Notes under the pieces: generated by a model
The model's database searches: none
Seen by the model: only the letters and a program-made list of their open reading frames with translations
What the model was told of the DNA's origin: nothing
NCBI GenBank assembly: GCA_963920635.1
Contig: OY987307.1
Location: 6,533,535 to 6,597,534, forward strand
DNA: 64,000 nucleotides
Direction of reading: 5' to 3'
From: Pseudeuparius sepicola
Taxonomy: Eukaryota; Arthropoda; Insecta; Coleoptera; Anthribidae
Translations under genes and position numbers: made by a program
Shown here: one piece after another, positions 1 to 64,000 of the stretch
How positions within the stretch are numbered: the first letter of the stretch is position 1
Layout: each line of letters opens with the position of its first letter

Positions 1-599
1 TAGTCCGTTTTGGTTCTTAGGATATATAACATTTATTTGAAATTTAGTGTGCGTTAGTCCGTTTTGGTTTTTAGGATATATTTTATTTATTTTTTTATGA
101 TGTGCAATTGATCAAATAATACAAAACAAAAATATTGTTTGGTTTTATTCAACCCAAAAAATACAAATAATTATTCAAAATCATTTCCTCTAATGGGTAC
201 ATCATTCTGAAGAGCTTAAAAGCTGTGATAGATGGGTGGAATGAATTCTTTCAACTGCAGCAGATCCTTCTTTTTCGCTGTAGTAATACTGTGTTCAATA
301 GTTGACAGCTGTAGTCGTTTCAATAGACCTAACGCATTGCAACGTATATAAATTTCTACCAATGCCAAAGTGGGACTAAGCTGCATAGTTCATTATAGCA
401 TGAAGATTGAACTGCAACGTATTAAATTTCCACCAATGCCAAAGTGGACTAAGCTGCATAGTTCATTATGGCATGAAGATTTTACTAGTCTAATCTACGT
501 GGACCATCCTCTTTGGTGCTGCCATCTGTAGTAGAGTATCTAAGGCTCATTTGGTCCGCTTTGGCATGAAAGATTGTATGTTTTACTACATAAGACCGT
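1..599. repeat. Gene-free stretch with short tandem duplications
   Basis: No coding region was recognised. The first 90 bases repeat a phrase (tagtccgttttggtt) twice. A clearer tandem duplication of about 72 bases lies at roughly 338-409 and 410-481; both units contain accaatgccaaagtgg followed by a shared tail ending in gcatgaagat. This looks like decayed mobile-element sequence next to the hAT fragment; origin unknown. Confidence 0.5.
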
Positions 600-1310
600 A
601 CTTATTTAGATATCAAGAATTTTGTGGGATGGTCCGCTATGGTTCTCGTATCTCACACAAAGCGATAACTGCTCAGTACGGGAAATGTCTGTAGTTTCGT
701 CCATTAGAATAGAGAACGATTTTGCTTCACAATTTCATGTTGTATTATTTCGCCGCAAATTTTAATTATATTATTTTGAATGATTGGGCTTATGTACATT
801 GCATTTAATGACTGGCCCTGAACGTGGTCAATTAAATGTTTGTCACCACATGATAAGCGCATACGCAGTATCGCCCTGAAATATCCATCATTTTGTATGC
901 AAAGTTAATGGCCCGGACTCTGAAGTTCCTCGTAGAGTTAACTCTTGACGTCCACATAAGATAATTGTCTCAATCATTAGATGTTAGCTTCTTCTATTCG
1001 TAGCAATTTGCTTAGAACGGCTAGAATCAAGTTGCATCATGATATCTGGCTCAGATTTATTAAAAGTTGCGATAAAATTATCGGAAAAACGGAGTTATTT
1101 TTGTGATAGTCAGTTTTACTGTGGTGAACAAACACCTCAATGGCATCTTTCCAATTATTAAAAGGTTTCGAGACTAATGCGTTAAGCTTTTGATGACTTC
1201 CCTTTCTAATAAATCCGCATGCAAAAACTGCACAATATTTACACGCTGCACCTTGATCACCTTTGACGGTACAGCTAAGCCACTAAAAACGTTTTAGCCA
1301 ACCTAATTGA
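600..1310 (-). pseudogene. hAT-family transposase fragment (TTF/ZMYM-like type), frameshifted
   Basis: Reading the minus strand gives consecutive blocks typical of TTF-zinc-finger hAT transposases, spread over different frames. About 1262-1080 encodes a zinc-finger segment (GAACKYCAVFACG, then a PFNNWKDAIEVF block). About 985-900 gives ILCGRQELTLRGTSESG. About 880-820 gives FRAILRMRLSCGDKHL. About 700-640 gives LMDETTDISRTEQLSLCVRY, which carries the first catalytic Asp of the RNase H fold. At least three frameshifts and a stop separate the blocks and the C-terminal half is missing. The family is recognised from motif order alone. It is a dead fragment with no visible terminal repeats. Confidence 0.8.
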
Positions 1311-2195
1311 AATTTTAAGTTTCTTTTTTCTTTTTAGATATGGGAAACTTAAATTTTATAACGGAAATTTTCCATGGGTGAAGGAAAACTGGTTATATGT
1401 CTCGATGTGTTTTGGTACGTAGGAATAAAACAAACGTTGAACTATCACCAAGTGTTTATTAAAAAAATAAAAATGTTGTTAACGATACAAATTTGAAGTG
1501 ATTATTTACAATAGGTAAATGAATTATATACAATCGTTGAATGAAACTTGACAATGGTTTAAATTGAAATATAACTTACAGATGAATTGACAAAGTGAGG
1601 TTACGTTGAAGTTTAATTGACTGGCACTGACTCTACCGAGTAGGATTTAAAGTTCCAAATAAACTAAATTAATATAACCAAAGTTCTGCACCGTTCTGAG
1701 GTTAAACGTGGAACGCTTTGACACAACACCTTACTTGAAAGTTTGTTCCTTACGAACTTCCGAGGTTGTCCTCCGCTGAAGTTTGCTGACCCAAACCAAG
1801 TTCGACAGGCCGAAAGCTGCGTTACGGGCCTTGGATGTTTGCTAGCTTCACCTCAGGGTTTTGACCTTAGTTCAGCAGACCCTGTCTCCCTTGCTGGTTT
1901 GTGGACAGTCAGCGGGGGTGTGCGGGTGAGCTGGCAATACCTCCTATGTTATTTTATCTCATTTTACAGGACATCATAAAAACTACCTAATTTTGGAATG
2001 GGATGTTAGATTGCTGATTTATTGAAACGGACAATAAAATAGTATGTAAGAAAAAGATTTTAATGGAATTTAAGAAAAAATTGTCACACCACTGGTTTTA
2101 AATGGGCGTAGGAGTGATTGCTTTTATAATGTTGTCTCGATTGTTGCTGTAATGGAAGTTATTGAAATAAAGGAAAAATGTGAAGTAGTTACATT
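1311..2195. other. Unassigned sequence with a GC-richer block at 1690-1960
   Basis: No gene could be supported. An open frame at 1743-1979 begins with a non-ATG codon and resembles nothing known to me. The block shares a 26-base segment with one mismatch (1922-1947, opposite strand) with 10371-10396, which suggests both are pieces of one repeat family. Confidence 0.4.
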
Positions 2196-2955
2196 GGTTT
2201 TATTTAATTCTTAATTGGGTTTTTCGCCACCAAACTGATCGAAAGACAACTTTTTCAAGTTGCCTGGAAAATTCAAAAATGTTTAACAGTGAATGATATA
2301 TAATAACTTCAACAAATTTGTTTTCTGAGCTTTCGGAGAATAAATCTTCCCCCTTTCTCAAAGATCATGCCACGTCAAAGTAAAGTGACAGATTAATAAA
2401 TTTCAGATTAAAATGTCATGACAACAGAAACAATAGTCTAGCCACCTGCCTGATATTGTACCCTGTGTTCTATCTAATTATCTATACTAACTTCTCTTTG
2501 AATAAGTGGCAATAATATTTTACTGAATTCCACTGAACATTCAGCAACACAGTTGTCCGTATTTCCTAGAATAAATGCAGATTCTTTAATTTTTCGTCTA
2601 TTTCCTACTTCTTCCTTGAGAATTGGTTTGGACCTATCCCACAATATCCTATGATTGTTATTAAAGTAATGTTCACATATTTTTGACTTAGAAATTTGAT
2701 TTTGCCTGATATAATTTTTATGTTCTTTTAAACGAACGTTAAATGGCCTACAAGTCTCCCCAACATAGAACTTTCCACATTCACAAGGAATTTTATAAAT
2801 GCAATTATTATTATTGTATTGTTGAAGTTATTTTTTGAGTTACACGTTTAAAGTTTCGTTCATTCACTGTTAAGAATTTATGAATTTTCCAGGCAACTTG
2901 AAAAAGTTGTCTTCTAACCAGTTTGGTGGCGAAAAACCCAATTAAGAATTAAATG
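2196..2955. mobile_element. Penelope-like retroelement remnant with inverted arms
   Basis: Two inverted arms of about 85-90 bases (2196-2285 and 2870-2955) share the word gccaccaaactg and the stretch around acaactttttcaagttgcc in opposite orientation. They enclose a GIY-YIG endonuclease fragment on the minus strand (listed separately). Terminal repeats that can be inverted are known in Penelope-like elements. The reverse transcriptase part is missing. Confidence 0.65.
2474..2801 (-). pseudogene. GIY-YIG endonuclease fragment of a Penelope-like element
   Basis: The minus strand from 2801 down to a TAG at 2474-2476 reads without interruption for about 108 codons but has no start codon. It begins YKIPCECGKFYVGETCRPFN, the GIY-YIG type signature with a CxC pair seen in Penelope-like elements. 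Conserved LKEHKNYIRQNQ and ICEHYFNNNHRILWDRSKP blocks follow, the latter with the expected His/Asn-rich segment, then a KEEVGNRRKIKESAFIL block. In the family this domain nicks DNA to prime reverse transcription. Only the C-terminal domain remains, so it should be inactive. The motif order is distinctive. Confidence 0.85.
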
Positions 2956-3479
2956 GATCTGTTTGCGCCACAAATAAATTTTAGAAAATACATTGGTTTT
3001 ATTTTTAAAAGTAACTTAGGATTTCATTTTAAAGAAATGTAAAATATATTTAGACGTACATAGGCAAAATACAAAAAAACCCTTCAAGTTCCCTTACGAG
3101 GTATAAACTATAAGGTTACCACAATGCAATTAAATGCCTTAAAAACAACTGGCGCGTTTTCTTGCTGTGGATTTTCAAAACCTATATCTGATTTAGTATA
3201 TAAAATATTGTCATAAAAGGCATGTGTGTCTTTAGGAAGTACAGATTTCAGTTCCTGTAAATGTTCCCATTTGGATTTTTTTTATTTTGCTGGGCGCATT
3301 TAACAATGGTTGGTATGAAACAATTACTACCATCGACTTGGGCCTTACTGGCAGACTAATATAAGGTTCTTCATAGGAAAGCTTAACAGTTATTTCAGGC
3401 AGCGCAGTGTATCTAATACATTTTATGTCAGTTATTACTGGCTCCTAGGCTCTTTTCCCGGGTCTGAGAGAGCTGTATC

Positions 3480-4570
3480 TTAAATGTTTAGTTTCTGCAT
3501 AGTTTTAAAGAAATTAAATTCCAGCAACTTTACATCATAAGGTCTAGGAGTAACCCTACATTCTTTTGAAACTGAGCAATAATCACTTGGTAAATGTATT
3601 TCTCTGTTTTTTAATTTACGCTCCATTAGGCTATAAACCGAGTCACATTCCATTTGAGTGTGACCCGGTTCAAGATACTTTTGGTAAATGGTAACCTCAT
3701 GTTTCATTGCCAAGTTCAGCAATGCGTTCGCCAACACCTTGTTTCGGTTTTGAAAACCACATCCGTCCGATAATTGGTAGTTTGGATTCCGTTATGCATT
3801 TGGATTCTAAATGATCAATAATACACGTTGTAAACGTAGATGCACACAATTCACTATTCTGATCTTCAGAAAACAAATAGCATGCGATGTCTTTAGTAGC
3901 AAGATCATAGATAGTAAAATTGTGGCAGCATAATTTTGTTTTAAAATACAGCTTTCCAGCAGGAACATAAGGCGATAACTTAACCGCTTGCAAATACATC
4001 CTCAGAAAAATACATTTGCCCCCTCTTCAGCTAACTGTTTGTCTTTGCTTTTTCCTTCCCTAGCCTTATTTTTATTTTCAATATGTATTTTCCACTTGGA
4101 CTCTTCAATGTTATTATATTTATAGGAAAAGCCAGTATTGCACTGATCCTTCTTAGGTGAAAATATAGAAAGGTTTTTCTCTTTAAACACTTTTTTAAAA
4201 AAAATTCTATTAAGAGGCTGAACAGCATCAACTTCTTTGCAATAGTCATTGTACACTTTACAGAGATCAGTGAACGTCTGGAAGGATTGCTTTAGGTATA
4301 GTTTTGACGTGTGTTTTCTACAATAATGTGCTGGCAACTTAGGTAATTGGTGTTCCTGAAAAACTCGGAACCCATGCCAAATGTGTCCTTACTTACCCAA
4401 TCTTGGATAGTGTTATATCCTAGGTCTGAAATATTTATGAATATTTGCCTACAAACTTGAAGTCTTTTGTCTCCCGAATTTAAATAATAAAAGTATGTAC
4501 CCTGTCTTCGTGATGCTTCTCTACCCCGTGCAGTATTTTGTTTGATTACATTTGAAGATACAAAAACCTA
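3480..4570 (-). pseudogene. 3' coding part of DUF7869-type transposase-like gene, copy 1 (frameshifted)
   Basis: Minus-strand frames at 4570-4330, 4337-4002, 3999-3697 and 3737-3480 together follow copies 2 and 3 of this family from the Cys-rich centre to the C-terminal half. The order is a YFYYLNSGDKR/QVCRQIF block, an AHYCRKHTSKLYL block, a KLCCHNFTIYDLATKDIACY block, SDGCGFQNRN, and EPGHTQMECDSVYSLMERK. The last two match YSDTCGGQN and VPGHTHMECD of copy 2, where candidate catalytic acids sit. At least two frameshifts break the frame. Sequence is quite divergent from copies 2 and 3, so this is a separate subfamily. It probably continues the exons at 9372-9939 and 6479-6985. The family name is from memory and needs an HMM search. 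Confidence 0.65.
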
Positions 4571-6478
4571 TGACAAAACGGCTCTGATTGTTGGTCACCA
4601 GATAATTATACTTTTTTTATATATATAACAGAAACTGAGTACAGAAGATGGATCTCAAATAAAAAAAGACAATTAAAAATTACAAGATTTAATGATAACT
4701 TTTTGAGTTACGTCTTACAAATCTGTAGGAAATCGCTCAGCTTTTTACAACAACTATTTTTTAAAAGTTAGCTAAAATTATCGTTAGAAAGTTCTTTATA
4801 TAAAATTGCACTTGTTAGAACAGTCGACACGTAAAATGTTCTTTGGAATATTCGACTAGCACTGCTTTTGGGGGATACCTCGAATTAGTTGACGATAGGC
4901 AGCTGCACAGCCACACACGTCACCCAGACTCCTTTGGATACGGTGTGCAGGTCGTGAGTTTTGAGTGGGGTTCCGTGGTGTGCTGCGACAGGTACCAATA
5001 TGGTACGATCGTGGTTGGTTGGTGGTGGTGCTGCAATGCGTAGTCCTTCCCTTGTTGGTATGGTTACATGTAAAAAGAAATCAAAACCACAGTGTCTGTT
5101 CTAACACTCAGAAAAATAAGCCGGTGGCTTTTACAAAGATCAACTAGGTATAATAGCTATGTAATAATGGTGAAATTTTATATTATAATAATACAACTGT
5201 GCACAGTGACAGCCTAAGTAATTTCCAACAAATTATAAACTATACGTAAAAATCGACAATCAAATTGTGATATTCCTGACTTGCGAAAAATGGTTAAAAC
5301 ATGATGCAATATAAAAGCTTGTACTGCTATATTGCACAATAAGAACTTGATTTCCTTGACACTTAATAGAAAACAAATATGTAATCAATTTAAATATTAA
5401 CCAAAAATTACTGTAATTTGATCAGCAGATAACAGAAAAAATCAGGCTTCTTCTCTACTCAAGACTTTAATAGGAATATAAAAAAACTATCTGTCGTTTA
5501 ACCAACAAGACTACGGTACTCAAAAAGCGGCTGATTTAGTGCAAAAGAATAATAATAATACTCCAAAACAATATGGTAAATACTCCGAGCTAATGAACTA
5601 TTTTACCGTGCGCTACTGAATCGAAAACGGTGAGTTCCTTTCACCACAAAATTTAATATTAAAATAACAATAAGAACGGTCTGATAAGGCGATCAGCCGA
5701 TAGCTAGTGGTCCCCAAAGGTACAGCCAACCTGGGTGGTGAGATATTTTTCGCAAAGACGGCAAAGCCAATATTAAAAAAAATGAAAAAATCGAAAAATA
5801 CTCACCCCAAATTGCTGTGTTGTCGCAGCCAGAACCAAACGCTATCAACCTTCACTGCTCAGCCTTCAACGGTGTCCTCGAGACCGCTTGGTCCGTGGAA
5901 AACCTAACACGACCGACGAAACTCCGGCGTGGTCACATGAAAAATAAAAGAAAACCAAAATATCAGCTTAGCACGCAAAACTTAATGATAACAGTCTTTT
6001 TTACACTAAATCACGCTATTAAAAGATGAAACCTATGCACGATGAACAAAGATTGAAAAATTCCGAAGGAAAAATCAAATGTGCATAAGCTGAATCAGTA
6101 CCGCACTTGTTGTCTCGACGACGAGCAGAGAGGAAAAGCGAGCGGAAATTGCCTGTCACTCCCACCTATCCTTGTGGTTTCCTGACCACCAAAACAATAA
6201 AGGCTAGGTTCGTCTTCTTCAAGCAACCAACATATTATTTGAGGCCTTTGCTCTTATACATACCTCATTAATTTCAATTTGTTAATTATATGAATTTGTT
6301 TAAGGCTAAATTGGAAAGGCAAAGAAACAACGTACCTGTATATGAATAAACTTGTGAAATTTGTAAATTCCAGATACTACGGATACTTTCATTCACTGTG
6401 TATGGCTGGTTGCCTAATGGTGGCGGAAATTTGTAGTTCAAAATCCGCGGTATATCGGGAGAGTCAAAAGGTTATTAC
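4571..6478. other. Intron or inserted sequence without recognisable genes
   Basis: About 1.9 kb between candidate exons of copy 1. Short open frames here have no recognisable similarity. A slightly GC-richer patch occurs at 6110-6190. I see no terminal repeats or target duplications that would define an element. Confidence 0.35.
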
Positions 6479-6985
6479 CGTAGTAACGAAAGTTGGCATA
6501 AATTTCGTTACAAACCTTTCTTTGACCCCAATCCATTTCGTTCCAAAATTTACTAAAAAATAGTTGTGTTTCTTCGCTAAATTGTAAACAAAATCTTTTG
6601 GTACTTTTTATGCATTTTGAGGATTTGCATGTTTCTTTTAATCTTCGTTCAATCCTTTGAGTGTCATGCTTCATTTTCTCTCCTTTCTTCTTACTAAAAC
6701 CGAGATAAGATTTGCCTTCTAGCCTTAATTTTTTATTTTTATTTCTTTTCCACTCTTCTGAATTGGCAACTAATCTTCTTTTACGGGCTTTATTATTTTC
6801 TTCTTGATTCCCAATTTCTGCATCTAAACTGGCATTTTCTGTTTGATCATCCAATTCCGAATCGGAACTGTTGCTGATTTCGGATCTGGGTTGGTAGTCT
6901 AAATCGTTGTCTTCTTCTTCATTGTCGGAGTCTTCGTAAGGCACCAACCTTGAACTTGATTTGTACTTCTTCTGTTCTACGACAC
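6479..6985 (-). pseudogene. Internal exon of DUF7869-type gene copy 1
   Basis: A minus-strand open frame with a good acceptor (gtgttttag) at its upstream edge and a GTAATA donor candidate downstream. The protein starts acidic (EDSDNEEEDNDLDY) and becomes basic. It then carries the family's conserved N-terminal block: GKSYLGFSKKK, then Cys-containing ETCKSSKC, then FFSKFWNEMDWGQRKVCNEIY. This aligns in order with GKSYTTAKGKT, ENCRNKCKTF and EEYWSLGSHDRRVAFIAEL in copy 3. The phase-1 acceptor fits the donor of exon 1 at 9372-9939. The join to the next exon near 4570 is not clean, so exon limits are tentative. Confidence 0.6.
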
Positions 6986-7156
6986 CTAAAACACAAAAAT
7001 AGATCAGTATAATTTTGTAGATTTACACGACAATAAATATTATTTATATTATTTAGAGGTAAATAATAGAGAACTAAGTATGTGCTAATTGATTTTTTAA
7101 GTACGTATTTATGCATTAAAGTTAACAATAATTTATAATTTTAGCTTTGTCAGGAC

Positions 7157-7161
7157 CGACG
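7157..7161. repeat. Left target-site duplication of the Transib element
   Basis: CGACG directly precedes the CACAGTGG terminus and is repeated at 9306-9310 after the right terminus. Confidence 0.85.
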
Positions 7162-7900
7162 CACAGTGGGTTTTTCTAATATCTAGCGAATAAAAATTAA
7201 ATCAACGTCAAATCTTTATTAGTCTAAAACTGTATGTATTCTGTTGCTTGAGAAAGTATCAATTATTGATATTATAACTTTATGTATAGAGGGTGCTTGA
7301 ATACAGGGAGCATTCATATTTTTGTAGCAGATTGTATAAAAATAATTCTTTACATCTAGGGAATAAAAAATCGTAATCTTGTTTTTTGACCAGATTACTA
7401 AGTTTTTTATTAATCAACTATGCGCTCTATATCTCTATTTCTCTATATTTACAAAAATACATTTATTACCAATACAGGGTGTCCCTTCCTGAAGTATTAT
7501 AATTCGTTGGCTTATAACTTGAAAACGAAAAGAGATATCGAGATGCGGACTAGACAGGATTACTTAGAATTTCTTGATTTTTTTTGGGAAGTGTTTCTAC
7601 ATTTATTATGACACATAACGAGACGTACAGGATGAGTAGTAACATAACATTTCCCACTAAAACTTTTTTATTTTCAACGTTAGACTGAAAAGTTAAACCC
7701 AATAATTGTAGGAAATGCATTCAACAATCAAATTGATGTTATGTGCTCGGCTACTAAGCAACCATGTAAAATCAAGTAGGTATTCTGTGTTATTGACACT
7801 AATGTCAAACTAAAGGTAGTTGACATGGTAAAATTTCAAGCAAAAATAAAATCTGATAATATATCAAGTTCGTTCGTCGAAAAATTATAGATTTAAAAAT

Positions 7901-8188
7901 ATGTCTGGAAATAACAATAGAAATAGATATATTATTGCTGAGAGAAGTGCCACGGAGCAACTGATGGTTGAAATATTTGACAGGCATTTTAGGCCTGCTT
8001 TGCGGGAGCTAAGTCAAAATGCCTTGGTAGCGTTTATCCACGGGCCTCAAGCGGTACCGCAGTTAGACAGGGCCAGTTTCAGACAAGAGGTAATACATTT
8101 ACTGGAAACGATTACCCATTCTGGGGAAACGGGTTTAATCTCATCGCCCAACGAAGACAATACCGGGACTGCACCAAATGAAGAGTAA
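7901..8188 (+). CDS. Small ORF of 95 aa inside the Transib element, function unknown
   Basis: An ATG-started plus-strand ORF with an AATAAA signal about 35 bases after the stop. The protein is Asn-rich at its start (SGNNNRNRY), has a probable helical middle (LMVEIFDRHFRPALRELSQNALVAFI) and an acidic, polar tail (SSPNEDNTGTAPNEE). I do not recognise it. No kelch repeat or PHD finger is visible, so it is not RAG2-like. It converges on the transposase fragment, which is the gene order of two-gene RAG-like elements. That resemblance could be chance. It may be a passenger gene of the transposon. Confidence 0.45.
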   Translation: MSGNNNRNRYIIAERSATEQLMVEIFDRHFRPALRELSQNALVAFIHGPQAVPQLDRASFRQEVIHLLETITHSGETGLISSPNEDNTGTAPNEE

Positions 8189-8670
8189 TAGTTTTTTGTT
8201 GTAGGTATTCTTGTAATTGAAAAATAAAACCATAATATAGTATATTAACTAGTTTTTTTGTAATGTAAACGAAACTCTAGACATGAGTACTAAATATGAC
8301 CTACATAATAATATTTACAATAAGCAGTACTTGCAATAAAGTACATAGTTTGAAGGTTCAAAGTAACAGGATTTCTGCCAAAATATTTGTTTTTTTTTTG
8401 TTTACTAGGTCATGTTGAACGCTCTCTTGCCTTGTGCTAATCTTAACTTAAACTTACTACTTACTAAACCTAAAATAAGCTTTTGAAAAGGGCCGCAAAT
8501 TAACTAAAATGTAACTGATGTGAAACCATATATCGAAACTGATATTACACAAAATTAAATTGATATTGATATTTAGGCGAAAGACTTAAAAGTTAGAAAT
8601 GATTTAGAAGGCAATTATAATTAAAACGACTATGACTAAAATAACGTAACTTAACCTAGACAAAAAAACG

Positions 8671-9087
8671 TTACTCATCTGAGTCTTCAGAATCAACGCT
8701 GTCGATATTACTAGTACTATCATCATCTAATGAACTAGGTATTGCAGGATCCGATAATAATGCAATAACCTGGCTATCAAGTGACAAATTATGGTTACTT
8801 TTTGAAAAACTGCTTGACTTGGATAGGCTAGATATTATTGGATCAGAGGAAACTAATAAACAATTTAATAAATCCCTCATAGTTTTTTCTCGAGAAGACT
8901 TCCTGGTGTTAAATTCCCTATATTTCTTAAAATCCTTATTCCTGGATTCAAGAGCTTCCTCTGAAAATACACCTATTGGAAGTATAGCTTCTTTGATGAT
9001 ATCAGCACCATGAATAAGGATTTTATGAATACTGGACGGCATATAGTACCACGAATAGCATTCGACATACCTTATTCTCACTACCAC
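8671..9087 (-). pseudogene. Transib/RAG1-like transposase, C-terminal fragment
   Basis: The minus-strand frame starts without an ATG and reads about 138 residues to a stop. It contains YMPSSIHKILIHGADII followed by FSEEALESRNKDFKKYREFN, TRKSSREKTMRDLL and LLVSSDPIISSL. The Glu-rich SEEALESRNKDF block corresponds to the part of RAG1/Transib proteins that carries the last catalytic Glu of the DDE triad. The tail is Ser/Asp/Glu-rich (SVDSEDSDE). Roughly the first three quarters of a usual transposase, with the two Asp residues, is missing. The cut lies near 9087, only about 220 bases from the right terminus. Its position inside CACAGTGG termini with a 5-bp duplication supports the call. Confidence 0.8.
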
Positions 9088-9371
9088 ACTTTAATTAAGA
9101 ACACTTAAAACGGACTGATAAACTATCACTAATAAATATAATTTGTAGTCATGAGTTTGGACAGGTTTGGACGCTGACGTTGAGTTGATGCGTACCGATT
9201 TATTTGTTATAACCATAGCAACAAAGAAATAGCTGAATTGAAATATTCTATGATGGTTGATTTTTGTAATTATTATTCGCTAGATTTTAAAAATACTCCA
9301 CTGTGCGACGGTGGTCAAATTGTCAAAAAAAGTATTTCAATGCGGATTTTTTTTGCGGAATAAAACATTAC

Positions 9372-9939
9372 CATCTTTTTTTTCTAGTAAGCTGGTTCTT
9401 ACTGACTTGCTAGTTCCATGATTATCATAAACAGCGTTATCAAGCAAATCATTTATTGCGTCGGAGCTTTCTGTATTATTTGTTGGTTGTTTAAATTCTG
9501 AATTGAGCGAATTTTCCAAAGGATCTGTTAAAGTTTGATTAATCAGTACACCATTTTCATCTAGGGCATACATGTAAGTTTCCTCTTCAGGCGATGCAGT
9601 ACCGTTATCTTCCAACAGGCAATTCAAGCACAGGGAAATATCGTTTTCTTCATTACCTTCGTTAGAAAATAATAGCTCATTCGGGTCATCTAGCATCATC
9701 ACCGGCAGATTTTCAATTGCGAACGCTTTATTTATTGTACTGTCAGTAGGGTTAATGCAATCACAGTTAGTTTCATCGTAAGTCTTATTTTCTTTGTTAC
9801 CATCAGTATTCTTGGTTTCCTTATCAATCTTATTTAATTCATTGTTATTACTAATATCATTTTGGGTTTCTTCATGAATTTTATTATTGTCTACAGTGGT
9901 ATCTATCATAGATAGAATTTTTTTCCCTCGTGAACTCAT
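9372..9939 (-). pseudogene. First coding exon of DUF7869-type gene copy 1
   Basis: Starts with ATG at 9937-9939 (MSSRGKKILSMIDTT) and runs open to a GTAATG donor at 9366-9371, ending in phase 1. That fits the phase-1 exon at 6479-6985. The protein is acidic and Asn-rich with no domain that I recognise. It holds a Cys pair (SLCLNCLLEDNG). Short acidic first exons starting near a basic MxxRG-type sequence also appear possible in copy 2 (37080-37143). The exon itself is intact, but later exons carry frameshifts, so the gene as a whole is counted as broken. Confidence 0.5.
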
Positions 9940-12808
9940 TGTGATAATATCTCATACTTGCACAATATTCTTAGGTTATTGTTGGAGGCAAAAGGTCCTA
10001 TCTGAAAAAAAAACGTAATAAGACTATTATTATCTTTCTTTCTTTAATACCGGGATTTATTTTCATAATGGCACACATTGAGAAGACTTAGGTTAAAAGA
10101 ATGTAACTCAAAACTTACCGTCTAGGCCACTATAAGCTTTAAAATTACGGAAAACCGGGAGCACGACACACACAACATCTCGCCTCATTTACAACTGCGT
10201 AATAGGAGATATTGCGTTACTGTTTTTAGGAAACATTCGTATAGGAGAAATTTCAAGGCTAAATTTCAAATCTAACGCGATTTTTGACAAATAGGAGGAG
10301 TTTACTACCGGTTGCGGAACTGTACCTTTAAATTAAATCATAATAAAGCTCAAATTCGTAAAAATGCGAGATAGGAGGTGTTGCCAGCTCACCCGCGGGG
10401 TGTCGACTTGTTGTTCGATGAGGCGTTGGTCCTCGTACAGTTTGAGCGTGTAGGGAAATTCAGAACGTATTAGACAACGCCAATATCATAGTAAACCCCA
10501 AATGTATATTCTAGAATATACCCTGTATAATAACAACTTAATTGACTGGATTGCAAGTTAAAATCGAAGACAAAAATTACTTAATTTAAGGAAAGATATC
10601 CCGACGTTTAGAACCCAAGAAAACCAAAATGAGAGGTCACAAAAATGTAGGAACTTACATCTGCGCAAACAAGATTGTGTAGCTGTAAGTAATTTGTGTA
10701 GCTATAATTCAGCACACGCAGCTGCTCTTTCCGATATACAAAATAAAATAACAAAAATGACGGTATTAATTTAAGAGAAAAGGTAACTAGGTCACAAACG
10801 AAATAACAAGAAAAGATAAAGAAAAAAGTCTCCGTCAGGACTGGAACATACCGAGTGCAACTCAACCGATAAACTAAATGAGAATTAACGCCCACGATAC
10901 TCATACTAAAAAACAATATACCCTGCTTTGAGCAACACAGAACAGGAAGGCAGCCACGTCTATTTGTTCCTTTATAGTTGCTATTCAGCCCAAAAAATAG
11001 GCGTGCCTGCGGCAAGCAACAAACATAGGTGGTAAATTACCAAAAATTATAATAATAATTTCAAAAGAAACTCACCTGATGCCTATAATCCGCCTTCCCG
11101 TGCCTTGCTCTGCAATGCAAGTTTCAGGTTTTTCCACCAACCACGCGTTGCCCTTGAATGCACAAAATGGCCACCTTGCTCCAAAATAAAAAAAACCAGG
11201 TTCGCCCAGGTCGGCATTCCACATGGAAACAGAAACATACGGTTTTATTCGGTTGCACAAAATCAAACCACACAATATAACCACTCGATATGTCCAAAAG
11301 GAGGTAACAGGAAGCCAAAAAAAGGTAGATAACGAAATCGAAAAAAAAACACAGCCTTCCTGATATAACCTCTGGTATCTGACGGAACACTTCTCGCACC
11401 AAAATTCCAATCAGAAAAAGGGGCGAGACGGCTGTCGCAGGTAGTTTTGAGAGCCCCAGCATTATAAAAAATGTAGCGTAACGCGTAACGCATAACGCCA
11501 ATCACGACGCCGCACTTGCCGATGTCATCTGACCATCTGATCATAGAGCCACCAAAAACTTCTTCTGTCAGAATTTCACGATGGCTTTCCGCATAGGGCA
11601 TGGAACCAAACTCGTAGGAAATATTTGCTCTGAAGTGAACAAGTGACATCAACAAATACGTAGCGGATTACTTGCTAATCACCTTAGTGTCAAATGCTGA
11701 AACATACCTTCGCCTTGATGCACAAAGAATCATTGTACTTCCACTGCTGGTTTAGTAGCAACAACCACTAGTGCATCTATTCACCGCTAGATGGAAGCAC
11801 ACATCCCAAAAGAGATAAATTTAAACAGAAAATTGGGATTCATCTTACAATTAACGATGCATTATTATTTAAAAGGTGGTAATGGAGTTTTTAAACAAAA
11901 ATTCCGTTAGAAAATAACAATTCTAGATTAGCTATTCGACATTCGATGAAATGCATAAAAGCCGCTTTATTTTCAAAATTGGAAAGCCTATTATGCCTAC
12001 TTTAATTTAGGGTCATAATCTATTATTTATTTTCATGGGTAACTAGACCTTCTGCCAATCACAAATAGTACAAATAATGTTTCTTAATTTCTTATAGTAG
12101 ACGGAGAGCTGGCTACGTAGGAGTGGGGGTCACTCGGTTAAGTGGGAATTTGATCATTTATAGGTTCCGTTGTTACTGACATAGCGAGAGGCGGGCGGGC
12201 AGAAGGCACCCTGGAAGAATAAAGTGAGGGTAGAGTTAAACATGCATTTTTTTGTAAAAAATTGTTAAGGTAAAGTGCTGAAAATTTGCGGGCTGGTCGG
12301 AGATAGTGCAAATAAGTGGAGAAAAAATTGACAGAAGGATAGGTGGAAAATAAAGAGTCTGGAGAAGGCGCTAATGTTGCAAAAATTTTGCAACAATTAT
12401 GTGACTCACTAAACTTCTGCCAATTTTTACATTTATTCTGTAACTCAAAATAACACTAGTTGCAAAACGGCAGAAGGCTAGTTGGAAGAATTAGGGAGAT
12501 ATGGCAAATAGTAAGTGCGTCGGTGGCCCACTCGAATAATTACTTTACCTGGTATAATATTATAATTTATTTCATCATGTACACTTCTGGCAATTTGTCA
12601 GCATATTTTACGATAATTCAGTACACTATTTGTCAATTGCCAGAAGTCAATTACGAAGACAAACTTAAATCAATAATTTTATTAATGAACAAATATGACG
12701 ACTAATTTCATTTCTATTAAAATGATATTTATAATTTTGAATATTTTTCGAAAATCACTATTAAATCATGTTTGAATTTTCAGTATGCGGTTAAACCAGA
12801 AGTCAATT
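9940..12808. other. About 2.9 kb without a supported gene; short motif repeats
   Basis: Several open frames at 10608-11655 overlap one another on both strands and resemble nothing known to me, so none is called. Between 10199 and 10380 the word taggag recurs four times, and the last instance belongs to the 26-base segment shared with 1922-1947. At 12040-12660 ttctgccaat-type words occur with their complements (for example acttctggcaatttg at 12582 and caattgccagaagt at 12636), forming hairpins like those of the 41-64 kb region. Confidence 0.4.
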
Positions 12809-12823
12809 CTGTGGCTGTAAGAC

Positions 12824-13065
12824 AAAAGGGCATAACTGGGTTTTTGCTACTTTTCAGTACAGGCCAAAAACAATTTGAATGAAATGAAATAAATGTGTAA
12901 CCAATAATTCCAAAAAATATTTGAAAATTTGTAGAAAAACCACGTTTTTATGCAAAAAATTAAGTTATTTCTATTAATTTAATGAATGTAATTTGTCAAA
13001 AGGGCATAACTAAAGATGTGCTTTTATAATTTGCGTCTGATATAAAAGTGAAAAGGGCATAAGAC
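12824..13065. repeat. Left subterminal GGGCATAA motif cluster of element copy 2
   Basis: AAAGGGCATAAC occurs near 12825 and 12998, and AAAGGGCATAAG near 13052. The same word is scattered through the right subterminal region and in copy 3. The repeated word at both ends of one element suggests a protein-binding array. Confidence 0.6.
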
Positions 13066-13390
13066 GAGATATTCCCTTTTGTTTAAATATGATTTCTTGG
13101 TTAGCAAATGTGTTTTCGGCTTATCTCGACTTATTCCTTGTATTCTATATAAACAAAAACAGTACCAGAAATGTTACTTTGTTTAATTTCAAATAAGTAC
13201 TTACCTCACAAATTCGCTTTTCCTTTGGGTTTACTAACTTTAATCTTAGAACGTGACAGAAAACAGGATTTCACTGCACTTTATCTATAAATATTTTATT
13301 AACAGGGGTAAAATATATTATGTAAGAAGTGGCGGAGGTTCCAAGAAAAAGGGTCCTGTAGACCTGTTAAATACGAATTTTTTTATTAAC

Positions 13391-14640
13391 CTAGAATTCT
13401 ACATCACTCATTTCACGATCAATGTCAGGATCTGTATCATTTAGTGATTCAGCCGTTGTTTGTAATTGTTTGTAAAAGTCTCTTGCGCTGCTATTTATAA
13501 GGTTTAGCATTTCCATGAGATTTTGTTTCTTTTTGGGGTCAATAGGTCTAACTCTCGTCAGTAGAGGTTTTAAATCGGGTGGAGGCAACCCGTTTATTCT
13601 TACAAAATTTACTCTCATAAATTCATTCTCTTCTACTAAACTGTCCTTAAATTGTACCATTCCGAATTCTTTTTCATATCTTATCCATTTTTGTGTCCGC
13701 CAAGTAAACTTTTCTTTAGATTCTGAGGTCTTCCTATTTATAAGAGATCCCTTTAAAAGTGAGGAAAAATCGAAAAAATCTGCAGTCGTCATTTCAACTA
13801 CCTCAAATCGAGGATCTTTGTTACCCTTAGACTTTCCTGCAAGTCTTACTAAGTTAAACCAATCTCTTGGCAAATGAATAGGGAATGGAGACTTCTTCTT
13901 AAGCTTTTCGATTTGAACATGATCCGAGTCACACTCCATGTGAGTGTGACCCGGAACTAAAAACTTATGGTCAATCACTTTTAAATTGTTATTAGTAGTT
14001 GCCAGTAAATATGTAAAAATTGCTGTAACATATGAATTTTTGTTCTGCCCTCCGCATGTGTCGCTGTAACAAATAGCTGTTTCCACGTTTTCGTCCAACT
14101 CAGAAAAATATTTATAGAGGCAAGAGGCGATTTCGTTAGCACCTCGGCCTGCTATGGCTTCATGCCACATGAAATGAGTGGATTTATTGGTACCACAATC
14201 GTGAACAGTCAGATTGTAAACATGTAACTGTCTTTTATAAAACACTGTTCCCGTCGATAAAAATGGCGTTGGCAAAATTTGTTGAAGATCAAACGCTACA
14301 ACTTTTACAGCTGGATTATCTTTTGTTAGTTTTTGTTTTGTTTTGTCAAACTGTTTTGCTTTATATGCCAGTTCTGCGTCATTGTGATGTTTATCAAGAT
14401 CTCGTTGGTATGTGGATTTTACAGAATCATCGTTTTCGCAGCTGATTTTCATACTTAAGATATCGCACGTAGAACATGTATCGTTTTTCGGTTTTTTAAA
14501 TTTTAGTTTCAAATTGTCGATTGCCCTTGAGTAAACGCTTATTGAAACTGGTTCAGCAGTTTCCTCTTTATTTCTCTTTCCTCTTTAGTTAGTTCAGCTG
14601 GCAAGTATTTCTGTTCCGTGTGTCGTCTCGAATAATGAGA
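13391..14640 (-). pseudogene. C-terminal catalytic part of DUF7869-type transposase-like gene, copy 2
   Basis: Minus-strand coding sequence that begins at the provirus target site and runs to TAA at 13391. After one frameshift near 14560 it is open for about 370 residues. Visible features are a CSTCD Cys pair, FDLQQILPTPFL (Asp near residue 75 of the open part), CYSDTCGGQNKN (Asp near 151) and KFLVPGHTHMECDSDH. These could supply a DDE/D-type triad on an RNase H fold. The acidic tail reads DTDPDIDREMSD. The upstream half is at 34591-35090, on the other side of the provirus. The family is common in insect genomes; I recall the label DUF7869 but cannot confirm it. The catalytic assignment is inference. 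Confidence 0.7.
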
Positions 14641-14646
14641 TTCATA
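14641..14646. repeat. Left target-site duplication of the provirus (TTCATA)
   Basis: TTCATA immediately precedes the first base of the terminal repeat and is repeated at 34585-34590 immediately after the last. Six-base duplications are the rule for Polinton/Maverick integration. On the minus strand the six bases form two codons of the interrupted transposase-like gene. Confidence 0.95.
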
Positions 14647-14660
14647 AGTAGTAAGACAAA

Positions 14661-14707
14661 GAGAGTTCTAAGCCAAACCTGTCAGACTTGTCTGGCTTAG
14701 AACTCTC
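14661..14707. repeat. Terminal-repeat hairpin, 15-bp perfect stem
   Basis: GAGAGTTCTAAGCCA at 14661-14675 pairs with its exact complement at 14693-14707 around a 17-base loop, 14 bases from the tip of the element. The same structure occurs at 34524-34570. Its place next to the end fits a role in terminal replication or integrase recognition, but that is inference. Confidence 0.85.
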
Positions 14708-14751
14708 ATAGGGTTTTGGTGGTGGGAGAGCTCCCCCACTCCAAGAATAGC

Positions 14752-14787
14752 TATATAGGTGCGTGTGGTTCAACTAAGAGCATCAGT
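14752..14787 (+). promoter_or_regulatory. Core promoter within the left terminal repeat (TATATA plus TCAGT)
   Basis: TATATA at 14752-14757 lies about 32 bases upstream of TCAGT at 14783-14787, the arthropod initiator, and the ATG at 14797 follows ten bases later. This spacing is that of a canonical RNA polymerase II core promoter. An identical copy sits in the right repeat. Confidence 0.7.
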
Positions 14788-14796
14788 GCAGCAAAC

Positions 14797-15090
14797 ATGT
14801 CCTTCTTAAATAATTTAAACAAGAATTTGTTGTTAAAAAATCTGGTGAACGTTCGAGATTTGGAAGTAAATGAAAAATTTGAGATTCAGAGTTTTAAGAG
14901 AATAAGTACTAAGTTTGGAGAGAAGGTGGTTGTGGAGTTTGCAGACTTCAAGACCATTCTGCCCCATCGGTTTACGGATGAACTAACTCAAGAACGAATT
15001 GACAGTTTGAATGGTGACAACAAAAGGTACTTTTTAACCAGCTTGGGCCCTGTCGGCAAATCGACTAATATTATTTTTTCTGAAGAATGA
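14797..15090 (+). CDS. Terminal-repeat gene, left copy, 97 aa
   Basis: The ATG at 14797 is chosen because it directly follows a TATA/TCAGT core promoter; a longer frame exists upstream but starts only at a non-ATG codon. The protein (MSFLNNLNKN...) has a strand-rich centre with the pattern FEIQSFKRISTKFGEKVVVEF. I have a recollection of similar short ORFs in insect Polintons but know no proven function. A small beta-barrel or ssDNA-binding fold is possible. The gene lies wholly in the terminal repeat, so it is present twice; the copies differ at six residues, all in the last 40 or so. Its stop overlaps the next ATG (ATGA). Confidence 0.7.
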   Translation: MSFLNNLNKNLLLKNLVNVRDLEVNEKFEIQSFKRISTKFGEKVVVEFADFKTILPHRFTDELTQERIDSLNGDNKRYFLTSLGPVGKSTNIIFSEE

Positions 15091-15188
15091 ACGAGAGACT
15101 GCGAAGTCATGTGGAGGAATTGAAAAAGCTGAAAACGATGGTTACTATGTACGAGATAAATAAAAAGTTTAGAAATGTAAAATTGTGA
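15087..15188 (+). CDS. Mini-ORF of 33 aa overlapping the terminal-repeat gene
   Basis: ATG at 15087 overlaps the stop of the preceding gene in an ATGA arrangement, typical of coupled viral genes. The 33-residue product is highly charged and probably helical (HVEELKKLKTMVTMYEINKK). In the right terminal repeat about 55 bases are missing here and only 11 codons remain, so only the left copy is intact. It may be a real small protein or a chance frame. Confidence 0.35.
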   Translation: MNERLRSHVEELKKLKTMVTMYEINKKFRNVKL

Positions 15189-15229
15189 AAATAAAAATAT
15201 TATTTGTTTGTATGTTGTTTTTTTAAACC

Positions 15230-15268
15230 TATATAAGAGGGAGTGATTGAATAAACTTGAGTCAATCT
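15230..15268 (+). promoter_or_regulatory. TATA plus TCAATCT promoter of the PLA2 virion gene
   Basis: TATATAAG at 15230-15237 is followed about 32 bases later by TCAATCT (15262-15268), which ends one base before the ATG at 15270. The penton-like gene has the same TCAATC word almost touching its ATG, so the two virion genes share this layout and would have leaders of only a few bases. Confidence 0.6.
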
Positions 15269-15269
15269 A

Positions 15270-16037
15270 ATGCTGCTTGTCAAAGGGAGCGGGTTGGTAA
15301 ACACATTAATTGACAAATTACCGGTTGAGTTACATCTTCCTGGTTACCAGTATTGTGGTCCCGGTACAAAGTTAGAAAAACGTCTTTCTAGAGGTGATTC
15401 TGGTATAAATAAAGTTGATTCAGCCTGTAGAATTCATGATATTGCTTACAGTAAAAGCAAATCTCTAGAAGAACGACACAAGGCTGATTGGGAACTAGAA
15501 AATCGTGCTTGGGACAGAGTCAAATCGAGAGACGCTAAATTTGGTGAAAAGACAGCCGCTTGGCTTATTACGACTGCAATGAAGGTTAAAAGGAAATTGG
15601 GCATGGGTATGAAACGTCCATTTTCATTTAGAAGAGACATTGTAAAGAAGGTTGAAAAAGCCCTAAAAAAATCCTATACTACCAATGAGTTGAACGATCT
15701 AAAAAAATTAAAAAAATCGTCTTTAGCGGCAGTGAGGGCTGCACGAGTTCAAATTAAAAAAATTGGTGGAAAAGGTAAATTAAAAATACCTAGAATTATT
15801 CCCTTCGAAGAAAAGAAAGGAGGTTTTCTTCCGCTTTTGCCTATACTAGCTGGTCTGAGTGCCCTTGGATCAATAGCCGGAGGTGCTAGCAGTATAGCTA
15901 AAACTATAATTGACGTAAATAATACAAAAAAGCTGATGGGGAATGGAAAGCAAGCTACGAAGATCATCGGTTCTGGACTCTATTTGCGGAAAAGTAGGCG
16001 TGGTTTCGGTCTTTTTTTAAAGAAACAAAAAAACTAA
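15270..16037 (+). CDS. Minor capsid protein with parvovirus-type PLA2 domain and pX-like hydrophobic segment
   Basis: A 255-residue protein. The PLA2 part has the calcium-loop signature GYQYCGPGT at residues 25-33 and the catalytic dyad in CRIHDIAY (His56, Asp57, with Tyr60). This phospholipase type is used by parvoviruses and adintoviruses to breach endosomal membranes during entry. A basic middle (KVKRKLGMGMKR) fits DNA or capsid contact. Residues about 184-215 form a Gly/Ala/Leu-rich hydrophobic stretch beginning GGFLPLLPILAG, like the C-terminal segment of adenovirus core protein X. The tail is basic. The stop overlaps the protease ATG by one base (TAATG), implying coordinated expression. 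All key residues are present. Confidence 0.88.
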   Translation: MLLVKGSGLVNTLIDKLPVELHLPGYQYCGPGTKLEKRLSRGDSGINKVDSACRIHDIAYSKSKSLEERHKADWELENRAWDRVKSRDAKFGEKTAAWLITTAMKVKRKLGMGMKRPFSFRRDIVKKVEKALKKSYTTNELNDLKKLKKSSLAAVRAARVQIKKIGGKGKLKIPRIIPFEEKKGGFLPLLPILAGLSALGSIAGGASSIAKTIIDVNNTKKLMGNGKQATKIIGSGLYLRKSRRGFGLFLKKQKN

Positions 16038-16396
16038 TGAAGCCACCCAACAGACCTTTATCCAACCTAGATTTAATTAGGTTTGCCCACGGAATTCCTT
16101 ATTTTAGAGGTGTGTATATGAGAGATACACTACCTAAAAAACCGAGAAAAAATGAGTCGGCCATTTTAAATTTGGATGTGCAGAAAAATTCCGGATCTCA
16201 TTGGGTGGCGTATCTCAAAAGAGGGAAAAGGTGTCAATATTTTGACAGCTTTGGCAATTTGAAACCCCCAAAGGAACTGATTCGATATTTAGGGAGTGAT
16301 ATAGAAGTATTTTATAACAATAATTCTTATCAAAACTATAACGAAACAAACTGTGGAAATTTGTGTTTAAATTTCTTAAAAAATGAGAACCTGTAA
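16037..16396 (+). CDS. Adenain-like virion maturation cysteine protease
   Basis: A 119-residue protein of the adenovirus-protease/Ulp1 clan. The ordered catalytic residues are visible: His55 in SGSHWVAY, Asp70 in QYFDSFG, Gln99 in SYQNYN as oxyanion residue, and Cys106 in TNCGNLCLNFL. In the family it cleaves capsid and core precursors during particle maturation. It is much shorter than adenovirus protease (about 200 residues) because it ends soon after the Cys helix, as is usual for small Polinton homologues. An AATAAA lies about 12 bases after the stop. It is translationally adjacent to the PLA2 protein, a likely substrate. Confidence 0.88.
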   Translation: MKPPNRPLSNLDLIRFAHGIPYFRGVYMRDTLPKKPRKNESAILNLDVQKNSGSHWVAYLKRGKRCQYFDSFGNLKPPKELIRYLGSDIEVFYNNNSYQNYNETNCGNLCLNFLKNENL

Positions 16397-16613
16397 TGTT
16401 TCTGTAGAAATAAAAATCTGAAAATATGAAGTGTGATTTTTCTTTTCCCATCCCCAAAAACGAGAGAAATGTATCTATTGTATATTATACTAAATAAACT
16501 AAAATATATTCATAATACACTTAATGCTAAGAAAACTTAATTTTAAAATAAAATATAAACATTTCAAATTAAAAGAATACACTTACATCTAAAATATGTA
16601 CATTATATAATTA

Positions 16614-17006
16614 TTATGCGAGTTTTCTTTTTATGTTCTCCATCTCCATAGCCTCTTTCTTATAGGTTTCGTTTTTTTTCTTTTCTCGTTGATAGCTCTC
16701 TCTTGTTGCTACCAGTTTTTTTTCCCAGACTGATATTTCTTTTCTTAATCGTCTCATCTCCCGCTCTGAATTTCTCACATCCTCTTTCACGCTTGAAATT
16801 CGTCCATCCACCAGGGCGTTCATCTCTCCAATTAATTCTCTAAGACTGCTACGAACATCATCCTTCGTAGAAGTGGGCTTAGATCCTAGGACATTTAATA
16901 AATTTAAATTTTTTCCGCCCCCTGGTCTTTTCGCTGATTCATGTTTCATTGTTTGTGATACCACTCTTGAGCTGGAAGGACGTGGTGACGCTGACGATAC
17001 GTCTAA
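16614..17006 (-). CDS. Spliced provirus gene, exon 4 (coiled-coil region)
   Basis: Final exon of a four-exon minus-strand gene (19273-19308, 17224-17271, 17063-17167, 16614-17006). All three introns are GT-AG with GTAAGT donors and all junctions are phase 0, which joins the exons into one 193-residue protein. This exon gives 130 residues: a Ser/Pro-rich lead (SSASPRPSSSR), GGGKNLNLLNVLGSKP, then a long charged coiled coil (REMRRLRKEISVWEKK). No family is recognised. It converges on the protease gene. It may be a virion structural protein, a regulatory protein or a captured host gene; the sequence does not decide. Confidence 0.7.
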   Translation of the reverse strand, partial: LDVSSASPRPSSSRVVSQTMKHESAKRPGGGKNLNLLNVLGSKPTSTKDDVRSSLRELIGEMNALVDGRISSVKEDVRNSEREMRRLRKEISVWEKKLVATRESYQREKKKNETYKKEAMEMENIKRKLA

Positions 17007-17062
17007 CTGTAAGAAGGAAACAAATTGAAGAACAGTGATTCGTTGTTGTAGAACTAACTTAC

Positions 17063-17167
17063 AGAATCGCTTTTGGAGTGTACTGAGACTTGTGCTTGCA
17101 GCGTCGGCTCAGCTCTCACCAGGGGCATCGGGACATATGGCTCAAACAATCTTTCGATATCTGTTAG
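17063..17167 (-). CDS. Spliced provirus gene, exon 3
   Basis: 105 bases, 35 codons, read LTDIERLFEPYVPMPLVRAE and onward. Acceptor tttatag and donor GTAAGT are good, and the flanking introns are only 56 bases each. Part of the four-exon gene described at 16614-17006. Confidence 0.7.
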
Positions 17168-17223
17168 CTATAAAAGCAAGGGGAATATTATTTATACAAT
17201 ATTATTTATTAGCACAAACTTAC

Positions 17224-17271
17224 AGGAGTCATTATTGTGGAAACAGCTTCTTCAATTTCAGCGTCAGTTGG
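17224..17271 (-). CDS. Spliced provirus gene, exon 2
   Basis: 48 bases, 16 codons (PTDAEIEEAVSTIMTP), between acceptor ttaatttcag and donor GTAAGT. Small but reading-frame-consistent with its neighbours; see 16614-17006. Confidence 0.65.
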
Positions 17272-19272
17272 CTGAAATTAAAAAATAATTTATAATACTA
17301 TATTTTTAACCAATCTAGTATATTTTAAAAAGTTCAAATTTTATACAACAGAGTCGGCTCTAGACGTACAGTGACAGTCAAAAAGTTGGAACCATGTTAG
17401 TTGAGTTCTAAAGTCAAATATGGCACACAAAAAAATTATTAGTTTTATACAGGGACCGGCACAAAGTTGCAAAAATTTAATATTTTTAAACTCTGATTTA
17501 GATTAATTTAAATTTGTTATCCGGTGATAAGTTACATTTGCAGTATTTTGTAATGCACAAGATGGTTGAAAAAATACAAAAAGTTTCTTTTTTTGACTAT
17601 GTGGTTATGACTTTAAATCTGACATCAGCCTTTGATTCCAAACAACTTTTGTAAGTAACTTTTGACTGTATTTTAAAAAATAAGGGTACTCTTATTTTGA
17701 CATATTGAATCTACCTCGTATCCGAAGAAATATTTAAATTTTGATGTGGACGTTTTGAGTTTGAAATGTTGCCTCAACTTTTATCGAGAATAAAATTTTC
17801 TCAGAAATTAATAATAAAAAAGTTTTCCAACTTTCTGCCGACCACTATATATTTTTTAAAAAAATTATCATTGTCAGAATTTTTGTCTGCACATAGGGGT
17901 AAAATTTCAACATTTTCAAATAACTTTTTTCGATAAAATCACAAAGCGTGTTTTGATCATTATTTAATTAAATGTCGTTTTGACAGGTATGTTAACATCA
18001 CAACGTTTAATGATTTCAAATCTTTTTGAAGCGGAGATGATCACCCCAGAGTAGTTTCATCTTAGCCCAAAAAATAAAAAACAATCCCATATGAATCCAG
18101 CTTTTGTCGGACACATATAATATTTTGGGTGAGATCTTCCCACGGATCGCAAGCACAACAGTGAACAAAAAAATGTGTCTAGACATATACTCATGGGGGT
18201 CCCACGGTCTGAGAATGTTTTCCTGTCTTAATTTGAGGTCTCAATTTTAAAATCTCCCCTTTATTGAACACACATGTGCATAAGTGGTTTACATGAGACC
18301 ATATTCCAGAGAGATATAGATTTACATCTTTTAAAGTCTGAGAATTTTAATAGGAATATGTAGTATGGATATACAGGGGGATTCAGAAATTACATCACCT
18401 TGAGAGATTCTTTTTAAATAAACTTTGTTTTTTACATGTTAAAATTATTGATTTTTTAATTCTAAAAACTACAAAAGATATTGATAACAAATTTTGGTAT
18501 GATACATCGAGTAAAGCAACAGTGTGAGAGTAATAGATTCAGTTTTAAAATATAAATAATAATAATTCTCTCCCTCGCAATGCTTCAAACTAGAAGTATG
18601 GCAGAAGCGCTTGTGCGGAAACAATTACTATTATTTTGTCTTCGTTATCATTTGCGACTTTTTTCCCGATAGAACTAGGATAGCATTCGCTCAAGTACTA
18701 CTGAAAACTCTAGAAAACCGTAGTAATTCCAGAACTACACCTGTTAATTTTTTAAGTAAACGGAAATGGTTCTCAATCATTCAAATTTGCAAAGTAACTC
18801 TCTGTAAATATATTTTTCCTAAAACAAAAAGCTAAGACCTTAAAACTAAAATCTCATCAAAGAGTATGAGCCCCATGTCAAACAGAATCGTTTTCTAAGT
18901 TTGTTAAAATTAATTTAACACTCTTTATAAAAAAACAAACCGATATATTTTATTAAAACTATTCACTTCATCTGACAAGTAAAACAGTTCAGGTCGATAC
19001 AGCTTGTTTTAGTAATAATTTAGTGATAACATTAAAACTATCACATTGTCAGAAAAATAATTCCTGTTTCTAAAAATAATGGAAAAACGATGGTTTTCGT
19101 GGAGTTTGTAAGACTCTGTAAATAAGATCTAGTGTTTGTAATAAAAGTTATTATGTAATTTTTATAGAAAGTATGAAGGTACTGTAATAAATTGCAAAGG
19201 CGATACAAAAGTTAAATTCAATAGTTTCAATTTATTAAAAATAAGAAAGTTTTGTAAAAAAATTCTACTTAC
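17272..19272. other. Large intron of the spliced gene with decayed repeat sequence
   Basis: No coding region was recognised. A stretch near 18560-18720 (ataataataattctc, then caagta about 120 bases on) resembles 22150-22270, so both belong to one repeat family. Short cagggac/caggggg words like MITE ends occur near 17450 and 18375. Confidence 0.4.
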
Positions 19273-19308
19273 AGCAGTCAGGTGTAGACTTGACGTGTTA
19301 GTTTTCAT
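19273..19308 (-). CDS. Spliced provirus gene, probable first coding exon
   Basis: ATG at 19306-19308 opens 12 codons (MKTNTSSLHLTA) ending at a GTAAGT donor in phase 0, which fits exon 2 after an intron of about 2.0 kb. TCAGT lies about 22 bases upstream (19329-19333, minus strand), suggesting an initiator, although no TATA stands at the usual distance. An in-frame ATG farther upstream (19384-19386) is an alternative start. This is the least certain exon of the four. Confidence 0.5.
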
Positions 19309-19687
19309 GCTGAAGCACAGAACACAAAACTGATCAAACTGTAGGTTCAAATTGATAATCAAATGACGATCCCTGTATATATGCATAACCCTTTCCACTG
19401 CATCGAGCTACCATTAACCTGCAATGAGACCATCTGCGTTGCCAAATCAACAGTCTGTTTGTCTTAGATATTCCCCAACTAGTCTCCCACCACGATTTTT
19501 CTGAACCAGTCAAAGAGTCAAATTTAAAGAAATAAAGTTAAGGGTGAGATCCCCTTCGTAACTGCATCCAATAAACATCCAGCATCTGCCGCCGCAGACC
19601 AAGATATCTAAGCGCAACGTTGCCAGATCAACGACGTTTTTTAAATGTTAGGGATGGTGCTCCCACTATATCATACTGGATCAAGAA

Positions 19688-19722
19688 TATAAAAGCGGGA
19701 TCCGGACGCTTTCACTGTTAGT
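19688..19722 (+). promoter_or_regulatory. TATA plus TTAGT promoter of the 175-aa gene
   Basis: TATAAAA at 19688-19694 is followed about 32 bases later by TTAGT (19718-19722), an initiator variant, with the ATG at 19753. It matches the core-promoter layout of other provirus genes. Confidence 0.6.
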
Positions 19723-19752
19723 TCCAAATTAAAATTTCATATTTTCTTTGAC

Positions 19753-20280
19753 ATGTCGGGTATACGATACATTATTGACGCTGACGGGTTTCAAGTGAAC
19801 GGAAAGTTTCTTACCAAGGAGTTGGCTATCTACGATTTAAAATCGCGCCAAGTCAGTTCTCGCTACTTCCGTGTGGGGTCATATAACTCACTCTCCTCTA
19901 AGGACGCCTGCAGTGCTCGTTGGGTTACGAAACATTTGCATGGCTTAAGATTCTCCGACTGTGAGACTGATGAACCTCAGGAAAACGTGATAGCAGTACT
20001 GAGAATCCTTGGTGAATCTGCTGGTAAGAATCTAATCAGCTATAAGGGCGGGCAGATCGAAAAGAATCTTCTGCAAGCAGCAGGGTACGGGCATCTAGGC
20101 TACAATATAGAACTTCTGGGCTGCCCCAAATTTGACGTTCTGGTTCAACAACAAAAGAAGTTCTACGAAAGTGTGAAAGTGAACCAATGCGAAAGACACG
20201 TCGTAAGTTGTGGAAAACCAGTTCATTGCCCGCGAGTGGAGATAATGTTCTTCGCTGAATTTGTGCGACGTACAATATAA
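19753..20280 (+). CDS. Provirus protein of 175 aa, possible RNase H-like fold
   Basis: Starts with ATG after a TATA/initiator promoter and ends before an AATAAA at 20394-20399. The N-terminus reads RYIIDADGFQVNGKFLTKEL, a strand-Asp-x-Asp-strand pattern as at the start of RNase H-fold nucleases. A middle block is NLISYKGGQIEKNLL and a C-terminal CGKPVHCPRVEIMFFAEF carries Cys and His residues that could bind metal. I recall this protein type as recurrent in insect genomes but know no function. An exonuclease-like or RNase H-derived role is inference. It lies alone in the centre of the provirus, divergent from the spliced gene. Confidence 0.6.
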   Translation: MSGIRYIIDADGFQVNGKFLTKELAIYDLKSRQVSSRYFRVGSYNSLSSKDACSARWVTKHLHGLRFSDCETDEPQENVIAVLRILGESAGKNLISYKGGQIEKNLLQAAGYGHLGYNIELLGCPKFDVLVQQQKKFYESVKVNQCERHVVSCGKPVHCPRVEIMFFAEFVRRTI

Positions 20281-21317
20281 AAATATGTGTTCTACAACCT
20301 GTAAATATTATTTTTAGTATTTATTTATATATTTTATATTTTTTGTATATTTTGTATATTATTGTATATATTTATATATTTTATATTTTGTATAATAAAA
20401 TTGAAAAACTAATTTGCTAAAAAGAAAACATACAAAGTGGGTATTAGTCAACTTTCAAACTTTACTGTGGGGATTGCTAGAAAACATAAAATAGTGTTCT
20501 AGTGGCGGTGTTTGAGTACCTTGAGTCATAAGCAAAAAGTAAAAAGTTCCCCCTCTCCTCAAAGATAATATGAACATTAGGAGACACTCGAAAATTGTAA
20601 ACTTCTGCCATAACGATGAATCAGTTTTTATAAAAAAATGTTCATATTCCAAACAATATAAAAAACAACTCCAAATCACAAAAAATAAGTAAACTTAAAA
20701 TTAACTAAGTATCTAATACATTAAATGAATCACTCCTTTTATTATTTATAAAAAACATAAAATATTCCATAGCAACAAAATAAAAAACCCCAATATCACA
20801 AAAGATACTTAAACTTAAAATAAAACTATCTAAGTAATAAAATTCTCAATTCAGATAATATTTTTCTTATGCATAGCTCCGCCACTGATTCTATATATAT
20901 ATATAGACAACTAACCGCTAGGGAAGTGAAACGCAAAGGATCGATGACAACATCCAGTCGTGTGACGGTGTCGCTAGAACCCTTTAATTAGTAGGTACTG
21001 AAACTAAGAGACGCTTTATCGCAATCCTAAGCGTCGATCGATAACCTACGTAGCGACGTGGGAGTACTGAAAATATCCGCTAGAGTACTCTGCTAGTACC
21101 GAAACGCTACGAAGCGGAGAATTATGGTAAATACGAGGGTGTGTAGACATAATGTAATGAAATTACAGATCAGAAAATCGTTAGAAATAGATACCTACAA
21201 ATTAGCATCGAGATACTCCAGATAACCAATGTTTGACAGAAATACAGGTGATGTTATGTAGTTCCAGCTCTATATAATTCCCTTTCTATAGATATTAAAA
21301 ATACTGCTAATATTGTA
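20281..21317. other. Gene-free provirus centre with AT-rich microrepeat
   Basis: 20310-20400 is a run of tatattttatatttt-type repeats just before the polyadenylation signal of the 175-aa gene. The remainder to 21317 holds no supported gene. An (AT)n run lies at 20896-20907. Confidence 0.5.
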
Positions 21318-22691
21318 TACAGGGTGATCATTTGAGCAACATATGGGATTTTTTTATTTATTGCACAACGAAAATACAAATATTCCCGGAAGTTGCTGCA
21401 TGTTTGATAATCATATTAGGCGCACTTAGAATGGACGCAAGTCAAACAGCATACAGGGTAGGTCAAAAAATATAAAAATTGTGCAGGAGTAAAGTATCGT
21501 TATTTCAGAAAATTCATCAAAATGTTGTCTAGAATTAAAAGTTATGCCTAAATACCAAAACATAACCTCCTAATAATATATCAAATTTCGCATAACTTTG
21601 TTCAAATTCAAGCATATTTGTAAAATTAGATTTTTTAGGGAATCACAAACTTCATGTTTGTTGCAAGGATATAATAATAATAATAGTAATAATGATAATG
21701 ATAATAATAATAACCAATGTTTAACAGAAATACAGGTGGCGTTATATAGTTCCGGCTCTATATAATTCCCTTGCTATAGATATTAAAAATACTGCTAATA
21801 TTGTATACAGTGTGATCATTTGAGCAACATATGTGATTTTTTTTTTTATTAATTGTACAACGAAAATACAAATATTCCCGGAAGTTGATGCATGTTTGAT
21901 AATCATATTAGACGCACTTAGAATGGACGCAAGTCAAACAGCATACAGGGTAGGTCAAAAAATATAAAAAGTATCATTATTTCAGAAAATGTTATTAAGG
22001 AAAGTTGTCTAGAATTAAAAGTTATGCCTAAGTACCAAAACATAACCTCCTAATAATATATCAATTTCGCATAACTTTGTTCAAATTCAAGCATATTTGT
22101 AAAATTAGATTTTTTAGGGAATCACAAACTTCATGTTTGTTGCAACGATATAATAATAATAATAATTCTCACCCTCACAATACTAGGAGTATGCCCAGAA
22201 GCAACCACGTGCGGCTAGGGTTGACTTTTCGCGAAATAACTAGGATAGCATCCGCTCAAGTATGGAAAACGACTCCACTGAAGCTACTTAAACAAAACTT
22301 TAAAATTTCGCAAAAATTCTTATGAACATGGTAAAACATTAGTAAGTAATAATGTGTATATTAAAAACTCTCATTTACGATGCAAAATTTTTATTTTAAA
22401 TGTTTATTAAGAAACTGAAAATTCATCAACGAAAAAAAAATTTTTTTTTTTCCTAGGAAGTTGAAATTTCTTTCCTTAGGCAGTTATGTTTTGGTATTTA
22501 GATATAGCTTTTAATTCTAAACAACTTTTCTTAATAACCTTTTGTCTTTTTATATTTTTTGACCTACCCTGTATGCTGTTTAACTTACAATTATTCTAAG
22601 TGCATCTAATATGTTACTGAACATGCATCAACTTTAGGCAATGTCTATATTTTGATTAAGTTCTATATTTTGCTTAAATGATCACACTGTA
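21318..22691. mobile_element. Long-TIR MITE with TA duplication, nested in the provirus, left arm duplicated
   Basis: Starts TACAGGGTGATCATTTGAGC at 21318 and ends with the complement of TACAGTGTGATCATTT at 22691, flanked by TA. The left arm together with upstream flank is tandemly duplicated (about 21229-21710 and 21713-22155), each unit containing ACAGGGTAGGTCAAAAA. The same family forms an element at 56260-57452. It carries no gene and is a later insertion into the provirus. Confidence 0.75.
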
Positions 22692-22972
22692 TATTTCAGA
22701 CTGGGTTAAGGCAGTCCATGACTGAGGACTTAATAAAGTCGATATTTATTTTGGAAAATAAAGTTGTCAGTCTATTTTTTGACTTTGCTTTTTAACACAA
22801 TCTGTTGCTTGAATTCAATATTGCTGTAATATCCTTTTGTTAGTGTCACACATTGTCTAAAAAGAATATTTATAAACAAGGCTAGTGGGAGTCTCAAATT
22901 CTAGAAGATTGTGTTGACATCCCCACCACTTCTCTTTTGAAGTTGACAGATTGGTCATGATTCTGCTTACAC

Positions 22973-22978
22973 TATATA
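22973..22978 (+). promoter_or_regulatory. TATA box upstream of the DNA polymerase gene
   Basis: TATATA lies 52 bases upstream of the polymerase ATG (23030). No strong TCAGT initiator is visible at +30, so the start site is uncertain. Confidence 0.45.
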
Positions 22979-23029
22979 GGTTGTGATACCGCGGCATCTT
23001 GACACATTGCTTTAGTGCTTCGCTGCAAG

Positions 23030-26000
23030 ATGTTTGTAGAAGGTGAAATTACTACAGTGAGTGATAAAACTGTAAAATCTTGTGAGAAAGCCTTTAATTC
23101 GCTTAATGGACATGGCAGAGCTATACATCCTCAAGTATTGCAACGTTGGAAAAAACATTTGAAATTGTCAATATGGCAGCATTGCTCCGCACTACGATGT
23201 AATTTCAATCATGGTACTTTAACAAAGCTGTATGCCAACCTACAACATCTGAAAAGACTACAATTATATTTCAAAACATTAGACAAATGTGGTGGTGGAA
23301 AACGTTCCAATAAAAGTACCCGAGTCAAATGGATTGATATTCAAACGGCGTTCCAAAATCGAATTCGCACAGGTTCCATAGTAAACTTGAGTCACGTATA
23401 TATGTGGCAGTTCTTTGATGATGCATTTATTCTCTTTAAATATCGTATAACTAGAATATTAAAGTCTTTTCACATCGTTAAGATAAATGCCATATTTAAT
23501 GGGGAATTTACTAAAATATCTGAAGGTGGTACTGTAAGCGAAATTAAATATTTCAACACAAAAAATTCTACAATTGACCAGGGGTTTAATTTAAAGCAGT
23601 GGTTTAAAGATAGTATTGTGGATGAGATTATAAAAAAGGTTGAAGATTATCATCAGCACGGCTCCGGGTGGAGATTGCGTAAAATTTTAAGCCTAAACGT
23701 CAACGTGAATAAATTTGAAGTGGGAAATGGTGGTGGATCCTATTTGCCTCTACCGATTGAAATTTCGATAAAAAAAGCCTGTGTTAATGTAAAAAATAAT
23801 GATGAAGCTTGCTTTTTTTGGAGCGTTGTTTCTGCGCTCCATCCGGTAAACTATAAAAATCATGCCGATCGAGCTAATTCATACCCACACTATACTCGGA
23901 TATTAAAATTAGATGGAATAAATTTATTAATGACACTACCTCAAATATCAAAATTCGAGAAACTCAATGACATTTCTGTCAATGTGTACATTTTGGAGTT
24001 GGTAAATGAGTCTCCACGCCAATTTATCACTTCACCAGCTCGATTAACTAAAAATAAAATGGATAGACATGTCAATCTACTTCTAATTCAAAACCAATAT
24101 TTTTTGAAAACTAGCGACTTTGAAGTTCCACCTGCGGATGATTCGAACGTCAATATAAAATATCATTATTGTTGGATTAAAGATTTATCTAGACTGATTT
24201 CGAAACAGTCAAGCAAACATAATGGACGAAAATATATATGTGAAAGATGTTTAAATTACTTTAGATCTCAAGCTAAATTAGAGGAGCATACAGTTTATTG
24301 CGAGCAAATAAATAATTGTAAAATCGAGTTTCCGAAGGAGAAATATATCGAATTTAAAAATTTTGTTCATAAAGAACGCACCCCCTTCGTTTTGTATGCA
24401 GATTTTGAAGCAATGCTAAAACCCTACGGAGATTCTGATATCATGCTAAAAACTGATAAATATCAAAGACATGAAGCATTCAGTGCTGGTTATTATTTTA
24501 AGTGCTCCTTTGACAACTCGCTCTCTTTCTACAAAGGCTATCGTGGAGATGATTGTATGATATGGTTTGCTAACCAAATTGAAGAAATTGCTAATTTTGT
24601 ATCATCCAAATTGAATCATGTTGAACCTATGGATGAAGCTATAAGCCTTAAAGATGCCACTGCTTATTGTCATATTTGTGAGAAAAAATTCAATGCCAAT
24701 GATACCATTGTCCGCGATCACTGCCACCTGACTTCTGTATTTCGCGGTTATGCGCACCAAACATGCAATTTAAACTATAAGAACTCGTTCGTAGTTCCCG
24801 TAATTTTTCACAACCTTAGTGGATATGACAGTCACTTTATAATACGAGAACTTGCCAAACGGAATCATGTTACACTACTTCCTGTAAATAATGAAAAATA
24901 TATTAGCTTTACAATATTCGACAATGAAACAAATATTAAATTTCGGTTCATTGATTCTTTCAAGTTCTTGGCCTTCTCTCTAGACAAACTCGCATCATCT
25001 ATAAATACTTTCGAAAATACTAGAAATGAATTTCCTTCTGAAAATTTTGAGTTGTTAACTAGGAAAGGTGTTTTTTGTTATGATTACATCGATTCGCTGG
25101 AAAAATTAGAGGAAACCTCATTACCACCTATCCAAAATTTCTATAACAAATTAAATGATTATAATATTGACGAAAAGGATTACAAGCATGCTGAATTAGT
25201 TTGGAACAGTTTTGGAATTAAGACTTTGGGCGGGTATTGTGATCTATATATGAAAAGTGACGTGCTTTTGTTGAGTGATATATTCGAGCATTTTAGAACC
25301 ACTTGTCTTCGAAATTATGGCTTAGATCCGGCCTGGTACTATACTTTACCTGGATACAGCTGGGATTGCATGCTTAAATATACGAAATGTAAATTAGAAA
25401 CCTTCCAAGACAGCGATATCTTAATGTTTTTCGAGAGAGCAGTTCGAGGTGGTGTAAGCCAAGTAAGCCACCGCTTTTCTCAGGCTAACAACAAATATAT
25501 GGAAAATTATGATGTTAATATGCCATCAAAATATATTCTTTATGCTGATGTTAACAACCTTTATGGTTGGGCGATGTGTGAACCTCTTCCTTACGGAGGA
25601 TTTGAGTGGGTGTCTGATATCGATGTCACAAAGATTGCTGACGATGCTGATGACGGATATATTTTAGAAGTTGATTTGTCCTATCCTGATAATCTTCATA
25701 ACCTTCATAAAGACCTTCCGTTCGCACCTGAACACTGCAAACCTCCAGGTTCCAAAATAAAAAAGCTCATGACCACTCTCTATGATAAGAACAATTATGT
25801 GATTCATTATAGAGCGCTTAAGCAAGCTTTGCAACATGGTTTAATATTAAAAAAAATTCATAAAGTTTTGAAATTTAAACAGTCTGCCTGGTTAGCTCCC
25901 TATATACAACTCAATACTCATTTAAGAACTGTGACAACATTAGATTTTGAAAAAAATATAATGAAACTAATGAATAATGCAATATACGGCAAAACAATGC

Positions 26001-26758
26001 AAAATGTTAGAAAGCACAGAATCGTGAAATTATTAAGGACATGGGACGGTAGATATGGCGCCAAAAATTTGATTTCTAGCCCTCGTTTTAGACATAGGGT
26101 AATTTTTGATGAGAACTTAATAAGTGTTGAATTAAATAAGACAAATATTATGTTTGATAAACCTCTATACGTTGGGATGTCTATTCTGGACATATCCAAA
26201 ACCTGTGTCTACGAATTCCATTATGATTTTATGTTGAAAACATTTTCGCCAACTAACTGCTTATTATTATATACTGATACTGATAGTCTAGTTTATGAAA
26301 TCCGTTGTGACGACATGTTCGAGAATGTAATTAAGAATCACATTCATCGGTTTGATACTAGTGACTATCCTGCAGATAATCAATATGGAATTCCGCTTGT
26401 AAATAAGAAGGTGCCAGGACTGATGAAGGACGAGTTAAATGGCCGTATTTTAACACATTTTGTAGGACTTAGATCTAAAATGTATACTTATAAGGTTCAA
26501 GGAAAAAATTTGTGTGTTAAAAAATCCAAAGGTGTTAGAGGTAGTGTTGTGGCGAAGCAGATAACGTATCAAGATTATTTCGATTGTTTATTTAATAAGA
26601 CAGAGAAAATTGTAAATCAACGTTCTATACGATCATTTGCTCATAACGTCTTTAGTATAAGACAATCTAAAATTGGTTTAAATCCATTTGACGATAAGCG
26701 ATATTTAGTTGATAGTGTCTCAACTCTTCCTTGGGGTCATAAAGATGTACATATGTGA
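23030..26758 (+). CDS. Protein-primed family B DNA polymerase (pPolB)
   Basis: The first ATG is 23030 (1,242 residues). Exonuclease motifs are visible: DFEAM near residue 458, NLSGYDSH near 595 and MKSDVLLLSD near 742. Polymerase motifs follow: A (YADVNNLYGW, near 838), B (NNAIYGKTM, near 980) and C (YTDTDS, near 1082). All catalytic Asp residues are present. A Cys2His2-like segment (CERCLNYF...HTVYC) lies near 404. An HNH/treble-clef-like insert (CHICEKKF...DHCHLTSVFRGYAHQTCN) sits between Exo I and Exo II. Upstream, ACFFWSV (about 260) and DRHVNLLLI (about 346) could be Cys and His motifs of a protease-like domain. It copies the provirus ends by protein priming. An AATAAA follows the stop by about 10 bases. 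Confidence 0.95.
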   Translation: MFVEGEITTVSDKTVKSCEKAFNSLNGHGRAIHPQVLQRWKKHLKLSIWQHCSALRCNFNHGTLTKLYANLQHLKRLQLYFKTLDKCGGGKRSNKSTRVKWIDIQTAFQNRIRTGSIVNLSHVYMWQFFDDAFILFKYRITRILKSFHIVKINAIFNGEFTKISEGGTVSEIKYFNTKNSTIDQGFNLKQWFKDSIVDEIIKKVEDYHQHGSGWRLRKILSLNVNVNKFEVGNGGGSYLPLPIEISIKKACVNVKNNDEACFFWSVVSALHPVNYKNHADRANSYPHYTRILKLDGINLLMTLPQISKFEKLNDISVNVYILELVNESPRQFITSPARLTKNKMDRHVNLLLIQNQYFLKTSDFEVPPADDSNVNIKYHYCWIKDLSRLISKQSSKHNGRKYICERCLNYFRSQAKLEEHTVYCEQINNCKIEFPKEKYIEFKNFVHKERTPFVLYADFEAMLKPYGDSDIMLKTDKYQRHEAFSAGYYFKCSFDNSLSFYKGYRGDDCMIWFANQIEEIANFVSSKLNHVEPMDEAISLKDATAYCHICEKKFNANDTIVRDHCHLTSVFRGYAHQTCNLNYKNSFVVPVIFHNLSGYDSHFIIRELAKRNHVTLLPVNNEKYISFTIFDNETNIKFRFIDSFKFLAFSLDKLASSINTFENTRNEFPSENFELLTRKGVFCYDYIDSLEKLEETSLPPIQNFYNKLNDYNIDEKDYKHAELVWNSFGIKTLGGYCDLYMKSDVLLLSDIFEHFRTTCLRNYGLDPAWYYTLPGYSWDCMLKYTKCKLETFQDSDILMFFERAVRGGVSQVSHRFSQANNKYMENYDVNMPSKYILYADVNNLYGWAMCEPLPYGGFEWVSDIDVTKIADDADDGYILEVDLSYPDNLHNLHKDLPFAPEHCKPPGSKIKKLMTTLYDKNNYVIHYRALKQALQHGLILKKIHKVLKFKQSAWLAPYIQLNTHLRTVTTLDFEKNIMKLMNNAIYGKTMQNVRKHRIVKLLRTWDGRYGAKNLISSPRFRHRVIFDENLISVELNKTNIMFDKPLYVGMSILDISKTCVYEFHYDFMLKTFSPTNCLLLYTDTDSLVYEIRCDDMFENVIKNHIHRFDTSDYPADNQYGIPLVNKKVPGLMKDELNGRILTHFVGLRSKMYTYKVQGKNLCVKKSKGVRGSVVAKQITYQDYFDCLFNKTEKIVNQRSIRSFAHNVFSIRQSKIGLNPFDDKRYLVDSVSTLPWGHKDVHM

Positions 26759-26963
26759 AGTAGATGAATAAAAAATATATTTTGCAAATAGTGTTTCATT
26801 CCCTTCCACCCTGTACAACCATACCGAATCAGACATGGTGCCCTACCACATGATACATCGACAGTTGGTGCATGTGAAATCGATTGTGATATTAACGTCA
26901 ACATTCAGACGGTAATAATAGGTATCTGAATAAACAATAAAAGTCATATTTTTAATCATTGCT

Positions 26964-27596
26964 TTATTCCAACCTTCTTCTATACAAGTCTGCTAACAAA
27001 AATTGATTATAATAACAGTAGAGTTCAAAAATGCAATATGTTTCCATGCTACATACTGCATTGCACATTAAAAATACAATTTCCATTACATTTATGCCAT
27101 AGTTACTACGTACTAATAGTTCATTGACCTTATCTAAAAAACTAAGGTAAAAATCATACAATTTAAAATTAATCAAAAAACTTATCCTTAAAGTCACATA
27201 TGGTTCGATATTTAATAGCTCGAAAACCTCTGCTATGGAAAACCATTGGCAAACACCATTTTTTGCAAGCAACACTCGTTGATTTCCATCTGCAGTTAAC
27301 ATCGTTCTTAACAATATATCGTTGAATCTGATAAACATCGGGGTACCCAGGTTGTTGGTAAAGTTGTTTAAATGATTTACTAATTCTTTCCATTCCAAAT
27401 AGTCCAGCGAAATCACATTTCGTCGCACTGTTGATCGGATATTAACTTGCGGTTTGAAATATCTCATAATGCTCAAACCATTTTTAATAGTATATGTAGG
27501 CAATGTGAAGCATGATGATAAAATCAGAGAATCTTCTCTTACTTTGTTTACTTCTTCATGATTGCTACCATCAGATTCGTAGCCGCTGTCAACCAT
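26964..27596 (-). CDS. Provirus protein of 210 aa, possible PC4-like ssDNA-binding domain
   Basis: The ATG at 27596 is preferred for its ACCATGG context. An ATG at 27647 would overlap the integrase. The start is acidic (MVDSGYESDG). Residues about 50-80 contain VRRNVISLDYLEWKELVNHL, which resembles the lysine/arginine-then-ISL-xxxxW-xxL pattern of PC4-type coactivators. PC4 proteins bind single-stranded DNA, which would suit strand-displacement replication. This assignment is weak. The C-terminal half is hydrophobic and Cys/Tyr-rich. The TAA stop is embedded in the AATAAA signal at 26962-26967. It ends the leftward gene cluster and converges on the polymerase gene. Confidence 0.5.
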   Translation of the reverse strand: MVDSGYESDGSNHEEVNKVREDSLILSSCFTLPTYTIKNGLSIMRYFKPQVNIRSTVRRNVISLDYLEWKELVNHLNNFTNNLGTPMFIRFNDILLRTMLTADGNQRVLLAKNGVCQWFSIAEVFELLNIEPYVTLRISFLINFKLYDFYLSFLDKVNELLVRSNYGINVMEIVFLMCNAVCSMETYCIFELYCYYNQFLLADLYRRRLE

Positions 27597-27612
27597 GGTA
27601 CCACTTAAAGCT

Positions 27613-28539
27613 CTACACGACGTTTGACTCAGAGATCCACGAATCATGCTCTTTATCAAAGCCCAACCATCGTACTAGCACCTTCCCCCTCTTTCTACGA
27701 AGCACCTTTTCAACCAGATATACATCAGGATATTCAGTCTTTTGTAATTCTTCACGATAAAATCCACCTTTTATTGGTCGACCGTTTAAATCCTCTAGCA
27801 AATATGTAGGTGGATTGGTAATTTGCACTTTCATTATTTTGAACAATTCTGTACTCCAGCTAGGCAAGTAACCTTTGGCAAATACATGTTTCTCTTTACT
27901 TATTCTTACAATATCTCCAACCTTAAATTTTCTACCTCTAAAAATCTTCACGTGACTATACACTTTTTTAAGCAGATATTGTTCATTGGTTTTATTAACT
28001 TGGCTAGGTTTCATTTGAATCACTCTATGTTGTCTGTTATTATACTCGGCAACTAGAGTAGGCAAATAATCATCCCATTTAAATTTACCATTTAGACTAA
28101 AATACTTAAATAATCGTTCCTTTAGAGTTCGTATCACTCTCTCGGCCATGGCGGCTTTCGTGACGCTAAAAGTGCTGTAATGATTAATTTTGAATTTTCG
28201 CATCAAATTTTGAAATCGAGAGTTATAAAACTCTTTGCCCTGATCAGTTTGAAGGTTGCGAGGCTTTCGAGTTCTCGATAGGATATCAGTGAAGGCGTTG
28301 GTAACATCTTCAGCAGACTTGGATTTGAGCGGTCTGCACCAAACAAATTTAGAGAAGCAATCGATTACAACCAGTATGAATTTGAAACCATTATTGTGAC
28401 TAGCATACTGATCTAACTGAGCGAGATCAGCTTGCCACAAATCGTCTAAACCTTTAATGATAGTTCGACGACGTGGATAATTTTTTCGAGTTGGTTTATG
28501 TAATTCCCTAACTACTTGAATTTTTTCTTTACTATGCAT
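27613..28539 (-). CDS. Retroviral-type integrase (DDE) with C-terminal chromodomain
   Basis: ATG at 28539 gives 308 residues; a longer frame starts only at a TTG. The catalytic core shows Asp38 in LWQADLAQLD, Asp98 in LQTDQGKEF and Glu132 in AMAERVIRTLK, a D-D(33)-E spacing. An SH3-like segment follows (FKVGDIVRISKEK). The end, DVYLVEKVLRR through VRWLGFDKEHDSWI, is a chromodomain as in Polinton integrases, probably guiding insertion to chromatin. The usual N-terminal HHCC zinc module is not encoded in this frame, since the protein starts just ahead of the core. The ATG overlaps the stop of the upstream fibre-like gene by eight bases. It would catalyse insertion producing the 6-bp duplication. 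Confidence 0.9.
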   Translation of the reverse strand: MHSKEKIQVVRELHKPTRKNYPRRRTIIKGLDDLWQADLAQLDQYASHNNGFKFILVVIDCFSKFVWCRPLKSKSAEDVTNAFTDILSRTRKPRNLQTDQGKEFYNSRFQNLMRKFKINHYSTFSVTKAAMAERVIRTLKERLFKYFSLNGKFKWDDYLPTLVAEYNNRQHRVIQMKPSQVNKTNEQYLLKKVYSHVKIFRGRKFKVGDIVRISKEKHVFAKGYLPSWSTELFKIMKVQITNPPTYLLEDLNGRPIKGGFYREELQKTEYPDVYLVEKVLRRKRGKVLVRWLGFDKEHDSWISESNVV

Positions 28540-28936
28540 GACTAGCACCCTCAAGGATCTCTACTACTCTGAGAGACAGTAAGGATTGCATACGCTTACC
28601 ACTTATTTTTAAATAATAATCTTCTATAGTTTTAATCAACTCTCTCAATTCATCGATCTTATCTTGAACATTGGCTATCATTGTGTTGCGAATATGAAGA
28701 TCGCATTCCTCAGTATGCTGTTTAAGATTTGTGTAAAAATATTGTAATGCATGAATAACCCCATCATCGACATATTGTTTTGTGCTGGCATCGCTGTCAT
28801 CGATCGGGGGATTAACGTTGCTCAGTCTGCGGTTGTTACAATCATAGTTTCCTTCTAGATTCAAATTTAATGTGTAAACAGGTGGGCAAGACCTGTTCTT
28901 GGGTCTTGAAGCACGTCCGAACTTGTTTAAGGACAT
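28532..28936 (-). CDS. Fibre-like coiled-coil protein, second tandem copy (134 aa)
   Basis: Begins MSLNKFGRASR. The segment GNYDCNNRRLSNVNPPIDDS through DASTKQYVD has the layout of N-terminal motifs in phage tail-fibre and head-fibre proteins. A helical region suited to trimeric coiled coil follows (VQDKIDELRELIKTIEDYYL). It is clearly paralogous to the upstream gene at 28978-29301. The role as an attachment or vertex protein is inferred from motif and from location in the structural gene cluster. It lies between its paralogue and the integrase, overlapping the latter by eight bases. Confidence 0.6.
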   Translation of the reverse strand: MSLNKFGRASRPKNRSCPPVYTLNLNLEGNYDCNNRRLSNVNPPIDDSDASTKQYVDDGVIHALQYFYTNLKQHTEECDLHIRNTMIANVQDKIDELRELIKTIEDYYLKISGKRMQSLLSLRVVEILEGASHA

Positions 28937-28977
28937 CTTTTAACTGGCTTGAATGGTTCATTATGGTGCTAAATCGA

Positions 28978-29301
28978 TTAATTTGGGAGTTGACCGGACT
29001 GTTCATCATCCATTTTTAAACAACACTCTTTGACAATTTTAACAAATTTTCTTATTTCATCTATCTCTTTCTCGAAAACGTCTTTCACGATAGTCTCAAT
29101 ATTAACATTATGTTGTTCGAGAATGATGTTAAACGTTTTGAATGTTGCATTGATTTGTTTGTCCGCATATTGCTTTGTGCCAACATCATTGCTGTTAATA
29201 GGATAATTAACGTTGCACAGTCTGCGGGTTTTGAAATCATAATTCCCGTCATTCAAAGAGGGACTAGTCCTTGAAACACGTCCGAACTTGTTTAAAGGCA
29301 T
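28978..29301 (-). CDS. Fibre-like coiled-coil protein, first tandem copy (107 aa)
   Basis: Begins MPLNKFGRVSR and contains GNYDFKTRRLCNVNYPINSN then VGTKQYAD, matching the paralogue at 28532-28936 over its first 60 residues. The helical tail has diverged (KEIDEIRKFVKIVKECC). It lacks about 10 residues present in the second copy near the start. Tandem duplication followed by tail divergence is what one expects of attachment proteins that diversify, but no receptor-binding head domain is visible in either. The gap to the upstream gene is 22 bases. Confidence 0.6.
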   Translation of the reverse strand: MPLNKFGRVSRTSPSLNDGNYDFKTRRLCNVNYPINSNDVGTKQYADKQINATFKTFNIILEQHNVNIETIVKDVFEKEIDEIRKFVKIVKECCLKMDDEQSGQLPN

Positions 29302-29323
29302 CTTACAAATAACATGCTGTAAG

Positions 29324-30253
29324 TTAGAGAATAATTTTCGCTTCTTTCAACTCATTGATTATTGCGGTTATTTCGTTTTCATGGGAAGTATTTCCGGCAT
29401 CTTTTGATGCAATTAATAACCTTAATCTCTCTACAAGTTCATTAGGATCATCCCAGAAAACATATTCCACAGGCTTTGTGTTATACTTGAGGTGCATGCC
29501 GGAACCCTTCACAGGTGTGGAGGTAGCCACCGGACCTTTCATTAGAGGTTTAATAATATTAATGTACTTATTTTTATAGCTAGATTTTAATCGTCCGTTT
29601 GAAGTAAGGTGAACACCAGTGAGATTTAAAATATCTCTGTAACTTTTCAAATCATCGTTAGTATTTTTTGGATTATTATAGAAAATTAGCTGGTAGAGAC
29701 CATCTGTTCCCGTGAATCGATTATTGTTGATGATTATGTCACCAGACACTTTTTCAAAATCAATATCCTTATTTCCTAGCATCCATACAGATTTGGTTTC
29801 GTCATACTTAGGACCATATGCCCTATCGATTTTAAGCGAATTATCCATAAAGTCTGTTACATACGGTATAGCTACTTTAGGATACACAGTATCAAAATGC
29901 CTGTACACTTTGTCAATTCCTTTCTCAACATCATTTAACGTTTCATTCATTTCTCCCAAAAGTGCAACTGGACTTTTCAACGACTCGCGCCACTTTTCCA
30001 TAAATGATTCAACTTTCGGTTCAACTTTGTGTTTTTTTACTTCCGGTTTTAATTCTTGCTTAACTTGTAGATTTGCTAGAGAGCTTGTCACAGGTTTGAA
30101 AATTTTTTTCAAAGTTTCATCCTCATCAAATTTACCTATTTTTAATGCTGTATATTTTTTTCTAATCGAGCGAGCTAGTTCGCTGATTTTCTTTGCGCGC
30201 TGCGCTTCTTGAATCTGTTCTTGCATCGACATCTCGATTAATAATAAGAGCAT
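29324..30253 (-). CDS. Conserved arthropod Polinton protein (DUF8207-like), about 309 aa
   Basis: Three in-frame ATGs occur at the start (30253, 30232, 30226); MSMQEQIQEAQ at 30232 looks most natural. Residues 10-120 are helical and charged. The block NRFTGTDGLYQLIFYNNP and the C-terminal YVFWDDPNELVERLRLL with GNTSHENEITAIINELKEAK are signatures that I associate with DUF8207, a family frequent in arthropod Polinton-like ORFs. The function is unknown; location directly after the ATPase and before fibre-like genes suggests a virion or assembly role. It is eight bases from the ATPase stop. Confidence 0.7.
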   Translation of the reverse strand: MLLLLIEMSMQEQIQEAQRAKKISELARSIRKKYTALKIGKFDEDETLKKIFKPVTSSLANLQVKQELKPEVKKHKVEPKVESFMEKWRESLKSPVALLGEMNETLNDVEKGIDKVYRHFDTVYPKVAIPYVTDFMDNSLKIDRAYGPKYDETKSVWMLGNKDIDFEKVSGDIIINNNRFTGTDGLYQLIFYNNPKNTNDDLKSYRDILNLTGVHLTSNGRLKSSYKNKYINIIKPLMKGPVATSTPVKGSGMHLKYNTKPVEYVFWDDPNELVERLRLLIASKDAGNTSHENEITAIINELKEAKIIL

Positions 30254-30261
30254 TGTGGTTA

Positions 30262-30981
30262 TTATAACGTTATATACCTATCAAATCCTATTCTATATCG
30301 ACCCTCATTCATTTTGAAATCTTTGACAATAACCAGCGTTCCAAAATTATCATTCCAACAGAGCGAGCAGAGATTCTTGAAGTCTCCGTATGAGATGTCT
30401 GGTGACACATGCTCGTCAAAAATATGTTTAAGATTCACATCATCTTGTTTAAACAAAACGATTATATTACAGTTGTCTCTTATTAATTGCTTAGGTATTT
30501 TTGAATATGTCTGGCAGAGATATGCAGCATCTATATTTTTATGACGACCCATGGAGTAATATTCTCTAATTTTTTCCTGTGTCCCACAAGCCACATCATC
30601 GAAAATAAAAATTGAATTTTCTCTAGCCTCTGATGGTGCAATGACGTCATCGTTTGAGCTAAATGGAAAATATCCAACACATTTTGCTTCTTTAAGCACG
30701 TCTTGTAGTAACTGATATTTAGGTTGATATAGCGATTTACTGTAAAGGTAGATGTTCTTAAATTTTAAGCCATTCTCGTTGAATATTAAACTAAGTAGAC
30801 TGTTTGTTTTACCACAACCGCTAGGACCGCAAAATATTGCTCTAATCGAGTTTGGCAAAAGCAAGCCATGTTTAGATTTCTCACTTCGAGCAAAATCTAA
30901 ATTTTCTATTGGTAAAGATAGTTGATGTGGTTCGATGTGCATCTTGTAAACATCTAAAAATATAGCATGTGCTTGTCTCAT
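30262..30981 (-). CDS. FtsK/HerA-type (A32-like) genome packaging ATPase
   Basis: A 239-residue protein with Walker A GPSGCGKT at residues 52-59 and Walker B SIFIFDDVA at 123-131. A downstream AYLCQTYSKIPKQLIRDNCN block contains the sensor-like Gln expected in A32-type packaging ATPases. In Polintons and related viruses it pumps genomic DNA into the capsid. The size is usual. The ATG at 30981 abuts a TATATATATA run on the upstream side. It heads the ATPase, DUF8207-like, fibre-like, integrase series. Confidence 0.92.
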   Translation of the reverse strand: MRQAHAIFLDVYKMHIEPHQLSLPIENLDFARSEKSKHGLLLPNSIRAIFCGPSGCGKTNSLLSLIFNENGLKFKNIYLYSKSLYQPKYQLLQDVLKEAKCVGYFPFSSNDDVIAPSEARENSIFIFDDVACGTQEKIREYYSMGRHKNIDAAYLCQTYSKIPKQLIRDNCNIIVLFKQDDVNLKHIFDEHVSPDISYGDFKNLCSLCWNDNFGTLVIVKDFKMNEGRYRIGFDRYITL

Positions 30982-31058
30982 ATATATATATATCGGGATG
31001 TAAATAATAAACAGTTTTCAATTAAGAATATTTATTTTCTACAACTATTACAATAAAT

Positions 31059-31481
31059 TTAAGGAATGTAAACTCGAATCTTCTGTTGCACAATACTCCT
31101 ACACAGCGGGCACTTCTCCATGGAGTTTGCACAACCCATACAGCATGCCAAATGTCCACATGGAACTGACAAGACTTCTATGTTTTTGCAGTAGCATACT
31201 ATACATAAAAAGTCTGGATTGACAATGTCAACTTTTTCAGGTGGGATGTCCACAGGCTTGATTTCACCTTTAATGAACGGGCAATTGGGACTCCAGCTAG
31301 CATGATCTTGCCATGGATCATCATTCTTTTCCCATTTATATCCTTCAATATTGCAAAATGGACATTGGACAACATCTTCATAATTCGTATAAAAAAATCC
31401 AGCTCGAGCAAGCTTTTCTGCTAATAGGGGGCTTGACCAGTTTTCAAACGTTCTTATAAGACTCTCGTAATTACGTTCCAT
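31059..31481 (-). CDS. Inhibitor of apoptosis (IAP) with one BIR and a RING finger
   Basis: A 140-residue protein. The BIR (residues 10-70) shows RTFENWSSPLLAEKLARAGF, the zinc ligands Cys40, Cys43, His60 and Cys67, and a DDPWQDHASW core. The C-terminal RING has Cys93-x2-Cys96, Cys108-x-His110, Cys114, Cys117 and Cys124-x2-Cys127. This single-BIR plus RING layout matches short viral IAPs of insect DNA viruses, which block caspases and ubiquitinate partners. It is presumably a captured host gene used to delay cell death. Its ATG overlaps the end of the upstream membrane-protein gene by 28 bases. All ligands are intact. Confidence 0.92.
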   Translation of the reverse strand: MERNYESLIRTFENWSSPLLAEKLARAGFFYTNYEDVVQCPFCNIEGYKWEKNDDPWQDHASWSPNCPFIKGEIKPVDIPPEKVDIVNPDFLCIVCYCKNIEVLSVPCGHLACCMGCANSMEKCPLCRSIVQQKIRVYIP

Positions 31482-31879
31482 TGCTCACTCAGTAATATTC
31501 TTACTATTTCAATAAATAATTTTGCTACTAACAAGGAAGAACATATAGTAATGTAGTAAATGAGTGGTACAAATGCGAGATCTTTTATATGATGATCTTG
31601 AGTGGGGAGCTCTCTGAGCATGTCCATTGTGGGTATGGTGAAATGTGGAATCTCCCTCCACACAGTTTCAACAGTCGTATGGTTTTGGAATACTGCATGA
31701 AGTTTAAATTGAGTAGCATTTTTGGATAGTCTTGCTACTGAAATTTTTTCAACTACCGCCTTAAATGGGAAACATTTATCCCGCTCGCAAATAGATATCT
31801 TAGTATCTTCTGGGTTGTAAATATAGAACACATTATTTATTAGTGGGAATAATATAACGTGACCCAGTCTCAGCAACAT
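31454..31879 (-). CDS. Putative membrane protein of 141 aa
   Basis: ATG at 31879 follows a TATA/TCAGTT promoter. The C-terminal part (residues about 98-130) is a strongly hydrophobic LAFVPLIYYITICSSLLVAK segment, a likely single membrane span. The N-terminal part could be a small beta domain with two Cys (ICERDKCFPF) and NxT glycosylation sites (NAT, NHT). No family is recognised. An external N-terminal domain with C-terminal anchor would fit a glycoprotein or immune-interaction protein, but this is inference. It sits between the major capsid gene and the IAP. Confidence 0.55.
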   Translation of the reverse strand: MLLRLGHVILFPLINNVFYIYNPEDTKISICERDKCFPFKAVVEKISVARLSKNATQFKLHAVFQNHTTVETVWREIPHFTIPTMDMLRELPTQDHHIKDLAFVPLIYYITICSSLLVAKLFIEIVRILLSEQWNVITRVL

Positions 31880-31888
31880 CTTAATTAT

Positions 31889-31919
31889 AACTGAAATGTG
31901 ACAATGTTCTTTTATATAG
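31889..31919 (-). promoter_or_regulatory. TATA plus TCAGTT promoter of the membrane protein gene
   Basis: On the minus strand TATATAAAAG (about 31910-31919) precedes TCAGTT (31889-31894) by roughly 30 bases, and the ATG at 31879 follows ten bases later. It lies just after the major capsid stop. Confidence 0.65.
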
Positions 31920-31929
31920 ATATGTGGTT

Positions 31930-33147
31930 CTACATTAAATCTCGTACAGTTTCACTCAAGGGCAAATATTCCATGGCACAGTCATGAACAATTATGCAGT
32001 AGGCTCGAGTTTTATCAGGAAAACCATTGCTGTTTTCTATGTCCAGCTTAACGTCAACTGTATTTATTTTTATAGATTCATTCCGGCGAGAACAATCTAT
32101 AACAAACAGGGTTGCATTATTTTTGTAATCTGCATAGCTAAGTAGCGGTCGACTCTCCATCGCATTCATGTAACTTGGATAAAATTCAACATAATTGTGA
32201 TAGGCGTCCAGAAAGTCATTACCAGCAAAATTCAGCCTCTGACGTTCGAATGGAAAATATTCACCGTTTACAATTAATCTTACATCAGTCGTATTTATGT
32301 GGTCAAATGTCGTGGGGTCAGTTTTAGAATCTTCATTCCGATTAGTCTGAAATCCAACGATGACGTATCGAGGGGTTGACACTGCTGACGATGATTTTAC
32401 AGCCCATATTTCCCTTTGGGCGTTTACAGTAAGATTTGGTAATTCGTGTAGCTCCCACTTGCGGAACGCAATTATAATTGGACGATCAATTTTTATAGAT
32501 TTAAGGAGATCCAATCTAATCATATCATTCGGCTGAATATGTTTAACCTTTAGTTCAATGTTGGAAATTGTTATTTCAGCATCGGCATCTGCACCTTGTA
32601 GCAGCAAAGCATTGTTATCATTTCTAGCTCGCGTCAATCTCAACGTCTGTTTACCGCAAATTGCCAGCTGATAGTCGTTGAATATCCCAAACAAATGTTT
32701 TAGCGGAATCCTTACATTGAATGTTCCATCATTGTTAACAGCAAAAGATTTATTAACCCCAACCCAGCTTGCTGTTGACATACATTTTTCATCATTAGCA
32801 GTATAGCAAAGATATGATCTAATCGTGCTCACAATTCCCGGGTTTCTCACCACCTCAATCTCTTTACCATTTAGTTCGTAAGAAACAGAATCGAAGAGAA
32901 ATGCGGCACCATTGTTGGCTAATGTACAATCGCCGGTAGCAGATTTCTTAGTCACTTTTCCTTTGACAAAAATCGATGCGTCAAACATTAACAACCATGC
33001 GTCACCCTGATTAATGGTTATTTCCACAATATCATTATTCCTAAATGACTTTACAAATGGGTAATAGGTACGCTTCTCTAAGCGTTGAATAGATTCGTCA
33101 TATGTGGGTGTGCGATGCACATTAAACACTTGAGGTGTTAAGGACAT
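31930..33147 (-). CDS. Major capsid protein candidate (double jelly-roll, hexon-like)
   Basis: The ATG at 33147 is chosen; the frame extends six bases upstream only to a TTG. The 405-residue protein is beta-rich throughout. An N-terminal block (FRNNDIVEITINQGDAWLLM, then FLFDSVSYELNGKEIEVVRN, then GIVSTIRSYLCY) is a pattern that I associate with Polinton major capsid proteins. The second half repeats a beta-rich layout (RLIVNGEYFPFERQRLNF, ending in DCAMEYLPL), consistent with a second jelly roll. The assignment rests on motif memory and on position next to the penton-like gene. It overlaps the preceding small ORF by 26 bases. Confidence 0.78.
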   Translation of the reverse strand: MSLTPQVFNVHRTPTYDESIQRLEKRTYYPFVKSFRNNDIVEITINQGDAWLLMFDASIFVKGKVTKKSATGDCTLANNGAAFLFDSVSYELNGKEIEVVRNPGIVSTIRSYLCYTANDEKCMSTASWVGVNKSFAVNNDGTFNVRIPLKHLFGIFNDYQLAICGKQTLRLTRARNDNNALLLQGADADAEITISNIELKVKHIQPNDMIRLDLLKSIKIDRPIIIAFRKWELHELPNLTVNAQREIWAVKSSSAVSTPRYVIVGFQTNRNEDSKTDPTTFDHINTTDVRLIVNGEYFPFERQRLNFAGNDFLDAYHNYVEFYPSYMNAMESRPLLSYADYKNNATLFVIDCSRRNESIKINTVDVKLDIENSNGFPDKTRAYCIIVHDCAMEYLPLSETVRDLM

Positions 33148-33286
33148 AACCAAGCGCTTTCAAAAATTGTTGATTTTCCAACGAGAGACGATCTGCACTC
33201 TTCGATGATTTACTCACTAGTGAATTTTTAAAGCATTGTGATTGACTTTTATACGGGTGATATCTGCCACCAAAAACCAAAACCAT
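33122..33286 (-). CDS. Small conserved-looking protein of 54 aa between penton and capsid genes
   Basis: ATG at 33286 (MVLVFGGRYHPYKSQ) starts 16 bases after the penton-like stop and the frame ends 26 bases inside the major capsid gene. Tight packing on both sides suggests a real gene. The C-terminal part, RLSLENQQFLKALGYVL, resembles a short motif that I recall at the ends of other small Polinton proteins. No function can be given. A longer frame to 33310 uses only a GTG. Confidence 0.5.
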   Translation of the reverse strand: MVLVFGGRYHPYKSQSQCFKNSLVSKSSKSADRLSLENQQFLKALGYVLNTSSV

Positions 33287-33302
33287 CTCTATAGCGAAAT
33301 TT

Positions 33303-34013
33303 TCATACACGCTTCAACTCCAACCGCACAATTATTTCCTCGCCTCTAAAATTTACAGGTTGAAAGTTCTGATCGAGAATAGTTAGCGTTAAATTATTAA
33401 TCTCACGCTTTGCAACTGGCATGTACACCAAATTTTTCGGAGACTCGTCTATGGCGTAACCAGGATCACAGCTAACTGCAAACTCGTAAATCGTATGAGT
33501 TGGTTGATTTTTATAGTATGCTCCAGATGTTACGTTACAATCTATATGTATAGTTCTGACCTTCACGATGTTTACAGATATGTCGGAAGTATGCAATTGT
33601 CCAGACTCTAATCGTGTAGGAGAAAACCCTAACACATGACCAATAGAGTCTGTTGGTAGAAAATCTACTGTATATTTATCACTGTAAATTTCACACTGTA
33701 AGGTACTATTATTAGCCTTTATTGAAATTGGATTTTTCTGATCAGATTCCTCTTTTCTTAAAGCTCGAACTATGTAATCTTCTAAGGCTTCAATTTCATA
33801 CGACCCTGTGGGAATAACTAAACATTTCCGATATCCATCAGCGTTTATATAATAAAATTTATTGACACCAACATCTATATTGGGTATGCTGTTATATGTG
33901 TGAAATCCTAGCAGTGCCAAACCATACTCAAAATCTGGTTCTAAATGTATAGGAATATTAAAGTCAATAGAAAGTGTGGAAGTAAAACCTTGTAGGGTGA
34001 ACAGCAGCGACAT
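33303..34013 (-). CDS. Penton-like minor capsid protein (single jelly-roll)
   Basis: ATG at 34013; 236 residues. The protein is beta-rich with blocks typical of Polinton penton proteins: FEYGLALLGFHTYNSIPNID near residue 28, VNKFYYINADG, IPTGSYEIEALEDYI, DSIGHVLGFSPTRL, HTIYEFAVSCDPGYAI and a C-terminal FRGEEIIVRLELK. In the group it closes the five-fold vertices of the capsid. It is the first gene of the leftward cluster and has a TATA/TCAATC promoter directly upstream. The reading frame is intact. Confidence 0.85.
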   Translation of the reverse strand: MSLLFTLQGFTSTLSIDFNIPIHLEPDFEYGLALLGFHTYNSIPNIDVGVNKFYYINADGYRKCLVIPTGSYEIEALEDYIVRALRKEESDQKNPISIKANNSTLQCEIYSDKYTVDFLPTDSIGHVLGFSPTRLESGQLHTSDISVNIVKVRTIHIDCNVTSGAYYKNQPTHTIYEFAVSCDPGYAIDESPKNLVYMPVAKREINNLTLTILDQNFQPVNFRGEEIIVRLELKRV

Positions 34014-34049
34014 GATTGATGAATTCCAACCTCAAGTACCACTTTTATA
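34014..34049 (-). promoter_or_regulatory. TATA plus TCAATC promoter of the penton-like gene
   Basis: On the minus strand TATAAAA (34043-34049) lies about 32 bases upstream of TCAATC (34014-34019), which touches the ATG at 34011-34013. The layout equals that of the PLA2 gene at the other end. Confidence 0.6.
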
Positions 34050-34140
34050 GCCCCCCAAAAATATTAGTAAAACACACACAAACAAATAATATTTTTATTT
34101 TCACAATTTTACATTTCTAAACCTTCATATAATGTTGCTC

Positions 34141-34434
34141 TCATTCTTCAGAAAAAATAATATTAGTCGTTTCGCCGACAGGGCCCAAGCTGGTTAAAAA
34201 GCGCCTTTTTTTGTCACCATTCAAACTGGCAATTCGTTCTTGAGTTAGTTCATCCGTAAACCGCTGGGGTAGAATGGTCTTGAAGTCTGCAAACTCCACA
34301 ACCACCTTCTCTCCAAACTTAGTACTTATTCTCTTAAAACTCTGAATCTCAAATTTTTCATTTACTTCCAAATCTCGAACGTTCACCAGATTTTTTAACA
34401 ACAAATTCTTGTTTAAATTATTTAAGAAGGACAT
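34141..34434 (-). CDS. Terminal-repeat gene, right copy, 97 aa
   Basis: Second copy of the gene at 14797-15090, with an identical promoter (TATATA/TCAGT within 34444-34479). It differs at six residues, all in the C-terminal 40 (for example LPQRF for LPHRF, and KKRRF for NKRYF). Seven of the eight base changes alter the protein, so the two copies may be drifting or specialising. The small overlapping ORF that follows in the left copy is truncated here. Function unknown. Confidence 0.65.
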   Translation of the reverse strand: MSFLNNLNKNLLLKNLVNVRDLEVNEKFEIQSFKRISTKFGEKVVVEFADFKTILPQRFTDELTQERIASLNGDKKRRFLTSLGPVGETTNIIFSEE

Positions 34435-34523
34435 GTTTGCTGCACTGATGCTCTTAGTTGAACCACACGCACCTATATAGCTATTCTTGGAGTGGGGGAG
34501 CTCTCCCACCACCAAAACCCTAT

Positions 34524-34570
34524 GAGAGTTCTAAGCCAGACAAGTCTGACAGGTTTGGCTTAGAACTCTC
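34524..34570. repeat. Terminal hairpin, right copy
   Basis: Exact counterpart of the 15-bp-stem hairpin at 14661-14707, again 14 bases from the element tip. Confidence 0.85.
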
Positions 34571-34584
34571 TTTGTCTTACTACT

Positions 34585-34590
34585 TTCATA
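34585..34590. repeat. Right target-site duplication of the provirus (TTCATA)
   Basis: Identical to 14641-14646. After it, the minus-strand transposase-like frame continues upstream, in phase with the part at 13391-14640. Confidence 0.95.
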
Positions 34591-35090
34591 GGCTGGAAAT
34601 TTTTTGATGTGATTTAAAACGACCTCCATTTTTTGGTCAAAAATTTTTATTTTTGGAGAGTGTTTCCCTCTTTGATCGAAAATGGGAATTCCGCTATCGG
34701 ATTGTAACTTTTCATTTGTCACAGATGTAATAAATTTTGTAGTTTCTCCAAAGATATTTAAAAAACATTCTTTGCGTTTTTTCACTTATCTTTGACGAAC
34801 ATTTTCTTCTACATTGTCTTAAGGGGCGTGACTCTCTTTGAGGAATTTTCTTACCAGTACTGGTTTCGTAGGATTTTCCCGAGTTTTTTACCAATTGATT
34901 GGTTTGTTTTGAACAATTTTTCTTCAAAATGCTTCTGCATTTTTCTTTTTTCGGCTGCTTATTTGTGACGCGTCCTCTGCCCTAGCATGATCCTCTCCAG
35001 AATCACTAGAGCTATCATCCTGCGATAAAGTATAATCTGGATCCTTAACGCTGTCGTCTGAATTCCATAGTTTATGTGTGAGATCATCGC
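34591..35090 (-). pseudogene. N-terminal part of DUF7869-type gene copy 2, cut by the provirus
   Basis: Upstream acceptor gtattttag at 35091 opens an acidic exon (DPDYTLSQDDSSSDSGED) followed, after frameshifts, by GKSYETSTGKKIPQRESRPL, QCRRKCSSK and FGETTKFITSVTNEK. It ends in HIKKFPAYE at the TTCATA duplication. The same order occurs in copy 3, but about 80 residues between the CRRKC block and the ETTKFI block are missing here. At least three frame changes make it non-functional. It connects in frame across the target site to 14640, where copy 3 is continuous, proving that the provirus split this gene. Confidence 0.7.
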
Positions 35091-35226
35091 CTAAAATACA
35101 TAATTTTCTTTCAGATGTAATATTTTATTTTGCAGAGGTAAGTATGCAAAGTACTTAATAGAAAATAACTTCCAATAGAACGGAAGAACAAAGGACGGAG
35201 TGAGTTTGGCAAATAAATAGACCTGG

Positions 35227-35387
35227 TAGCTTTGTTCGAGTTCCAAAAAAAGACGGTTCTAGAGCTATCAAAAGCACTAGTCAGATTTGTCATAGAGATG
35301 ATTAGCAATGTCAAAAGTGAAAATTAGTTTGGATGGCTGTTTTTGATAGTTCTAGAACCGTCCCTTTTTGGAACTCGAACAAGGCTA
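35227..35387. mobile_element. Short MITE with about 45-bp TIRs in an intron of element copy 2
   Basis: Arms beginning TAGCTTTGTTCGAGTTCC (35227) and TAGCCTTGTTCGAG (minus strand from 35387) share roughly 45 bases including GACGGTTCTAGA-type sequence, around a loop of about 70 bases. A TA duplication is possible. Confidence 0.65.
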
Positions 35388-35776
35388 ATATTCCAGCGTC
35401 GAATAAAACTTACAATTTTTTTAAGCGCCAATAATTTTGTTTGTCCTAATATTTTGGATTACTGAATTCACGTTACCGCTATGACGGTGACACTTGTTTC
35501 GACACACAAATTGTGGGAGCGATCACGTAAAACTACAGCCATGGAAGGCCCTGATTACAGCACTTTTAAGCCATGTTTTGAAAAAAATTCACTGCCGCTG
35601 GCAAAAATAATCAATTTATGTGTGTTGTATTACCTTAATGCGTTTCAATGACGTTTGAATGAAAAAACGTTTCATTCCAGCAAACAAAATATCCTCGTCA
35701 TCAAATTGAACTATAATAGTGGTATGTAATTAACTATTGGATTCTTATATTTATAGGTAATAATGTTTTAGATTAC

Positions 35777-35940
35777 CGTTTTGCAATGTTTGGAATGTTT
35801 TTCTATTTCTATTTCCTCAATGCCAACTGAGTTTTCAGCAGTGTGACTTTTAGAAAAGATACATTTCAATAAGTTGATATTATAGGGCTCTCCATTTTGG
35901 GATGTACCAGTTTCATTATCGACCACTGGATTAAATCCTA
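35777..35940 (-). pseudogene. Exon of DUF7869-type gene copy 2
   Basis: 164 bases between acceptor ttttag (35941-35946) and donor GTAATC (35771-35776). Entry is phase 1, matching the exon at 36814-36897; exit is phase 0. It encodes a polar segment starting VGFNPVVDNETG. An exon corresponding to copy 3's 40739-40787 (phase 0 to 1) would be needed before 35090 but was not found. Confidence 0.5.
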
Positions 35941-36813
35941 CTAAAATAAAAATAACCAATATCAGCAGAAAAAAAAACATATATCTAAACGGTCTATGAA
36001 GAAAGAATATATAGATACTGTCAAGGGTACTGTTTACAACGTGTTGCAAAAAATCATGTCCATAGCTTAAGGGCATACTCTTGGCACAGTATAAAGATAT
36101 AGAACAGTAAGGAAAGTATCGATTTCCTGCCAAGCCAACTTTTAGATTCATTTATTAGTTGAAATCTGTCGTTTTCTTACGCAAGTTGTAAACCGAGTTG
36201 TAACGGTTTTTTCGTGGCATGCTTCGAACTGTGTTTATTACGTTTCATTTTAAAAATATCAGAATAATTGTAAATATGGGAAGTGTTTATTGCGTAGTAA
36301 AAAACTGTAAAAACAATCAAATACAGTTTCCCTACTGTTCCTTCTTTATACTGTGCTCTTGGGGCTAAATAGAGGCGATTTAACCACATTTACCTCAAAA
36401 TTTAATTTTACAAATTTTACCACCCAAAACTTTTTTGTACGTACGTTAATGAATAAACTGAAACCTACCAGGGAATGTCTTATCAATTTAGAAGGTTTTT
36501 TTACACCTAACTTTTTTCAGTGGAAATTTTAATTTTTTTTAGATAAGTAGGTGTCTTGCTAAGATGCTGAAATTAGGGTTACTCTATTGATGCACAACGA
36601 AGCAAAAATCATATTTATAGCTCTTGGGGTACTCTTGTGGTTAAATTAGGGCGACTTAACTCAATTTATCTAATCCAAAATTGCTTTTCCTCCAAGATAC
36701 AGGGTGTCGAAGCCCTTAAGCTATGAACCTTTTTTTTTGTTACACGTTGTATAATCTATGTTCACAATTTTTTGTCACAAACTAATGCTAAAAGTTGGCG
36801 CATTGTTACTTAC

Positions 36814-36897
36814 CGGCTCCATTTTCGTATTTTTCATTTTTAATTTCAACAGTGGATACTTCATTTTCCTTATTATTATCATCGAAATGCTGGAGAA
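36814..36897 (-). pseudogene. Exon of DUF7869-type gene copy 2
   Basis: 84 bases with acceptor gctttcag and donor GTAAGT, phase 1 in and out. Encodes LQHFDDNNKENEVSTVEIKN, an acidic segment. The phase agrees with both neighbours. Confidence 0.5.
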
Positions 36898-37079
36898 CTG
36901 AAAGCAATTAGTTATTCACTTTTTTTCTGCAAACTACACTGCGCGCACGGCAACAATTTTTATATTTTATAACCAAGAAAAGAAAAACAAAACCAATAAG
37001 AAAAGCACATATTTTAAATAGAGAAATAACGGTAGGTGATAGGTGATAGGGTGCCTATATTATAATGACAAAAAATTAC

Positions 37080-37143
37080 CATTTTTTATTCCCCCAGTTT
37101 CTTTTCTGATAGCGCGCAGCATTATTAAATCCGTACGACGCAT
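37080..37143 (-). pseudogene. Possible first coding exon of DUF7869-type gene copy 2
   Basis: ATG at 37141-37143 opens MRRTDLIMLRAIRKETGGIK and the frame reaches a GTAATT donor in phase 1, compatible with the next exon. It lies about 540 bases inside the right terminal repeat of the element. The start is plausible but not proven. Confidence 0.4.
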
Positions 37144-37259
37144 TATAGGAGTTGTTGATTGCATAGCGGAAGGTAGTGTCTTGAACGGTGGCTCGCGCAA
37201 TACTGGCGGATTGGTAAAAAATACGCCCATTTATAGAAATATCTCGAATCTCATTTTAA

Positions 37260-37682
37260 CAAAAGGGAATAACTCTACCTAATCGGCTTAACATTTTAGT
37301 GATTTGAATCTAACAAAAGGGTATAAGTCAACTTATGCCCTTATGTTGGACAGTTTTAACATCTTTATTTGTCATAAGTAGAATTATCACCTTTTGTCTT
37401 GATTAAAACCTACCGATTTAGATACATATGTCATGTCATACCCTTGTCACTGAATTAGCAAAAGGAAAAATTGGGTAATAAGTAGACTTGTGCCTTTTTG
37501 TTGGAAGAAGTGTTTAATTAAAACATAAGTTATGCCCTTTCGAAATAAAAAAAACCTACTAAATAGAGGAATTGAGTTGTAACATTTTGTCAGATGATAG
37601 AAATACATATTTTAAGCACATAGATACCAATAACTCATTTTCGTCAAAAATCGAGTTATGCCCTTCTGTCTTACGGCCACAG
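37260..37682. repeat. Right subterminal motif cluster of element copy 2
   Basis: Words close to GGGCATAAGT or its complement occur near 37265, 37317, 37337, 37373, 37441, 37474, 37525 and 37655, ending in the terminal repeat. The spacing is irregular (about 20-130 bases) and both orientations occur. Confidence 0.6.
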
Positions 37683-38294
37683 ACTGTGGTAAATAGTTAA
37701 AAGGTCATAAGTAGGTTTTCTAAGTTGTTGGGAAAATGGCTGCAAAGTTTTCACAGGTCTGAACGCTTCACAGGTTTAGCTAAATATAATGAATTCAATT
37801 CATTAACAATATATTTTAAAAGTTTACAAAACTGGAATTTAAAGAATAAGATCGATTTATATGAAAAAATAAATACATATGCCCTTTTTGTGAACAGACG
37901 CCCCTAAGGATAATTTAATAATAAAGGAATATGTTCACTTAGTTCTGCAATAAATTTAATTAAAAGGTCATAAGTAAACTTATTGAAGTTGATCGCACTA
38001 GGTGTCACATAATTAAAACGCCATGAGTTGACATATTAAAGACATATATTGAGGATTTTCTTTATAATAAGGGCATAAGTAAACTTAATTTGCTAGTAAT
38101 TTTACAGCAGATTATTAACATGGACATAAGTTAACATGTCTGAAAGACTACGATTCACAAAATAGTTTTATTATTCTCCTATAAAAACTGCCGCAACAAA
38201 AATCTTTTTTTTTTACAGTCGAACTTAAATTCTAAATTCTGAAACTACCTAAGAACTACACTTGGAACAACCTCTACAACTTAACAATACTTTG

Positions 38295-40419
38295 TTACTC
38301 CGATTCTTCGTCGCTAAAATATCTATCTATGTCTGGATCAGTGTCTTTTTCAATTTTTTTATCAACCTTTAAATTATTATAATAAGATTGAACATCTTTG
38401 TCTGACAGCTCGACAATTTCTAAAAGATTCTGCTTTTTTAAAGTATTTATTGGTCGTGGACCGTCAAATAGAGCAGGCACCTGAAAACTTGTTAATTGGC
38501 TAATATTCTGACCTTTTCTATAAAAGCTCATCTCTTTAAATGGTTCTATATCATGCAAACTCAATTTGTAGTTAACTGTAACAGTTTTTGTGAACCTTAG
38601 CCAGCTGACTTATCTTAATTTTAAAGTGGCTTTTTTTTTAAGTGGCCCTTTACTGTTACTGATGTTAGAAAATGCATAAAAATTTTCAATTTCCATAGGA
38701 AAAACAGAAAAATTATTCTTTTTGCTGGCATTTCGTACTAGTTGGTACCAGTCCCTGTGCACATGGATTTAGAATGGAGATTTCTTTTTTGCTCTCTCGA
38801 TAACAGAATGATCTACATCGCATTCTAGGTGAGTGTGCCCAGGAACCAAGAATTTGTGATCAATTATTTTCAGAGACGGATGCAAATGAATTGCATATTG
38901 AAACATAGATATGACATTAAAATTTTTATTCTGGCCACCACACGTGTCTGAATAAAAAATCGCATGTTCTACCTCTTCTGGAATTCCTTGTAGAAATCTA
39001 TAAAGACAGGAGGCAATTTCATTTGAACCTCTGTTCGCCGTACATTCAGGCCACATAAAATGACTTGATTTACCATTTATACAATTATGTACCGTTAAGT
39101 TATAGGTTGAAAGTTGCCTTAAATAAAACATCTTATTACTTGTTAAGAAAGGCGTTGGAAGGACTTGCTGAAGATCAAAGGCATAAGTCACACATTCTAT
39201 ATTTTGTAGACCCTTTTGTTTATCCAGTGATTTAGATGTGTAGGCATTTTCTGCAGTAATTTGGTGATCTTGTAGTTCCTGTTGAAACTGATTTTTTTCA
39301 TTATCGGTGCTTGCATATTTTACTTTAGCAGTAAGAGTGTCACATTTTGTGCAGGTGTCGTTTTTGGGTTTTTTAAACTTTAAATTCAAAGTATGAAATA
39401 CACGTGTGTATTTATCGAAACAGGATTTTCTGAATATTGCCCACGATATAACTTATACATAGTATTGATATTTAAGTCGGAAGATAAATAATTTTTATCG
39501 GTGTGACGCCTGGAGTAATGGCTCTTATATGCCGGAAATGAAGTTATATGTCTTTTAACATCGTTTATTTCATATTGAGGGGTTTTGTGAGGTGGTGCAT
39601 GTTTACCCCTTAGATCTTCGAGTGTGACACCACTAGTAGATTTAAATTTATTTTGCATCACGCATGTAATAAACTTTTCCGTTTCTGACAATGTATTGCA
39701 AAAACAGGTTTTGCAGACGATTTGCTCTTCACCTTGTATACAAAATTTATAGGTATACGTATTTGTCCTGTTTCGAGTTGGTTTTCCTTCCCCTTTCCTT
39801 CTAGTTATCTTTGTTTCCTGTACGTCTACTAACTCTGCTATAAACGCTACCCTCCGATCATGACTTCCTAAGGACCAATACTCCTCAAAAATGGTTTGCA
39901 AAAAAGTTTTACATTTGTTTCTACAGTTTTCCCTTAATGGTTTTAATTCCCTGGCAGATATTGTTTTACCTTTTGCGGTTGTGTAACTTTTACCTAAATT
40001 GCGTTGCATTTTGCGCTGCTTAACGTTCTTCACTGCAAAAGGTTTACCGTTGCTACTCAATACTCCGCTACTGTCAGTTTCTTCCTTGTTATTACTACTA
40101 TTAAGAGAACCAGAGTCTCCTTTTACACTATTGTCCGATTGGTGGCTATTCTCTATGTAGATATCGTCTTGAACTGTCTCTTCTACAGAGCCGCATAAAT
40201 TTAGGTCTGTCTGGTTAGTAAAATTATCAAGATAATTATTAGTTTCTTGCTCTACTTTTTTATTGTGATGGTTCTCATTTTCTTTTGTTTGCTGTTCTCG
40301 TATTTCATTATTGCTTGCCTCAAGTTGGTGATTTTCCGTTCTTTCAGTTCTGTCTCCTATATTTTCACTTTGTTCTTTACACTCTGTTAAATTTGCAGCA
40401 TTGTCTTGAATATATATTC
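38295..40419 (-). pseudogene. DUF7869-type transposase-like gene, copy 3, main exon with frameshifts
   Basis: From acceptor ttttag (40420-40425, phase 1) the minus strand reads a long polar lead and then GKSYTTAKGKTISARELKPL, ENCRNKCKTFLQ, EEYWSLGSHDRRVAFIAEL, a Cys cluster (QIVCKTCFC), ETEKFITCVMQNKF, then PAYKSHYSRRHT. A frameshift near 39400 leads to NLKFKKPKNDTC, FDLQQVLPTPFL, FYSDTCGGQNKN and VPGHTHLECDVDH. Another break near 38640-38770 precedes the acidic tail DTDPDIDRYFSD. It is the most complete copy in the window and covers the segment missing from copy 2. Two or more frameshifts make it inactive. The conserved Asp residues suggest a DDE-type nuclease fold; that is inference. Confidence 0.75.
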
Positions 40420-40738
40420 CTAAAATTGTTCTAGTTATTGGAACAGAAATTTTAAAATCTAAGAAATTTCTATATACCCATCTGAAGTTCATTAATTCCT
40501 ACTGATGCTAATACTACATGTCCATCACCAGGGATTTCTGCTGAGGAGTTGAAGTAAGTCTGATATTCGTTAGTTAGAGTTGACTAGTAGCTCATCAATA
40601 TTGTATTTAGCTTTTTTTACTAAAAATAAAAACAAAAATGCAAAGTGAAGGAAGAGTGGACTCCTCTGGCAGCTGGTAGCCTTATTATCTACCAAGAGTA
40701 TGCCAAGACCTACCACCCGAAATTAATAATGTTCTCAC

Positions 40739-40787
40739 CTGTTTGCTCTATTTCATTTACTTCTTCTCTAGGCTCAGAACTACAAAC
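40739..40787 (-). pseudogene. Small upstream exon of DUF7869-type gene copy 3
   Basis: 49 bases between acceptor aaacattcag and donor GTGAGA, phase 0 in and phase 1 out. Encodes VCSSEPREEVNEIEQT. Its exit phase fits the main exon at 40419. Confidence 0.5.
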
Positions 40788-40952
40788 CTGAATGTTTGTC
40801 GTTTGTTCGCTATTTCCTACAACATAATACTAAATCTGAGCAACCATTATTTATTTATTTTATTTTTATTGCTTGGTATAAACAACAACGCTGTATCAAA
40901 GCTTTCAGCACAACATACATTTTTAACCTTATTTTTAGATATATTTCTGGAG

Positions 40953-40980
40953 TATATATATATATATATATATATATATG
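40953..40980. repeat. (TA)n microsatellite
   Basis: An uninterrupted run of about 14 TA units. Confidence 0.9.
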
Positions 40981-43900
40981 TCAGACGGCAGTTTTGGGGA
41001 CTCTTATTTTTTTATGCTAAAAATCTTCTTTTGGGCCCCCAGATGGTATATATCGCCATTAAATAATGTATATTTGTTTATTGTTAAATATATAAAAAGT
41101 TTTGTTATATAATGGCAGGTATCGGGACATTTGAGGGGAATCACGGCAAATACCCCCACTACCACCAAGTCTCCAAAACTGCCAACAAACCAACAATGCA
41201 GAAGAAAGTACTGCAATGCACCGACATGCCCGAGAGAAAGTATAAAGGCATTATTACTTATTAATAAATCATTATTTATATTTATAGCTAAAAGACGCAT
41301 TGTCTATATTTTCTGCACTATGCTTTTAAACTAGTATAACAATTATAAATCTTTTAACTAATCAAATTAATTATGCCGAAATTTTCATTGGAAATACTTG
41401 ATAATTATATTTTGAAATACTTGATGATTATATGGTATATACCTATACCAAGATTGATCACAGGTCGCTCCCAGATCAGATGTACGGTAGTCTACCTCGC
41501 TCGATCTAGCATGAACGATATTATGGAAGGGGCGGTAACGGCCCGGAGTCGGCTCATGGAAGGGTGCCCGGCGTGACCGCGCTGTTTAAATTGTTTTGCA
41601 CAATCAAACTTATGTTTTGGCGATTAAAAAATATGTGATGTGTCTCTTGACACTGCAAAATTCCCTTTTATAACTCATTTGGTTTGTTTGTATCGGCTAT
41701 TAATGAATGAAACAAGGTTTTTTGCTGAGCCCTTAACTGTGGGACAAAATAACAATCGCGGAATTGGAGAATATCTATTCTAAACCATCACTTTGCCCAA
41801 GTCCTCATTTTTTTGCATTCCTAAAAAACGTTTGGGTATCATTATTATATTTTACTTTTTATTTTTTTTAAATACTCCCAGGTTCCCGAAACTGCCAATC
41901 TACCCACTTACACTACATATTTTGTCAAATGGCAGCTTTGAGAACATTTTTCTGCTTCCTGCTTATATTAAATTCTCTTTAAATGATTTTTTTATGAATG
42001 ATAGATATTTGCAATGAATACTGAAAATTGACTTTTTGGCCAACGGTGGGGTAATAGATAAAACCACGGGTCGGAAAAAATATCTATTACTAGTGAAGCT
42101 ACCTGATTAATGATTAATTACCGGCAATATTATCAATAATATTTGGATAAATTGTACAAAGTGTTGAAAATAGTGTTTTTCATACAGGTGGGATTTTGGC
42201 ATACGAGCGTAGCGAGTGTTATAAAATAACACAATATGGAAAGATGTTTTTGTTCATGTTGAATCTATATTTTTTCTACAAATTCAAGTATCTTCATCTA
42301 AAATGTTAGAAAATACACTAAAATCTTTGTTTTACTCCACCTTACATTTTCAGCACGCTTGTCATGTCATTCTAAATTTAATATGGCATAACATATGCTT
42401 AGCGATTTTACGAAATACTATTTATTTGTGGCAATTTCATAGCTAGTGAGTGTGTATTAGTAAAAGTACACACATACTAATTTTTAAGTATACCTTAAAT
42501 GCCTTTTGAAACAAAAAATATTTACATCCTAACGTCCATTTTGAGGTTAGTCGTTAGTCCTTTATGGACGCAAATAGCATCAGTTTTTTTATCCACGCTG
42601 CTTGAAATAAACAATTTACATTGACATATCATTTAGGTAAGGCATTTTTAGAGAAGCCGCAGAAAAAATATTTTAAATCATGGCACGGGTATTTTTGTGA
42701 GCCCTGAACTGTCCAACAAAATATCAATCGCCGGATGGTACAAAATAGAAAAGAAAGTTCCATACAAAAACATTTGACTATCACTATTTTACTTGTTATT
42801 TTTCAAAAAGATTACCACGTTCCCAAAACTGCCAATCTACACACTTACACATTTATTTTGCCAAATGGCAGTTTTGAGAACATTTTTATAAAATGTTATG
42901 CAATGCATAACTATATTGAATATAGACTTATTTTGAGGCATGACTTTTGCCAAGTCTTAAATACGAGTATAATCATGGGATGGATAACATACACAGGGTG
43001 AGTTATGTAGGCCACGGTGGTCCATACCTTCTATACTATTAAAGATAAAAAATAAAGAAAAAACTTGTAGAGAAATATTAGTAGGTACTACATTCTGAAA
43101 ATATTTTCAAATATACAGGGTGGTCGAATAAGTAGTGGTTATGTTTTTTTTTTAAATGGAACATTCTGTAGTTTATTATTTATTTATTATTATATATATG
43201 ATTTATTTTTGAAAACTCCTTAAAGAGTGGATCCTTTTTGATATAGGGTATTAAGGGTCTAACTTCAAAGGTTATGGAGTCATTTTAATTTTAAACGAAA
43301 AAAGGGTCACTTGGAAAATTATTACTCAAACACCAAATAAGATTTTCGGCTAGGTATAACTAGAAATGGAGATTGCTTCTTACGCCTAGTTAACGATTTT
43401 GGACTGATATCGCTATGAAATAGTGAAGAACATACCCTGTGATTCACTTACGCGAATTCTAAGTTTACTTTTTTTAAATCACCCGGCATTTTATTATATC
43501 TTTGAATAGCCCTTAAAGAATAGAGCTTTTTGATATCGGGTATTAAGAGTCTATCTTTAAAGGTTATTAGGATGCCAAAAGATCACCGTTTAAGCTATAA
43601 ATAATAATAAAAAAAATTGTTAATTTTTGGTTTATTGGAAATAATTTGAAACCTATCTGTAACGCCATCAATAATAAAAAACATACTGCATATGAAGAAA
43701 TAATTTTAACTATTTCCTGTACACCAAAAATTAACAAGAAAATGTATTTTTATTCTTTACAGTGACATATTGACACATTTTTTTAATCTGTCTTTTTGAG
43801 GCCTTTTCTTAGAATAAAATAACTCCCTAACCTTTCAAGTTTAAACTGAGGAAATAGTGCATGTCTTGAAGTGGAGTGGAATATGATAGAAAGGAGGTGT

Positions 43901-45154
43901 ACAACTTACAGTATCGGCTCCACAAACACAGTTTTCAACTGTGCATATGTTTCAACCCACCTAGGGGTAGGGGGTCATCTTCAGCAGTGTTTGGATTTCT
44001 ACGTCCCGGACTATTAGCTTTTAAGATCTAGAGCATTTAAAAATGTAATTTTCATATTTTATTTCTTATCTCTGGAATGAAAAAATATATCGACTTCCAA
44101 CTCGGTATGTAGTACCTAATAAGTCTTCAAGGCACACAGGTACCCCGAAGAACTGTCCGTTTAGATTAATCAGTGGCGTGCTTGGCGGCTAATAGTAGCA
44201 GCCTTATTGGAAACATAATTTGTACACCAATGAGTTTGAATAATTTCGGTTAATTTTGCATTTCTAGTATATTTATATTTCTAGGAGAAAAGTTTGTTGT
44301 AAAATCTGTGTAGGCGTCTTACATGCCGAGTTTGAAGTCGATCGATATATCTTTTCATTCCATCTCGAAAGCTAACGGTTTATACAATTATTTGCATCGG
44401 AACTTTTAGTCCTAAGATAGCTTGCTCTACAAAATGTCAAAATTTGTCTAGAAAAGCCGGGGGTATAAGTTACCTGACCGAGGTAAGGTTACCTTTAACT
44501 TAAGTTTGGTCATTTAGGTAAATGACGCCCATCTTCATCTATTACTATACTATACCCATGCCAATTATAATAATTAAATCAATTATTCATCCCTTTAATA
44601 TCCCTAGCTTTACAAAACTGCTAACTATCCACTTATACTCTATACCTACATATTTTGTTAAATGGCAGTTTTTAGGACATTCCTAAAAAAATCTCATTGG
44701 CATTACTTTTTGCTACTCCAGTCTTCAAACACAATCATAACATTTTTATAATACCCGGACCCTAATTTTTGCTTTCGTGAGATTGAAATATATTTATAAT
44801 CACAAAAATACAAAGAAATAATTTGAAATAAAAAGGTGTATTTAAAAAAAAATAAGTATTTGGTCACCAAAATGCGCCTAAATATTTTCAAATTCCGAAA
44901 TGGTTTCCGGGGAGGGCGCCCCGGCCACTAAATACGCCACTGCATATCTGTGTCCTCAAAGCTGCCAATCGGTAGAATATTATGTACATTGTAACGATAA
45001 TAAGATAATTTTTGAATGCTTCTAAACAATTTTTGTTTTCTTCATAAATTCGTTAAAAGTTTTTCCAATCATGTCGGTAATTTTTTGGGAGCCAATAATA
45101 ACTGGAAAATGGATGGGTTGAAAATGAAAATAATAACAATCTAGGTAGTGATTA
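40981..45154. repeat. 4.2 kb of dispersed repeats and hairpins, no gene
   Basis: Contains three hairpin units with actgccaat and its complement aTTGGCAGT-type arms (41884-41946, 42820-42881, 44611-44675). About 41,700-42,090 resembles 42,660-42,960. The block 42,330-42,960 matches 62,085-62,810 in the same orientation. A GC-richer patch at 41,450-41,590 and MITE-like cagggtg words at 42,994 and 43,118 are also present. Open frames here are short and unsupported. Confidence 0.55.
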
Positions 45155-45384
45155 CTAATTATTATTAGTTATTCCACTATTTTTCTTTATTTTATTAGAA
45201 ATCCACGTTTTTATGACCGGTGGGCTTCTGTTTTGTAAAACTGGATATCTCGTCGTTAATTTCTGGATTTGAGCTAAAGACGGATACGTGTGTGTTTTAA
45301 TATAATTTCCAAACAATGTGTTTGCCAATTCATTTTCAGCTGCAGTCCACCTCTTCTTCGATTTGACTTTGCCGAATGGCGATG
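45155..45384 (-). CDS. Tyrosine-recombinase-like gene, last exon (Myb/SANT-like helical domain)
   Basis: Acceptor tttttttag at 45385 and stop TAG at 45155-45157; the exon enters in phase 1, matching 48766-48843. It encodes SKKRWTAAENELANTLFGNY, then a helix-rich YPSLAQIQKLTTRYPVL and VIKTWISNKIKKNS. A Trp-start, helix-rich domain with a later TWISNKI element resembles the SANT/Myb-like tails of insect proteins in this family. It would serve DNA binding. Together with 48766-48843, 48903-48971, 49357-49425 and 49487-52192 it forms an uninterrupted coding chain in which every intron is phase 1. Confidence 0.75.
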
Positions 45385-45485
45385 CTAAAAAAATATAAGT
45401 GTAGGGAGTGTGTCAAGGAACAAGGAACAATCACACCCTTCCTTGCCTTAACTATAGTTTTAATTTTACGGGGGATGGAAAAATC

Positions 45486-46220
45486 CTTAGAGTATGGAAG
45501 GTTGCATAAGCAACAGGAGACAGCGCTAAGTGCTCCCGCCGTGAGCGAAAGTGAAGAAAATTTTCGGCCGGCTGTCGGTCGTTTGGTGCGGTTTTGGCGT
45601 TTGCAGATAACTACAATTTTCTTTCTTTTCTGCTATTTCTGAATGGAAAATAGTTATATTTTGATGCCAGAACAATGGTGAAATGTGTGGCTTTTGGGTG
45701 CAAGAGTGACTGGAGGAAAAAAGAACGTGGTTTATGTATCACAGGTAAATAAAAAAATATGTGTAAATGCATCTAAATAAACATATCCAATTTACTTCTT
45801 TATACTGTAGTATTGTTTTTTCGGATGAAAATATGTTATAGATAACACTCTAAGGGAAAGATTTTAAAGAATAAATTGCATATTCACGTATTATTGTAAA
45901 ATAAATAATTGTTTAAAAGTTGGAAATCGCGTGAAAAAGCGACCGCCAGTGGCGCGCGGACAAAAGACGTCGAGAGTTTAATTTCTTTAAAATTGTAACT
46001 GACACTTTTTCATAATTAGTTTCTCATGGCATAAGGTGCCAAACGATTTCATAAAAATCTCACGAGTAGTTGTCGACTTATAAGGGTCTTGTTGTATATT
46101 TTAAGTTGTGTAAGCTTTATCCCAACCGACGCCAATGGCAGACCGTTTGGTGCGGTTTTGCTTCACTTGCATTCCGATTGCGCTGTCTCCTGTTGCGTAT
46201 GCAACCTTCCATACTCTAAG
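45486..46220 (+). mobile_element. P-superfamily-like nonautonomous element with 41-bp TIRs, 8-bp TSD and a THAP exon
   Basis: The left arm starts CTTAGAGTATGGAAGGTTGC at 45486 and the right arm is its complement ending at 46220; the 41-bp arms differ at one base. The 8 bases GAAAAATC stand at 45478-45485 and 46221-46228. An 8-bp duplication together with a THAP exon (45675-45744) points to the P superfamily; hAT also makes 8-bp duplications but lacks THAP. The rest of the transposase is absent. It lies in the last intron of the tyrosine-recombinase-like gene. Confidence 0.8.
45675..45744 (+). pseudogene. THAP-domain first exon of a P-like transposase
   Basis: ATG at 45675 reads MVKCVAFGCKSDWRKKERGL followed by CIT and a GTAAAT donor at 45745. 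THAP domains start with Met-x-x-Cys-x-x-x-x-Cys, as here (Cys4, Cys9). The domain's second half, with the remaining Cys and His ligands, would lie in a following exon, which is not present in this 735-bp element. It therefore appears to be a leftover of an autonomous ancestor. Confidence 0.65.
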
Positions 46221-46797
46221 GAAAAATCAAACGAACGTTTTGGCACAACATGAAATCTTTAGCAACCTTCACACCGGATATACAGGGTTTTACAGAAAAG
46301 TAGGTTAAACCGTTAACCATAGAATTCTTGAACGAAAAAATGACACCTTTCTTATGCCACTTTCCATTTGGGGCCTTATTTTGAAACTTAAGGGGACCAT
46401 ACAAATTTCCATACCATTGGAATTTCCTAAACCGTACGAGATAAAGGGGTAGTTGATTTAGAGAAAACATAGGCATTTCGATGCTCGTTCTAAATTCCCA
46501 AAAAATCCAGGCTAGCATAGAATAAAACTTATCTCTCTATTTTTTGGTGCGGGCTTTCTAATGACATTGCCACAAATTTGGGTGATATACCCATTATCTT
46601 TTTGTGAATCTTGAATTTTACCGCCTTGCTAATTTAACATGGCGAGGTACAATTTTCGGCTATCACTTTTTTTTTCATGGCTAACTTGATAAGCACCAAA
46701 AAATGAAATTTATTTTGTTATTGCACATTACAAGAGGGAGGATAGTACTTTTATAATTAGATATCATAAATGATTGATACTGCTTACTTTTTTTGTG

Positions 46798-48037
46798 TAC
46801 CGGGTGATCCAAACAAGATTTCCCCCCTCTAACTTTTTTATTTTTCAACTTAGAAAACAATGTTTTATACAGTGTGGCCCATTTGAAATGGAAACACCCC
46901 ATAAAATTTTTATTTTTCATCCGATTTTAGCCGGGCTTTTTTCTAAAATAGGTCACATAAACTCTATTCTGGTGCGAAGTTTCAGGTCTCAATCTCAATT
47001 TTCCAGGCCTACTACGAAATTTTTTCTAGCAAAAAATGAGGAGAATCATTTAGCGATTTCTTTATTTAAAATTTGGCACCACTGCATTAATCAGGACACC
47101 CCAGGATCCCCGTATACCAAACTTGAACAAAAAATATACAAGGAGTTTCATTCTGCAGGTTGTCAAAGTTAAGCAAAATAGGAATTTCAAAGGCATCTGG
47201 CAAGTCAAGTGTGCAATGGAATCTCGTCAAAAAATATACAGGGTATTGTTCTCTCGGCCATCTCAAAATGATAAATTTCTGTGAACCTTTATACGGGTCA
47301 AGAGTGCTCTGGAATTATTGAAAAAATGTTAGTAAACGCGAAAATAATTTATTTCTTTACATAATACCAACCAGCAAATAAAAAACAATTTAAATGATTG
47401 AACCTTTTCTCGATAAATTCACTGTCTAAGATTATACATTTTCTGTGCGTTTCCTGTCATGGCACACGAGCCACCTTAACTCATATGGACTTACTGGCTA
47501 TATTTTTAGATTTAGTTCGTTTTATAGTGAATTTATCTACTCGATTTTTGCCCCGTATAAAGTTCCAATAAATTCAGCATTTTGGATGGCTCAGAGAACA
47601 GTACCCTGTATATTTCTGTATTAGATAAATCGACGATTTTCTTGCTGTCATGGGAAGAACAGAAAATTGTTGTTAGTAAGCTATATATAGTTTATCATAG
47701 TGTCGACTTATTGTCATTTCCATGGCAATCTTGATTTTTCAGAAGTAAATTTCGATGTATTTGTGTGAAAACGGCTTCGCCAAATGCACAGCCAAATGTA
47801 TGATATATTTATATTATTTGAAGTGGAGAAGCGTGTAGTTTTAGAATATCAAACAATCTTCAGTGTGTTCAATTTAAAAAAACATTGGTTTAGCCTATAT
47901 ATCGGAAACATAATGTTCAATTGTTTTTTTTTCATTTGCCCTGAGATGACGAGAAAATTTGCTACAACTTTCGTATAAAACATTTGTTGAAAAATAAAAA
48001 AGTTAGAGGGGGGAAAGCTTCTTTGGATCACTCTGTA
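46798..48037. mobile_element. MITE with inverted ends (GTGATCCAAA type), about 1.24 kb
   Basis: The left end TACCGGGTGATCCAAACAAG and the right end (minus strand TACAGAGTGATCCAAAGAAG) share a further stretch around CCCCCCTCTAACTTTTTTA. It contains a second MITE at 47237-47610. The target duplication is short or unclear (TG). Confidence 0.65.
47237..47610. mobile_element. Nested 374-bp MITE, TA-flanked
   Basis: The left end TACAGGGTATTGTTCTCTCG and the right-end complement TACAGGGTACTGTTCTCTGA extend for about 60 bases, both containing TTTATACGGG. TA precedes and follows. Confidence 0.75.
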
Positions 48038-48765
48038 TGTACATAAATCACGTTAATAAATTAGGTATTTTTAGTAAATCTTTTACTGCGAAAGTGCAGG
48101 TTTTTAGTACTAAATAATGATTTTACTGCCTTTTGCAATTTAATAATTCATGTCACTTTTTTTATGACTTAACTTGATGAAAACCAAAAAATGCAATTTA
48201 TTTAATTTTTATTTAAGTTATGTTAGAGGATATCGTCAAAATATTATTACCCAGAGAATATCGTCAAAATATTATTACCCATGTGTTTTACCCGTTGAAA
48301 TATGCTTATTGTATATGGCAGCCATAAGGAATTGATGTCAGTTAAGTACTCGAAATTTAGCAGGCCTAGAAGATTTTTCACAATACCATTAAAAAGCCCA
48401 CGCCAATTTTTGTTGTTTGATCTTGTAATAAAAAATATATGACGAAAAAGAAATGAACAATTTTCTTTTTTTTTTTTTCAGGGTAAGTATTTCATAAACT
48501 ACCCCTTTATCTCATACTGCTTGGGAAATCCCAAAATAAAAAAGACTCTATCATGTCACACTGACTTGGCATTTTCTTTGAGAAAGGAGAAAGATTTATT
48601 GTCCGGAAGCTCAGAAAAAATAAAGATGTTGAAGTTATTTTTGAGTTAACGTTAATAGTTATAGTTTGATTATAAACTTGGGGCGAAAATCGCAATAAAA
48701 AATTAAATTAGTTATTATTTTGCTTTCAGAACCTCCTCTCTGACGACGTTTTTCTTATTACTTAC

Positions 48766-48843
48766 TTGATCTTTTCCTTGGCTTAACAGTTGGAGATGTC
48801 TTATAAGAATCGGCAACAGCAAAAGTTTCGTGTGTGTCTATAT
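48766..48843 (-). CDS. Tyrosine-recombinase-like gene, exon 4 of those seen
   Basis: 78 bases, phase 1 in and out, acceptor gttatag and donor GTAAGT. Encodes DIDTHETFAVADSYKTSPTV followed by KPRKRS, a basic cluster that could be a nuclear localisation signal. It joins the last exon at 45384. Confidence 0.65.
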
Positions 48844-48902
48844 CTATAACAAATACGTGCGTTTATTACCGCTCAATAATTTCAAAAGCAGCTAATGCAT
48901 AC

Positions 48903-48971
48903 CTAATATTTCTGACTCTCCAGAATTATTGTTTATGGCCGTCAAATTTTCTCTCTGCTGTGATGGGCGAG
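48903..48971 (-). CDS. Tyrosine-recombinase-like gene, duplicated 69-bp exon (b)
   Basis: 69 bases between acceptor attttcag and donor GTATGC, phase 1. Encodes ARPSQQRENLTAINNNSGES then EIL. It is a paralogue of exon 49357-49425: same length, same phase, the same CTCxCCCATCACA start and the same ATATTAG end. It arose by tandem exon duplication, and inclusion may be alternative. Confidence 0.65.
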
Positions 48972-49356
48972 CTGAAAATAAAGAAAAGCTCTTAGCCATA
49001 GTCCCGATTTAAGTTCGTTTGACACGTTTGGAAAATGAAATATAATGTAAAGAGAAATTGAAAAATATTGACACAATAAAAGAAAAAATTGTAACTTTTG
49101 TTTATTTAATGATAACCAAAGCGGAAAAAAATTACTAGATTTCAAGCTTATTTGCAACGAAAGTATAAACTTTAGAAGATTTTAGCGGTATTGGGAACAA
49201 TAGAAATGTTATTTATAAATCACAAAAGATATATATTTCAAAAATAAAAAATGTCCTTACACGGTATTTCTTTAAAAAAATATAGTGATGACTGGGACCC
49301 CCAATGCCCAATTATTTTTTGGAAAACATATTTTTCGTCGGATAACTCGTACATAC
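48972..49356. other. Intron between the duplicated exons
   Basis: 385 bases, AT-rich, no recognisable feature apart from splice sites. Confidence 0.5.
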
Positions 49357-49425
49357 CTAATATTTGTGGCTCTTCTGAAGTATTGGCAACAATAAAATAA
49401 TTATTTTGGTCTTGTGATGGGAGAG
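49357..49425 (-). CDS. Tyrosine-recombinase-like gene, duplicated 69-bp exon (a)
   Basis: 69 bases between acceptor tgttttag and donor GTATGT, phase 1. Encodes ALPSQDQNNYFIVANTSEEP then QIL. A 61-base intron separates it from the main exon. See its paralogue at 48903-48971. Confidence 0.7.
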   Translation of the reverse strand, partial: LSHHKTKIIILLLPILQKSHKY

Positions 49426-49486
49426 CTAAAACATAATAAAACAACTTCGAGATAGATGCGCTTTAAATGGAAATTAGTTAACTCAC

Positions 49487-52192
49487 CGTCAAATTCGTCG
49501 TCGTCGTCAATAGATTCATTATCGCTGATTTCTTCGTTACCTTGAGCACTTTCCAGTATTTTAGATATATTTACTATTTCTCTCGTTAGTATTGGCTGTC
49601 TGTAATGCCGCATATGAATTTTTTCACTGTGTCCCATAAAATTAGCCACATCTGATAATTCGTGCTCTGATAAATTTAAATTAATGCAGTTCGTAGCAAT
49701 GTGCTTGCGTAGCTTGGTTCCTCTTAGGGTTGAAGGTATATCAGCACCACATTCAACAGAAAATTTTCTCAGTAAATTACAAGCTCTTAGGTACTTATGT
49801 TGTAAATTCCCAGGAATACCAAAAACATATCTGTTATTAGGTGATACACCAGCTTGTTCTCTATATTTAATAATTGTCTCAACAGCTTTGGCTAATTCGC
49901 GTGGCAGAAGTACCGGAACAGTACGATTCAATTTGCCGCGTATTTCGAACCTGATATAATTCCTTGCTACTTCGAAGGAACTGGGCGGAAGACTTTTTAG
50001 CATATCGTCACTAATACTTTGATAAGTATTAAAATCTTCAATAAAAATACGTTCAATTTCACCTGCCCTTCTTCGATTAAATAACTGCGTTGAGGAGAGT
50101 GTAGTTTCTGCTAAGGTAAGCCAGGTAGAATATGAAAATTTTCTTTCTATTTCTTCGAGTGCATTGGTTCTTTTTCGTTTTAAATAAATATTCAGTTTTG
50201 AAATATCGTCAGTTGATGGAAGATCTACTGTTTTTCTCCTATATTGCTGTGTTTGTGTCTCTGTGACTGTTTTGTTAACGCTTGTAGTTATATCCTCGAC
50301 CAAAAGTTTTAAAAAGTCTTCTGTATTTTGCTTTTCAATTGGCTTTTTCTGTTTGATGCAGTCGGATATATAAATGGTACCTACTTTCTTCAAAAGAGAA
50401 CCAAGATTGTAAGCGGTTGAAGGGGCCGAATAAGTATTTTTTAACCCGTCAAACCCCGCGACTTTGTTAATGGCTAAAATAGCATCATCGTAATTCTGGG
50501 GATCGTATACATCTTTGAATTCTGAAACATTTTTATTTATTCCCTTCAAAGCACAGATAAATCTTCCCAAAACACGCAAATTTCCACGTATTAAATCATG
50601 TTGGTGCTGAAGACGGTATTTGTTGCACATCTTATTACCATACAAAATAACTAATCGGTCATATCTTATCGTCCTGACAATTTCATCTTCACGCAGTATC
50701 GGGAAAATTTGCTTTCTCAGCGTGTCGCTTGCTTCGGGGTGAATACGACCAAGAACACTTCGACCCATTATCAATAAGCTCTTGTTCCTTTTTCCACTAT
50801 AAGAAAAACACTGTTTGGCATGATGACGTATATTATTTTTAGTGAAAAAGCCTTTACAGTTGTGGCACACGGTGAAATCTTTAGCAGTTCTCTTTACATT
50901 TTCATTTGGTCTTCTGGATACTATTAGTTCTCCGTCATTTAGTTCTGATTTTGTATTAAAGTCAAACTGGGATCTTTTTTTTAAGATATCAATTATTTCT
51001 TTACGTTCTTTACACCCTTTTGGTAGGTTGGCCAGTTTCTTCACTTCGGCTACATTTTTGTGAACGTTCTCTAAATGTCTTGCAAATTTACTTTGGAAAG
51101 TATTACAAAACATGCAAAACAATCGTTTTGGTTTTTTATTATTTACCGAGACAAACATATTTTCATCGTTTTTTGAACATACCCAATCTTTTTCAGGTAG
51201 TGATCGCTTTCGCTTTTTGGCTTTGGCCTTTGGGCGAGGCAGAACTTGGGTATCATCGACTTCATTACTTGCCTCATGTAGATTCTGTACTATTTCTTCT
51301 TCCTGACTGGAACTTAAATAATTATTACTCAAATTTTGATTCTTGGATGGGGATAGAATATTGCTGTCATTTTCCTCGATATACATAGCATCAGCATTGG
51401 TACATCCGATTGCTTGAGAACTTAATAAATTGGGAAAATTGGTGTCGTCGTTTTCTTGGATATTTAAACTATCGGGATTGGTATTTAATTTTATGCAATC
51501 TATTGTTTCGTCTATTATGTTTTCAAGTTCGTCGTCTGTGATTAATTGGTCTGGACCAATTTCCAAAATATTGGTTTTGAACGGGGCATTGTCTTTTTCG
51601 GATACAGTTTGCACTGGGAGCAGCTCTAATGTGCCTACTTGGTTCTGCGCATCCAAAATAACTTCAAAAGTAAAAATGTTTTCAATGGATTCTTCGGGAA
51701 TCACTTTTTGGCTGTCTGTAGAATACATACATTCTATTAGCTTTGGTTCATTTTCGTTCTGTAAAGCAATAGTTGGTAAGTGGATAAGTTGGTCACTTGC
51801 TTTTGAAGATATAGCGATGGTATTCCCAGAATCTTCGTTTGTTGTGTTTTCGTTATTTAAATGAGTAACACATTTTAAAGAAAGTTTTTCAATGGCGAGA
51901 GGTGCGGCATCGGAGCTCTTCATGCATTCTATGCCAGTTGAGCCATATCCATTTTGAACATGAGTTACTGATTTAGAAAATTGCTTATTTGCAGCTGCAG
52001 AAGTGTCGACGGAATTCACACAGTTTTCAGAAAGTTGTTCAATGAGGACTGTTGGTTGGATTGAATGGTTATAAGTAATATTAAAATATTCGCTAGGATT
52101 GGGTTTATTTTCGTCGTCTCCAAGATCAGACACCTGCTTCAACTTTTTTTCAAATGCTCTTTTTTCATGTTCGAGGAATGTGTAATTTTCTG
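49487..52192 (-). CDS. Tyrosine-recombinase-like (Crypton-type) protein, main exon
   Basis: 2,706 bases open from acceptor ctttttgcag (52193) to donor GTGAGT (49481-49486), phase 1 at both sides, about 900 residues. The first 300 residues are acidic and low-complexity. A basic patch (RPKAKAKKRKRSLP) precedes two Cys-His segments (LFCMFCNTFQSKFARHLENV with its His pair; DFTVCHNCKGFFTKNNIRHH). The C-terminal third has the tyrosine-recombinase residues: Arg in FNRRRAGEIERI, Lys/Arg-His in GTKLRKHIAT, His in FMGHSEKIH and Tyr in MRHYRQP. The catalytic set looks complete. The start exon lies upstream of 52192 and was not found. It may be a domesticated Crypton or a living element's gene. Confidence 0.82.
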
Positions 52193-54293
52193 CAAAAAGT
52201 AAAAGATATCCATTAACATAATAAAATCAATATAGAACGATATTTTTCAGCTTAAATAAACAATATTTGGTCGAAAATTGGCTCTTCCGCACTCGGTACC
52301 TTTCAGTACCCGTAAAAAAATAGCTAAAGGGGAATGATCTTCCTTGAAAAAGGTTTTTCGTTTTTAGTCCAGCTTCTTAACTGGAAATACCCATCCGGAA
52401 GAAATCATGAAACTTGGCATGCAGCTTTCATCTACCTACGCTGCAATATTGAAGTAGGAACACATTGGAAAATGATAATTGTTTTCCATTCATGCATAAA
52501 TGCCAAAATATCAATGCAAAATTCCTTCGGGATAATTATTTACATAAGAAAAATAATGTACCACGTTTTTAAAACGGACTAAAAAGTATAAAATAATTTT
52601 AAAACAGGTGGGGCGCATGCAATAGATAAGGAGTGTAGAGAGTGTCTGTCGTTGAGAAAATTCACCCAATAGTTCATATTATTTGCAGTTCAGTAAAATT
52701 GTTAGTGACTTAGGTGAACTATTCATGCATCAATTGGCTATTGTATGTGTTGTGTAGGTTAGATTAGTTCAGTTAAGATTACTAGTTTTAAGATATTTAG
52801 GTTGGCATTTCTAACCTACCTTTAGAGAGTGAATGAACAGAAGATGGCCTCACGAGTGGATGATGGTCATAGTTGGTTGTAATTTAAAAGTTGTTTTAAT
52901 ACTAAAATAAATACTTGAAACACACCAGTAGATGTTTCATTAAAAGGCCAACGACGAAGCAGTATGCGCCCCACGTTTTTTTTTAAATTATTTTATACTT
53001 TTTAGTTCGTTTTAAAAAAGTGGTAACTATATTAAAAAAATATATTTAAATAATTATTCTCTGCTTTTTAGTAGTGTTTGTGTAAAATTTTGCAATTTTT
53101 AAATTGGCATGTTCCTTTTACTGATGACGGGTCTGAACTTCCGCTAGACAAAAATCTTAAATTATTTCTGTGTTTGTAAAAGGAAAATATAAGCAATTAA
53201 AAAACAGACAAGAAAGCGAATTAATATTGCATTGTCGTCCTGTTCTGAGCTATGTCCAAAGTTTCAAGTCTCTAGTTCATCGGGAAGTTAGTTTAAAATC
53301 GATTGCAAAATTTCATAACAGACATACAGACAAGAAAGCGAGTTAATAAAAACGTGGTAAAAACAACTCATAGAATCACTAAAATTATTTAACCTTCGCT
53401 TTAATAGTAAGTTAGACGAAACAACCCAAAAATTCATTATACGACATGCCTACCTAGAATCAACAACAACACTTATCCAGTCAACACAAACAGGAAAACA
53501 GGAATAAAAAGTCAAAATTAGCTTTACTAGGTATTTAATATTATAATACTTACCTCCGGTCAAACGAAGCGAGATCTATTCACTTACTTATCTCATGTTA
53601 TTATATTGTGGTTACTATGTGTAATAATTATTTGTTGAATAAACTTATTAATATTATGATTATTGATTATGATTATTGAATACTAAATAGATCTCGTTTT
53701 ATATTCCTTTGGTGGAGTTTGGTGAAGAATTGGATACCTATCGTAAGAACGGAAAACTATTTGTGTACAGTCTGCATCATAAGGAAAAGAATTTTCTGTT
53801 TGCAGAACTATTTAAAATTTGACCTTGCCAACAGTTTGTGTTTGTACAGAGATAAAAAACGACGTCTGCAAAACTGGTCACGTGACTTGCCTCAACTGTC
53901 AAATTATACATTTAACAAAAACAAGTTCCAAAACGCTACGTATTTGTCGAAATATCGAAAAAACTTATTACAAAAAAATATTTCCCTTGCAATTATTTTT
54001 AATTAACCTACAACATTCATATTTTGCCAACGTTTTAATAATTATTATTGTCTCTTTTTCTATTTTTAATTTTGTAAATAATTGAAATTGTCTTAATTAG
54101 GTACATTGAATAGGATATTATGAAATAAATATTGAAAAATTTATGTGTGTAAAAAATTATATTTATTCATTGTAATCAAATTATTTCTCCGAATCATCAA
54201 ATTCGTGAATTTCGCTCTCATGATCAGATCAAGCAATGCCCAAGCGCGGGCATTTCCGGTTGGGTTCCGGATTGGAAATCTAAAATATAAATA
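52193..54293. repeat. Upstream flank with inverted repeats, no recognised gene
   Basis: Inverted arms at about 52557-52600 and 52985-53030 share tatactttttagt in opposite orientation and bracket about 380 bases. The words around ctgctttttagt and agtttcaagtctcta recur at 58,590-58,790, so this is a dispersed family. 53,530-53,720 has an LTR-like feel, with an agatcta/agatctcg pair, but no matching second copy was seen. Confidence 0.45.
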
Positions 54294-56228
54294 TACAGGG
54301 TGTTTCAAAATTCACTAGGTACAAGGATTTTAAGGGCGTATTTTTGAGGTGAAACATTTTTTTTCTCCTATAAACATCTGTTCTAAAATGCACCCCCTCC
54401 GAGCTACAGCCATCCTAAGTTGCGCGAAAAAAATCGATTATGTTGAACTGTGACTACAGTTGCTCATCAAATTTCGTGAAAATTCACACACCCATGTTAC
54501 TCCATTTTTTGCGTCAAAAATTACGTGAATCTAATTTTGGAGGGGATTGAGGGGGGTTTACACTTTTGGTGGCCGAAATTTTATGTTGCTGCCCATAAAT
54601 CTTAAAATTAAACAACAAAGTCTGTCAGTCATGAAAAAATCTAAAATTTTGATTTCTTGCATTTTTTGGATACAATTAACCGTTTTTGAGAAAATCGCTG
54701 GGTAAGGAAAGGGGAGCATTATCAAAATACCAAACGAAAAAGAAAAAGTAGTAGGCTGTGACTCTTTTTTGTTTCTGTTCGGTCGTTGGGGAGCCGGCGA
54801 TTAGGAAATTTTATTGCGTACAACCTTCGAGCATCAAGTGCGTTACCATCAGCCAGACCATAAACAAAATGGATGTCAGCGAGATATTCCAATGAATATG
54901 GTTCATTTTCCACTTTTGTGTTTAATAATAAAAATATAGTTTAAAAAAACTTAAAAGACAAGCTTTAATAGCAAACCGAACTAAAAAGTAAAAAATAATA
55001 ATAGCAAACCGAATTTTATTGTAAAAAAGAAGCGTGGGTGCTTTTTACTATATTTTATGATAACTCTACTTTTATCAATAGCTACTAATGAAATATTTAT
55101 AACAATTGATATGATGTATCCCACGTTTCTTTTTTACAATAAAATTCGGGTTGCTATTACCTATTATTTTTTATTTTTTAGTTCGGTTTGCAATTAAAAC
55201 GTGTTTTTTCAGTTTTTTTAAACTATATTTTTAACAATAAGACTAAAAAAGCGGCAGGCGTATTATAATACGCCTGAAATTATCATTCTTCTCACCCTGT
55301 ATGAGATTGGATTGGGTGAATTTCTGTAAAAATTTACGTTGTGGAAAAAGAGGTGACTAGCGGAACCTAGCGACTGCTGTGACTAGCGGAACCTCGTGAC
55401 TGCTTCAACCAAGGATGATCCTGGTGAGGACATCAGGACAAAGTTGTCAAATTATTGTATTGACATCAGTTCTTAATGCCTATGCAAATATTCAATTTAA
55501 TCAGACGTCTTGGAGGTGGTTAAAATTACGTTGCAAGATTTCGTTTATACAGACCAAGCTAATAAAAGCGTGTTAAAGAGAAAAACACGATGAGACTATA
55601 AAACCCGAATTTTCAACTAAATCTAAATGTCAACAATGACAAACGCTATGTAATTTATATGACACAAAACGTCAAAGAAGTTAATAAACAGAAACAAAAA
55701 AGCAGTCACAGCCTACTCTTTTTTTCGTTTGGTATTTTGATAAAACAAAAAAGCAGTCACAGCCTACTCTTTTTTTCGTTTGGTATTTTGATAATGCTCC
55801 CCATGCTCCCCCTTCCTTACCCAGCGATTTTCTCAAAAACGGTTAATTGTATCAAAAAAATGCAAGAGATCAACATTTTAGATTTTTTCATGACTGACTA
55901 GACGGTGTTATTTAATTATTAGATTTATCGGCAGCAACCTCGGCAGCAACATAAAATTTCGTCCATCAAATTTGTAAACCCCCCTCAATCCCCCCCAAAA
56001 TTAGATTCACGTCACGCTAAAGTAATATGGGCCTGTGTATTTTCACGAAATTTGATGAGCAACTGTAGTCACAGTTCAACATGATCGATATTTTTCGCGC
56101 AACTTAGGATGGCTGTAGCTCGGAGGAGGTGCATTTTAGAACACATGTTTATAGGAAAAAAAAATTTGTTCGCCTCAAAAATACGCCCTTAAAATCCTTG
56201 TACTTAGTGAATTTTGAAACTCCCTGTA
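54294..56228. mobile_element. Long-TIR foldback MITE, about 1.9 kb, TA-flanked
   Basis: Begins TACAGGGTGTTTCAAAATTC and ends with the complement of TACAGGGAGTTTCAAAATTC. The arms extend about 480 bases inward (54294-54775 and 55735-56228) and share blocks such as GTGACTACAGTTGCTCATC. A smaller inverted-repeat element (arms about 54925-55040 and 55110-55245, with gcaaaccgaa words) is nested in the loop. No coding capacity. Confidence 0.8.
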
Positions 56229-56259
56229 TAACTTCTGTAATTACCGAGGTAATTACCTA

Positions 56260-57452
56260 TACAGTGTGGTCATTTTAGTGTGAAACATATGGGATTTTTT
56301 GTATTAATTGCCCAACCAAAATACAAATATTACCGAAAGTTGGTGCATGTTCCATAATCATATTAGGTGCACTTAGAATGGTTGCAAGTCAAACAACATA
56401 CAGGGTAGGTGAAAAAGTATAAAAATTGTTCAAGAGTAAAGTACCCTTATTAAGAAAAGTTGTTTAGAATTAAAAGTTATGTCTAAATACCAAAACATGG
56501 CCTCATAAGAAAAATTTTTTTTTTTGAAAAACAATAATTTACCAATTTTTTTAATTATTATTTACCCTAAACACTTACATAAATTAATCAAAATTAAATC
56601 AATTTCGCCTAACTTCGTTCAAAATCAAGCATATTTGTAAAATTAACTTAGATTTTAATTTTTTAGAAAATCACAGATTTCATATTATTTGTTGCAACGA
56701 TATTAAACACAACTCAAAAATTTCGCAAAAATTATTTTTAACGAGGTAAAATATTAGTAGGTAATGATAATGTGCATATTATAAAACTCTCATTTGTCTT
56801 TTTTTTTTCATGGGTACCTATCCGCGACAATTTTAGTAGGATTTCATGTTTGTCAATTAATTTGTACAGTTTCTTAATAAACATAAATAAACAAAAAATC
56901 ACTTTAAATGAGAGTTTTTTAATATGCACATTATCATTACTAATGTTTTACCTTGTTAAAAATAATTTTTGCGAAATTTTAAAGTTCTGTTTCATATCGT
57001 TGCAACAAGTGAAGTTTGTGATAACCTAAAAAAATAAAAATCTAAGTTAATTTTACAAATATGTTTGATTTTGAACGAAGTTAAGCGAAATTGATTTAAT
57101 TTTGATTAATTTATGAGAGTGTTTAGCGTGAATATTAAAAAAAATGGGAAATTATTAATGTTTTTTTAAAAAAATATATATTCCTTTCTTAGGAGGCCAT
57201 GTTTTGGTATTTGAGTATAACTTTTAATTCTAAACAACTTTTCTTAATAACATTTTGCTGAATTTTCTGAAATAAGGGTGTTTTATTCTTGAATTTTTTT
57301 TATACTTTTTGACCTACCCTGTATGCTGTTTGACTTGCAACCATTCTAACCTGATTATCGAACATGCACCAACTTTCGGCAATATTTGTATTTTGGTGGT
57401 GCAATTAATAAAAAAAATCCCCTATGTTGCACACTTAAATGACCACACTGTA
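56260..57452. mobile_element. Long-TIR MITE, same family as the one inside the provirus
   Basis: Begins TACAGTGTGGTCATTTTAGT and ends with the complement of TACAGTGTGGTCATTTAAGT, with TA on both sides. The arms run for about 300-400 bases and share ACAGGGTAGGT, then AAGTATAAAAAT-type sequence, with 21318-22691. No gene. Confidence 0.8.
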
Positions 57453-58035
57453 TACAATAAAAAAACAATTATTTTTTATGTAAAATCGTTCTTTTTTCGC
57501 TGACTGATGGGCGTTGTCCCACAAAATGGTTGGCTGGCCATTTTGTTTATGATTAATATAACAATAATTTACCCCTATAATAATTTTGAAGTTTAGTAAT
57601 ATTTTTTGTACATACATTGGGGCTGATTGACCAGCCCCACATTCAACTGACTGACTGACATACAGGGTGTTGCTAAATTATGGTACCATAGAGCAGCAGC
57701 TGCATATATTTTGGGTCAAATATTACGATTGAGCCTAACAACTACCGGTCGCATCTCAATAGTTACTGAGATACAGAAGTTCTTTTTTTAAAATTGAATT
57801 ATGGCTACATCTCCCAAAATAATTAAGCTTCCAACTGATATTTGTCATTTTTGTGTTTTTGGGGCCCCACTTGTGCTGTTTTTTGATTGTGCTTTTACTT
57901 GCAACTTTTTTGAGGTTACCTTTTTAGCCTTGCAGGTTTTAGGGCACATTTTCATTTTTCAACAAAATTGTATACATCTTACATAACGATAAAATCAACC
58001 GTTTGCGTTGAAATTGGCAAAACGTGCACCTGAAT
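57453..58035. other. Unassigned sequence
   Basis: No gene. A MITE-like end (TACAGGGTGTTGCTAAATTA) stands at 57661 without a found partner. Confidence 0.4.
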
Positions 58036-58560
58036 GTGGGGGGGGGGAACTCAGAGGGTGGCAAATTATAGGGGCTGCATTATCTCGCCCGGACCGGTCG
58101 TCTAGTCACTTGTGCCGAATATTAGCGCCAGCGACCGAAAACAAAGTTTTTACTGACACTTTTCTCGGATAGGGGGGCGTGGGGGAAACCCAGAGGGTGG
58201 CAAATTATAACGGCGGCACTTTCTCGCCCGGACCGGTCTTCTAGTCACTCGTGCTGAATATTAGCGCCAGCGACCAAAAACAAAGTTTTTACGGCCACTT
58301 TTCTCGGATAGGGGGGGGTGGGGGGAACCCCTGGGGGAACCCAGAGGGTGGCAAACTATAGGGGCTGTATTATCTTGCCCGGACCGGTCATCTAGTCACT
58401 TGTGTCGAATATTAGCGCCAGCGACCAAAAAACAAAGTTTTTAAGTTTCATTTCCCTATTTGGGGGTCTGGGGAGGAAGGCCGGGGGTGGCAAATTGTTT
58501 AGACGCCACTATCTTGTCCGGAAATATTGTGGCCGGCAACCAAAGGATAAAGTTTTGACA
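58036..58560. repeat. GC-rich tandem repeat, about 3.5 units of roughly 130-160 bp
   Basis: Units carry CAGAGGGTGGCAAATTATA, CGCCCGGACCGGTC, CTAGTCACT and GAATATTAGCGCCAGCGACC in the same order three times; a fourth is partial and diverged. Runs of G separate the units. The composition differs sharply from the AT-rich surroundings. Confidence 0.85.
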
Positions 58561-59454
58561 GCGACTTTTTTTTAAGTATGAATCGCCTAGTAGGTAGGTA
58601 ATTATTTTATACTTTTTAGTCCGTTTTAAAAACGCGGTAGGAATATTAAAAGAAATGTTTAAGTAAGTAATTATTTTCTGCTTTTTAGTCTTGTGTGGTT
58701 ATGCGTGTGTGTGTGAAATTTTGCAATTGATTTTAAACATCTTGATCAGCTATGTTTAAAGTTTCAAGTCTCTAGGTCATCGGGAAGTTAGCTTAAAATC
58801 GTTTGTAAAATTTGTACCGAACAGACAGACAGAAAGTGTTAAAAACGGAATACCTACCATAACATAGAGCATAGGGCACATGTTCATATGGAAAAAACAT
58901 AGGTACCTACTTAATGCTTTCTGCTTTCTTCCGGATGGTATCGTAACTTCTATTTTTTGAGCTAACACATCAGACTTTGCTGCTAATTTTCATTTATATT
59001 GTTTCTGTTTCCGACAATAAGACTCAGAAAAGTTTTTATTGCTATGGCAAAAAGCATGAGTCGAAGACAAGTTCCTTGTTTCCCCAACAGCAACAAAAGC
59101 ATGAGTGCAAGGTGCGAGGACAAATTATCCATTATTCCATTGGGTTGATTTCAAAAATAGTGAATAAACTTACCGTTTTTCGCTAAAATTTTCGCTGAAT
59201 ATACGCAACCATTCTTATACTTCACACTGCATTGTTCACCTTTTTGTACGACGATTCGCCGCTGATGACATATGAAAAGCTGGCTGTTGCCAAACTCCAA
59301 CAAAAAAAACATTGCACCGAACGCCGAACGCAAATAAACTAGGTAGGACACCGATTATTACAATTTCTTGCGATCGACTGAATACGCAAAAACATTGCAC
59401 AAGAGGCGGCACTATCCCCGCCTACTCCCACCACGCATACCACGGGCGCTACCT
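58561..59454. repeat. Dispersed-repeat sequence, no gene
   Basis: 58,590-58,850 matches parts of 52,985-53,330 (ttttagtccgttttaaaaac, agtttcaagtctcta, catcgggaagttag). The rest has only short unsupported frames. Confidence 0.5.
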
Positions 59455-60145
59455 ATACAGGGTGATTGTTGACGGAGGGCCACTTGGAAATATCTGGACA
59501 AAGAGGTCCCGAAAAAGTTTCTTAATGATATCTGTGGTCAAAACTGATTATATTGCTTTAAGCCTATCAGAATTTGGAAATACACAGCGGTTTAGTGGGT
59601 GCTCTTATAGCAGGAGTCAAAAAGTTTCCTATTTTATTTTATGCACTTTCAATCGATATATTACAAGCGCTACATATCCCTTGAGCTAGCCTGATTTATT
59701 TATTTTTTTGAGAAAAAAGAAAATATAGAAGGCTTGGCAAAATTCTTTGAAAAAGGCTTTGAAAGTTCGGTTAAATAAACTACAGTTATCGATTTAGTTA
59801 ATTCCACAATACAACACTATACATACTGATACTATACATTGCACATTTTTAAATTTGCTGCGAGTATTCTGCACCTCGCACATTTTGTAGTAAGTATGCA
59901 TTTGAAAACAATAGCAAGCAGCTTCTGTAGGTCAAACAATTTGAAGAAGAAATTTCGACAATATTCCGGTTTTCAAAAATACCTTTCTCCGAAGATAGGC
60001 TTTGGATCTCGAATGTGTTTTTACATAAAGCTAGCCCACCAAAAAGGCTTCTGTTTTCAAATAGAGTTTTCCGAAAAATGCATATTTGGCAAGATTGCAA
60101 GATATTTCCAAGATTTCCAAGAAGCCCTCCGTCAATAGACACGGT
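59455..60145. mobile_element. Probable MITE with ends containing TTGACGGAGGGC
   Basis: TACAGGGTGATTGTTGACGG at 59455-59475 followed by GGCCACTTGGAAATATCT is matched in inverted form near 60,085-60,135 (ttggaaat, gccctccgtcaa). The outer right limit is unclear. Confidence 0.5.
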
Positions 60146-63100
60146 CCGTTTCGTCAATAAATTATTGGTGAAAGAGTTCGGTTTTTATTTATATTTAGTT
60201 ATTTTGGATAATGCATCTCTCAGTCAAAAAACACCAATCACATTTAGCTAACGCCACTTTGTCATTTGTTTCAACCAGTTCTAAAAACTTTTAAAAAGGG
60301 ATAATTTGAAATAATAAGGATGTCCTCAAAGCTGCCATTTGATCAAATGTGTAGGTATAGACTGTATAGTTCAATTGGCAGTTTCGAAGATGTGGCCCGA
60401 AGATCACCTAGTCCGGCAACATTGGCGCTGATGCAGACGTGCCGGAGACCAGGACAGCAGAGCAGGGCCGACAAAGGCACCGCCGCTTATTTGATGCTGC
60501 CGCACAGTGGGGCCGAGAGGGACCAACAAAGGCACCGCCTTTCTTTCGATGCTGCCGCCATTGCGACGTTGCCGGATCTTTTTTAGAGCGTTGAAAGGGA
60601 AGGCGGCTACAATATTCTACCCAATTAATCAACAAATTTGCAAATGTTAAGGCTAACCGAGACTTGTCAATTCACCAAATTACTCCACAAGTATTTCAAA
60701 ACGTACGAGAAAAAATTGAATACAATATTTACTATATATCACTGGGTGGTAGCTATTTTCAGCATTTAGTGAATGTGAATAGAACGATTGGTTCTTTTTT
60801 ATAGATTTTTTTGGTAATTTTTAGAATGGTTCATGGGAGACAAAAACTAGCGACGGTCGTTTAATGAAATACATTAGTAAGGGCGAGAAAAATTCCGGAA
60901 CGGGTATCTTAATACGTATTTTCTTTGGTGGCCATCAATCGGAAAGATTGCGTGCATAAGGAAAAGAAATGGAAAATAAAATAATATAATAAGATAAAAC
61001 AATAAATATTATTTATTCATAAAGTGTATTTTTATCGATTTACGACAAAAGTGCATTTTTGTGTAACATTGATCAGGAAATCTTCTAATAGTGTCTAAAT
61101 TTCGATTACATCAGCTGCTTAGGAACTGAGGAAAACCTGTGTGTTCGAAGATCATTGGAAAAACAAAAAAAAATTCAACTTGATATACCTACCTACCCGA
61201 AATTTCAAGTTTAAACTCGAAATTTCGAGTAAAAAAATCGTTCGTTTTGGAGGTCAAAAGAAGCGATTTTTAAGACCTTTAAAAAAAGTTCAGGTGAACA
61301 TCTCCAAAAATGGAAACGTTATGGATTTGTATACGTATAAAAGTAGACATATATGTTTAAATTTTACAGGAGCAATGGCAGTTTTGAGGACACTTTCAGT
61401 TGTCTTTGCAGGAGCAAATCCAGTTGAAAACATAATAAAAGATCACTTCATTTGACGGTTATTATTCTCAGATAATGACGTTTATTTTTGCAATTTTGGT
61501 GACGATTTATACATATACGGGTGCATAGTTTTTTACGTTTTCATAAATAAATTAGAAGGAGTTCCGGGTACTTATTGTAAATACTTTGAAGTATATTTTG
61601 CATATGCATATTTGTAACAATCACAGCAGTGCCATTTTCATTACGAACAAATTTCATTCCAGACATTTTATAGGAAGTCATCCTGAAGAGTTGTTTAAGA
61701 TTTTAATAAAATTAAGTGAAGAGAATCTCTCGTAGGCGAAAACAGTGTTTATTGACATGCGGGTTTATTCATGAATGTCAAAACTTTTTTCTGTTAGATA
61801 CCTGTCTAAGGACAGAAATTGTTTTTAATCTGAAGGAATTTTTTACAAAAAAATAGAGCATGTTGCCTCGGCCCTTAAACAACACCCTCAGCCAAAAAGT
61901 GCACTTACGCATCTTGAAATGTAGATAGCTATTGCAGGAGCAATGGCAGTTTTGAGGACACCTAAAATATTTTATGTTGTATGTCTACTAAAATGTATTT
62001 TCTTTGAATCGGTGGCAATCGGACAGAACTTTTGGATAAGGAAAAAATAGAAAATAAATTTCGATTTAGACGCTAAAGTGGTTGTTTTAGTCCACCCTAC
62101 ATTTTCAGCACGCTTGTTAGACTAAATTTAATATGACATAACAGGCGCAGCCATATTGCGAAATATTATTTGTTGCAATTTTATAGCCAGTGAGTAGTAA
62201 AAGCACACAGATACTAACTCATTTTTTAAGTATAAATAGATATTTACTGTCTTTTGAAAATAAAAATACAATGTATTTATTACGCGCCCAAATAGCATGA
62301 GTTTTTTTACCCGCACGCTGTTTGACATTAACAATTTTCAGTGACAAATGATAGGACGATTTAAGGCATTTTCAGAGAAGCCGAGAATTCATGACACAAG
62401 GTATTTTTGATAATACTTGAACTGTGGGACAATACAGGAATCACGGGGTGGAAAAAATATCTATTCTAAACATTCACTTCGCCCAAGCTAATATTTTTTT
62501 TGCATTCCATAAACAACGTTTGATTATTATTATTTTACATATTATTTTTTTAAACATTCCCAAGGTTCCCAAAACTGCCAATCTATCCTACTCGCACTAC
62601 ACTTTTTTGTCAACTGGCAGTTTTGAGAACCTTTTTATAAAAATGGCCACCTCATTATAGGCTATTTAAATGATTTTTATGAATGATATATTATGTTGCA
62701 TTGCATATTGAAGATTCGTTTATTTTGACGCGAGACTTTTTGCCAAGTCTGGAAGGGTGGGGTAATAGAAAAAATCACGGGACGGGAAAAATATTTATTA
62801 CTATAGGGACGGTCATTTAAATAAGTATTTAATCGTACATATCTGAGAAAGTTTGGCTTGGAATTGGGTTTTCTTTTACTTTCTAAATTTACTAAGCACA
62901 TAAGTTCAATCTAAAAGTACCGCGAAAAGGATTAATAATTATTGGAAACTAGAGAATACATCAAATATTATTATTATGCAGGGTGCAATTAAAATGCATG
63001 GCATATGTAGGTAATGGCGGATTCTACGTCGCAAATTGACAAAAAATTTCATATACTGTGCTAAAAGGCAATGAAAAAATATGGAATATTTTAAACTGCA

Positions 63101-63960
63101 GTAAAACGGCTTCAGCGATTTGATATACAGCCCTTGGTTTTAGTTTCATACAAACAGGTGGTGTGCATGCCATAGATTTTATTCTAATAGACGAACGCAC
63201 AGGGGTGTACTTGGACCCCAGCGTCAAATAAGAGTGGCGTATGGGAAAAATCGACAGAAAGTTAATGAACTCTCGGGATACTTTTCTTTAAACAACCTCC
63301 TCAGCCAAAAAAGTGCACTTACGCAATGTAAATCGCTATTACAGGAGCAATGGCAGTTTTGAGGACACATTCTGAAAAGTTTTGTCGATTTTAAGATTGT
63401 ACAGTCTTTTTAGCGCAGTTCAGGATCAATAAACTAAGGAAATAATAATCGTTGAGTGAAAGAATGTAATAAGAGGTACCTACACCCTCTGCCGAATCTC
63501 ACCGCCAACAATCAAAGCTTGTCTAACAACAATAATATCATCTTCATTGTTCTTGGACCAGTTTATGTTGTTGGCGTTGAGATTTGACAGCAGTTTCGGC
63601 TCTTTATATTCCTTAAAATTAAACTCAAACATTTTTTTTTAGCATTTCATTATAAACAAAAAGTATATGTAGACTTATAATCGGACAAACCTAACAAAGT
63701 TTGGCTTGGAATTGAGTTCTAATCATCCATATTCCAAATTATTTTTCAGTGGTGGGGGTGGGGGTAACCCAATTTCCCCTCTAGTGCTGTCTAAAAGGAA
63801 CAGTGTTCTCAAAAGTGCCACAACATAAAAGATGTTGTTATGAGGACTGTCTCCAAATCTGCCTTTAGACATAATGGGCTTATGAGGACAGTCCTCACAA
63901 CCGCCAAGTGTCCCCGCAAGCACCGTTGCACACCATAAATCGTCCTCAAAACTGCCACTA

Positions 63961-63965
<5 letters not shown>
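60146..63965. repeat. Repeat-rich end of the window with hairpin motif copies, no gene
   Basis: Copies or half-copies of TGGCAGTTTTGAGRACA occur near 60,322 and 60,373 (degenerate pair), 61,376, 61,946, 62,565/62,613, 63,352 and several in 63,790-63,960. 62,085-62,810 duplicates 42,330-42,960. A GC-rich patch at 60,410-60,600 contains an internal direct repeat (acaaaggcaccgcc twice). Confidence 0.5.

Positions 63966-64000
<35 letters not shown>
63966..64000. repeat. (TA)n microsatellite at the window end
   Basis: An uninterrupted TA run reaching the last base. Confidence 0.95.

What the first reader, a model, noticed from the sequence alone, without database searches (positions are those of the whole stretch)
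14641..34590. Complete Polinton/adintovirus-like provirus with exact ends and open core genes
Terminal repeats, a perfect 6-bp duplication (TTCATA) and open frames for polymerase, integrase, protease, ATPase, major capsid-like, penton-like and PLA2 proteins are all visible. Most such copies in insect genomes are broken. A copy this complete may be recent or still active, and its accessory set (IAP, spliced gene, twin fibre-like genes, gene in the terminal repeats) is unusual.
Basis: partly seen in the sequence, partly recalled or inferred. Interest (0 to 1): 0.9.

Follow-up and report, generated by a model that had tools for sequence, protein, structure and literature searches.

The report
Recently active Polinton-type provirus family
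This is an intact integrated virus-like element (a Polinton/adintovirus) that has recently copied itself to dozens of sites in its host's genome, probably a beetle, and that carries the same small conserved gene in both of its end repeats.

Summary
The element is 14647-34584 (19,938 bp), flanked by TTCATA, with 444-bp inverted ends starting AGTAGT; polymerase, integrase, ATPase, capsid, IAP and other frames are open. It is not alone: the host assembly (769 Mb) holds at least 27 close copies (MCP 98-100%) and 76 of a second subfamily (91-92%); 101 of 103 scored MCP frames have no stop. Of 20 copies of its subfamily with both ends located, 19 have a perfect, different 6-bp duplication. Between subfamilies MCP, penton-like and TIR genes differ at dN/dS about 0.1, IAP at 0.21, so they were under selection while the lineages spread. 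The end repeats carry a hairpin with compensatory changes, a TATA-like site and a 97-aa gene, once per end. Three copies without the polymerase gene, alike in the middle, sit at different sites, which suggests mobilisation in trans. Best reading: a recently, perhaps still, active eupolintovirus (formerly adintovirus). The kind is known; the gene-bearing hairpin ends and the polymerase-less form are what I did not meet elsewhere.

The parts
14641..14646 (.). left target-site duplication TTCATA
   Evidence: pairs with 34585-34590
34585..34590 (.). right target-site duplication TTCATA
14647..15090 (+). left terminal inverted repeat, 444 nt, begins AGTAGTAAG
   Evidence: L type at the 15 other left ends placed
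34141..34584 (-). right terminal inverted repeat, 444 nt
   Evidence: R type at 25 of the 27 right ends (the window's own included)
14661..14707 (+). terminal hairpin, perfect 15-bp stem
   Evidence: 4 compensatory double changes and 1 broken pair of 15 against the second subfamily
34524..34570 (-). terminal hairpin, right end
14752..14787 (+). core-promoter-like TATATA (14752-14757) and TCAGT (14783-14787) upstream of the TIR gene; the right TIR is identical here
   Evidence: read; TATATA and TCAG kept in the second subfamily; promoter function inferred
14797..15090 (+). 97-aa gene in the left TIR; its stop codon is the inner TIR edge
   Evidence: dN/dS 0.105-0.107 against two second-subfamily copies
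34141..34434 (-). 97-aa gene in the right TIR
   Evidence: dN/dS 0.117-0.118 against two second-subfamily copies
15270..16037 (+). PLA2-like protein with a weak adenovirus protein-X-like part
   Evidence: Phospholip_A2_4 E 4e-14; Adeno_PX E 0.001, below cut-off
16037..16396 (+). adenain-like cysteine protease (weak)
   Evidence: Peptidase_C5 E 0.0036, below cut-off
17446..19379 (.). possible mariner-type repeat (TATACAGGG.../...CCCTGTATA); weak
   Evidence: score 22 against null 95% 21, 99% 25
19753..20280 (+). 175-aa frame, no relatives found
21316..22693 (.). nested mariner-type non-autonomous repeat with TA duplication and internal tandem duplication
23030..26758 (+). family B DNA polymerase, 1242 aa, with a region that fits the proposed vOTU domain by eye
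   Evidence: 12 of 13 copies at 100% identity without a stop
26964..27647 (-). 227-aa frame, unknown
27613..28539 (-). retrovirus-like integrase with chromodomain-like end
   Evidence: rve E 1.7e-14; Chromo E 2e-4, below cut-off
28532..28936 (-). fibre-like frame 1
   Evidence: tail-fibre families, weak
28978..29301 (-). fibre-like frame 2
   Evidence: tail-fibre families, weak
29324..30253 (-). 309-aa frame, unknown
30262..30981 (-). A32/FtsK-type packaging ATPase
   Evidence: Pox_A32 E 3.8e-10
31059..31481 (-). IAP: one BIR plus RING
   Evidence: 148 of 150 scored genome matches without a stop
31454..31879 (-). 141-aa frame, hydrophobic stretch near the C-terminus, unknown
31930..33147 (-). 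double jelly-roll major capsid protein
33303..34013 (-). penton-like frame (label by position and recall)
   Evidence: dN/dS 0.09-0.10

Best explanation
An integrated eupolintovirus (Polinton/Maverick, formerly adintovirus) from a family that recently amplified in this insect genome. Shown: exact ends; perfect 6-bp duplications at 19 of 20 two-ended copies; near-identity of copies; open frames in most copies read; low dN/dS of MCP, penton-like and TIR gene between subfamilies, and of IAP less strongly. Inferred: the integrase inserts linear DNA at staggered 6-bp cuts; the polymerase starts protein-primed synthesis at the AGTAGT ends, with jumping back over the AGT repeat as in adenovirus (recalled); the hairpin is a recognition or regulatory site; identical TIR promoters drive two inward gene blocks whose first gene is the TIR gene; double-jelly-roll capsids carry the DNA between cells or hosts, and IAP delays cell death. 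Polymerase-less copies are moved by intact ones.
For: MCP: 103 places scored, 101 without a stop. TIR: 40 places scored, 27 identical over 314 nt. Perfect, mutually different TSDs in 19 of 20 two-ended copies and a perfect TSD in the one second-subfamily copy read at both ends. PolB: 35 of 37 scored matches without a stop, 12 of 13 at 100% identity. dN/dS between subfamilies: MCP 0.088-0.096, penton-like 0.089-0.099, TIR gene 0.105-0.118, IAP 0.214. End motif (AGT)2//(ACT)2, inverted repeats and 6-bp TSD are those given for intact Mavericks (PMC8097293, section 7 and passages). MCP fold.
Against: No transcript, particle or extrachromosomal DNA was examined. Recent copying can come from transposition without virions; selection on capsid genes argues against that but does not prove particles. 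One copy (C5) has unmatched flanking hexamers. Protease and penton calls are weak by sequence. Of 15 other copies read at both ends, 5 have a broken gene among the six end genes. Seven of 27 copies had no left end found. The dN/dS values rest on a few pairs of copies, not on a tree, and within the subfamily MCP ratios are higher (0.14-0.48, few changes).
Confidence: 0.93

Rival explanations
1. A transposon that moves only inside the cell and no longer makes particles; capsid genes are passengers.
For: Many copies inside one genome; polymerase-less copies spread, which needs only trans supply inside a cell; within-subfamily MCP ratios of 0.14-0.48.
Against: MCP and penton-like dN/dS about 0.1 between subfamilies; MCP without a stop at 101 of 103 scored places; IAP without a stop at 148 of 150 scored places, many beside second-subfamily MCPs.
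Confidence: 0.25
2. An old fossil that is intact by chance.
For: Eight TIR differences and a nested repeat at first looked like age.
Against: The same L and R types recur in other copies, so the differences predate insertion. Had they arisen after insertion, about 6 nonsense changes, and about 8 frameshifts if indels are a tenth of substitutions (my assumption), would be expected in 12.7 kb of coding; none is seen.
Confidence: 0.02
3. Assembly artefact or contaminating virus rather than integrated copies.
For: None found.
Against: Copies lie on many large contigs with different host flanks and their own TSDs.
Confidence: 0.02

Closest known systems
Polinton/Maverick elements, intact vertebrate Mavericks (PMC8097293: section 7 and passages read)
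   Same: 6-bp TSD, inverted repeats of similar length, (AGT)2//(ACT)2 ends, two inward-facing modules, PolB, integrase, ATPase, protease, MCP; size within the 12.7-24.6 kb given there.
   Different: Different gene order and accessory genes; a gene inside both TIRs and a terminal hairpin are not mentioned in the parts read. The highest number of intact copies given there for one genome is 38, counted on eight genes; here single genes were counted (MCP without a stop at 101 places), so the figures are not strictly comparable.
Eupolintoviridae, formerly Adintoviridae (PMC12451622 and PMC11071296, passages read; founding paper not held)
   Same: Integrase with chromodomain-like end, PolB with a region that fits the OTU-like domain, hexon-type MCP, penton-like gene. 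Named beetle MCPs in the listed hits are 39-54% identical; the nearest, unnamed, is 76%.
   Different: Alpha/Beta class not assigned; whether IAP or a TIR gene occurs in described members could not be checked in the founding paper.
Maverick bursts in Curculio weevils (PMC13419823, preprint, passages read)
   Same: Recent proliferation of young Mavericks in beetle genomes.
   Different: There the theme is captured Rickettsia DNA; bacterial cargo was not sought here.
Adenovirus and parvovirus ends (recalled)
   Same: Trinucleotide repeat at the very end as in adenovirus; a hairpin near the end as in parvoviruses.
   Different: The hairpin starts 14 nt inside the end; no helicase family among the Pfam matches of the frames tested.

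Membership tests
Polinton/Maverick | 6-bp target-site duplication | tested here: met
   window plus 18 of 19 other two-ended copies
Polinton/Maverick | terminal inverted repeats with AG-type end motif | tested here: met
   motif from PMC8097293
Polinton/Maverick | protein-primed family B polymerase | tested here: met
   DNA_pol_B_2 E 3e-26; protein priming itself is not testable here
Polinton/Maverick | RVE integrase | tested here: met
   rve E 1.7e-14
Polinton/Maverick | double jelly-roll MCP and FtsK/A32 ATPase | tested here: met
Polinton/Maverick | cysteine protease | tested here: inconclusive
   Peptidase_C5 E 0.0036, below the curated cut-off
Polinton/Maverick | penton / minor capsid protein | tested here: inconclusive
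   no supporting family or structure match
Eupolintoviridae (adintovirus) | PolB with N-terminal OTU-like domain | tested here: inconclusive
   region aligns to a PolB of an IMG/VR contig; Cys261 and His347 fit the described motif by eye, while that contig's PolB lacks the His; no structure made
Eupolintoviridae (adintovirus) | integrase with C-terminal chromodomain | tested here: inconclusive
   Chromo E 2e-4 at the C-terminus, 21.5 bits against cut-off 25.1
Eupolintoviridae (adintovirus) | hexon recognisable by BLASTp to named adintoviruses | not tested
   no sequence comparison with named adintovirus references was made
Eupolintoviridae (adintovirus) | virions | not testable with these tools
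   needs particles

The most novel reading that the evidence does not exclude
The two ends form a dedicated control module: a hairpin origin plus a protein encoded inside the repeat itself, present once per end, that acts on those ends. Around it a helper-satellite system has arisen in one insect genome, in which polymerase-less proviruses that keep capsid genes are copied by intact relatives of several co-resident subfamilies.
Probability: 0.25. Interest if true: 0.8.

Novelty: new variant of a known kind. Interest (0 to 1): 0.62.

Why it matters
Whether animal Polintons still make virions is an open question, and recently active animal cases are what it takes to ask it. An insect genome assembled in 16 contigs with more than a hundred close copies, most of them open in the genes scored, from at least two subfamilies makes insertion polymorphism, expression, particle content and host silencing directly measurable. 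The conserved TIR gene and hairpin offer a concrete handle on how the ends work.

Tried and rejected
Rejected: (1) that the mariner-type repeat at 21316-22693 jumped in after this insertion. 12 of 15 other two-ended copies lie between 19,881 and 19,943 bp, close to the window's 19,938, so it was probably carried along; I did not read it in another full-length copy. The polymerase-less copies have a related but diverged repeat there (83-87%). (2) That the 8 TIR differences measure this copy's age: they are shared by other copies. (3) A second mariner repeat at 17446-19379 is only possible; that stretch is present in one other copy at 99.6%. (4) Positive selection between the two TIR gene copies: 7 nonsynonymous to 1 synonymous change is too few to tell.

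Led nowhere: TIR gene and 175-aa frame found no relatives in the protein database; the single-sequence model of the TIR protein has pLDDT 38.7 and was not used; six IMG/VR scans for MCP, TIR gene, integrase and PolB gave one distant PolB contig; tblastn of the MCP in the phage collection found nothing; PolB found no PDB sequence match. Paper searches for a gene in Polinton TIRs or an IAP in Polintons and for non-autonomous insect Polintons listed nothing whose title was on the point; those listed papers were not opened, and the founding adintovirus paper is not held, so absence from print is not claimed. An empty-site search with joined host flanks did not complete.
Full report
What is there. 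The element runs from 14647 to 34584 (19,938 bp). It is flanked by TTCATA at 14641-14646 and 34585-34590. Its inverted repeats are 444 nt and begin AGTAGTAAG. Of the 16 frames that I list, those of the left arm point right (TIR gene, PLA2-like, protease, 175-aa frame, PolB) and those of the right arm point left (TIR gene, penton-like, MCP, 141-aa, IAP, ATPase, 309-aa, two fibre-like, integrase, 227-aa), so both blocks face inward from the repeats; a few other, unlabelled frames of 90 aa or more exist on the opposite strands. The listed frames cover 12,669 of 19,938 bases. The region 16.4-23.0 kb is mostly non-coding and contains a mariner-type repeat at 21316-22693; the end of this repeat type, with up to two mismatches, has 11 matches in the window against 0.32 expected.

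The family in the host genome. The window lies in a 769-Mb assembly of 16 contigs. A search with the MCP scored 103 places out of 2,324 first-look candidates: 27 at 98-100% identity (25 without a stop) and 76 at 91-92% (all without a stop). The outer 314 nt of the TIR gave 40 scored places out of 877 (listed as 80 matches, since the hairpin also matches itself in reverse): 27 identical and, going by the scores, 13 with one change. PolB gave 37 scored out of 4,021: 13 at 100% (12 without a stop), 17 at 86-87% and 6 at 85% (all without a stop), and one at 94% with five stops. IAP gave 150 scored out of 1,099, 148 without a stop. The tool says that such counts are lower bounds. The PolB identities suggest at least three subfamilies; the third was not looked at further.

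Separate insertions. I read the ends of the 27 copies of the window's subfamily piece by piece. A right end was placed for all 27, with terminal bases missing from the match in three of them. For 20 copies, the window included, the left end was found too. In 19 of these 20 the two outer hexamers match exactly, and the 19 differ from one another; in one copy (C5) they do not match. Seven copies lack a located left end; one of these is in a local duplication with the same outer hexamer as its neighbour (C6). One copy of the second subfamily was read at both ends: 17,614 bp, 584-bp repeats at 99.7%, CGCATA on both sides.

Age. All 8 differences between the window's two TIRs lie in the inner 130 nt. 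The same two versions recur: each of the 15 other left TIRs is L type, and 25 of 27 right TIRs, the window's own included, are R type; in the two others (copies 23 and 24, old and degraded) L matched as well or slightly better, with 8 to 10 mismatches. So the differences are inherited and do not date this insertion. The window defines these two types, so it is left out here: the 15 other copies have 19 substitutions from them in 13,320 bases (0.14%), and 6 of the 15 have none (one of these six has a 1-base indel) (one search gave 19 in 14,208 with the window counted in). At recalled insect rates of 2.8-3.5e-9 per base and generation this is about 0.4-0.5 million generations since the shared type on average, and less for the youngest. 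The sample leans to young copies, as those without a located left end are not in it; nor are the four shorter copies.

Condition of copies. Full-length open frames: right TIR gene 25 of 27, penton-like 22 of 27, MCP 25 of 27, left TIR gene 15 of 15, PLA2-like 12 of 15, protease 12 of 15; all six in 10 of the 15 other copies whose left end was then at hand (the four shorter copies are in the counts of 27 but not in those of 15). The window copy is open in its listed frames.

Selection. Between the window's subfamily and the second one (Nei-Gojobori, window against 3 MCP, 2 penton-like, 2 TIR-gene and 2 IAP sequences; 16 of the 76 second-subfamily MCP places were fetched): MCP dN/dS 0.088-0.096 at dS 0.47; penton-like 0.089-0.099 at dS 0.27-0.28; TIR gene 0.105-0.118 at dS 0.56-0.63; IAP 0.214 at dS 0.22. 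Against this, one IAP relative at 96% identity shows 5 nonsynonymous to 1 synonymous changes, and within-subfamily MCP ratios are 0.14-0.48 on few changes, as expected if integrated copies drift. The differing dS of neighbouring genes may mean recombination between subfamilies.

The ends. Each TIR holds, from the tip inward: AGTAGT; a 15-bp perfect hairpin stem starting 14 nt in (the only two such hairpins with a spacer of at most 40 in the 64-kb window; fold of the first 130 nt z -3.55); TATATA starting 31 nt upstream of a TCAGT; and the 97-aa gene, whose stop codon is the inner edge of the repeat. In the second subfamily the hairpin has a different sequence: of 15 pairs, 10 are unchanged, 4 change on both sides and stay paired, 1 breaks; sliding the partner leaves 0 or 1 such pairs. 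With only two sequences the shuffle control is reached in 36 of 500, so this is support rather than proof. The TATA stretch and the gene are there too, and in the copy read at both ends the gene lies in both TIRs. The PLA2-like gene, in the polymerase arm here, lies in the capsid arm there, so genes have moved between arms.

Polymerase-less copies. Four copies of the window's subfamily are 16.9-17.4 kb long and have perfect TSDs. Three were read across the middle: in all three the PolB gene is absent, homology resumes at the same window position, 26936, and the stretch to the left is a related but diverged repeat (83-87%). They are shorter than the window copy by about 2.6 kb, less than the missing stretch, so they also hold sequence that I did not place. 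A shared structure at three insertion sites means that the polymerase-less form itself moved, with polymerase presumably supplied by other copies. The fourth was not read there. None of the four appears among the scored PolB matches.

How it most likely works. Integration by the rve integrase at 6-bp staggered cuts follows from the TSDs together with the gene. Protein-primed replication from the AGT-repeat ends follows from the polymerase family; the published proposal that a vOTU domain frees the terminal protein (PMC11071308, section 9) fits the alignment, with Cys261 and His347 in place by eye. The role of the TIR gene is unknown; end-binding in replication or early regulation is my guess. 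Particles are inferred from selection on capsid genes.

Compared with what is known. Intact Mavericks with 6-bp TSDs and (AGT)2 ends are described in vertebrates: 134 elements in 17 species, up to 38 in one genome (PMC8097293, section 7 and passages). Adintoviridae was renamed Eupolintoviridae (PMC12451622, passages); more than 1,000 contigs of this kind were annotated in Colorado potato beetle data (PMC9963324, passages), complete or near-complete genomes in Drosophila samples (PMC8363768, passages), bursts in weevils (PMC13419823, passages), and nematode Mavericks carry genes between species (PMC10680173, one passage). So kind and abundance are known; the gene-bearing hairpin ends and the mobile polymerase-less form are what I did not meet in the passages read.

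Noticed in passing
8671-9090 (-): Fragment of a Transib-type transposase, the RAG1-related lineage (Transib recalled as the name of PDB 6pqn, E 8e-29; Pfam RAG1 E 3e-4), in the left flank.
   Followed up: partly
49401-52226 (-): 941-aa open frame with a weak tyrosine-recombinase (phage integrase family) match; possibly a Crypton- or DIRS-type element.
   Followed up: no
13391-14452 (-) and 38769-39452 (-): Two frames with the DUF7869 domain on either side of the element, perhaps another repeat family near the insertion site.
   Followed up: no
G000 C6 4427807-4465927: Two copies whose right ends have the same outer hexamer, 18.8 kb apart: probably a local duplication including part of the provirus.
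   Followed up: partly
L061/L062, G000 C2 18.74-18.75 Mb: Two second-subfamily MCPs in opposite orientation about 11-12 kb apart.
   Followed up: no
terminal hairpin tip, 14675-14692: The tip holds two similar 9-mers (AAACCTGTC, AGACTTGTC); the second subfamily has the same two in swapped order. Possible protein-binding repeats.
   Followed up: partly
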